DNA of 31,808 nt from a virus: positions 1 through 31,808 of the IMG/VR virus record IMGVR_UViG_3300024177_000018; one strand, given 5' to 3'. Below the pieces are notes generated by a model, which was not told where the DNA came from, did not search any database, and was given only the letters and a program-made list of their open reading frames with translations. A program made the translations under genes and the position numbers. Shown here piece after piece: positions 1 to 31,808 of this stretch (within the stretch, counting starts at the first letter, position 1; each line of letters begins with the position of its first letter).

Positions 1-123
1 AAGGAGGATCCATTGCGAGACATCGAGAACCTCGTCTGGGCCTCATGCCAGGAGTACAGGCCGATCCAGGAGGAGGAAGGAGTCACGATCTTCGATATTC
101 TGGGGGTAGAAATAGGGAGATAA
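1..123 (+). CDS. C-terminal end of a small protein carrying the DPLxDI tag (partial)
   Basis: Frame 1 is open from the window edge to a TAA at 121-123, giving 40 residues; the true start lies upstream. Residues 3-16 read DPLRDIENLVWASC, a copy of the 14-residue tag found in seven other proteins of this window. Here it is followed by about 24 more residues instead of ending the protein. The next gene starts 4 bases after the stop, so the two are probably co-transcribed. Function unknown. The shared tag and the tight spacing make the reading frame credible. Confidence 0.6.
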   Translation, partial: KEDPLRDIENLVWASCQEYRPIQEEEGVTIFDILGVEIGR

Positions 124-127
124 CGCT

Positions 128-1069
128 ATGCGAGCAGAGGATTTCCTTCCGCCGATACTGGTCCAGGAGCTGTTCAGGATCTATCGTGAGAATCCTAATT
201 GGCTTAGGGTCGAGCACGTCAAGGAGTGGGAGTATTCCTGTCATTTCCCGAAGAAGTTGACTGTCCATCCCATCGTGGCCCCTGGGCTGAAAGATCCTTC
301 CGATTGCCTTGCCTATTATTCAGTCTCGAAATGGCTCGGCGACGGCCCGAAGGTGTTCCGCCCGTCCCTTTCTCATTTCGAGCTGCTTGCCGAGGCCGAG
401 ATTCGCTTGCCCCCGGACCAGTACCAGCAACCTTACCCAGCCATGCTGACCATCGTGCCGAAGGGATTCTGCGAGACGCAGACGGCCGTGCTGATCTACC
501 ATCAGCAGGTGAAGGATAACCCCTCGCACGATATCATGGTCATTTCCTCGTGGTCTAAAGGGAACGAGGAGGATATGATCAACACGATCAAAATCGGCGT
601 CGAGAATAGCATGGAGGAGGCTATCTGCCGTTGGCGGGATCCGGAGACACCGGCCATGCGAGAGGCGTTGGATTGCTTCAGGGCGGCCCTGAATGGGAAT
701 ATGCTCTTGGCCAAGCACAGAACCCTGACCAGGCCATTGCACCCGGCCGAATTCGAGAACAATCGCAAGCTATTGGCCAGGGGCGGCGAGACCGAAAAGC
801 GGGCCAGGGAGCGAATGGTAGGCGACCTGCGGGAGGTATGCTTCTGCTCGGAGGTCCAGAAGCGGTTCGACGAGCGGATCGTCAAGCCGTGGCAAGGGGG
901 AACGCACGCCCGGCCCCGGCCCCATTGGCGATCCGGGCACGATAGGATGGTCCCGTGCGGGCCTGGCGGGAAGGACAGGAAGCTGATGCATTTCGACCCG
1001 GTGTTTGTATGCGGGGAGGATTTCGCGGGGGACGCCAGGGATATCAAGGTCGAGCTGGTGGGGAAATAA
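128..1069 (+). CDS. 313-aa protein with an R-x-H-W-R-x-G-H motif, possibly AcrVA2-like
   Basis: Long intact frame of 313 residues. The first two thirds are not recognised. The last 60 residues contain ARPRPHWRSGHDR, then a Gly/Pro/Gly-rich turn, RKLMHFDPVFV and a short tail. This arrangement (PHWRxGHxR, GPGG, KL-x-x-x-x-P-x-x-V) is what I remember from a widespread phage and plasmid family, some members of which are annotated as AcrVA2-like anti-CRISPR proteins. That assignment is from memory and covers only the C-terminal part. The start at 128 lies just after the preceding stop and follows GAGATAACGCT, a weak ribosome site. No signal peptide or membrane segment. Confidence 0.75.
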   Translation: MRAEDFLPPILVQELFRIYRENPNWLRVEHVKEWEYSCHFPKKLTVHPIVAPGLKDPSDCLAYYSVSKWLGDGPKVFRPSLSHFELLAEAEIRLPPDQYQQPYPAMLTIVPKGFCETQTAVLIYHQQVKDNPSHDIMVISSWSKGNEEDMINTIKIGVENSMEEAICRWRDPETPAMREALDCFRAALNGNMLLAKHRTLTRPLHPAEFENNRKLLARGGETEKRARERMVGDLREVCFCSEVQKRFDERIVKPWQGGTHARPRPHWRSGHDRMVPCGPGGKDRKLMHFDPVFVCGEDFAGDARDIKVELVGK

Positions 1070-1071
1070 TC

Positions 1072-1305
1072 ATGAAGCAGCAGTTGACGAACGCCGAGCG
1101 AAGGAAGCGGAATCTGTCCCGCAAAATACGTCTGCTTGAGAACGGATGGCAGGAGATGAACGAAAAGCGGTATGGGAACGACCGCTGGTTCCACCCGCGA
1201 CTGGCCGTCACCGGGCTGTGCTTCGCCAAGGCGTGGAAAGCGTACAAGAAGAGCGATCCGTTTGCAAACGTGGCCGACCTGGTAGACCGCGCTTGCAGGG
1301 AATAG
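1072..1305 (+). CDS. 77-aa basic protein ending in the DPLxDI-type tag
   Basis: Start ATG at 1072, two bases after the previous TAA; the frame is also open upstream but that part overlaps the previous gene in a poor reading. The N-terminal half is strongly basic and probably helical (NAERRKRNLSRKIRLLENGW), suggesting nucleic-acid or protein binding. Residues 62-75 are DPFANVADLVDRAC, followed only by Arg-Glu, so the recurring tag is C-terminal here. Function unknown. The gene closes an upstream operon: the next gene has its own strong promoter at 1327-1356. Confidence 0.7.
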   Translation: MKQQLTNAERRKRNLSRKIRLLENGWQEMNEKRYGNDRWFHPRLAVTGLCFAKAWKAYKKSDPFANVADLVDRACRE

Positions 1306-1326
1306 CAGATTTTTCCCATATGCCCC

Positions 1327-1400
1327 TTTACTTCTGATGGTACAGTTACCTATAATCAGATGTAGGGGAAACGAACCATCTTTTGAAGGGGGATTGGATT
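1327..1400 (+). promoter_or_regulatory. Promoter-leader cassette 1
   Basis: Sigma-70-type promoter with -35 TTTACT at 1327-1332, an 18-base spacer ending TTACC, and -10 TATAAT at 1351-1356. A conserved leader TGTAGGGGAAACG begins at 1361, and TTTTGAAGGGGGATTGGATT runs up to the ATG at 1401. Three other copies (1816, 4555, 24669) share the -35, the ACC before the -10, the GTAGGG block and the GGGA-N-TGGAT block before the start codon. The two GGA cores near the start resemble CsrA target motifs. Confidence 0.85.
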
Positions 1401-1631
1401 ATGGCTTCCAAGAGCGCGATGTACGCGGCACTGAACAATCGTTTCGACGAACGCGCCCGCTGGCTCATGAACAAGGGCTACAAGTACGAGCACGTCAAGG
1501 ATTATGACATTGAGGTGTTCATCAAGGGCGTCAGGGGATTCAAGCCCCACGTCATCCAGGCCGGGACAGTCATGAACGCCAACGAGGAGGTCTGGGAGGA
1601 CGTCGCCAATCAGGTCATGGATCGCCATTGA
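1401..1631 (+). CDS. Small hypothetical protein, first gene of cassette 1
   Basis: 76 residues from ATG 1401, chosen because the conserved leader of cassette 1 ends there (AGGGGGATTGGATT then ATG). A TTG start 18 bases upstream would sit inside that leader and is unlikely. The protein is soluble and mixed-charge (DERARWLMNKGYKYEHVKDY, then FIKGVRGFKPHVIQAG), with no recognised domain. It is the only gene before the structured intergenic element that begins at its stop codon, so cassette 1 may drive a short transcript: this gene plus that element. Confidence 0.75.
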   Translation: MASKSAMYAALNNRFDERARWLMNKGYKYEHVKDYDIEVFIKGVRGFKPHVIQAGTVMNANEEVWEDVANQVMDRH

Positions 1632-1804
1632 TATTTCGGATCGGGGCCGGACGGCGAGGAGCCGTTCCGGTCCGATAGGATAGTCTCTCCGCCATATTGT
1701 CGCGACGGTATGGCTCATGAGGATAGGGCCAGTCCTCCCAAGGGCTGGACGCCGGGCAAGTGGCCTGATAAGCCAGCAAAACGGCCCCCGATCCGAGATA
1801 TTTT
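1631..1804 (+). ncRNA. Candidate structured RNA / complex terminator after cassette-1 gene
   Basis: Positions 1631-1646 pair with 1786-1801 over 16 consecutive base pairs (one G-U); a bulge and two more pairs extend the helix. Inside are a GC-rich hairpin around 1647-1670 (GGACGGC with GCCGTTCC), a 10-bp hairpin with a CGCG tetraloop at 1691-1714, a 7-bp hairpin at 1729-1748 and a 4-bp hairpin at 1761-1775. Three more T residues follow the closing helix. The outer helix competes with an extended form of the first hairpin. It could be an elaborate terminator, a phage non-coding RNA, or a small element with 16-bp terminal inverted repeats; no target-site duplication is obvious. No convincing open frame lies inside. 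Confidence 0.5.
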
Positions 1805-1815
1805 CATGATGCCCC

Positions 1816-1893
1816 TTTACTTTTAGTGGTATGGATACCTATAATGCCATGTAGGGCAAACGGGACGCAACTTAAAACTCAGGGGAATGGATC
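1816..1893 (+). promoter_or_regulatory. Promoter-leader cassette 2
   Basis: -35 TTTACT at 1816-1821, 18-base spacer ending ATACC, -10 TATAAT at 1840-1845, then TGTAGGGCAAACGGG from 1850 and AGGGGAATGGATC immediately before the ATG at 1894. This leader is 4-6 bases longer than its sisters (TAAAACTCAGGGG replaces TTTTGAAAGGG) but keeps both GGA cores. It probably drives the operon from 1894 to about 4525, where the genes overlap. Confidence 0.85.
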
Positions 1894-2604
1894 ATGCGTA
1901 ACCAAATCGAAGCCGCGAAGACTTTTGTTCAGGCCAATTGCCCGGAGCTGGCCGCTATCCTGGTCCGCGAGGAAGCCGCCAAGGTCCACAGCATTTTCGC
2001 CGACATGTCGCAGCGGCTCATCCGCTGGGGCAGCCTTTCCGAGAAGCAGATCACTTTCGCACGCAAGCTGTACAAAGAGCACCTGGAACGCCAGGCCAAC
2101 GGCGGCAAAACCTCCCGCGAGGCCCAATGGGCCAAGGAAAAAGAGCTTGCCCAGGATTGCCCGGCTGGCCGCACGCAGGTTACAGGCACTGTCCTGAGCG
2201 TCAAGCCGCATGAAAGCCGCTTCGGCACGACGATGAAGATGACAGTCAAGGACGACAAGGGCTTCGTGGTCTGGATGACCATTCCCGCCAGCATCGAGAC
2301 GGTCATCGACGCCTCTTCCGGCTATTGCAGGAACCTCCAGAAGGGCGACCGGATCGAGGTTACGGTCAACGTAACTGTTTCCGATAATGACAGCAAGTTC
2401 GGCTTCGGCAAGCGCCCGAGCAATGCGAAGTGCCTCAGCGGGGCCGACAAGGATGGCTTGGTCTGGAACTTCCGGGACGGACGGTACGAGTCGATGACTC
2501 CGAAGCAGGAAGAGCCCAAGGACGACGGCAAGGCGGTTTACATCGAGGATTATCGGGACGAGCCGACGATGGCGGCCCTGGCCAGCTCAGGGGGCCTGAT
2601 GTAA
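1894..2604 (+). CDS. OB-fold single-strand-DNA-binding-like protein
   Basis: 236 residues. After a helical N-terminal region containing LSEKQITFARKLYKEHLERQ, residues ~105-180 have the strand pattern of an OB fold: QVTGTVLSVKPHESRFGTTM, KMTVKDDKGFVVWMTIP, then a loop and LQKGDRIEVTVNVTVSDNDS. This central block resembles a common phage protein that I know as OB-fold or nucleic-acid binding, often near replication genes. The acidic C-terminus (EEPKDDGK, IEDYRDEP) is typical of SSB-like proteins. The start follows the conserved cassette-2 leader. It is distinct from the gp32-type SSB at 14848, so the phage may carry two OB-fold proteins. The function is inferred. Confidence 0.75.
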   Translation: MRNQIEAAKTFVQANCPELAAILVREEAAKVHSIFADMSQRLIRWGSLSEKQITFARKLYKEHLERQANGGKTSREAQWAKEKELAQDCPAGRTQVTGTVLSVKPHESRFGTTMKMTVKDDKGFVVWMTIPASIETVIDASSGYCRNLQKGDRIEVTVNVTVSDNDSKFGFGKRPSNAKCLSGADKDGLVWNFRDGRYESMTPKQEEPKDDGKAVYIEDYRDEPTMAALASSGGLM

Positions 2605-2885
2605 TGACGGGCGATTGCAATTGCGGCCATAAGCGTTCGGCCCACGCTAATGGCATTTGGGAATGCAAGTGGTGCGATTGCAAGTCGTTTACCCCGGAGG
2701 AAGTCCCAGATCTATTTGACAATCTCGGCGAGCCGGTGGTGAAATGCCGGGCCATTGGCCCCCATCATGGCGACGAATGCAACTGGGGGCGTATCCAGAG
2801 CCCCAACGCCCAATTCACCAGGGAATGTCCGGTCTGTAAAGGGACCGGCATAATCAAGAAATCGAAAGGAAAATCCAAGCCATGA
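2604..2885 (+). CDS. Small cysteine-rich zinc-binding protein
   Basis: 93 residues starting at the TAATG overlap with the previous stop. Paired cysteines suggest one or two zinc sites: CNCG near residue 5, CKWCDCK near residue 22, and CPVCKGTG near the C-terminus; the last resembles the DnaJ-type CxxCxG knuckle. A histidine-rich stretch (GPHHGDEC) lies between. The tail is lysine-rich. No specific function can be assigned, but position and composition fit an early regulatory or nucleic-acid-binding peptide. It overlaps the next start by 4 bases (ATGA). Confidence 0.7.
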   Translation: MTGDCNCGHKRSAHANGIWECKWCDCKSFTPEEVPDLFDNLGEPVVKCRAIGPHHGDECNWGRIQSPNAQFTRECPVCKGTGIIKKSKGKSKP

Positions 2886-3238
2886 TCGCACAATCCATCA
2901 TTGCCAGATTTAATAGGGACGGCAGCTACGACGTCATCATGTGCCGCGAATGCGGCCACGAGACTCTGGTTGACAACTATCGCTCTCCGGAGGCTGTCCA
3001 GTCGTTGTTCGGTCTTGGGGATATTGGGGTCTTGGGGTCGTCGGCGGAAAAGAGCGTTGCCCTGGGCGGCCAGGAAAAGGCTGCCGAGAGATACGGCAAT
3101 CATGAGATGTTTTTCGAGGCCATGAAGAAGATTCATGCGGGTGGCTTTTCTGGTCCCGTGTACATCTGGTCCGAGAGATCCAGCAAATGGCGCTGGACGA
3201 TGGTGCCGGGTGATTTTTTTGGGGTACGTGAATCATGA
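2882..3238 (+). CDS. Diverged tandem paralogue of the 3235 gene, with a CxxC site
   Basis: 118 residues, start overlapping the previous stop. It aligns with the next protein: SIIARFNRDGSYDVIMC against CIIARRNKDGSYDVITC, then SLFGLGDIGVLG against TLLDLGDLEWLG, and later AAERYGNHEMFFEAMKK against EAERYANGEVFEEALRK. Where the neighbour has CHFDGYP, this copy has CRECGHE, a possible metal knuckle. It appears to be a duplication followed by divergence, with loss of about 30 central residues. Function unknown for both. Confidence 0.75.
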   Translation: MIAQSIIARFNRDGSYDVIMCRECGHETLVDNYRSPEAVQSLFGLGDIGVLGSSAEKSVALGGQEKAAERYGNHEMFFEAMKKIHAGGFSGPVYIWSERSSKWRWTMVPGDFFGVRES

Positions 3239-3684
3239 GCACCCATTGCATCATCGCCCGGCGAAACAAAGACGGCAGCTACGATGTCATCACGTGCCAT
3301 TTCGACGGCTACCCTGCGCACATGGCCCCGACCCTGTTGGAAAATTACGGGGTCTCCGACCTTGTGCAGACCCTCCTGGACCTGGGCGACCTTGAATGGC
3401 TCGGCCAGTGGATCGGCTACAAGCATACTTACGATGAGCACCACGACCGCAAGGAACCGAATCCCCGGCGCAACTGGTGCCTGGCCTGCAGCCGAGACCT
3501 GGGCGAGACCGGGACCGAAGCCGAACGCTACGCCAACGGCGAGGTGTTCGAGGAGGCCCTGCGGAAGATGGCCGGGGATTGGCTCTACCTCTGGGACGAG
3601 ACCGAGCAGAAATGGATCTATGCCAGCATGGATGGCTATCCTTACTTCGTTCAGTTGGCCGCGTGGAAGGAGATGGCAAAATGA
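3235..3684 (+). CDS. Phage-type 'STHC-I-DGSYDVI-CHFDGYP' protein
   Basis: 149 residues. The N-terminus (MSTHCIIARRNKDGSYDVIT, CHFDGYPAHMAPTLLENYG, LLDLGDLEWLG) matches a small protein family that I have seen in many phages and plasmids and whose function is not established. Aromatic and acidic residues dominate the C-terminal half (WLYLWDETEQKW). A CLAC pair occurs mid-protein. It overlaps its paralogue upstream and the next gene downstream by 4 bases each, so the three are translationally coupled. Confidence 0.8.
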   Translation: MSTHCIIARRNKDGSYDVITCHFDGYPAHMAPTLLENYGVSDLVQTLLDLGDLEWLGQWIGYKHTYDEHHDRKEPNPRRNWCLACSRDLGETGTEAERYANGEVFEEALRKMAGDWLYLWDETEQKWIYASMDGYPYFVQLAAWKEMAK

Positions 3685-3926
3685 AGACCAAGCAGAAATA
3701 CAAACCGAGGAAGCTCCGGCTGCCCCCAGGCATCAGCAAGAGATGGTGGGGCGAAATTCGCCGAGAGGCAGAACGTGGGACTGAAGTGATCCTTTGTCTG
3801 TACCCAGGCAGCGTCGAGGTGAATTTCAATAGTTACGGCTTTTTGAACGTCGCCTGTTTTGCTGCCGAGAAGCACGCCAGGGAGTTTTGCCGTATCAACG
3901 GGCTGGTTATTAAGGAGGAAGCATGA
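3681..3926 (+). CDS. Small basic hypothetical protein
   Basis: 81 residues from ATG 3681, overlapping the preceding stop by four bases. The first 30 residues are strongly basic (MKTKQKYKPRKLRLPPG, SKRWWGEIRREAE); the rest is mixed and ends LVIKEEA. The last codons form the ribosome site of the next gene (ATTAAGGAGGAAGC, then ATG 3923), a textbook coupled arrangement. A near copy of that junction occurs at 8152-8170. No family recognised. Confidence 0.7.
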   Translation: MKTKQKYKPRKLRLPPGISKRWWGEIRREAERGTEVILCLYPGSVEVNFNSYGFLNVACFAAEKHAREFCRINGLVIKEEA

Positions 3927-4525
3927 AGACCAAAGAGCATAGCCACGAGGACCTCATCGACGCCGTCATCGCCATCGCTGACCGCGAGGGGTTCGCCCCG
4001 TCCGGTCTGGCCGATTACCTCGGCGACCTGGCCGAGAATCCCGACGCCTACAACGGCCAGACGCAGAAGATCATCGACCGGCTTTTGAAGGGATACGATT
4101 GGATCAAGCCCAGCGATATCACCAGGGCCATCGCCAGCAAGGCCACGCACGTATGCCAGGAGCGCCGCCGGGAAAGCGTAAGCAAGGCCCAGGAACGAGC
4201 CGACAAGAAGGGCAAGAACATCACCTATGTGCTTGAGGACGATCCCGAATACAGCATGGACAAGGTCCAGAAACGGCGTAGGGAGAAACTGGACAAGGAG
4301 ACCATTTTCGGGCATACCCCGGAATCGGTCCTGCGCTGGGCCGGGTCGGAGGGCTGGACCTACCGTCAAGCGAAGGAATTCCTCAAGGCCAGGGGGTTTG
4401 ATATCCCGAAGGAAAAGGCGCTGGCGCTGCTGCAGGACGGGGACGAAAACGGGTACAATGGCAGCCTGACGGACGAGCAGCAGGCCGAGCTGTGGTTCGC
4501 GATGGAAGAGCTGGAAAATAAATGA
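3923..4525 (+). CDS. 200-aa hypothetical protein, helical, charged
   Basis: Good ribosome site AAGGAGGAAGC just upstream; start overlaps the previous stop. Predicted mostly helical, with a basic middle (QERRRESVSKAQERADKKGK, KRRREKLDK) and a C-terminal module TPESVLRWAGSEGWTYRQAK that reads like a small helix-turn-helix or SAP-like fold. The C-terminus is acidic. It may bind DNA, but this is only from composition. Last gene before cassette 3; the operon from cassette 2 probably ends here. Confidence 0.75.
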   Translation: MKTKEHSHEDLIDAVIAIADREGFAPSGLADYLGDLAENPDAYNGQTQKIIDRLLKGYDWIKPSDITRAIASKATHVCQERRRESVSKAQERADKKGKNITYVLEDDPEYSMDKVQKRRREKLDKETIFGHTPESVLRWAGSEGWTYRQAKEFLKARGFDIPKEKALALLQDGDENGYNGSLTDEQQAELWFAMEELENK

Positions 4526-4554
4526 GAAAGATGGCAGATTCTGGCCAGCAGACC

Positions 4555-4627
4555 TTTACTTCCGGGGGTTCGATTACCTATACTGTGATGTAGGGCACAA
4601 CGGACCACTTTTGAAAGGGAATGGATT
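4555..4627 (+). promoter_or_regulatory. Promoter-leader cassette 3
   Basis: -35 TTTACT at 4555-4560, 18-base spacer ending TTACC, -10 TATACT at 4579-4584 (one change from TATAAT), TGTAGGGCACAACGG from 4589, and CTTTTGAAAGGGAATGGATT up to the ATG at 4628. The last 20 bases are identical to cassette 4. It drives one short gene followed by a tRNA-like element. Confidence 0.85.
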
Positions 4628-4834
4628 ATGAAGGCCAAACAGCTTTATCAGCGGCTCCTCAAGGAACAGCGGGAGTGGATCGAGAAATGCGGCGGCGATC
4701 TGGCTGGGTATATCGCCAACTACCACGGCAAGTACGGTCGGACCGTTGAAAACGCCGCCGCGATTTATCACGCGGATCTTGGGGAGCTCCACCGCATCGA
4801 AGACAGACTGGCCATACCGTCCATCTGCAAGTAA
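4628..4834 (+). CDS. 68-aa hypothetical protein, first gene of cassette 3
   Basis: Start fixed by the conserved leader (AGGGAATGGATT, ATG). Helical and charged (KQLYQRLLKEQREWIEKCGG, then YIANYHGKYGRTVENAAAIY), no recognised domain. Stop at 4832-4834, only 6 bases before the tRNA-like element, so mRNA and tRNA-like RNA are probably one transcript that would need processing. Confidence 0.65.
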   Translation: MKAKQLYQRLLKEQREWIEKCGGDLAGYIANYHGKYGRTVENAAAIYHADLGELHRIEDRLAIPSICK

Positions 4835-4840
4835 GGTTTT

Positions 4841-4918
4841 GTGGGAGTAGCACTTGGTAGTGCGGGGCATATCACCACGTGGGTGCCCAGAAGCTCGGTT
4901 CAAATCCGGCCTCCTACA
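4841..4918 (+). tRNA. tRNA-like element with enlarged anticodon loop
   Basis: Acceptor stem 4841-4847 with 4911-4917 (7 pairs, one G-U); D stem GCAC 4850-4853 with GTGC 4860-4863 and loop TTGGTA; T arm GGTTCAAATCC with a 5-bp stem if T4895 is bulged. The central arm has a good 5-bp stem (4865-4869 with 4884-4888) but its loop is 14 bases (4870-4883) instead of 7, and no base can be assigned as an anticodon. No CCA is encoded. It may be a degenerate tRNA, a tRNA mimic, or a tRNA with an unusual inserted segment. Confidence 0.45.
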
Positions 4919-4993
4919 TTTTCAGTTTTCTGGAACGCCAAACGTCGGCGAAACGACGCGAAGCATCAACCCTCTTTTTGAAAGGCACGAACT
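4919..4993 (+). promoter_or_regulatory. Leader of the HARE-HTH gene
   Basis: 75 bases without a gene. It holds a small hairpin, CGTCG 4943-4947 with CGACG 4954-4958, and the ribosome-site block TTTTTGAAAGG seen also in cassettes 3 and 4. No convincing -35/-10 pair is visible, so the gene downstream is probably expressed by read-through from cassette 3. Confidence 0.3.
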
Positions 4994-5584
4994 ATGTCTA
5001 CCGCAACCGCTGAAGCTGCCAAGGTCGAGATCAGCCGCGAGGACCTCCTGGGCCTCTTCGGAGAGCTCAAGTTCTCCCTGGTCGGCAGCCCCGACAACTA
5101 TCCCAACGCACGCCTCATCGCCAAGGCGAAGAAGAACTTCCCCGGCCTGGAGCAGCTCCCGGAAATCAGCAAGCACGCGCACAAGACCTTCGACAGCCTC
5201 CTGGAGGCGTTCAAGGACGGCCTGGAGATCGAGGTCACGGGCGGCGACGCCAAGCGTGGCAAGTCCGGCAAGGGCCATCACGAGGGCAACGGCAAGGCCC
5301 CGAAGGCGAAGAAGGAAAAGGGCGAGCGGAAGCCCCGCGCCGAGGGCAGCTCGAACAACAAGATGTCCTGCCTCGACGCTGCCGCTGTGGTGCTGGAGAA
5401 GTCTGACGACCCCCTGACCACCAAGGAGATGGTCGAGTTGATGGGCAAGAAGGGCCTGTGGTCAAGCCCGAATGGCCTCACCCCGGCCGCGACGCTCTAC
5501 AGCGCGATTCTGCGGGAAATCGGCACCAAGGGTAAGGACTCGCGGTTCAAGAAGACCGAGCGGGGCAAGTTCGCCGCCAAGTAA
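4994..5584 (+). CDS. HARE-HTH (winged-helix) domain protein
   Basis: 196 residues. N-terminal ~80 residues are an alpha-rich unknown region; residues ~85-120 form a Lys/Gly/Glu-rich flexible linker (GKSGKGHHEGNGKAPKAKKE). Residues ~125-196 match the HARE-HTH pattern: MSCLDAAAVVLEKSDDPLTT, KEMVELMGKKGLWSS, GLTPAATLYSAILREI, then a basic end with RFKKTERGKFA. HARE-HTH domains are known from RNA polymerase delta and from chromatin and restriction-linked proteins, where they are thought to bind DNA. Here a transcription or DNA-modification-sensing role is possible but inferred. The gene is followed directly by a strong terminator. Confidence 0.8.
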   Translation: MSTATAEAAKVEISREDLLGLFGELKFSLVGSPDNYPNARLIAKAKKNFPGLEQLPEISKHAHKTFDSLLEAFKDGLEIEVTGGDAKRGKSGKGHHEGNGKAPKAKKEKGERKPRAEGSSNNKMSCLDAAAVVLEKSDDPLTTKEMVELMGKKGLWSSPNGLTPAATLYSAILREIGTKGKDSRFKKTERGKFAAK

Positions 5585-5603
5585 CGAACGGGCGGGATAG
5601 CAC

Positions 5604-5642
5604 AAAGGACGTTGCCGTGAGCAACGTCCTTTTTCTTTTTTC
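5604..5642 (+). terminator. Rho-independent terminator after the HARE-HTH gene
   Basis: 12-bp perfect stem: 5604-5615 (AAAGGACGTTGC) with 5621-5632 (GCAACGTCCTTT), loop CGTGA, followed by TTCTTTTTTCC. This is the clearest intrinsic terminator in the window. It separates the cassette-3 unit from the methylase. Confidence 0.9.
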
Positions 5643-5643
5643 C

Positions 5644-5649
5644 TATAAT
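5644..5649 (+). promoter_or_regulatory. -10 element of the methylase gene (possible leaderless transcript)
   Basis: TATAAT at 5644-5649 inside CCTATAATAG, directly after the terminator's T run. Transcription would start near 5655-5657, i.e. on or beside the ATG at 5656. No good -35 is visible 16-18 bases upstream; that stretch is the terminator's 3' stem. Confidence 0.5.
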
Positions 5650-5655
5650 AGATTT

Positions 5656-6744
5656 ATGAAGTTCAAATCACCCATGCCCTACTTTGGCGGTAAATCGGTA
5701 GTTGCCGAAAAGGTATGGAGCCGTCTGGGCTCGGAGGTGGGCAACTTTGTCGATCCTTTCATGGGATCCAACGCGATGCTTCTGGGCCGTCCCGGATGGT
5801 CCCCTAAGAAAAAGTGGGTGGAGACAGTCAATGATAAGGACGGCTACGTAGCAAATTTTTTCCGTGCCCTGAAAGCAGATCCGGATAAGGTCAGTCACTA
5901 CGCCGATAACACGGTTAATGAAACAGATAAACTCGCCCGGCATGCTTGGTTGGCCGGGAAGCGGGAACATATCCTTTCCAAGCTGGAGGGCGATCCAGAC
6001 TGGTACAATGCCAAAATTGCCGGCTGGTGGGTATGGGGCATAGGATTGTGGATTGGCGGCGGTTATTGCGACGGCAAGGGAAGTTGGGTACGAGTGAAAG
6101 ACGCCAATGGCGACTGGAGAATAGAAAAGAAGGATAAAAAGCACCCCGATGTCCAAAACGGGACGGGCGTATGTAAACAGGTGCCCCATTTGTCAGGCAA
6201 GGGAATGGGTGTAACAAAGCAGATTGTCAGTTATTGCTTGCGAGGAGTGAACAGAAATCTCGATAAGCATACGCTAACAAAGAATGCCGGGACGGGGGAA
6301 TGCGGCCTGTATGAATGGATGCTTGTGCTGGCCAGCCGACTGGAAAAGGTCAGGGTATGTTGCGGGGACTGGAAACGGGTGCTCACGCCAGCTGTTACCA
6401 CGGGAAGCTTCGGCACGACGGCAATTTTTTTCGATCCCCCCTACTCCAATGCGGACAGGTCTGATGTGTACTCCAACGAGGATTATACAGTCGCCCGTAA
6501 GGTCAGGAAATGGTGCAAGCTGAATGGCGGTAATGAAGAATTTCGCATAGCTTTGTGTGGCTATGCCGGGGAAGGCCACGAAGTGTTGGAAAGCATGGGA
6601 TGGGAGGTGTACCGATGGGAAGCAGCAGGTGGGTACGGTAATCAGGGGGATGGGGCCGGGGTAGTCAATAAGAAACGAGAAAGCATTTGGTTCAGTCCCC
6701 ATTGCCTGAAGGAATACCAAAGCTGGAAGATTTTCCAGAAGTAG
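5656..6744 (+). CDS. dam: D12-class DNA N6-adenine methyltransferase
   Basis: 362 residues. PYFGGKS at residues 8-14 is the S-adenosylmethionine-binding motif of Dam/D12 enzymes (usually PFxGGK), VDPFMGSNA at ~32-40 the following motif, and FFDPPYS at ~258-264 the catalytic DPPY. The family methylates the amino group of adenine in short DNA sites; the target here cannot be read from sequence. The segment between motifs is long and Trp-rich. A GTG at 5617 would place the start inside the terminator, so ATG 5656 is preferred. AT-richer codons than the neighbours suggest later acquisition. Likely role: protection of phage DNA from restriction or replication control. Confidence 0.88.
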   Translation: MKFKSPMPYFGGKSVVAEKVWSRLGSEVGNFVDPFMGSNAMLLGRPGWSPKKKWVETVNDKDGYVANFFRALKADPDKVSHYADNTVNETDKLARHAWLAGKREHILSKLEGDPDWYNAKIAGWWVWGIGLWIGGGYCDGKGSWVRVKDANGDWRIEKKDKKHPDVQNGTGVCKQVPHLSGKGMGVTKQIVSYCLRGVNRNLDKHTLTKNAGTGECGLYEWMLVLASRLEKVRVCCGDWKRVLTPAVTTGSFGTTAIFFDPPYSNADRSDVYSNEDYTVARKVRKWCKLNGGNEEFRIALCGYAGEGHEVLESMGWEVYRWEAAGGYGNQGDGAGVVNKKRESIWFSPHCLKEYQSWKIFQK

Positions 6745-6752
6745 GATCTTCC

Positions 6753-6758
6753 TATAAT
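6753..6758 (+). promoter_or_regulatory. -10 element upstream of csrA
   Basis: TATAAT at 6753-6758 in CTTCCTATAATAATTT, just after the methylase stop and 23 bases before the csrA start; GAAGGGAATCCG provides the ribosome site. The -35 is weak (ATTTTC near 6730-6735). The CCTATAAT context is the same as in the four cassettes and the methylase promoter. Confidence 0.5.
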
Positions 6759-6781
6759 AATTTCAACGCGAAGGGAATCCG

Positions 6782-7045
6782 ATGCTCGTATTGGGACGAT
6801 TGGAGCGACAATCGGTGACGTTCTTCCTGCCGGACGGCAGGGAATGCCACCTTACCGTCATTGAGATCCGCCGGACCTATGGCGAGAGCCGGGTGCGTTT
6901 GGCCCTGGATTTCCCCATTGACGTGAAGATCCTCAGATCGGAATTGCTGCACGAACCACAGGAGATACAGGATGCCGACGAAAGTCAATCGGGCCGAGCT
7001 GCTGGCGAAATTGCAGGCGATCCAGCCAGGGACGGCGACGCATGA
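6782..7045 (+). CDS. csrA: CsrA/RsmA-family translational regulator
   Basis: The first ~55 residues fit CsrA: MLVLGR at the N-terminus, SVTFF with a DGR turn, LTVIEIRR, ESRVRLALDFP, then VKILRSELL. CsrA dimers bind GGA motifs in mRNA leaders and block or promote translation; the conserved Leu4 and the Arg of the last strand (here R52) that contact RNA are present. A two-residue insertion (FLPDGREC) and a 30-residue Asp/Gly/Ala-rich tail are unusual; the tail is the part that overlaps the clamp gene by 74 bases and may be non-functional. The phage's own promoter leaders carry paired GGA motifs at the start codon, making them candidate targets (inference). Confidence 0.85.
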   Translation: MLVLGRLERQSVTFFLPDGRECHLTVIEIRRTYGESRVRLALDFPIDVKILRSELLHEPQEIQDADESQSGRAAGEIAGDPARDGDA

Positions 7046-8057
7046 CCGCGCCGTAGAGCAAGCCAGTTGCTTCATATTCCGCAGCGGCTTGGCCCAATCC
7101 TATAACGATGATGTCGCATGTACTATAGCCAGCGGCTTGCCGGAGGAATTTTCCGGGGCCGTGCCCGCCGCGAAATTCCTGGCCTTGCTCTCCAAAATGG
7201 CCGAGGAAGACATCGACCTCGAATGGTCCGACAGCGAGGTCGTCGTCAGCGGCCGGAAGGGCAGGAAATCGGGTTTCCGCCTGGAGGCCGAGATCCTTTC
7301 CGCCGTCGACTCGGTCGAGCAGCCGAAGGAGGAGGAATGGAAGCCGCTGCCGGAGGGGTTCGGCGAGGCGGTGTCCATCGTCCAGGAATGCGCTGGCGAC
7401 GAGAAGCAATTCATCACCAACGTTGTGAACATTCATCAGAAATGGCTTGAGGCCGGGGACGACGTCCAATGCGTTCGGTACAAGATCAAGACTGATGTCA
7501 AAACTCCGGTCATGGTAAGGCAGAAGGCCATCAAGCACGTATCGACCCTGGGCATGACGGAATTCTTCGACGCCGACTCATGGCTCCATTTCCGCAATCC
7601 GCAGGGGCTGACGTTCTCCTGCCGCTGCTTCATCGACCCGCCCTACCCGACCGACGAGATATCCGCCGTCCTGAAGCAGAAGGACGGGCATCCCATGACG
7701 CTGCCGAAGGGGCTGGTCGATTCGGTCGATTTGGCCGAAACGATAATAGCGGGGGACAAGGGCTCGTCGGTGCTTATCAGCCTGAAACCGGGGCGGCTTA
7801 ATTTCAAGGCGGTCTCCTCCGACGGCTGCTGGCACAAGGAGGCCAAGAAGATCGCCTACGAGGGGAACGCGATGTCGTTCTTCATCTCGCCGAAATTGCT
7901 CAAGGATCTGGTGACCAAGCACCACGACGTCATCGTCATGGAGGATAAGCTGCGGGTGGACGGCGGAAGTTACACATATCTCTCATGCCTTGGAATTCCT
8001 GAAGAGGAAAGCCCGGCAGCGGAGCCCGTGGCGGCGATGGCGGATGGGGAGGAATGA
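6972..8057 (+). CDS. dnaN: DnaN-like sliding clamp
   Basis: 361 residues, the usual length of a three-domain bacterial beta clamp. The N-terminal segment (NRAELLAKLQAIQPG, then QASCFIFRSGLAQSYNDDVA) and GAVPAAKFLALLSKM resemble phage clamp-like proteins. The C-terminus has the clamp ending AMSFFISPKLLKDLVTKHHD, VIVMEDKLRVDGG and YTYLSCL. The ring would tether the polymerase encoded at 10427, loaded by the ATPase at 12451. Ribosome site GGAGATACAG precedes ATG 6972, within the csrA frame. Assignment rests on pattern recognition, as clamp sequences are poorly conserved. Confidence 0.72.
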   Translation: MPTKVNRAELLAKLQAIQPGTATHDRAVEQASCFIFRSGLAQSYNDDVACTIASGLPEEFSGAVPAAKFLALLSKMAEEDIDLEWSDSEVVVSGRKGRKSGFRLEAEILSAVDSVEQPKEEEWKPLPEGFGEAVSIVQECAGDEKQFITNVVNIHQKWLEAGDDVQCVRYKIKTDVKTPVMVRQKAIKHVSTLGMTEFFDADSWLHFRNPQGLTFSCRCFIDPPYPTDEISAVLKQKDGHPMTLPKGLVDSVDLAETIIAGDKGSSVLISLKPGRLNFKAVSSDGCWHKEAKKIAYEGNAMSFFISPKLLKDLVTKHHDVIVMEDKLRVDGGSYTYLSCLGIPEEESPAAEPVAAMADGEE

Positions 8058-8362
8058 TGATGATCGAGCAGGAAAATAACGATGGCCTGCCGGTATTGCG
8101 TTTTGACGCCGAGCAGAGTCGCCTGTTCAGGGAGAAGTATCCGGAGTTGTTCATTAAGGAGGAAGCCATGCCTGACCCCAAAAGCAGCCCGCTCTGGCCC
8201 GCGTTCGTATCGCACATGAAGGCGACCTACGGGCGCGATCCCAATTCGCCGAAGGACTTTTCCGACGAGGCACGCAATTCCGATCTATGGGTGGCGTTCA
8301 TCGCCGGGGCCAGGGCCGAGGCAGAGGCCGAGCAGTGTGATCCGGCCGAGGCGTGCAAATGA
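8054..8362 (+). CDS. 102-aa hypothetical protein, possibly two small genes fused
   Basis: ATG 8054 overlaps the clamp stop. An internal ATG at 8168 has a perfect ribosome site (ATTAAGGAGGAAGCC), the same junction as at 3909-3922, but with one extra base so that no stop codon intervenes. The protein may therefore be a fusion of a 38-residue peptide (ending LFIKEEA) with a 64-residue protein starting MPDPKSSPLWPAF, or translation may start at both sites. It ends QCDPAEACK, a degenerate form of the recurring C-terminal tag, and the last codons overlap the next start. Confidence 0.65.
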   Translation: MMMIEQENNDGLPVLRFDAEQSRLFREKYPELFIKEEAMPDPKSSPLWPAFVSHMKATYGRDPNSPKDFSDEARNSDLWVAFIAGARAEAEAEQCDPAEACK

Positions 8363-8604
8363 AACGGACAAGCGAAAAAAGGAAGGCCGATATCCTCCTG
8401 GAATATGGATGGATTCCAGATTCCAAGTCTACGTCTATATTCAGCACGACCTATGCCTTATGGCTTATGCCTGAGCTTGCTTGTCGGAGCAAGCCGATTC
8501 CCCACAGCGAATGGCTTTCTCTTGAAGCGGCTTGGGAGAGGCATAACGAAGAGCACAACCCATTCTATGAGTTGGGGAATCTGGTCGAGGAAGCTTGCAA
8601 ATGA
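8359..8604 (+). CDS. 81-aa hypothetical protein ending in the tag
   Basis: ATG 8359 overlaps the previous TGA. N-terminus basic (MKRTSEKRKADILLEYGW), middle aromatic, C-terminus NPFYELGNLVEEACK: the recurring tag with Asn replacing the first Asp, one residue from the end. The tag codons run into the next start, GCTTGCAAATGA, as at 8351-8362 and 28924-28935. No family recognised. Confidence 0.7.
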   Translation: MKRTSEKRKADILLEYGWIPDSKSTSIFSTTYALWLMPELACRSKPIPHSEWLSLEAAWERHNEEHNPFYELGNLVEEACK

Positions 8605-8879
8605 AGATCAAGCAATATCGCTACAGGCAAATGAAGCCTAAAGTGACATTTAAGGATGCTACCAAGGCGGAGAAGGCCCTTGCCGCGAAGTACACGCGGA
8701 TCAGGAAGGTAGGCAAAGAATACCTTCCCATGCTGGTAGTCGGCGTGCAATGCTTTTGGCTTGAGCCCAGGCGATGCAATAAGGAAGAGGCTTCGTGGGT
8801 TTGCTGGATGATGGCCAAGGCGTTGTTGGCGGTGGTTTTGCAGAAAAGGGACGAGATCGCGATATCGGGGCAATTGTGA
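8601..8879 (+). CDS. 92-aa basic hypothetical protein
   Basis: ATG 8601, four-base overlap with the preceding stop. Basic N-terminus (MKIKQYRYRQMKPK), a central segment VGKEYLPMLVVGVQCFWLEP, and a hydrophobic helix SWVCWMMAKALLAVVLQKRD. This last helix could be amphipathic or membrane-associated, but it is short and charged at the end. No recognised family. Its stop overlaps the polymerase exonuclease start, so it belongs to the replication operon. Confidence 0.65.
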   Translation: MKIKQYRYRQMKPKVTFKDATKAEKALAAKYTRIRKVGKEYLPMLVVGVQCFWLEPRRCNKEEASWVCWMMAKALLAVVLQKRDEIAISGQL

Positions 8880-10156
8880 TGAAAGGATTCTTCTCCTCCG
8901 CTGCGTTGACTACGTCCGTGGCTCTTCCATTAGTCCCTCAATGCGGCAGCTGTGGGCTTTATAAAACATGCCAGTCGCCTAAAATGCCCGTAACGGGCAA
9001 AGGCCGCAAGAAGATACTCGTGCTAGCGGAGGGTCCTGGGAAAGACGAAGACTCTCAAGGCATTCAGTTATGTGGGGCGTCCGGCCAGCACCTGGAGAAG
9101 GCCCTGGCCAAGTTCGGCATCGACATGCGACGCGACTGCTGGCTTTCCAATTCTATTATTTGCCGAGCCACCAACGCGGCGGGAAGCAACCGAGCCCCTA
9201 CCGAGAAGGAAATAGGTTTTTGCAGGCCGAACCTCACCAAGGCGTTGCAGGAACTGAGGCCGAGGACAATCATATGCCTGGGCGAGTGCGCGGTGCAATC
9301 TCTGATCCAGCCGATATTCGACGACGGCGGTGGCTACGCTATAGGACGCTGGGCCGGATGGGATATCCCGTGCCAGAAGCTGAATGCGTGGGTATGCCCT
9401 ACATGGCATCCGGCGTATTTGCTCAGGGAGGCGTCTCCCACCTTGCAATTGCTTTGGGAAGGGCATCTACGGAAGGCTGCTGATCACGCTTTCGGGAGTA
9501 CAGATCCGGTTCTTGGCGACATCAAGAATCTAGTTGATGAGGCATGCGGGGAGGACGGCAGGCCTTGGAAGGAGCCGCCTGATTGGCCCAAAAGCGTGGA
9601 TATCATCCTGGGCGACAAGGAAGCCGCCGAGCGGATCATGCTGATGACGGAGGTAAATGACGGGGCGTTGGCATTCGACTACGAGTCCACATCACTCAAG
9701 CCGGACAGCAAAGACGTTGGGATATTTTGCTGCTCGATCAGTGATGGTAAGAAAGCTATTGCCTATCCCTGGCAGGGGAAGGCGATCAGGGCTACGGAAT
9801 CGTTCTTGCGGTCAAACGTGCCGAAGATAGGTGCGAACGTGAAGTTCGAGTCCAGATGGACGATGGCCAAGCTCAAGATCAGGGTGAGGAATTGGTGGTG
9901 GGATACGATGATCGCGGCCCATATCCTTGATTGCCGTTCAGGAATCACAGGTCTCAAAATGCAGGCGTACTGCAATCTAGGGCAGGGAACCTATAATAGT
10001 CGTGTGGATAGTTTCCTCAAGGCCGAAGGGTCCAATTCGCGGAACAGGATAGGGCAAGCAGATTTGAATGATGTGCTGCGCTATTGTGGACTCGATTCGC
10101 TTCTGGAATATAAGCTGGCGATGAAACAACGAAAACAGATGGGCTATGGGGACTGA
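8879..10156 (+). CDS. Uracil-DNA glycosylase (family 4/5-like) fused to DEDDy 3'-5' exonuclease
   Basis: 425 residues, two domains. Residues ~20-205: Fe-S-type UDG with CGSCGLYKTC (C22, C25, C31), AEGPGKDEDSQG (the G-E-x-P-G motif), and TWHPAYLLR (the HP-x-Y catalytic loop). Residues ~240-425: proofreading exonuclease of family A polymerases with ALAFDYEST (Exo I), GANVKFESRW (Exo II) and LRYCGLDSLLEYKL (Exo III, Y-x3-D). Between them, DPVLGDIKNLVDEAC is a copy of the recurring tag with one inserted residue. In SPO1-type phages a UDG-like domain, exonuclease and polymerase are one chain; here the polymerase is separate at 10427. ATG 8879 overlaps the previous TGA. Confidence 0.88.
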   Translation: MKGFFSSAALTTSVALPLVPQCGSCGLYKTCQSPKMPVTGKGRKKILVLAEGPGKDEDSQGIQLCGASGQHLEKALAKFGIDMRRDCWLSNSIICRATNAAGSNRAPTEKEIGFCRPNLTKALQELRPRTIICLGECAVQSLIQPIFDDGGGYAIGRWAGWDIPCQKLNAWVCPTWHPAYLLREASPTLQLLWEGHLRKAADHAFGSTDPVLGDIKNLVDEACGEDGRPWKEPPDWPKSVDIILGDKEAAERIMLMTEVNDGALAFDYESTSLKPDSKDVGIFCCSISDGKKAIAYPWQGKAIRATESFLRSNVPKIGANVKFESRWTMAKLKIRVRNWWWDTMIAAHILDCRSGITGLKMQAYCNLGQGTYNSRVDSFLKAEGSNSRNRIGQADLNDVLRYCGLDSLLEYKLAMKQRKQMGYGD

Positions 10157-10160
10157 TTCT

Positions 10161-10421
10161 ATGTATGTCAGGATCAAGATTTGCGCCGTGGGAGACCCAC
10201 CGGCGTTCCCGGAATTGCCCAGCGGCATCGAGGGCGAATGTCTGGGCTTCGCCATCCTGGAGAAGGGGACGGCCGGAGGCAAGACATCCTGCGCCATCAT
10301 GACCAAGGGGGCCGACGGTGTTCCTGTTATGGTCCAATTTACCGGTGATATGTTCCTCACGATGGCCGCAGCCCTCAAGGGGGCCAGGGAGCGGTTCGGC
10401 GATCCTTGGGATGGGGTTTAA
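10161..10421 (+). CDS. 86-aa protein between the exonuclease and polymerase genes
   Basis: ATG 10161 chosen because it follows the upstream TGA; an in-frame ATG at 10146 would overlap the exonuclease gene. Beta-rich sequence (MYVRIKICAVGDPPAFPELP, ECLGFAILEKG, TSCAIMTKGADGVPVMVQFT) with a closing helix MFLTMAAALKGARERFG. It resembles small phage proteins of unknown function. Its position between the two parts of a polymerase that is usually one protein suggests insertion into an ancestral fusion, or a role as an accessory subunit; neither is shown. Confidence 0.7.
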   Translation: MYVRIKICAVGDPPAFPELPSGIEGECLGFAILEKGTAGGKTSCAIMTKGADGVPVMVQFTGDMFLTMAAALKGARERFGDPWDGV

Positions 10422-10426
10422 TTCTC

Positions 10427-11857
10427 ATGAAGCAAGCATCTCCCAGGGAAGCGATGGCCTTGTTCATGCGCGGCCAGGTCGCCCTCGCCGAGGTCGAAAA
10501 GGCCGGGATCAGGATCGACGTCCCCTACCTTGACAGGATGATCGAGGAGACAGGCGAGCGGGCCAAGGAGCTTGAAGCTAAACTGAAGGGCGACCCGGCG
10601 TTCAAGATATGGCGGCGGGAGTTCGGCTCCAAGGCGAATCTCGGCAGCGACGCCCAATTGGGCCGGGTGGTCTACGGGAGTTTGGGCTACCCCTGCACGA
10701 CGTACACCTACGGCGGGGCCAAGGGGGAGAAGCGACCGTCCACCAGCGAGGAGGCTCTGAAGAACGTGGATTTGCCGTTTGTCAGGGATTGGCTCGAATG
10801 GCAGCGGCTCAAGGACAAGGTGCATACGACCTACCTGAAGGGGATACGGCGGGAGGTGGTTGACGGGTTCCTCCATCCGTCATTCAACTTGAATACGGTA
10901 ATTAGTTTCCGAAGTTCTTCGAGCTCGCCGAATTTCCAAAACATACCCGTGCGGGATCCGAAGTACGCCAAGCTGATCCGTACGGCGTTCATCCCCCGCG
11001 ATGGCTGCCTGATCATAGAGAACGATTTCAAGGCCGCCGAAGTGACCCTGGCCTGCATTTACACAGGGGATCCTGTTCTTGCCGAGTATATCACAAATCC
11101 CAAGAAGGACATGCACAGGGATTGTGCCCAGAAGCTGTTCTTCTGCAAGGGGCAGCCTAGGGAATGGTGGAAGAAGAAGGGGCCAGGGGGCGGGGCCGAC
11201 GTTCGCTACACGGCCAAGGGGGATTTCGTTTTCGCCAGCTTCTACGGCAGCTATTACATCCAGACGGCCCAGCGGATGTGGGACCAGATGGAGGAGATGG
11301 AATTGGCCGTCGGCGACGTGCCGATGCGGGAATGGATGAAGCAGAACGGCATCGGGGAATTGGGGGATATGGATCCAAACGAGCGGCCCAGGGACGGGAC
11401 GTTCGAGAAGCATGTCAAGGAATATGAGGACTGGTACTGGAATGAGCAATATGTCGTCTACTCGCAATGGAAGCGGGACTGGTATCAGGCGTACCTGAAC
11501 AACGGCTATTTTGATACGCTCACCGGATTTCATCATGAGGGGTACTTCAGCCGCAACCAGGTGCTTAATTACCCCATTCAAGGAAGCTCGTTCCATTGCC
11601 TCCTCTGGGTCATGTGCGAGATGATTGATTGGCTCAAGAAGAACAAGATGCGGAGCAGGGTTATCGGACAGATACATGATAGCTTGATAGCTGATGTGGC
11701 CCGCAACGAGAAGGACGATTACCTCCAGAAATTGAGCCAGCTTGTTCGGGTCGATATCCGCAAGCATTGGCCTTGGATCACGGTCCCGCTGACAATCGAA
11801 TGCGAGTTGGCCTACGAAAATTGGTTCTCGAAAAGCGAATTCCCGATGCCGGTATGA
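10427..11857 (+). CDS. polA: Family A DNA polymerase, polymerase domain only
   Basis: 476 residues. Motif A: IENDFKAAEVTLACIYTGD, with the first catalytic Asp (usual form DYSQIELR). Motif B: RYTAKGDFVFASFYGSYY, with the conserved Arg, Lys and Tyr-Gly. Motif C: GQIHDSLIADV, where the usual HDE is HDS, seen in some phage enzymes. FRSSSSSPNFQNIPVRD is the template-contact segment. There is no exonuclease domain; that activity is in the 8879 gene. Start ATG 10427 lies 5 bases past the preceding stop; an upstream in-frame ATG at 10406 overlaps it. It makes the phage DNA together with the clamp and loader. Confidence 0.92.
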   Translation: MKQASPREAMALFMRGQVALAEVEKAGIRIDVPYLDRMIEETGERAKELEAKLKGDPAFKIWRREFGSKANLGSDAQLGRVVYGSLGYPCTTYTYGGAKGEKRPSTSEEALKNVDLPFVRDWLEWQRLKDKVHTTYLKGIRREVVDGFLHPSFNLNTVISFRSSSSSPNFQNIPVRDPKYAKLIRTAFIPRDGCLIIENDFKAAEVTLACIYTGDPVLAEYITNPKKDMHRDCAQKLFFCKGQPREWWKKKGPGGGADVRYTAKGDFVFASFYGSYYIQTAQRMWDQMEEMELAVGDVPMREWMKQNGIGELGDMDPNERPRDGTFEKHVKEYEDWYWNEQYVVYSQWKRDWYQAYLNNGYFDTLTGFHHEGYFSRNQVLNYPIQGSSFHCLLWVMCEMIDWLKKNKMRSRVIGQIHDSLIADVARNEKDDYLQKLSQLVRVDIRKHWPWITVPLTIECELAYENWFSKSEFPMPV

Positions 11858-11872
11858 TATACAAATTTAGAT

Positions 11873-11945
11873 GCGCTGATGGGGCAATGGTAGCCCGCCC
11901 GCTTTTCCAGGCGGGAGGAGGCGGTTCGATTCCGACCTCAGCGCT
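11873..11945 (+). tRNA. tRNA-Gly-like element with an 8-base anticodon loop
   Basis: Acceptor GCGCTGA 11873-11879 with TCAGCGC 11938-11944, 7 perfect pairs. D arm GGGC-AATGGTA-GCCC, typical of glycine tRNAs. Anticodon stem CCCGC 11898-11902 with GCGGG 11911-11915 enclosing TTTTCCAG, eight bases; TCC (Gly) or TTC would be read depending on frame. T arm GGTTCGATTCC with a 5-bp stem if A11935 is bulged. No CCA encoded. It sits 15 bases after the polymerase stop and is open in the frame of the downstream Mom-like gene. Confidence 0.7.
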
Positions 11946-11964
11946 TCAGCTTAGGTTCGTCGAA

Positions 11965-12438
11965 GTGCCAATGGTATACGCCCAAAAGATGAATGAGAGA
12001 TGGCATAGCCTCTTGCCAAGGACGGATTTGGGGAATCTGCTTTGCGGGAGCATCAGCGTAGCCTACGTCGCCGAATGGGAGGGCATGTACTATGCCATAG
12101 CGATATACAGCCAACCGATTATTAGGGCGGTAGCCAAAGACGGCAAGACATTGGAGCTTCGGAGATTAGCCATATGTAAGGAAGCCCCGAAGAACACCGC
12201 GTCCAGGATGATGGCCATTACCAAAAAGCTGGTTAAGAAAAAGTACCCGTTTCTGAAGCGGATAATAAGCTATCTGGCTGTTGACGTTCATAGCGGGACG
12301 ATTTACAAGGCGGCTGGGTGGAAGCCGGTAGGGAAGGTAGTAGACGCCCGGCCGCAGAGGAAGTTCGGAGACAAGAATCGGGCAACAGGTCCATTGCAGA
12401 CAAAGTCCAGAAAACAGCGGTGGGAAATTAAACTTTAG
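11965..12438 (+). CDS. mom: Mom-like DNA-modification protein (GNAT fold)
   Basis: The core ELRRLAICKEAPKNTASRMM, a basic helix KKLVKKKYPF, IISYLAVDVHSGTIYKAAGW and KPVGK match the phage Mu Mom family, whose members modify adenine in phage DNA to a carbamoylmethyl form and so evade restriction. Start uncertain: GTG 11965 and ATG 11971 are the first starts after the tRNA-like element, but the frame stays open through that element to ATG 11854, which overlaps the polymerase stop. The strand LRFVEVPMVYAQKM, which other Mom proteins have near the N-terminus, begins before GTG 11965. The basic C-terminus is typical of DNA binding. Confidence 0.72.
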   Translation: MPMVYAQKMNERWHSLLPRTDLGNLLCGSISVAYVAEWEGMYYAIAIYSQPIIRAVAKDGKTLELRRLAICKEAPKNTASRMMAITKKLVKKKYPFLKRIISYLAVDVHSGTIYKAAGWKPVGKVVDARPQRKFGDKNRATGPLQTKSRKQRWEIKL

Positions 12439-12450
12439 GGGTATCGAAGG

Positions 12451-13407
12451 ATGAGCGAGAACAATGGAGTGACCGAGTTATATAGGCTGTTCCGCCCTAA
12501 GCGGTTTTCGGATGTGGTGGGGCAGGACGAGGCGATCCGGGAGCTCAGGGTCTATGAGAAGAAGAACAGCTGGCCCCACGTGTTCATGTTTGTGGGTAGT
12601 TCGGGGTGCGGCAAGACCACGATAGGATACATCATAGGGAAGAAGCTCAACTGCGGCCCCAAGGATTTTTTTGAGATTAACGCGGCAGAATCTCGCGGCA
12701 TCGATATGGTTAGGGATATCGACCAGCGGATGGGGATGTCCGCATTTGCTGGGAAGGGCAGGCCGAGGATATGGATGATCGACGAATGCGCCCGCCTAAC
12801 GGTGGATGCCCAGAGCAGTCTGCTTAAGATCCTGGAAGATCCCCCGTCACATGTCTACTTCATTCTTTGCACGACCGACCCGCAGAAGCTCCTGAACACG
12901 ATACGGACCCGCTGCACTATCATTAACCTGAAGCCGCTCTCGGACGAGCACCTGAAAACGGTCCTGGCATCGGTAGCTGCTAAGGCCGGGGGCGAGATAT
13001 CCGACGAGCTTGCCGACAAGATTATCGAATGCTCGGAGGGTTCGGCCCGCATGGCACTGGTGCTGCTCAAGCGGGTCATAGGGATGGACAATGAGGCGGA
13101 TAAGCTGGCGGCCATCGTCAAGCCGGAGACCGAGAAGAACGCCTACGACCTGGCCAAGGCGCTCCTATGGCAGAAATCAACCTGGCCTGACATCTCCAAT
13201 ATCCTCCAGCGCATCAAGGACGACGACCCGGAGGGCATCCGCAAGCTCATCATGGCCTGCGCCCGTAAGGAGATGCTGACGGGGAAGTATCCGGGGGTGG
13301 GTTCTCTGATGGTGGAATTCTTCAAGGATCCGTACTTCTCCGACGGGGACGCCAAGCTGTGCTGGAATTGTTTTCAAGTGATGAAATTGCGTGCTGGCGA
13401 AAGGTGA
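12451..13407 (+). CDS. Clamp-loader ATPase (DnaX/RFC small-subunit type)
   Basis: 318 residues. LYRLFRPKRFSDVVGQDEAI is the standard N-terminal signature; GSSGCGKTT (49-57) is Walker A; IWMIDECARLTVDAQSSLLK holds Walker B (DECA instead of DEVH/DEAH) and the clamp-loader helix; FILCTTDPQKLLNTIRTRC contains sensor 1 and the arginine finger (T-R-C instead of S-R-C). Sensor 2 is near EGSARMALVLLKR. A helical collar domain follows. One loader gene is visible, so it may act as a homo-oligomer with the 6972 clamp. Confidence 0.92.
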   Translation: MSENNGVTELYRLFRPKRFSDVVGQDEAIRELRVYEKKNSWPHVFMFVGSSGCGKTTIGYIIGKKLNCGPKDFFEINAAESRGIDMVRDIDQRMGMSAFAGKGRPRIWMIDECARLTVDAQSSLLKILEDPPSHVYFILCTTDPQKLLNTIRTRCTIINLKPLSDEHLKTVLASVAAKAGGEISDELADKIIECSEGSARMALVLLKRVIGMDNEADKLAAIVKPETEKNAYDLAKALLWQKSTWPDISNILQRIKDDDPEGIRKLIMACARKEMLTGKYPGVGSLMVEFFKDPYFSDGDAKLCWNCFQVMKLRAGER

Positions 13408-13468
13408 GGATAGGGAAATCCGATAATAGGAACGGGTAAGAAACAAGTCTTTAATATTGGAGGTAGTC

Positions 13469-13858
13469 ATGCGGAAGAAGATCAAGGCGAACAAGTCGGG
13501 GCTGGTTCGGGAATACCTGCAAAAGCATCCGAACGCCAGTGCCAAGGACGTCGTGGAGGCGCTGGAGGATTTCAGCATCACCGACCAGACGGTCTACAAT
13601 GTCAAGGCCAAGCTGCGGGAGGAAGGGAAACGGGAGAATATCAAGAGGGAGATCGCCAAGGTGAGCCCGTTCTTAGACAAGTCCAATGGCAAGCAGGAAG
13701 CCGCCTTCGATCCCCGCGACGAGAAGATGCTGGGTAGCATCGAGGACGGCAAGTCCCTGGACGGCTACCAGCTCGACCTCATCACGGCCACACGGGACCT
13801 GGCGAAGATGGCCGGCAGCTATGAGGACCTCGAAAAGCTGATCGCGGTGCTGAAATAG
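13469..13858 (+). CDS. Helix-turn-helix protein, 129 aa
   Basis: Strong ribosome site GGAGGTAGTC before ATG 13469; an in-frame start 12 bases earlier lies inside it. Basic N-terminus (MRKKIKANKSGLVREYLQKH) leading into NASAKDVVEALEDFSITDQT and VYNVKAKLREEGK, the pattern of a winged-helix or HTH of the type found in small phage and plasmid regulators. The C-terminal half is acidic and helical. A TATAAT-like GATAAT at 13422-13427 may be a promoter but lacks a -35. Function: probable DNA-binding regulator. Confidence 0.72.
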   Translation: MRKKIKANKSGLVREYLQKHPNASAKDVVEALEDFSITDQTVYNVKAKLREEGKRENIKREIAKVSPFLDKSNGKQEAAFDPRDEKMLGSIEDGKSLDGYQLDLITATRDLAKMAGSYEDLEKLIAVLK

Positions 13859-13866
13859 TGGGGTAC

Positions 13867-13872
13867 TATAAT
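13867..13872 (+). promoter_or_regulatory. Possible -10 element before the 13892 gene
   Basis: TATAAT at 13867-13872 in GGGTACTATAATAACTCC, between two genes. AAGGAATAGGCC follows as ribosome site for ATG 13892. No recognisable -35, so weak or activator-dependent at best. Confidence 0.35.
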
Positions 13873-13891
13873 AACTCCAAAGGAATAGGCC

Positions 13892-14176
13892 ATGCGAATA
13901 AAGCAACGTAAATTGGTCGGCGGACTGGCTGGAGGGAAAGCTCCAGGACAAAGGCAGGAAGACACGGAACGAGAGCGGATTCGTAGGGACAAGAAGGTCA
14001 GCTTTATCAAGGCGCTTGCTAAATTCCTGGTGGGCGACCAGGCGGCCAAGAGCATCTGGCTTGAGATGGAAAAGCCACTCGCGAAGGAATGGGCCGACCT
14101 GCGGAACCATACGCCTATATTCGGATGGATCGGCGAGGAAGAGGCCGAAAAGATACTCACGGAGTTCTTGAAATGA
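13892..14176 (+). CDS. 94-aa basic hypothetical protein
   Basis: Ribosome site AAAGGAATAGGCC upstream of ATG 13892. Very basic N-terminus (MRIKQRKLVGGLAGGKAPGQ, then ERERIRRDKK), which looks disordered, and a helical C-terminal half (FIKALAKFLVGDQAAKSIWL, GEEEAEKILTEFLK). No recognised domain. The stop overlaps the next start by four bases. Confidence 0.7.
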   Translation: MRIKQRKLVGGLAGGKAPGQRQEDTERERIRRDKKVSFIKALAKFLVGDQAAKSIWLEMEKPLAKEWADLRNHTPIFGWIGEEEAEKILTEFLK

Positions 14177-14685
14177 GCCAGGACGCCGATTTCTTCGCCA
14201 TCGACATGAACGCCCTGCACGAGGAATTGCAGGTCCACGCGAAGAACTACTACATGGCCGCCCAGGAGTTGGCCCAATCCCGCAAGGAATTGGAGGAGGC
14301 CAAGGCCCGTACTGAGGTGGTCTCGGCCGAGATCGGCCTGGACATACGGACGGACCCCACCAAGTACAGCATCGAGAAGATCACGGAGAACGCGATCCAA
14401 TCAACGATAATGCTCCAGGGCCGTTACCAGAAGGCGTTGCAGGCTGAGATCGACGCCCGCCACGAGGCCGAAATCCACCAGGTGAACGTGACCGCCCTTA
14501 CGGAAAAAGGCAAGGCCATCGGCAAGGCGGTCGACCTCTTCCTGGCTTCCTATTGGGCGGTAGACCCGAAGGTGTCCAGGAAGAACAAGGAATGGGCCGA
14601 TAATAGCAGGACGGACGCCGCGTTCGGGACCAAGAACAAGAAAAAAGATGTCACGGATCGGAATCGCATCGGGAAAGGGCGCTAA
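14173..14685 (+). CDS. 170-aa coiled-coil protein
   Basis: ATG 14173 overlaps the previous TGA. Long helical heptad pattern from residue ~15 to ~110 (LHEELQVHAKNYYMAAQELA, SRKELEEAKARTEVVSAEIG, then IRTDPTKYSIEKITENAIQ). The layout (coiled coil, a DPxKYxxEKxTExAI segment, a second helical pair, basic tail) is one that I have seen in phage proteins encoded beside SSB and RecA genes; a recombination-mediator role is possible but unproven. Confidence 0.75.
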   Translation: MSQDADFFAIDMNALHEELQVHAKNYYMAAQELAQSRKELEEAKARTEVVSAEIGLDIRTDPTKYSIEKITENAIQSTIMLQGRYQKALQAEIDARHEAEIHQVNVTALTEKGKAIGKAVDLFLASYWAVDPKVSRKNKEWADNSRTDAAFGTKNKKKDVTDRNRIGKGR

Positions 14686-14903
14686 TGCCGAATGAGACTA
14701 CCCTATGGCTTTTTGGGGGCGTATGCTTCACCCTGATCCTGCTGCCCATGTCCGTATACTTATGCTTCAAAGCGGCCCGCCTGGGCTACCTGAAGGCGAA
14801 CAAGCAATTCGAGGATCTGAAGTCTTCTTTTGAAAGGAAAGGTACTGATGAGCCAAACGAGACGCGAAAAGGAAAGGGAAACACAACGCCGGACGTCGGC
14901 TAA
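14685..14903 (+). CDS. 72-aa single-span membrane protein
   Basis: ATG 14685 shares its A with the preceding TAA. Residues ~7-30 (LWLFGGVCFTLILLPMSVYL) form one transmembrane helix, followed by a basic and polar cytoplasmic-looking tail. Layout fits a small inner-membrane protein; the role is unknown. Its last 56 bases overlap the SSB gene in another frame, which is unusual for this compact but rarely deeply overlapping genome. Confidence 0.6.
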   Translation: MPNETTLWLFGGVCFTLILLPMSVYLCFKAARLGYLKANKQFEDLKSSFERKGTDEPNETRKGKGNTTPDVG

Positions 14904-16440
14904 GGATTGGGCTAACGAGGCGTCCAAGGGATTCACCCCGACGGCGGTCCAGCTGCCAGAAGGCATGGATTGGTTCAACGTCAAGTCCGGGGACGACGGT
15001 AAGGCCAACCAGATGGAAGTCGATTTCATGCCGTTCCTGGCGGGCAAGGGAAATCCCAGGGCCGACGAAGGCATCGAGCATTTCGAGCGGACCTACCATA
15101 CCCACCGCATCCCGACCGCCAACGGCAAGTCCGCCGTCTACTGCTGCCTCTGGGAATGCTTCGCGGTCAAATGCCCGGTCTGCGAATGGGTCAACGCCCA
15201 CAAGGAGGATTCCTTCGGCAGCGAGGCGGAAACCGATAAGCACAAGAAGTTCATCAGCGACATCAAGGCCAAGATGCGTCATCTTTGGCTGGTGAACAAC
15301 AAGCCCGGCGACAAGAGCAATAAGCTGCGGGTCTTCGAGACGAACGACTGGAACAAGGGGATGGGCTTCCGCGAATTGATGGTGGACGCCATCAACAGCA
15401 GCGAGAAGAACGCGGATTTCTCGTCCTTGAAGAACGGCATGACCGCCATTATGACGGTCAAGCAGCAGCCGGCGTTCGGCAAGGGCAGCAAGCCCTACGA
15501 CGCGGTCACCCGCATCGACTTCAAGGCAAGGGATTACTCCTACCCATCGGAGATGCTGAAGAAGAACCCCTGCCTCGACGACATGCTCATCCCGGCCATG
15601 CCCGCCAAGCTCAAGGGCAAGCCGCTGGTGGAATTCACCAAGGATGATTGGGAACTTTGTTATGAGGAGCTCAAGAACCGCTTCGCCAACGGCGGGGTCG
15701 ACGAGGACGAGGGGGAGAAGGAGGAACGGAAGCCGACCAGCCGGGGCGTGGACGCAGATGATGATGGCGATACCCAGGAACGCAACAAGAAATCCAAGAA
15801 GCGTCAGGAGGAAGAGGACGCCGACGCGGACGATTCAGACGTGGTTGATTCCGATGTCGCAGACGATGACGACGCCCCGCCCGCCAAGAAGGGCAAGAAG
15901 CCCGCAGCCGACGATGATGACGATGACGGGAACGATTCGGCGACCGTCGATTCGGATACCGACGATCCTACCGCCAAGGAGAGGGGCATCAAGGTCGGCT
16001 CGAAGGTCAAGCACAAGAGGCACGGCAAGTGCGATGTACTCAAGGTCAGCGGCGATGGGACCTCCCTGACGCTGGAGGACGAGGACGGCGACGAGTTCTC
16101 CGGCATCGCCCCCAGCGAGGTCGAGCTGGTTGGCAAGAAGGCTGATGCGGAGGATGATGGGGATGACGCGGACGATGACGCTGATGATCCCCCCAAGGGC
16201 AAGAAGGCGGCGTCGGACGACGATGACGATGCGGATGACTCAGCGGTAGTCGACTCCGACGTCGCCGACGAGGACGCAGATACCGACGATTCTGCTGTGG
16301 TCGATGACGACTCGGACATCGTCGCGGATGATTCGGATCTCGCGGACGACGATGGCGACAAGCCGGCGAAGAAGGCGTCCACCAACGGCAAGTCCGCCAA
16401 GGCTACCGACAAAGACAAGAAGACGGTCAAACAGAAGTAG
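14848..16440 (+). CDS. gp32-type single-strand DNA-binding protein with a ~240-residue acidic tail
   Basis: 530 residues. The core carries H86-x12-C99-x9-C109-x2-C112, the exact spacing of the zinc ligands H64, C77, C87, C90 of T4 gp32, followed by an OB-fold-like region to ~residue 290. After that comes an Asp-rich tail far longer than in gp32. It has repeats such as DDSDVVDSDVADDD and DDSAVVDSDVADED, and a separate ~50-residue SH3/KOW-like module (IKVGSKVKHKRHGKCDVLKV, SLTLEDEDGDEFSGI) near residues 377-429. The last residues are Lys-rich. SSB tails recruit partner proteins, so this one may be a large interaction platform. Ribosome site TTTTGAAAGGAAAGGTACTG; an ATG 18 bases upstream is less likely. 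Confidence 0.88.
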   Translation: MSQTRREKERETQRRTSAKDWANEASKGFTPTAVQLPEGMDWFNVKSGDDGKANQMEVDFMPFLAGKGNPRADEGIEHFERTYHTHRIPTANGKSAVYCCLWECFAVKCPVCEWVNAHKEDSFGSEAETDKHKKFISDIKAKMRHLWLVNNKPGDKSNKLRVFETNDWNKGMGFRELMVDAINSSEKNADFSSLKNGMTAIMTVKQQPAFGKGSKPYDAVTRIDFKARDYSYPSEMLKKNPCLDDMLIPAMPAKLKGKPLVEFTKDDWELCYEELKNRFANGGVDEDEGEKEERKPTSRGVDADDDGDTQERNKKSKKRQEEEDADADDSDVVDSDVADDDDAPPAKKGKKPAADDDDDDGNDSATVDSDTDDPTAKERGIKVGSKVKHKRHGKCDVLKVSGDGTSLTLEDEDGDEFSGIAPSEVELVGKKADAEDDGDDADDDADDPPKGKKAASDDDDDADDSAVVDSDVADEDADTDDSAVVDDDSDIVADDSDLADDDGDKPAKKASTNGKSAKATDKDKKTVKQK

Positions 16441-16447
16441 CTTCGAT

Positions 16448-16569
16448 CACAACGCCGACGCACCTTCGGTGGTGTAGGCGAGATCATGTAGCCTTGATCG
16501 CGATATGAGTCCTGGCCCCGCAGGCCGGGTCGCGATTAGCCAGCGCGCCTGGCCGGCGTTGTGTTTTTT
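16448..16569 (+). ncRNA. Candidate structured RNA / branched terminator after the SSB gene
   Basis: CACAACGCCG (16448-16457) pairs perfectly with CGGCGTTGTG (16554-16563), followed by six T. Enclosed hairpins: CACC-TTC-GGTG (16461-16471); GATCA with TGATC (16482-16499); a 7-bp hairpin with one G-U at 16511-16529, which a longer ATCGCGA/TCGCGAT helix (16497-16536) can close; and GCCAG with CTGGC (16539-16553). The second and the longer helix exclude each other, so two folds are possible. It begins 8 bases after the SSB stop. It may be only a terminator, or a leader or small RNA. No convincing ORF lies inside. Confidence 0.45.
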
Positions 16570-16597
16570 CGCCCGTTTCTTTCTCAAGGAGGTACGC

Positions 16598-16747
16598 ATG
16601 AAGAAGTTTCTGATCCTCGCCGTGTTCGCCTTGCTGGCTTCGGCGACCGTAGCCGAGATCGCCGAGGCGGGCCTGTTCCGACGCGGCTGCGGCAACCGCT
16701 CCGGGTTGTTCCAGCGGCTCCGTGGGGGCGGCGGATGTCATCGGTAG
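16598..16747 (+). CDS. 49-aa secreted peptide of planctomycete type
   Basis: ATG 16598 follows the best ribosome site in the region (CAAGGAGGTACGC); a longer frame upstream runs through the structured element and lacks such a site. The sequence is a signal peptide, MKKFLILAVFALLASATVAE then IAEAG, followed by LFRRGCGNRSG and LRGGGGCHR. Very short proteins ending a signal peptide with AEAGLF-R-R and then a Gly/Cys-rich tail are, to my knowledge, typical of planctomycete genomes. This suggests the gene was taken from such a host and points to host identity. Role unknown; it would be exported. Confidence 0.75.
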   Translation: MKKFLILAVFALLASATVAEIAEAGLFRRGCGNRSGLFQRLRGGGGCHR

Positions 16748-16865
16748 CTTGACGGTGGGGGCGTTTCCTGACCCGCCCGGCATTTCCTTTGGCCACGATC
16801 TCCCGAATGTCGCTAAGGTACAGATGCCGGCGGGATTTCTTTCACGATTCTACGAAAGGCTTATC

Positions 16866-17060
16866 ATGTATGAGGTGTTGCAGGGGAGCTCCCCTGACGA
16901 GATCCAGACCAAGGTCAACGCCAGGATGAAGGATGGCTGGGAGGTCACTGGCGGCCTTACTGTGGTCTTCTGCGGCCAGGCCATCTATCGCTATTTCCAG
17001 GCCGTCGTCAACGACCGCCCGCCCCCGCAGCAGAAGCAGCAAGAGCAGAAGAAGGGATAG
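16866..17060 (+). CDS. DUF1737-like small protein
   Basis: 64 residues from ATG 16866, preceded by ACGAAAGGC; the longer frame upstream overlaps the secreted-peptide gene and has poor sequence. MYEVLQGSSPDEIQTKVNAR then MKDGWEVTGGLTVVFCGQ matches the pattern of DUF1737 proteins (YEVL, V-N-x-x-x-x-x-GW-x-x-x-GG), whose function is unknown. The C-terminus is Pro/Gln/Lys-rich (PPPQQKQQEQKKG). Confidence 0.7.
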   Translation: MYEVLQGSSPDEIQTKVNARMKDGWEVTGGLTVVFCGQAIYRYFQAVVNDRPPPQQKQQEQKKG

Positions 17061-17061
17061 C

Positions 17062-17256
17062 ATGAAAGCCAACGTATTTGACCGCGAGCTGGATAATGGT
17101 GATATCGAGATCACCTGCACGCTGACCGATCCGCCCATCGTGGTCGCGGCCCCGATCATGCGCATGGCGATGGACAAGCTCGTCCAGGAGTTGCATAGGG
17201 CCGGATACTACAATTTGACCGTGGAAGAGGCGGATAAGGAGTCGGCCAATGGATAG
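17062..17256 (+). CDS. 64-aa hypothetical protein
   Basis: ATG 17062 is one base after the previous TAG; an in-frame start upstream would overlap the DUF1737-like gene. Residues 1-35 are beta-like (VFDRELDNGDIEITCTLTDP), then helical (MRMAMDKLVQELHRAGYYNL). Acidic overall. It overlaps the next start by 8 bases. No family recognised. Confidence 0.65.
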   Translation: MKANVFDRELDNGDIEITCTLTDPPIVVAAPIMRMAMDKLVQELHRAGYYNLTVEEADKESANG

Positions 17257-17479
17257 CGAAAACGTGATGACGCCGACAACGCAGCCCTGGGAAGGGCCGA
17301 AGACCGTTGAGGAGGCGCTGGCGTTCAACAAGGGCTTCCGGGCTGGGGCTACGGCATATGCAGCGAAGGTGGGCCATCCCACGACAAGGAAGGACAACGA
17401 GGCGCTTGTGGCGGTCTTGGACGAGCAGGGATGGAAAACCATCGAATTATTCGAGAAGTTGACAGGAAGGCGGGTATAG
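17249..17479 (+). CDS. 76-aa hypothetical protein
   Basis: ATG 17249 follows AAGGAGTCGGCC, an acceptable ribosome site within the previous gene's end. Polar N-terminus with Thr/Pro/Gln, then helical (PKTVEEALAFNKGFRAGATA, DEQGWKTIELFEKLTGRRV). No recognised domain; part of the run of tightly spaced small genes leading to the RecA-like gene. Confidence 0.65.
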   Translation: MDSENVMTPTTQPWEGPKTVEEALAFNKGFRAGATAYAAKVGHPTTRKDNEALVAVLDEQGWKTIELFEKLTGRRV

Positions 17480-17483
17480 TCCT

Positions 17484-17996
17484 ATGTGGGTTTTTACTAA
17501 GTATGGCTTCTACTCGGTCGCCTGTGCCAAGGACAGGCACAACAACGCCGACCCCGAAAAGGTCATGGTCCGTGCCCGCGTCCGCCTCCACCTTGAGAAC
17601 CTTATCGAGCGGTTCGACGAGCTCACCTACATCCCCATCCTTGAGGATGCCGGGGCTGACTACCGTTACCGGCTCATCCTGCCCCACGGCATATGGGACA
17701 ACATCGCGTACAAGCTGTCGATGGAAATCGACTACTTGAATTTCAAGAATTCCGTCGAGCCGTTCGCGGGCAAGTCAGCTTACGAGAAGAAGCTCTTGGA
17801 GGTCTGGGTTACAATGATGGGGATGCAGATTGATGAAGAAAGAGAGAACGCAGCTGATAAGGATATTAGGGAAGGCAATATCTCCGAATTATTTGATTCC
17901 CCAGAGGCGATGCTTCAGCAACTCAAGGCGTCTCAAGAAGACATCGAGGCCGGGCGGGTCCATGACCATGAGGACATAGCAAAGGAGATTGGATAA
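17484..17996 (+). CDS. Phage 'MWxFTxxGFYS' protein with an antitoxin-like tail
   Basis: 170 residues. The N-terminal domain (MWVFTKYGFYSVACAKD, VRARVRLHLENLIERF, then DYRYRLILPHGIWDNIAYKL) belongs to a family that I recognise from many phages and plasmids, function unknown. The last ~35 residues (SPEAMLQQLKASQEDIEAGR, VHDHEDIAKEIG) resemble the tail of small RelB/Phd-type antitoxins, where a Leu-rich helix ends in ED-I-x-x-GR-V-x-x-x-E-D. No partner toxin gene is seen nearby, so this may be coincidence or a domain borrowing. The stop shares a base with the next start. Confidence 0.75.
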   Translation: MWVFTKYGFYSVACAKDRHNNADPEKVMVRARVRLHLENLIERFDELTYIPILEDAGADYRYRLILPHGIWDNIAYKLSMEIDYLNFKNSVEPFAGKSAYEKKLLEVWVTMMGMQIDEERENAADKDIREGNISELFDSPEAMLQQLKASQEDIEAGRVHDHEDIAKEIG

Positions 17997-19108
17997 TGGC
18001 GACGGCGACCGAGATCAAGGAAAAGCTGGCCCCGAAAAGGAAAGCGAAGGTTTTGGATAAGTCTTTCCTTTCGACCGGATCGACGCTGCTGAACCTGGCG
18101 TTGTCCGGCAGGATCGACGGTGGGATTCCTGTTGGTTCCTATCTGTTGTTTACAGGCGACAGTCAGTCAGGTAAGAGCATTTTGTCAAACAACTGCCTGG
18201 CGGAAGCCGCCATCAATTCGGCCTTTGACAAGTGGAGTTTGCTGTACAACAATCCGGAGAATGGCCTGCTCCTGGACGTAGAGTATTTCTTCGGCCCTAA
18301 GCTGGTCGAGCGCATCCAGTACCCCACTGACAAGCATGGCGAGATACGGCCGTCGGCTACGGTCGAGGAATTCTATTACCATCTCGATGACCTACGGAGG
18401 GCAGGGAAGCCTTTCGTGGAGGTGCTGGATTCCCAGGATGCCCTCGACAGCATCGCCGCCGAGGAGAAGTTCAAGGAGGAGAAGGCCGCCTACCTGAAGG
18501 GCAAGGAGACGACCGGCAGCTACGGCATGTCCAAGCCCAAGAAGCACAGCCAGAACCTCAATTGGGTCAACAGCCATTTGGAGCGGACCGGCTCGATTCT
18601 CATCATCATCAACCAGACGCGGGACAACATCGGCTTCGGCTCGCAGTACAACCCCAAGACGCGGAGCGGCGGGCGGGCCTTGAAATTCTACGCCCAATTC
18701 GAGCTATGGTCGTCGGTCATCAAGCAGCTCAAGAAAAGGGTCAACGGCAAGGACCGGCAGATCGGGACGCTATGCGAGATCCACGTCAAGAAGAACCGGG
18801 TCAACGGCCATGATGTGTCAGTCCGTGTTCCCATCTTGCGAAAATTCGGCCTGGACGACATCGGCTCGTGCGTGGATTTCCTGGTCGAGGAGAGGCATTG
18901 GGCGACCGAGGGGAAGAAGTCGGATTCCGACGACGCTACGAACAAGGTGATTATCGCCGACGAGTTGGACCTCACCGGTAAGCGGGAATCCCTTATCGAG
19001 CAGATTGAGGAAGGAAACATGGAGCAGGAGCTCCGGCTAGTTTGCCAAAAAGTGTGGGATTCAATTGATGCACAATGCTGTCCAAAGCGAAAGCCCAGGT
19101 ACGTATGA
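17996..19108 (+). CDS. RecA/UvsX-like recombinase
   Basis: 370 residues. GDSQSGKS at 54-61 is Walker A (RecA: GPESSGKT), VLDSQDAL near 140 is Walker B, and IIINQTRDNIGFG followed by RSGGRALKFYA matches RecA's loop-2/Gln segment (typically NQxRxxxG, then GGxALKFYA). The SGSTLLNLALSGRIDGG-type N-terminal region (here STGSTLLN) is standard. The C-terminal third differs from bacterial RecA and is acidic. It forms filaments on single-stranded DNA for strand exchange, working with the SSB at 14848. The ATG shares its first base with the previous stop. Confidence 0.92.
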   Translation: MATATEIKEKLAPKRKAKVLDKSFLSTGSTLLNLALSGRIDGGIPVGSYLLFTGDSQSGKSILSNNCLAEAAINSAFDKWSLLYNNPENGLLLDVEYFFGPKLVERIQYPTDKHGEIRPSATVEEFYYHLDDLRRAGKPFVEVLDSQDALDSIAAEEKFKEEKAAYLKGKETTGSYGMSKPKKHSQNLNWVNSHLERTGSILIIINQTRDNIGFGSQYNPKTRSGGRALKFYAQFELWSSVIKQLKKRVNGKDRQIGTLCEIHVKKNRVNGHDVSVRVPILRKFGLDDIGSCVDFLVEERHWATEGKKSDSDDATNKVIIADELDLTGKRESLIEQIEEGNMEQELRLVCQKVWDSIDAQCCPKRKPRYV

Positions 19109-19302
19109 GAATGGAATGCGGAGGTGTTTTGATTTGGTGTCCGGGCGATTTGCACCGCACGAGATGGGTTTGCGACCGTTGCGGGGCCAATTGGTACGTG
19201 CTACCTTACAAAGACTATAGGGTCAGTTTTGCCTGTACGAGCAAAGAGAAAGACCCTTTGAGGGACATAGCCGACCTGGTTCCCAAAGCGACTAAGGATT
19301 GA
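19105..19302 (+). CDS. 65-aa zinc-finger peptide ending in the tag
   Basis: ATG 19105 overlaps the RecA-like stop (ATGA). Cysteines CGG near residue 5, CPG at 12 and CDRCG near 23 suggest one zinc site, followed by WYVLPYKDYRVSFACT. Residues 50-63 are DPLRDIADLVPKAT, the recurring tag with Thr for Cys, then Lys-Asp and the stop. A longer frame would overlap the RecA-like gene. Function unknown. Confidence 0.7.
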   Translation: MRMECGGVLIWCPGDLHRTRWVCDRCGANWYVLPYKDYRVSFACTSKEKDPLRDIADLVPKATKD

Positions 19303-19305
19303 TAC

Positions 19306-19527
19306 ATGGCCATACTGAGCAAATGCTTGTACTGCGACAAAATGGCGAGCCATTCCGCGTCTTCCCCGCCGCTGTGCGAGGATCACGACGGCCGGAAGGC
19401 CCACAGGGAGGCCGAGAAGAAGCGATGGAACGCCCTTACCATCGACGAGAAACTGAACGAGCTCAAGGCCAGGCTCGACGACCATATCGAGAATACATAC
19501 TGGAATGTGAATCCGCTGATCGGGTGA
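19306..19527 (+). CDS. 73-aa zinc-binding peptide
   Basis: Three bases separate the previous TGA from ATG 19306. CLYCDK near residue 7 and LCEDHDG near 24 form a C-x2-C...C-x2-H arrangement consistent with a small zinc knuckle; the rest is a charged helix (AHREAEKKRWNALTIDEKL, then LKARLDDHIENTYW). Similar short C-x2-C / C-x2-H peptides are common in phage genomes without known function. Confidence 0.7.
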   Translation: MAILSKCLYCDKMASHSASSPPLCEDHDGRKAHREAEKKRWNALTIDEKLNELKARLDDHIENTYWNVNPLIG

Positions 19528-19531
19528 TATC

Positions 19532-19726
19532 ATGGCTTGGAAATTGGACCCGGACCTGACGTATGGCGAGAACAGGGAGGCGATGGTGACCGCCTGGGCC
19601 AATTGGGCCGTGGTCGGGAACGATGCCGTCTACCCCCACCAAATCCCGTTCGTTCTCAAGGAGCTGCATGACAGGATCAAGACAGCCATTCGCGGGGCGA
19701 TTAAAGACAGTAGGGAACTGCCATGA
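19532..19726 (+). CDS. 64-aa hypothetical protein
   Basis: ATG 19532, five bases after the preceding stop, with TGATATC in place of a strong ribosome site. Sequence begins MAWKLDPDLTYGENREAMVT and ends in a basic helix (LKELHDRIKTAIRGAIKD). The stop overlaps the next start by four bases. Not recognised. Confidence 0.6.
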   Translation: MAWKLDPDLTYGENREAMVTAWANWAVVGNDAVYPHQIPFVLKELHDRIKTAIRGAIKDSRELP

Positions 19727-19944
19727 ATAAAAACGAGGATTTGCTTGGCAAGGAGATTCCAGACTCTGATACCTTGATAAAGCAGTATCCTGACTTCCAT
19801 CCAACGGCGGCCGTGCAGTACGCCGTCGAGTTCCTGGCCAAGGTCGTAAGCGGGGAAATGGGAGCCAGGAACGGCAGGACCGCCCTGTACTGGCATTTGA
19901 TGAGCGTGGTACAGAAACACGCGGAATTCCAAGATGGAAAATAA
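19723..19944 (+). CDS. 73-aa hypothetical protein
   Basis: ATG 19723 overlaps the previous TGA. Acidic N-terminus (MNKNEDLLGKEIPDSDTLIK), then PTAAVQYAVEFLAKVVSGEM and a helical end. No recognised motif. It overlaps the next gene by 11 bases, which suggests coupling. Confidence 0.6.
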   Translation: MNKNEDLLGKEIPDSDTLIKQYPDFHPTAAVQYAVEFLAKVVSGEMGARNGRTALYWHLMSVVQKHAEFQDGK

Positions 19945-20140
19945 GGTAATGAGATTCCTAACCAACTACGAGGACGAGATAGTCACGGCCCTCCCGGACG
20001 GGTCCAATTACCTTTATGTCATGACCGCCGATTTCGTGCATCTGGTCCACCGTCTTGACGGCAGCCATATGGTAATCCCGACGATTCAGTTCCAGACCAT
20101 TCTGCACCAGGCCCAGGCCGCAGCGAAGGCTAAGAAATGA
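19934..20140 (+). CDS. 68-aa hypothetical protein
   Basis: ATG 19934 lies inside the end of the previous gene. Beta-rich (VMRFLTNYEDEIVTALPDGS, YLYVMTADFVHLVHRLDG, MVIPTIQFQTILHQ) with an Ala/Lys tail. It overlaps the next start by four bases. No family recognised. Confidence 0.6.
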   Translation: MENKVMRFLTNYEDEIVTALPDGSNYLYVMTADFVHLVHRLDGSHMVIPTIQFQTILHQAQAAAKAKK

Positions 20141-20559
20141 ACGACACGAATGAACTGGACGAAGCCAGAAAGACGAACCAACGCCTCAACCGGCGTTGCC
20201 AGATCGCCGAGTCCACTCTGGCAAAAATGACGAAGATCAACGACGGGTATGTCAAGGAGATGGAAAGTACGCTCAGTAGATTGAGGCGATATGTTCAGGG
20301 ATGGGGGACCGAATATAGGGGGCTACGCAGGATCCAAAATCAAACCGGGTGGAACGAGATCGACATTTTGAAAGGCAGGATTGTGGAATTAGGAAGGCAA
20401 CTGGCTACGGAACGGAAGGAGCGGTTTTGCCACCTGAATTACAAGGAAACTTTGGACAAGGTGCAGCAGATCGTTCATTTAATGCGCATGGACAAGGCCG
20501 GGGATGACGAGAAGCTGATCGAGATCCAGGAGTTGATTAGGGGGGCCTTGGATGTATGA
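20137..20559 (+). CDS. 140-aa coiled-coil protein
   Basis: Overlaps neighbours on both sides (4 and 8 bases). Basic, Gln/Arg-rich helical sequence with heptad character: EARKTNQRLNRRCQIAESTL, MESTLSRLRRYVQGWG, ILKGRIVELGRQLATERKE, ending in ELIRGALDV. Likely an elongated dimer; function unknown, though the position before the exonuclease and after RecA suggests a DNA-metabolism accessory. Confidence 0.65.
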   Translation: MNDTNELDEARKTNQRLNRRCQIAESTLAKMTKINDGYVKEMESTLSRLRRYVQGWGTEYRGLRRIQNQTGWNEIDILKGRIVELGRQLATERKERFCHLNYKETLDKVQQIVHLMRMDKAGDDEKLIEIQELIRGALDV

Positions 20560-21391
20560 CCATTGGATTATCCTCGATTGCCACAGCCTATGCCACAGGC
20601 TTTTCCATGCTGTTCCTAGTCTTACGCATGAGGACATCGAGATCAACGTGGTCTTTGGGTTTTTGAGGGATATTCGCTCGTTTCAGAACAAGTTCATGAC
20701 GAGGAAGATCGTATTCGCCTGGGACGTCGGCGACCCGCTCAGGAAGCAGATTTGCCCATCCTACAAGCTGCGGCCGGTGGATTCGGATCCAGAGACGATG
20801 CGGGGCAGGCAAATCCTCCGGGACCAGATCCACAAGCTAAGAACCGAATACGTTCCGGTATTGGGCTACAAGAACAATTTCTGGGCGGACGGCTACGAGG
20901 CCGACGACGTGATTGCTGCTATCTGCAAATCGGATTTTACGTCCTTCCACAGGAGGAGTGCGGTCATAGTTAGCTCGGACCATGACCTCTACCAGCTATT
21001 GGGGCCTAACGTATCGATATTCCATCCGGTGACGAAGAAGACAGTGACGCATAGGTCCTTCCAAAAGGAATGGGGGTTGCATCCTCGCAAATGGGTCGAT
21101 GTCAAAGCGATGGCCGGTTGCATCTCCGATAATATCAAGGGCATCGAAGGCGTGGGAGAAAAGACTGCCGCAAAATACCTGCGGGGGGAATTGAAAAAGG
21201 GGATCGTCTACGACCGCATAATACGTGCGTCCGGCATCAGGAATGCCAATATGGAACTGGTGTCTTTGCCTTTCAAGGGAACGCCTAAATTCGATCTGCG
21301 AGAGGATGATGCGACCGAGGATAAATGGGACGCCCTGGCGTCGAGCCTGGACATGGATTCGCTGGTGAGGAAGAAAGGGAGTTTGGCGTGA
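20552..21391 (+). CDS. 5'-3' exonuclease / flap endonuclease
   Basis: 279 residues. WIILDCHSLCHRLFHAVPS has the N-terminal catalytic Asp; GYEADDVIA (114-122) supplies two metal-binding Asp; VIVSSDHDLYQLLG is the T5-exonuclease-like DxD segment; and AMAGCISDNIKGIEGVGEKT is the helix-hairpin-helix (H3TH) that grips DNA, with GDxxDNIPGVxGIGxKTA reduced to C-I-S-D-N-I-K-G. These enzymes remove RNA primers and flaps. Because the polymerase here lacks its own 5' nuclease domain, this protein likely supplies that activity. Start overlaps the preceding gene by 8 bases. Confidence 0.92.
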   Translation: MYDHWIILDCHSLCHRLFHAVPSLTHEDIEINVVFGFLRDIRSFQNKFMTRKIVFAWDVGDPLRKQICPSYKLRPVDSDPETMRGRQILRDQIHKLRTEYVPVLGYKNNFWADGYEADDVIAAICKSDFTSFHRRSAVIVSSDHDLYQLLGPNVSIFHPVTKKTVTHRSFQKEWGLHPRKWVDVKAMAGCISDNIKGIEGVGEKTAAKYLRGELKKGIVYDRIIRASGIRNANMELVSLPFKGTPKFDLREDDATEDKWDALASSLDMDSLVRKKGSLA

Positions 21392-21621
21392 TATCCACCC
21401 TATCCATAATAAAGGTCGCCGAATTGTTCTATCCGATCATGCTCACCCAGGAAATGGGCGAGATCAGCGAGGCCAAGGCATGCGAGCTTCTGGGAATGAA
21501 CATCGAGAAATACCGCGAGACGAAGGGGCAGATAGCCCAAGGCGTCTTGATGATGTTGGACCGATTGCCATCTCCGTTGATCTTGCTTCTGGAAACTATA
21601 CCGGGGAAGCCCGGCTTGTAG
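21388..21621 (+). CDS. 77-aa putative HTH protein, GTG start
   Basis: GTG 21388 overlaps the exonuclease TGA (GTGA) and follows AAGAAAGGGAGTTTGGC, a good ribosome site. The sequence ISTLSIIKVAELFYPIMLTQ, then EMGEISEAKACELLGMNIEK has the look of a small helix-turn-helix (EISEAKACELLGMN-x-E). The C-terminal part is hydrophobic. A second frame overlaps its 3' end. Function unknown. Confidence 0.6.
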   Translation: MISTLSIIKVAELFYPIMLTQEMGEISEAKACELLGMNIEKYRETKGQIAQGVLMMLDRLPSPLILLLETIPGKPGL

Positions 21622-21629
21622 ACCGGCGG

Positions 21630-21782
21630 ATGATGAAAGCCGTATTCCCGTGGGGAAAGAAGAAACGGCATGAATGCCTGATATCGACCATCGACGTGAC
21701 AGATTGGAAGAACGTGAGGCCGGTGGAGCCGTTTGTGCCCCCCAAAATCCGGGACGGGTTCGAGGGCGGCCTTGGGATTTAA
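21630..21782 (+). CDS. 50-aa peptide, start uncertain
   Basis: From ATG 21630: MMKAVFPWGKKKRHECLIST, IDVTDWKNVRPVEPFVPPKI. The frame stays open upstream within the previous gene (VDLASGNYTGEARLVDRR), which also reads like protein, so translation could begin earlier, at ATG 21480. The distance from the previous stop is only 9 bases and there is no strong ribosome site. Low-certainty start; real gene likely. Confidence 0.5.
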   Translation: MMKAVFPWGKKKRHECLISTIDVTDWKNVRPVEPFVPPKIRDGFEGGLGI

Positions 21783-21791
21783 GGAAATACG

Positions 21792-22007
21792 ATGAGCACA
21801 ACAGTAAAATTTTATTGCGGGGACGAGCTATTGCTGACTGCTGACCATATGGCTATCGTGCCGATGGTCGGGGACCTCATATCGACAAACGAAAAATTGT
21901 GCATGCGGGTGCTGGCCAGGGATTTCAGGATGATCAGCAGCTATCTCGACGAGGTTCGGCTGATCGTCGATCTTGTCCCCAGCAGAAAGGCGTGCGAGAA
22001 TGAGTGA
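21792..22007 (+). CDS. 71-aa hypothetical protein
   Basis: TAAGGAAATACG before ATG 21792. Beta-rich start (STTVKFYCGDELLLTADHMA, VPMVGDLISTNEKLCMRVLA) and a charged end. It overlaps the next gene by eight bases. No family recognised; small proteins with this TTVKFYxGDxLL layout are frequent in phages. Confidence 0.6.
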   Translation: MSTTVKFYCGDELLLTADHMAIVPMVGDLISTNEKLCMRVLARDFRMISSYLDEVRLIVDLVPSRKACENE

Positions 22008-22275
22008 TGCAGACAGGCAATTGATCGACCGGATCGTCAACGGCACGAATAATGCCGACCCGTTGGCCGACATCAAAGACCTGGCGGACGGGATTGACGA
22101 GCCCATCCTGATGGCGATCATTAAAAACCTGGATACATTGGTGGTCGGATTGCTGAAGAAGAACCTGTCGATCTCATTTTCCAAGACTTCAGAGCATGGT
22201 GGGGCCGACCTTGGGCTATACGTTACGTACAATGGCCATACGATTTCCAATTCAACTATTCGCCTAGGTCTTTGA
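22000..22275 (+). CDS. 91-aa protein with an N-terminal copy of the tag
   Basis: ATG 22000 overlaps the previous stop; an upstream in-frame ATG at 21973 is less consistent with spacing. Residues 20-33, DPLADIKDLADGID, match the first nine positions of the recurring tag and then diverge; here it lies near the N-terminus. The rest is beta-rich (LVVGLLKKNLSISFS, DLGLYVTYNGHTISN). Function unknown. Confidence 0.65.
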   Translation: MSDADRQLIDRIVNGTNNADPLADIKDLADGIDEPILMAIIKNLDTLVVGLLKKNLSISFSKTSEHGGADLGLYVTYNGHTISNSTIRLGL

Positions 22276-22290
22276 CAGGGAGCGTCAGAT

Positions 22291-22842
22291 ATGGCCAAGG
22301 GCGGGGCATACGAGCGCATGGTTTCGGTGCAGCTTTCGCTCTGGTGGTCCCAATACGAGGACGAGCCCCGCGAGGACCTGTTCTGGCGATGCTCCGGCTC
22401 CGGGGCCAGGGCGACGGTAAGGGGCAGGATGGGTAAGCGGACCACCGGCCATACGGGGGACATCCATTCGACGGATCCCATCTCCCTGCCGTTCTCCAGG
22501 GTATTCGCGACCGAGGCCAAACGGGGTTATGGCAAGGCCACCATCCATTCCATTCTGGACCGCTCCGCGAAGGCAAAAAAGCAGGAGTACGAGGAATGGA
22601 TCGAGCAGGCCGAATCGTCGATGAGGAATTCGGGGGCTTATGCTTGGATGCTCATCCACAAGCGGGATTACCGAGAGCCCATGATGTTCATGCCGCTTTA
22701 CGCCGCCGACAAGATTGACGAACTGGAGCCGGTAATCACCATCCAGACGCCGGGGGTTTCCATCGTTGGGTACGTGTTCGAGGAATGGCTCAGCGAGACC
22801 GACCCGGAATCCATCATCGAGGTGGCGAATAGCCTTAAGTAG
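22291..22842 (+). CDS. PD-(D/E)XK nuclease-like protein
   Basis: 183 residues. AKGGAYERMVSVQLSLWW, DLFWRCSGSGARATVRGR, GHTGDIHSTDP and FATEAKRGYGK form a pattern that I have seen in phage and prophage proteins of the restriction-endonuclease fold. An Asp in GDI and E-x-K in TEAKRG would be the metal and catalytic residues. The second half (EWIEQAESSMRNSGAYAW, LIHKRDYREPMMFMP) completes the family pattern. Plausible roles include structure-specific or recombination nuclease; the substrate cannot be read. It sits amid the recombination genes. Confidence 0.7.
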   Translation: MAKGGAYERMVSVQLSLWWSQYEDEPREDLFWRCSGSGARATVRGRMGKRTTGHTGDIHSTDPISLPFSRVFATEAKRGYGKATIHSILDRSAKAKKQEYEEWIEQAESSMRNSGAYAWMLIHKRDYREPMMFMPLYAADKIDELEPVITIQTPGVSIVGYVFEEWLSETDPESIIEVANSLK

Positions 22843-22866
22843 CCCACCGAGTCATGGAGGACGATC

Positions 22867-23100
22867 ATGGCAGGATGGCCCGCTACCCCGGAGGAGTACG
22901 GAAAGGTCATCGACGAGCTGAGGAAGATCATCCTTGTCGAGTTCCATTCGGCCCTGGAGTTGCACCAGCACAAGCGATGGGACGATCTCGTCCTTGCGTG
23001 CCCGGCGATCAAGGTGACGGTAAGGAAAAAAGGATTGCACCCGACCCGGCTCCAATGCCGGGCCGCCCTCAAGGAGGCGAAGCGATGCCTGAGAAAATGA
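22867..23100 (+). CDS. 77-aa hypothetical protein
   Basis: GGAGGACGATC before ATG 22867 is a good ribosome site. Helical sequence MAGWPATPEEYGKVIDELRK then LALELHQHKRWDDL-type segment (here HSALELHQHKRW), basic end with cysteines. It overlaps the MarR-like gene start by 16 bases. No family recognised. Confidence 0.6.
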   Translation: MAGWPATPEEYGKVIDELRKIILVEFHSALELHQHKRWDDLVLACPAIKVTVRKKGLHPTRLQCRAALKEAKRCLRK

Positions 23101-23378
23101 CGCTCCGGCAGGTGGTGGCCCTGGACAGGCTCATGATGAAATGGGGCATCAACATCCACGGGGCCATGATGCTGCTGCACCTTTTGGATTGCAACCACGT
23201 TTTGGTGAAGGACGCCATCGCCGCGATTGGCATATCCCACGGAGCCCAGATGACCAGGGCGCTGAACGGGCTGGAGATGGCCGGGCTAATTATTCGCGAA
23301 ATCGCCCCGGAGGACAGGCGGTCGTTCCTGATCTCGATCACCGACCTGGGCCGGCAGGCGATTGGGGAGATCGCTTGA
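23085..23378 (+). CDS. MarR-like winged-helix regulator
   Basis: 97 residues from ATG 23085, with AAGGAGGCGAAGCG as ribosome site; the longer upstream frame overlaps the previous gene and is not protein-like. Pattern: helices to residue ~40, GISHGAQMTRALNGLEMAGL (recognition helix), then the wing IIREIAPEDRRSFLISITDL with the typical MarR DRR...IT-x-LG ending. MarR-type proteins dimerise and bind DNA upstream of genes; the shortened N-terminus lacks much of the usual dimer arm. It may regulate the adjacent SbcC-like gene, whose start it overlaps. Confidence 0.75.
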   Translation: MPEKMTLRQVVALDRLMMKWGINIHGAMMLLHLLDCNHVLVKDAIAAIGISHGAQMTRALNGLEMAGLIIREIAPEDRRSFLISITDLGRQAIGEIA

Positions 23379-24388
23379 TAAAATCCATCCACATCAAGGG
23401 CTTCCAGAAGCACGAAGACCTCCGCATTGAGTTTGCGCCTATCACCACAGTCGTAGGGAAATCGGACGTAGGGAAATCTTCGATTATCCGCGCCCTCAAA
23501 TGGGCCTGCCTCAACCGCCCGTCCGGGGACGAATACGTCAATTGGGACGCCGATTTCGCCGAGGTGTCCGTCAAGGCCGAGAAGCACACCGTAACGAGGC
23601 GGAAGGGCAAGGGCGTTAATGAATACGTCCTGAACGGCGGGGAGCCCTACAAGGCATTTGGGCAGGGGGCCGTTCCCCAGGCGATTGAGAAAATTCTTAA
23701 CGTGGACGAGCGGAACTTCAGCTCGCAGCATGATTCCCCCTATTGGCTATCCCTCACCCCCGGCCAGGTGTCCAAAGAATTGAACGAGATCATCGACCTG
23801 TCGGTCATCGACTCGACGATGGGCAACCTGGCATCGATGCTGCGGAAGGCGAAGGCGAACGCCGAGCTTACCAAGTCTCGGCTCGCCGAGGCCAGGAAGC
23901 AGCGGGAATCTTTGGTATGGGTCAAGGACGCCAAGATAGTATACGACTGTTTAGTTATTAACGAGGGCCTGATAGCGTCCAAGAGGGCCAGGGCAGAGAT
24001 GCTGGCCCAGATCATTGGGGAATGGGGGAATAGCCAAACGAAGGCACAGGACGCCGCAGACGCGATCCTGGTTTGCCGGAAGGCCGTTTCTGTGGGGGAC
24101 TTGGCAAGGGGGCTGCGGGATAGGGCGGGGCGGCTGGGTACAATTGTACAGGGGATCGCGGAAGCGGAGCGCAAGGCGGCTGTGTCCGAGGATGCTGCTG
24201 CGTTGGCTGGGCATCTCGCGATAATAGGGGAGCGGAGAAAATCCGCCGAAGTATTAGGCAAACTTATACAAGGGATGAAGTCGGCCCAGGAAGCGGCGGA
24301 CGACGCGGCGGCGGAGTTCAAGGACGCCGAGGCCGAATTGCACCGGAACCTCAAGGGCAAATGCCCCATCTGTGGGAATGTGATATGA
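23375..24388 (+). CDS. Rad50/SbcC-like ATPase, N-terminal half with zinc hook
   Basis: 337 residues from TTG 23375, overlapping the preceding TGA; no closer ATG is in frame. IKSIHIKGFQKHEDLRIEF is the first strand pattern, GKSDVGKSS (28-36) is Walker A, followed by IIRALKWACLNRPSGDEYVN. Later comes a long coiled coil, ending in KCPICGNVI: a CxxC zinc hook four residues from the stop. The signature motif, Walker B and the returning coiled coil of a full Rad50 are absent. Such half-length SbcC-like ATPases occur in phages; whether a partner completes the ATPase is unknown. The gene product may process DNA ends. Confidence 0.78.
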   Translation: MIKSIHIKGFQKHEDLRIEFAPITTVVGKSDVGKSSIIRALKWACLNRPSGDEYVNWDADFAEVSVKAEKHTVTRRKGKGVNEYVLNGGEPYKAFGQGAVPQAIEKILNVDERNFSSQHDSPYWLSLTPGQVSKELNEIIDLSVIDSTMGNLASMLRKAKANAELTKSRLAEARKQRESLVWVKDAKIVYDCLVINEGLIASKRARAEMLAQIIGEWGNSQTKAQDAADAILVCRKAVSVGDLARGLRDRAGRLGTIVQGIAEAERKAAVSEDAAALAGHLAIIGERRKSAEVLGKLIQGMKSAQEAADDAAAEFKDAEAELHRNLKGKCPICGNVI

Positions 24389-24654
24389 CCGAGCATCTGC
24401 GGAAGATCGTCGAGGCCAGGAAGCAGATCTTGGCCATCAAGCGGGATCGATTGGCGCTGGTCCAAGGCGTTTCTGGCATTGCCATCAGCAATAATGCCCT
24501 TGCGGAAGCCAAGGAAGCCGTGCTGCAAGCCGAGATCGATCTGGCCGAGGCCGAATTGCGGCTCGCGGGGTATGCGGACCCGGCCGACGTGAGGGAGATC
24601 ATGGGCACGGTGTTCAAGGATATGCTGGGCATTCGCCTTGACGACGGGAAATAA
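24385..24654 (+). CDS. 89-aa coiled-coil protein after the SbcC-like gene
   Basis: ATG 24385 overlaps the preceding TGA, so the two are coupled. Continuous amphipathic helix: TEHLRKIVEARKQILAIKRD, LAEAKEAVLQAEIDLAEAEL, then VREIMGTVFKDMLGIRLDDG. Its position right after a hook-ended half Rad50 makes it a candidate returning arm, but it has no ATP-binding motif. It may also be an independent accessory. This is the last gene before cassette 4. Confidence 0.65.
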   Translation: MTEHLRKIVEARKQILAIKRDRLALVQGVSGIAISNNALAEAKEAVLQAEIDLAEAELRLAGYADPADVREIMGTVFKDMLGIRLDDGK

Positions 24655-24668
24655 TCCCGCCGAACCCC

Positions 24669-24739
24669 TTTACTTCTTAACCCCAGCAACCTATAATCAA
24701 ATGTAGGGGAAACGAAACACTTTTGAAAGGGAATGGATT
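24669..24739 (+). promoter_or_regulatory. Promoter-leader cassette 4
   Basis: -35 TTTACT at 24669-24674, a 17-base spacer ending CAACC, -10 TATAAT at 24692-24697, TGTAGGGGAAACG from 24702, then ACACTTTTGAAAGGGAATGG just before the ATG at 24740. Same -35, -10 and leader as the three cassettes near the left end, 20 kb away. Confidence 0.85.
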
Positions 24740-25045
24740 ATGATTACGGTCGCTTGCGAGCCGATCAAGGTCGAAAGCGTAACGAGCGTCTACAGCGGCA
24801 AGAACGGCAAATGCTGCTGCGGATGCACCGGCAAGCACTACACGGCCTCGGCCCATCGCGACCTCCGCAGCAAGACGCGGGGCTACCCGGTCGGGGACGA
24901 CGAAATCAGCGACAAGATGGTCAAGAAGGTGGTTCGCATCGTCAACGAGGATCTGGCCAACGGGTCGGCGAAAGTGCTCCACGGCTGCGTCTCCACGGTC
25001 CGGTCCGGCCGCCTGTACGTCGCATACACGGTGAAAGGGGAATAG
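24740..25045 (+). CDS. 101-aa Cys-rich hypothetical protein, first gene of cassette 4
   Basis: Start set by the conserved leader. CCCGCTG near residue 25 gives a cysteine cluster that may bind metal; further on come YTASAHRDLRSKTRGYPVGD and a helical MVKKVVRIVNEDLANGS. No recognised family. Promoter cassette 4 starts with this gene; the next gene begins 6 bases after its stop. Confidence 0.7.
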   Translation: MITVACEPIKVESVTSVYSGKNGKCCCGCTGKHYTASAHRDLRSKTRGYPVGDDEISDKMVKKVVRIVNEDLANGSAKVLHGCVSTVRSGRLYVAYTVKGE

Positions 25046-25051
25046 CCTAAA

Positions 25052-25309
25052 ATGGCCGACACCTACCTGCGGATGACCTACGTCCTGGAATTGACCGACA
25101 AGGAGATGCGGCTGGCGTGCCTGTGCCTTGCCGGGAAGCACGCCAAGCTCAGCAATGCCGACAAGAAGGACGCCGCCGAATTGAACGCTAAGCTACTCAA
25201 GGCCCAGCAGATTCGGCTCAAGGAGCAGCTTTGCAAGGTCGAAGGGGCCATCGCCAAGGCCGACGAAGAGATGACGTGGCCAGTAGGCCCGGACCATCGG
25301 CTGGATTGA
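25052..25309 (+). CDS. 85-aa hypothetical helical protein
   Basis: ATG 25052, following CCTAAA with no clear ribosome site. Helical throughout (YVLELTDKEMRLACLCLAGK, NADKKDAAELNAKLLKAQQI, RLKEQLCKVEGAIAKADEEM), with some coiled-coil character. No family recognised. Likely co-transcribed from cassette 4. Confidence 0.6.
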   Translation: MADTYLRMTYVLELTDKEMRLACLCLAGKHAKLSNADKKDAAELNAKLLKAQQIRLKEQLCKVEGAIAKADEEMTWPVGPDHRLD

Positions 25310-25325
25310 GTGAAAGGATCGGATC

Positions 25326-25934
25326 ATGGGAGTCGACACCTGCCTGAAGCTGCCTGCCGCCGTCCAGATCAAGGACGTGGCCAACGCCATCGGCATCCTG
25401 CTGGGCAAGAAGAAGACGTGGACTGATTGCTCTGACAGCGATAGCACGCGAGCAGGATTGGCCCAGCCCACCGAGCACGGCTGGGCCAACGTCGAGGGCG
25501 TGTCGATGAATGCCGCCAACACGCAGGTCGCATCGGCCGAGATCGTCATCGCCGACATCCCGAAGAAGTACGGCAGCGGCTGGTGGTTGCTTTACCATTT
25601 CGAGTTCGGCAATGACGGGAGCCGTGGCATGATCGGCCGCTCCAGGGCCGAGCGGATCTGCCTGCACAAGAGGCTGGCGGAATTCTTCGGCGGGGAATGC
25701 GACTATAATGACTGTGATTCCATTGACCCTGACTACAAGGGCAAGCCCCCGAAATGGCTGGGGAAGACCGGAGACCCCGAATTCCACGCCAGGCAGATGG
25801 CCCTATGGAACCTCAAGCCGATGACGCGCAAGGAGATCGAGGATTGCGAGCAATATGCTTCGTACAAGAACGAGCGGCAGCCCGACCCCTTGCAGGACAT
25901 CGAGGAATTGGTCGAGAAGGCGTGCGCATCGTGA
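25326..25934 (+). CDS. 202-aa protein ending in the tag
   Basis: GAAAGGATCGGATC before ATG 25326. MGVDTCLKLPAAVQIKDVAN and IGILLGKKKTW start a globular protein of the phage/plasmid unknown class; GWANVEGVSMN, SGWWLLYHFEFGNDGSRGM and RLAEFFGGECDYNDCDS follow. It closes with a charged helix and DPLQDIEELVEKACAS, the best match to the tag consensus, two residues from the stop. Function not recognised. The tag may attach it to a common partner. Confidence 0.75.
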   Translation: MGVDTCLKLPAAVQIKDVANAIGILLGKKKTWTDCSDSDSTRAGLAQPTEHGWANVEGVSMNAANTQVASAEIVIADIPKKYGSGWWLLYHFEFGNDGSRGMIGRSRAERICLHKRLAEFFGGECDYNDCDSIDPDYKGKPPKWLGKTGDPEFHARQMALWNLKPMTRKEIEDCEQYASYKNERQPDPLQDIEELVEKACAS

Positions 25935-25948
25935 CGAAAGGAGCGGCT

Positions 25949-26203
25949 ATGGAACCTAGCTTGGAGCCCAGTATCGACATTAAGCTGTTCAAGATCGAGG
26001 CCAGGGAAACGTCCCGCCTTCTGGAAATTATCAAGCATTGCGAGGGGATCGGCTGCGTAGCCCATATCTGGGTGCGGGGGGCCGGCGGCTTCGTCGGGGT
26101 CATCGAGGAGATCACTGGCGGGATCGTGATGCTGGTCAACGGCGACGGGGAAAAGAAGCACATTCGCATCTCGGCCATCGACGTGGTGGAGGAAGGACAG
26201 TGA
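25949..26203 (+). CDS. 84-aa hypothetical protein with a regulatory-like beta domain
   Basis: GACGAAAGGAGCGGCT precedes ATG 25949, a good site; an upstream in-frame start overlaps the previous gene. The C-terminal half is beta-rich (CVAHIWVRGAGGFVGVIEEI, GGIVMLVNGDGEKKHIRISA) and could be an SH3-like barrel. It overlaps the next start by four bases. No family recognised. Confidence 0.65.
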   Translation: MEPSLEPSIDIKLFKIEARETSRLLEIIKHCEGIGCVAHIWVRGAGGFVGVIEEITGGIVMLVNGDGEKKHIRISAIDVVEEGQ

Positions 26204-26466
26204 GCGAGCCGGCTATTATTGAGAAGACTGTCGCCATCCCGCCGCCTGGGAAGATACAAGGGCGGCCTGGGTTTCGCTTGCCCCATAAGTCGATGTGGCA
26301 GGCTGAATACGATGCTATTGAGCAGCTTTGGACTATTGTCTTGACGGCGGACGGGGAAACCCTGGCGATGAAATTTCCCAGCGTCCACCCCGGCATGAGG
26401 AAGCTCAGCCGCCAATGGGAGAAGAAGTGGAAGGAAAAGATGGCTTTACGAAAAAAGGAGGAATAG
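26200..26466 (+). CDS. 88-aa hypothetical protein, GTG start
   Basis: GTG 26200 overlaps the preceding TGA (GTGA) after GGAGGAAGGACA, a good ribosome site. Sequence SEPAIIEKTVAIPPPGKIQG, LTADGETLAMKFPSVHPG, then a basic helix RKLSRQWEKKWKEKMALRKK. Likely nucleic-acid binding from charge only. Last gene before the serine recombinase insertion. Confidence 0.6.
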   Translation: MSEPAIIEKTVAIPPPGKIQGRPGFRLPHKSMWQAEYDAIEQLWTIVLTADGETLAMKFPSVHPGMRKLSRQWEKKWKEKMALRKKEE

Positions 26467-26494
26467 TTAGACTTGGTTTCTTGATCGTTCAAAA

Positions 26495-26517
26495 GCGTCC
26501 GGCTAGCTACCGGATGC
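26495..26517 (+). promoter_or_regulatory. Hairpin upstream of the serine recombinase
   Basis: GCGTCCGG (26495-26502) pairs with CCGGATGC (26510-26517), one G-U, loop CTAGCTA. It is in the 130-base gap before the recombinase. No T run follows, so it may be a recombination-site half or RNA structure rather than a terminator. Confidence 0.45.
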
Positions 26518-26543
26518 CTAATACTACGGCTGGCTAGGGTGGG

Positions 26544-26597
26544 TTGGTGAGTCTCCCATTCTAGTCAGCTGGGTATTCCGATCAGGAGACTCACCAA
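26544..26597 (+). promoter_or_regulatory. 13-bp hairpin holding the recombinase ribosome site
   Basis: TTGGTGAGTCTCC (26544-26556) is perfectly complementary to GGAGACTCACCAA (26585-26597). The right arm contains AGGAG, the ribosome site, and ends at the first base of the ATG (26597-26599). If the stem forms in the mRNA, the start is hidden. The inverted repeat could also be a DNA site for the recombinase itself. Confidence 0.65.
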
Positions 26598-27334
26598 TGC
26601 AGTACCCTTCCGGGAATGGATCCCGTTGTGAAGCCATTCGGCGTAAAGAACGCCTAGCAATTCTCGCAGCAGAAATCAAGAAAGAAGAGCCGGCTCAAGC
26701 AAGCCTATACATCGAATGCCTGGATGATTTGCCGCCAGGGGCGCAGGTGGTCTTGTATTGCCGTGTATCGACATTAGGCCAGAGTTTGGCCGCCCAATTG
26801 GCGTATTGCCTGAAAAGCCTCAAGGAAAAGGGGATGCGTTTGATAGGGAAGCCGTTCCTGGAAACGGCCAAAGGATACGACCTATCGAGGCCCCTTTTCA
26901 GGAAGGCAATAAAATACGCCAGGAAAAACAAGTCCGTTCTAGTGGCGAGGTCGATAGGGAGGATACTGCGATCCCCGTTCCTGTCCAGGAAGTACCCGTT
27001 CGCGTTGCCTACGGAAGATCAATTCAAGGAATTGATGGGGATAACAAAGGGAGTAAGAATGGCCACCATAATCTACCCGGATATATCGACGGAAGAGGAA
27101 AGGAAGATCGAGAGCGAAAAGCCGGATAAGGGAAAGGGCGGTAGGGGCGTTAAAAAGAGGAAAAGAAAGGGCGGACGATGGAGATGGAAGAGGAAGCTAT
27201 TGCCGTTTGTCATGGCGGAACGGAATAACGGGGAGACCTACCGGGGCATTTCCGAGAAAATCGCTGCCGAGTTCGATCATAGCCTCAGTGAAATGACCAT
27301 ATGTAGGTGGTGTAGGGAGGCCGGAATAAACTAA
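26597..27334 (+). CDS. Serine recombinase (resolvase/invertase-like)
   Basis: 245 residues. VVLYCRVSTLGQSLAAQLAY is the catalytic N-terminal motif (nucleophile S58 in YCRVST); SVLVARSIGRILRSPF is the later R-rich catalytic helix segment (usual DRLxRS). A basic linker (KGKGGRGVKKRKRKGGRW) leads to a C-terminal HTH (GETYRGISEKIAAEF, LSEMTICRWCREAG). Enzymes of this type cut and rejoin DNA through Ser-DNA bonds. There is no large zinc-ribbon domain as in phage integrases. Lower GC, AGG/ATA-rich codons and flanking inverted repeats suggest an insert in the operon. Whether it acts on phage DNA or as part of a mobile element is unclear. Confidence 0.82.
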   Translation: MQYPSGNGSRCEAIRRKERLAILAAEIKKEEPAQASLYIECLDDLPPGAQVVLYCRVSTLGQSLAAQLAYCLKSLKEKGMRLIGKPFLETAKGYDLSRPLFRKAIKYARKNKSVLVARSIGRILRSPFLSRKYPFALPTEDQFKELMGITKGVRMATIIYPDISTEEERKIESEKPDKGKGGRGVKKRKRKGGRWRWKRKLLPFVMAERNNGETYRGISEKIAAEFDHSLSEMTICRWCREAGIN

Positions 27335-27495
27335 CTTTCCCGTAGGGGGCTTATTAACGGTTTCCGCCGGGTACAAGATTACGGGATATTAGCCGTTTTC
27401 CTAGCTGGGACGTTATTTCGGACAGTAAAAAGAAGGGTCGTTAAAGTTACGATAATAGGATCAGTGGAAGCTGCAACATTTGGAGGGAGCAAGAC
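27335..27495 (+). promoter_or_regulatory. Gap after the recombinase: inverted repeats and a possible promoter
   Basis: TCCCGTA (27338-27344) pairs with TACGGGA (27380-27386), and AACGG (27356-27360) with CCGTT (27393-27397), followed by TTT. GATAAT at 27451-27456 may be a -10 (no -35). GGAGGGAGCAAGAC precedes the ATG at 27496. These features could mark the right edge of a recombinase insert. Nothing else is seen in these 161 bases. Confidence 0.35.
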
Positions 27496-28482
27496 ATGCG
27501 TCAGGGCATCACGCTGATCGACAGGTTCATTGGCCTCCTCGATGGAGGCCCAGGCAAGAAGCGGCGGGCGACCAGGGAATGGTTCGAGCTTACCGACGAG
27601 GAAAGGGAGAAGCTGGCCCCGGAGCTCACCGGCAGGGGCTATCCCATTCCGATGCGGGCGAAAAAGAAGCAGAGCACGGGCAAGAAGATCCCGCCCCTTA
27701 CCGAGGACGAGAGCCAATCCCTGGCCGAGATGATGTGGGAGGTCCGCAGCATGGACCCGACGCTGACCTTCCAGGAATTGGTGGGCAGGACCCAGGAGGC
27801 ATTGCCCAAGGAGAAGCGGCGGAAGCAGGTCGTCGCCAAGCATTACCCCCGCGTCATCGAGATTCTCAAGAAGATCGACGGGGATCATTCCCGCCGGGCG
27901 ACTATGGAGACCGGCAAGTCCAAGGAGGAGGTATTGGAATCGCTTTCCGACCAGGACATGCAATCCCTCGTCCCCCGCGTCATGCCGATGATCGACATCG
28001 AGGCGGTCATCCAATCGCATCCGGCCAACCAGCTTCTGGAGTACGTGCCGCTGCCGTCCATTGTCACGTACCTGGTGATGAAGGGATTGGACAACTGGAA
28101 CGACGGGCAGGTCAAGGCCGGCATGATGCTCAAATCCGCCGTATCGAGCCTCCAGGTGCTGGCCGAGAAGGGCGAAGCCAAGCCGCAAGGGACCATCGCC
28201 CAGCACGCGGCCCTGCCTAAGATCATGGTCGTGGGGCTGCTGCCGGATCAGCAGAACATCGTCTATGGGGCCGTGGGCAAGAAGGCGTCCCTGACATTCA
28301 TCGACAAGAACCGGGCCACGAACATCTTCACCAACAACCAGAACGTGGTGATTTTGATGGCCAATTTCATTGACCACGGCCTCCAGAACCACATCAAGAG
28401 TCGGATTACCAACGGCACGTCGATGGTGATCCACCACGGCGGCGTGTCGAAATTGATTGAAAGGATTCAGGGGCTGGTCTAA
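27496..28482 (+). CDS. 328-aa protein with DUF2325-like C-terminal domain
   Basis: GGAGGGAGCAAGAC is a strong ribosome site. N-terminal ~230 residues are helical and charged (DDE-x-x-LAEMMWEVRS-type segments), with no recognised domain. The last ~95 residues, LPKIMVVGLLPDQQNIVYGA, LTFIDKNRATNIFTNNQNVV, ILMANFIDHGLQNHIK and then a GG-S-K-L ending, resemble DUF2325, a Rossmann-like domain of unknown function. A long opposite-strand frame covers this gene but is a shadow. The gene may form an operon with the next small genes and the primase. Confidence 0.72.
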   Translation: MRQGITLIDRFIGLLDGGPGKKRRATREWFELTDEEREKLAPELTGRGYPIPMRAKKKQSTGKKIPPLTEDESQSLAEMMWEVRSMDPTLTFQELVGRTQEALPKEKRRKQVVAKHYPRVIEILKKIDGDHSRRATMETGKSKEEVLESLSDQDMQSLVPRVMPMIDIEAVIQSHPANQLLEYVPLPSIVTYLVMKGLDNWNDGQVKAGMMLKSAVSSLQVLAEKGEAKPQGTIAQHAALPKIMVVGLLPDQQNIVYGAVGKKASLTFIDKNRATNIFTNNQNVVILMANFIDHGLQNHIKSRITNGTSMVIHHGGVSKLIERIQGLV

Positions 28483-28493
28483 GGAGACACGAA

Positions 28494-28706
28494 ATGATCC
28501 TGTTCAATCAATGGCGGAAGTACCGGAAAGTCCAACAATCTGGCCAGTATAATATGATTACGCAATCGACCCAGGCGGCGAGGGCGGCTGGATTGCCCAT
28601 GAGTGCCTACATGGAAATCATCGAGAACTATTCCGAGCTCGCCGAGCGGTTCGAGAAAATGGAGAGGAAGGCTGCCGATGGCGAAAAAGGAAGTAAGCGA
28701 CCATGA
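28494..28706 (+). CDS. 70-aa hypothetical protein
   Basis: AAGGAGACACGAA upstream of ATG 28494. MILFNQWRKYRKVQQSGQYN, then MITQSTQAARAAGLPMSAYM and ENYSELAERFEKMERKAA. This MITQSxxAARAAGLxxxxYxxxxENYSEL pattern is one that I recall from other phages, function unknown. It overlaps the next gene by 29 bases. Confidence 0.65.
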   Translation: MILFNQWRKYRKVQQSGQYNMITQSTQAARAAGLPMSAYMEIIENYSELAERFEKMERKAADGEKGSKRP

Positions 28707-28935
28707 TCTGCGACGCGCTTTGAAGATCCAGATGAAGATGGGCTGGGGCGTTATACATACGGGAAGGGGATGGTCGGCTTTAGATGATGACGGTGTGGGC
28801 GTAACCCCAGAGGAATGGCCTTATTGGCCCGACCCTGCGACCGCGATCATCAAAGACTATGCTTGGTGGCTGGAGAACGAGTGCAAGGATCCTTTGCAAG
28901 GCGTGGCGGATTTGGTGGAGAAAGCCTGCGAATGA
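28678..28935 (+). CDS. 85-aa protein ending in the tag
   Basis: ATG 28678 after GGAAGGCTGCCG; the upstream in-frame ATG lies inside the previous gene. MAKKEVSDHDLRRALKIQMK, GWGVIHTGRGWSALDDDG and a Trp/Pro-rich middle (EEWPYWPDPATA), then DPLQGVADLVEKACE at the very end, a good copy of the recurring tag. Its last codons overlap the primase start (GCCTGCGAATGAGC). No family recognised. Confidence 0.72.
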   Translation: MAKKEVSDHDLRRALKIQMKMGWGVIHTGRGWSALDDDGVGVTPEEWPYWPDPATAIIKDYAWWLENECKDPLQGVADLVEKACE

Positions 28936-29804
28936 GCGTCAGAGAATTCCTCCAGGACAATAACGTGCCGATGGCTCCAGACCATCATCATCATCGGACT
29001 CATGGGTTCGAGGTGCAGGTCGACTGCCCGTACTGCTCCCCTGACAGCCATCGCTACCGCATGGGCCTTGCTGCAACGCATGCAAGCTGTTGGCAGTGCG
29101 GCAGCAAGCCAATAGTTGAAACGCTTAACCTCCTGACCGGCCTGCATTGGCAGAAGGTCCGCGAGTTCCTCAAGGGCGTTCCGGGCCATGCCAGGGAAGG
29201 GAAGAAGCCCAAGGGCCTATTGGAATTGCCCTACGGGCTGGGGCCGTTGCAAGTCGCCCATAGGAAGTATTTGGTAGAGCGGGGATTCAACCCGGACAAG
29301 CTGGCCAAGCTATGGGGATTGCAGGGTATCGGGCTGTCGCCGACCCATCCCTGGCGGATATTCATCCCGGTATTCCGCCACGGCGAGACGGTATCATGGA
29401 CGACGCGGAGCCTATCCGCCGACGGCATCCGTTACAAGTCGGCCGAGGCGGGCCAGGAAGCTGTGTCGATGAAGGAGGTCCTCTACGGCGGGGACCTGGC
29501 GGGGCATACGGCTTTAATATGTGAAGGCCCCGTTGACGCCTGGGCCATCGGGCCAGGGGCCGTGGCGATCCTGGGCCTGGCGTATTCTACCGCCCAGTTG
29601 CTACTGATGAGCAAATTTCCTCGTCGCGTGATCGCTTTCGATAATGAGATCAACGCCCAGAAGCGGGCCAGGAAGCTGTGCAGGGACCTGAGTGTCTTCC
29701 CTGGCGAGACCCATTGCCTCACGTTCTCCTGCAAGGACGCGGCCGAGACGCTGTTGCGGAAGCCCAAGGAGATCAGGGAAGCCAGAAAGAGGTTCTTGGA
29801 GTAG
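28932..29804 (+). CDS. Compact DnaG-like primase
   Basis: 290 residues. An N-terminal zinc ribbon (CPYC at C32/C35 and CWQC at C53/C56) is followed by a linker and a Toprim domain: TALICEGPVDAWAIGPGAVA (the E-G-x-x-D metal site) and RRVIAFDNEINAQKRA (the DxD-like segment, D-N-E). The HHHH run near residue 18 is odd. Primases of this type make RNA primers for the polymerase. It is about half the size of bacterial DnaG and has no helicase domain. ATG 28932 overlaps the preceding TGA. Confidence 0.88.
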   Translation: MSVREFLQDNNVPMAPDHHHHRTHGFEVQVDCPYCSPDSHRYRMGLAATHASCWQCGSKPIVETLNLLTGLHWQKVREFLKGVPGHAREGKKPKGLLELPYGLGPLQVAHRKYLVERGFNPDKLAKLWGLQGIGLSPTHPWRIFIPVFRHGETVSWTTRSLSADGIRYKSAEAGQEAVSMKEVLYGGDLAGHTALICEGPVDAWAIGPGAVAILGLAYSTAQLLLMSKFPRRVIAFDNEINAQKRARKLCRDLSVFPGETHCLTFSCKDAAETLLRKPKEIREARKRFLE

Positions 29805-29808
29805 GCTG

Positions 29809-30186
29809 ATGGCCGGCAAGCCCTGGGAAAAGACGATGCTGGTGTTCAACCTCAAGGACCTGTTCCCTGAGTATCGGGAGGCGTACTGGAATTTTTGCGC
29901 ACGGAACGAGATCCCGGCCATCGTCCAGTGCCATTGCGGATCCAAGATCAGGACGAAGATCAGCAAGGCCCGCTGCTACACTGCCCAGGTCACTATGGAG
30001 CATAAGATCCTTTCCCACGGAGATGCGGAAGTCTCGATGGGGTTGGGGCAATGCGAGTACTGCGGCTCGGTCTACTGGACCTGCCTGCATTTGGAGACGC
30101 TGAAGGAAGTCACCCATTATCTCGTCCAGGAATCCAATGAGGCCCGTGATACGATGAAGGCGATGGTGAAGCTAGTTAAGGATTAA
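29809..30186 (+). CDS. 125-aa zinc-ribbon protein, paralogue of the 30549 gene
   Basis: ATG 29809 is 4 bases after the primase stop. CHCGSKI near residue 44 and QCEYCGSVYWTC near 83-94 form a zinc-ribbon pair; the tail SNEARDTMKAMVKLVKD is shared with the 30549 protein (SDEAKATMRAMAGMVRD). LFPEYREAYWNF also aligns with LYPEFAGMPTYYW there. The pair flanks a SLOG-fold gene. Function unknown. Confidence 0.72.
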   Translation: MAGKPWEKTMLVFNLKDLFPEYREAYWNFCARNEIPAIVQCHCGSKIRTKISKARCYTAQVTMEHKILSHGDAEVSMGLGQCEYCGSVYWTCLHLETLKEVTHYLVQESNEARDTMKAMVKLVKD

Positions 30187-30195
30187 GAGGTTCTG

Positions 30196-30552
30196 ATGGC
30201 GAAGCGGATAGGGATCGTAGGCAGCCGCAGGAGGGATTCGCTGTGCGATATGCGAATCTTGTGTGACGCCTTCAACGAAATTTTCGAGGAAGGCGACAGT
30301 ATCGTATCGGGCGGCTGCACCAAGGGCGGCGACAGGTTCGCGGAAAGCATCGCCAGGGACCTTGGTTTGACCATCGTCATCCATTTCCCCGATTGGAAGA
30401 AGCACGGCAAGGCGGCCGGGTTCGTCCGCAACAGTATGATAGCCGAGAATTGCGACGTGCTCTTGGCTTTGGTCGCGATGGATCGGACCGGCGGTACGGA
30501 AGATACGGTAAGGAAGGCCGAGAAGCTCGCTAAGAAGGTGGTGCTGGTATGA
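30196..30552 (+). CDS. SLOG-family (YspA/DUF2493-like) protein
   Basis: 118 residues with GAGGTTCTG as a weak ribosome site. RIGIVGSRRRDSL, SIVSGGCTKGGDRFAESIAR, FPDWKKHGKAAGFVRNSM and ALVAMDRTGGTEDTVRKAEK follow the YspA pattern: a Rossmann-like fold that in the wider SLOG superfamily binds nucleotide-derived ligands. These proteins have been linked to nucleotide signalling and defence systems. The specific ligand is unknown. It lies between two paralogous zinc-ribbon genes and overlaps the second by 4 bases. Confidence 0.82.
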   Translation: MAKRIGIVGSRRRDSLCDMRILCDAFNEIFEEGDSIVSGGCTKGGDRFAESIARDLGLTIVIHFPDWKKHGKAAGFVRNSMIAENCDVLLALVAMDRTGGTEDTVRKAEKLAKKVVLV

Positions 30553-30956
30553 TATGCCCACAGCATATTTGGGAGGATCCCAAAGTCCTCTACCCGGAAT
30601 TCGCGGGCATGCCGACTTACTATTGGACGTTTGCTGGGGAGAGCTTGGTGCAGCCCAGGATGCCGCTGTCCATCGCTTGCCAGTGCGGGATAGGCATTGC
30701 CGAGAAGATTCAATCGGTTTCCGGGGAATACGTGTCACCGAAAAGGCTGATGGTCACGGTGAATTTGCGGTTCAGCAGGCACGAGCATTTGGGCCAATCG
30801 GTTTTCGTAGGCATAGGACAATGCCCGCAATGCCAACGGATTTACTGGACCTGCGACAACATCACGAAGATGAAGCGGATCTGCGACGCCTTGCAATCGG
30901 AATCTGATGAGGCCAAGGCCACCATGCGGGCGATGGCGGGCATGGTCAGGGATTAG
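30549..30956 (+). CDS. 135-aa zinc-ribbon protein, paralogue of the 29809 gene
   Basis: ATG 30549 overlaps the SLOG gene's stop. CQCGIGI and QCPQCQRIYWTC are the same zinc-ribbon pairs as in the 29809 protein, with GIGQCPQC replacing GLGQCEYC. N-terminus MICPQHIWEDPKVLYPEFAG. Two copies on either side of a SLOG gene suggest duplication and a shared role. Function unknown. Confidence 0.72.
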   Translation: MICPQHIWEDPKVLYPEFAGMPTYYWTFAGESLVQPRMPLSIACQCGIGIAEKIQSVSGEYVSPKRLMVTVNLRFSRHEHLGQSVFVGIGQCPQCQRIYWTCDNITKMKRICDALQSESDEAKATMRAMAGMVRD

Positions 30957-30971
30957 CAATGGGAGACGCAC

Positions 30972-31484
30972 ATGACCCAGGACGAGCGCGACGCGAAGGT
31001 CGGCGAGGAAATCATCAAGGAGCTTGAATCCGTGGACAAGATGCTGAAGGACCCTTTTTACGACACCCTGAAGTGGCTCCTGTCCTGTCATAGCGTCGCC
31101 GGCGACCTTTGGCAGACGTTCGGCCAGAAGACCAAGACGAGCAAATACTACCGCCGGGAGAGGGCATTGGCGTACATCCTTGAGAACTTCACCGGGGAAT
31201 TGTTCGGCGGGACTATGCCGCACGAGCAGGCCCGGATTGTTTGGGACATGGCTAATGCCTTGAAGAAGCGGTCCGACAGCCAGGAGGTTATCGTTGCCTG
31301 CGACCGGATCATGACGAGGATGAGCCGCAACCTGAGCGAGCCAGAGATTGGCGGTGATTGGTGCGTCGCGTGCGGCAAGCGGATCGAGCGGGATGCGGTA
31401 GGTGGGCATCATTGCGACCCGAAGGATATCGGGCGTAAGGACGCGGCGATGATGAAAGACGACAAGGTCCAAGAAATCAGCTAA
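30972..31484 (+). CDS. 170-aa hypothetical protein with a C-terminal zinc site
   Basis: GGGAGACGCAC before ATG 30972. Helical N-terminus (QDERDAKVGEEIIKELESVD), then KDPFYDTLKWLLSCHS, a weak internal resemblance to the recurring tag. The C-terminal part holds CVACGKRI and HHCDP, a four-ligand metal site. The last gene on the + strand; followed by a strand switch. No family recognised. Confidence 0.7.
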   Translation: MTQDERDAKVGEEIIKELESVDKMLKDPFYDTLKWLLSCHSVAGDLWQTFGQKTKTSKYYRRERALAYILENFTGELFGGTMPHEQARIVWDMANALKKRSDSQEVIVACDRIMTRMSRNLSEPEIGGDWCVACGKRIERDAVGGHHCDPKDIGRKDAAMMKDDKVQEIS

Positions 31485-31686
31485 ACAGGCGTATAGATAG
31501 TTTGGATGAGGTGATCGTTTTTTGCTTGCTTGAACTTCGTTTAGCCTAGCGCCAGGCGTTCCAGGGCTACGCCAGGGGCGTTCTGAATCCCAAAGCGTAG
31601 ATTTTCCAGCTCGTTCGATATGAACCGCCCATACGCGATCCTATACGTTTAAGCCAAGACAATAAACGATTATTGCGTAGGCTTAA
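31485..31686. other. Convergent intergenic region at the strand switch
   Basis: About 200 bases without a gene between the + strand operon and the - strand gene. Near the left end is a run of six T (31518-31523). GGCGT (31555-31559) pairs with ACGCC (31569-31573). TTAAGCC (31649-31655) pairs with GGCTTAA (31680-31686), with CAATAA/TTATTG nested inside; this lies at the 3' end of the - strand gene and is a candidate terminator without a T run. Confidence 0.45.
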
Positions 31687-31808
31687 TTACCAGCTGATGC
31701 GGCACAGCCCGCTATTGCAGACGAGCTTCCCCGCTATGACGCGCCCCAGCTTGCCGCCGCTCGATCCGCCGTTGCCCCCATTGGGGAAGGCCCCCGCGTC
31801 GCCCCACG
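31687..31808 (-). CDS. C-terminal end of a - strand gene (partial)
   Basis: On the - strand the frame is open from the window edge to a TAA whose complement is 31687-31689, about 40 codons: Gly/Asn-rich (WGDAGAFPNGGNGGSSGG), then KLGRVIAGKLVCNSGLCRIS and Trp. The + strand here is C-rich, the reverse of every + strand gene in the window, which supports coding on the - strand. Two Cys near the end could form a disulphide or metal site. It may be a structural or secreted protein; identity unknown. Confidence 0.45.
   Translation of the reverse strand, partial: WGDAGAFPNGGNGGSSGGKLGRVIAGKLVCNSGLCRISW

Follow-up and report, generated by a model that had tools for sequence, protein, structure and literature searches.

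Why do eight otherwise unrelated proteins encoded on a single stretch of phage DNA (the window, 31,808 nt in all) carry the same kind of 14-residue peptide? The eight peptides reported in the initial annotation are matched exactly, in sequence and coordinates, by our translations, and their placement is as described there: five lie one or two residues before a stop codon, the copy at 9503 lies in a linker and the copy at 22057 lies near an N terminus. The genes and tags concerned, with tag scores in bits, are as follows.

7-48, + strand: tag DPLRDIENLVWASC, in a gene truncated by the window 5′ end, with 24 residues C-terminal of the tag; 28.3 bits
1072-1305, + strand: small orphan gene, 77 aa, tag at its end
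1255-1296, + strand: tag DPFANVADLVDRAC, stop 2 residues later; 30.2 bits
8054-8362, + strand: gene with a CDPAEACK end and no full tag copy
8359-8604, + strand: small orphan gene, 81 aa, tag at its end
8557-8598, + strand: tag NPFYELGNLVEEAC, stop 1 residue later; 28.0 bits
8843-10156, + strand: UDG and 3′-5′ exonuclease protein, its two domains separated by the tag
9503-9547, + strand: tag DPVLGDIKNLVDEAC, in the UDG-exonuclease linker, within an insertion of ~22 residues; 25.1 bits
19075-19302, + strand: small orphan gene, tag at its end; alternative start TTG at 19129
19252-19293, + strand: tag DPLRDIADLVPKAT, stop 2 residues later; 28.7 bits
22000-22275, + strand: orphan gene, 91 aa, degenerate tag close to its N terminus
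22057-22098, + strand: degenerate tag DPLADIKDLADGID; 19.3 bits
25326-25934, + strand: orphan gene, 202 aa, tag at its end
25884-25925, + strand: tag DPLQDIEELVEKAC, stop 2 residues later; 39.7 bits
28678-28935, + strand: small orphan gene, 85 aa, tag at its end, its stop overlapping the primase start
28888-28929, + strand: tag DPLQGVADLVEKAC, stop 1 residue later; 32.1 bits
31768-31808, no strand: 41 bases identical to the end of contig IMGVR_UViG_3300024177_000032

When the motif DPLxDIxxLVxxAC was back-translated and used as a search pattern against 2.9 million IMG/VR contigs, a single further contig, IMGVR_UViG_3300024177_000032 (29,244 bases), was returned, with about a dozen matches. Dropping the requirement for Asp-5 again returned this contig alone; dropping the final Cys added six further contigs with a single match each, which look like background. 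Because the 41-base overlap is exact and terminal in both contigs, like an assembly-graph junction, this sibling contig is very probably an adjoining piece of the same phage genome. In the orientation set by the overlap, nearly all genes of both contigs share one strand and a glycine-rich minus-strand open frame (merged 31687-32373) crosses the junction; the G+C contents are 56.5% and 55.9%, and a promoter-like repeat is common to both. The merged sequence, joined on the strength of the overlap, comprises 61,011 bases of an incomplete genome, and no contig in IMG/VR extends past the window 5′ end.

A profile search of the merged 61 kb finds 38 tag copies at ≥16 bits, with a next-best score of 10.1 and a top score bin of 12 in 20 sets of shuffled ORFs. 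The eight copies first reported thereby become at least 38, with 30 of them on the adjoining contig. Two controls bear the motif out: when the profile is derived solely from the sibling contig, the window copies score 19-40 bits and the next window peptide 3.9, and 200 shuffles of the proteome give a highest score of 16.9 and a mean of maxima of 7.6. Profile scores set against shuffled ORFs and proteomes exclude a chance origin; the motif exists as a genuine, repeated tag, carried by roughly one in four genes called for the phage fragment (gene counts here and below come from simple in-house gene calls on the merged sequence). All 38 copies share the + strand and are in frame with a gene, and the 61-kb search found none in other frames, on the opposite strand or outside genes. 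The tag stands ≤12 residues from the stop codon in 34 of the 38 copies, and each copy is single, with no tandem arrays.

Selection acts on this peptide at the protein level. Codon pairs encoding the same residue in different copies are mismatched 56.3% of the time, and independent draws from phage codon usage would give 57.8%, so synonymous codons are as scrambled as if drawn independently, as the initial annotation had claimed in noting that codons differ between copies. Information per codon position is 1.16, 1.39 and 0.49 bits at the first, second and third positions, respectively, and mean DNA identity between copies is 61%. DNA conservation stops at the tag plus the downstream stop/start overlap. 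Three pairs of copies are 88-93% identical in DNA (merged 37191/41720, 44458/59170 and 25884/44642), and therefore some copying or conversion has been recent. One recent DNA duplication with matching codons, which would have undercut the original claim, thus holds for these three pairs but is rejected as the general cause by codon saturation. Since all copies come from one genome, the conservation is among copies, not across phages.

The tag appears to be an addition to proteins that otherwise have their own histories. Of 94 fetched loci, 62 contained a relative of the UDG-exonuclease, and 30 homologues were aligned; all 30 have gaps throughout the 15 columns of the tag, a site at which the window protein carries ~22 extra residues. 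By this alignment, the tag is shown to be a clean insertion, of add-on origin, in the UDG-exonuclease protein. In two small tagged proteins, the residues matched by PHROG profiles likewise stop before the tag (2-76 in the 99-aa protein and 3-79 in the 98-aa one, the latter match reaching the final positions of its profile).

The tag is restricted to this lineage, as far as the searched collections suggest. The profile found no tag in 80 polymerase-related loci, with polymerases up to 46% identical, and the good-scoring loci were solely those fetched by the motif pattern itself. Absence in close relatives had been put forward as a result that would count against the motif: the relatives found do lack the tag, but with best protein matches of only about 45-49% identity they are remote, and the condition can be applied to them only loosely. 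Single-protein scans for close relatives by polymerase or terminase returned the sibling contig plus one distant relative only. Because relatives do without it, the tag is dispensable for the general life cycle. An all-against-all comparison for another recurrent C-terminal peptide in the relatives gave low-complexity look-alikes only. A host-encoded tag was also considered and rejected: the strict pattern has 0 matches in the GTDB genome collection, and a looser pattern gives one match per contig among the matches listed, many in Rhodobacteraceae, which look like background.

What could such a peptide do? Its pattern fits one amphipathic helix, as originally proposed: the hydrophobic moment is greatest at 102 degrees per residue, a helical value, and exceeds that of shuffled columns (z 2.8), and L3, I6, V10 and A13 occupy a and d positions of two heptads. 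Asp-Pro is a usual helix cap. In an AlphaFold model of the UDG-exonuclease (32-sequence alignment, mean pLDDT 91.1), tag residues 208-222 are predicted as a loose helix of 7 residues (209-215, pLDDT <50) between two confident domains. A single-sequence fold of a small tagged protein had a mean pLDDT of 49, a model too poor to use, and a search of solved structures for a known matching motif gave a best E of 0.65, to a designed coiled coil. The net charge of the tag averages -2.1, and this negative charge sets it apart from basic membrane-targeting helices.

We consider it probable that the segment acts as a phage-specific tag for docking or targeting and recruits unrelated accessory proteins to one partner. 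In this reading, a short amphipathic helix with an Asp-Pro cap, and with L3, I6, L9/V10 and A13/C14 on one face, is appended, mostly at the extreme C terminus, to no fewer than 30-odd small and varied accessory proteins; it was also inserted between the UDG-exonuclease domains. Its hydrophobic face would presumably fit a groove on a common partner, which may be a phage hub, the virion core or a host protein, and unrelated proteins would thereby reach one place. We infer that this partner is single. More tentatively, and with rather less than even confidence, the tag may amount to a dedicated address-label system, in which a modular C-terminal helix would sort more than 30 unrelated proteins and a repair/proofreading protein to a single structure or hub of the phage's own making, new genes would become members by gaining the label, and both label and receptor would fall outside described families. 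Should the tag prove to be a docking label, one receptor would open up dozens of orphan phage proteins at once, and accessory genes could be recruited by a short label and not by new interfaces, on a scale beyond that of T4 capsid-targeting sequences.

The initial annotation had proposed a docking peptide for a hub protein, perhaps a part of the replisome. A shared docking peptide is still the best reading, but the replisome in particular fares poorly: of the 34 tagged genes called, a single one belongs to replication, and the polymerase, clamp, clamp loader, primase, RecA, SSB and FEN genes are untagged. What favours a replisome or takeover hub is that the UDG-exonuclease carries a copy. Like the tag, the beta-clamp binding motif is short and linear, and it occurs in the C-terminal tails or the internal loops of unrelated proteins that bind one hub (PMC11139829). 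That motif reads Q-aliphatic-x-[L/M]-[F/L] or Q-aliphatic-x-[L/M]-x-[F/L] (PMC11139829), and the tag, which has no conserved Gln or Phe, is not an instance of it. Because the tagged genes crowd around the terminase genes, a label for virion packaging is no less likely than a replisome hub.

This crowding is pronounced. At merged 32,000-46,000, 26 of 41 genes are tagged, against 8 of 80 elsewhere, and this 14-kb block around two terminase genes holds 26 of the 34 tagged genes. It encodes a split large terminase, whose ATPase and nuclease halves were compared with the intact protein of Thermus phage Riverbug; eight small genes separate the halves and seven of the eight are tagged. In one relative (L102), the halves are also separate frames and directly adjoin each other, and therefore the small genes were either inserted in this lineage or lost in the other. 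A particular form of the docking reading would build on this arrangement and on the small, diverse orphan bodies of the tagged proteins: a capsid-targeting signal, by which they would be packed into the prohead and delivered along with the DNA upon injection, to serve in host takeover or anti-defence, by analogy with T4 internal proteins. The latter share only a capsid-targeting sequence that directs them to one place (PMC3012670, PMC9026906); it is N-terminal and cleaved by the head protease. Both are short peptides common to diverse small phage proteins, but the T4 sequences are N-terminal, unrelated to the tag and confined to few cargoes, whereas the tag is C-terminal or internal, with more than 30 carriers, which is many for cargo. 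The UDG-exonuclease is tagged as well, and major capsid, scaffold and protease genes were not recognised in the merged 61 kb of this incomplete genome. On balance, we regard capsid targeting as conceivable but doubtful.

A C-terminal degradation signal, through which a protease would clear a set of phage proteins together, would account for the 31 of 38 copies that lie ≤5 residues from the stop. Internal copies make it less likely: one sits in the UDG-exonuclease linker, another belongs to the ORF at sibling-contig position 1842 (merged 59170) and a third is found at the window 5′ end. The tag is trailed by 1-11 variable residues, and what the motif requires is an amphipathic face, not a defined free terminus. 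We judge this explanation improbable.

Could the segment instead be a selfish in-frame repeat, spreading from gene to gene without serving the genes that host it? Rickettsia palindromic elements and PARCELs are likewise repeated coding segments across unrelated proteins. In some pairs of tag copies, near-identity does not extend beyond the tag DNA (41 nt in two instances, at 97.6% and 92.7%), and the clean insertion in the UDG-exonuclease would fit such an origin. But PARCELs are dispersed coding repeats with tandem arrays of 25 residues and dyad-symmetric DNA (PMC2996958), whereas the tag has neither property, being found as single 14-residue copies with randomised codons. Further, no copy is off-frame, off-strand or intergenic, and the peptide is held while synonymous sites are saturated. 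Tag RNA has no extra hairpin potential, its fold energies equalling those of synonymous recodings (mean z 0.18), which also disposes of a DNA or RNA hairpin element as such. A selfish repeat is thus quite improbable; were the tag a spreading repeat after all, it would be an unusually protein-constrained one.

Descent from one old gene family, with bodies diverged beyond recognition and only the C terminus kept, is very unlikely. Comparison of the tag-stripped bodies gives one significant pair (39889/40199, E about 1e-4) and a few weak pairs, and these are what a single family could claim; the bodies are otherwise mostly unrelated, ranging from zinc-ribbon-like (by eye, from paired CxxC) to the UDG-exonuclease, in which the copy has clearly been inserted. 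Among 35 tagged proteins, no two match the same Pfam or PHROG family, and the two well-matched bodies belong to different PHROG families.

Finally, we give little credence to the peptide being a by-product of DNA, whether of a ribosome site with stop/start overlap or of a recombination boundary for cassette shuffling: next-gene overlaps of 4 or 1 nt (seen for 15 of the 34 tagged genes and for 19 of the 84 untagged ones), an Ala-13 codon that deviates from genome usage, perhaps owing to its position in the next gene's ribosome site, and the seven tagged genes between terminase halves that adjoin in the relative are all in keeping with it, but the low DNA identity and scrambled codons of the copies, and the same peptide in internal copies and in copies distant from a next gene, argue against it.

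Read as a docking tag, the segment belongs to no known system as far as tested, and resembles short shared targeting peptides, with unusually many carriers. No published description of such a tag was found in the literature on tags, targeting and docking. Encapsulation peptides of bacterial microcompartment cargo are amphipathic helices of 15-20 residues with one hydrophobic face, joined to cargo termini by a flexible linker (PMC11157265). The tag is similar in being an amphipathic helix at the cargo terminus, but their cargo consists of metabolic enzymes and they occur with shell proteins, none of which was recognised among the phage genes searched in this incomplete genome. In chimallivirus nuclear import (PicA/Imp1), many phage proteins are also sorted to one place, but cargo is not recognised via a terminal signal sequence (PMC12908238), whereas the tag is mostly a terminal peptide.

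Two weaker hints of further copies in the window had been noted. One, DPFYDTLKWLLSCH, scores -3.2 bits with the sibling-contig profile and is rejected as a tag. The other, CDPAEACK, falls short of a complete copy, although it may be a tag with an internal deletion.

The large terminase of this phage is encoded by two genes, ATPase and nuclease, between which lie eight small genes, seven of them encoding proteins with the 14-residue peptide. The large terminase of a relative (locus L102) is likewise split, but its two parts adjoin. There, the terminase nuclease frame (L102 10758-12518) appears to contain an intein.

Large terminase genes (L008, terminase locus of this phage; merged, window joined to its sibling contig)
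L008 5317-6234 and 2280-3164 (merged 40279-41196 and 43349-44233), minus strand of L008: ATPase and nuclease

The arrangement of the UDG-exonuclease and polymerase was compared between the window and relatives such as loci L076, L059 and L081. Most relatives carry two distinct genes; in several, the two seem to form one fused frame of about 850 codons.

A repeat, CCTTTACTT...ACCTATAAT...ATGTAGGG, occurs in five copies across the window and sibling contig, each ahead of genes, and has the look of a promoter or control element specific to the phage.

Repeat copies and other genes
Window 1325-1394: copy 1
Window 1814-1883: copy 2
Window 4553-4622: copy 3
Window 24666-24735: copy 4
Merged 48638, at about 12374-12333 on the minus strand of the sibling contig: copy 5
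Window 8843-11857: UDG-exonuclease and polymerase
Window 11873-11945: tRNA-like gene, four-base anticodon reading (ttcc; ARAGORN)
Window 11887-12438: Mom-like DNA modification protein
Window 14848-16440: SSB-like protein, C-terminal half long, acidic and repeat-rich
L007 (locus of the phage genome) 10062-10937, minus strand: protein resembling PHROG transposase families
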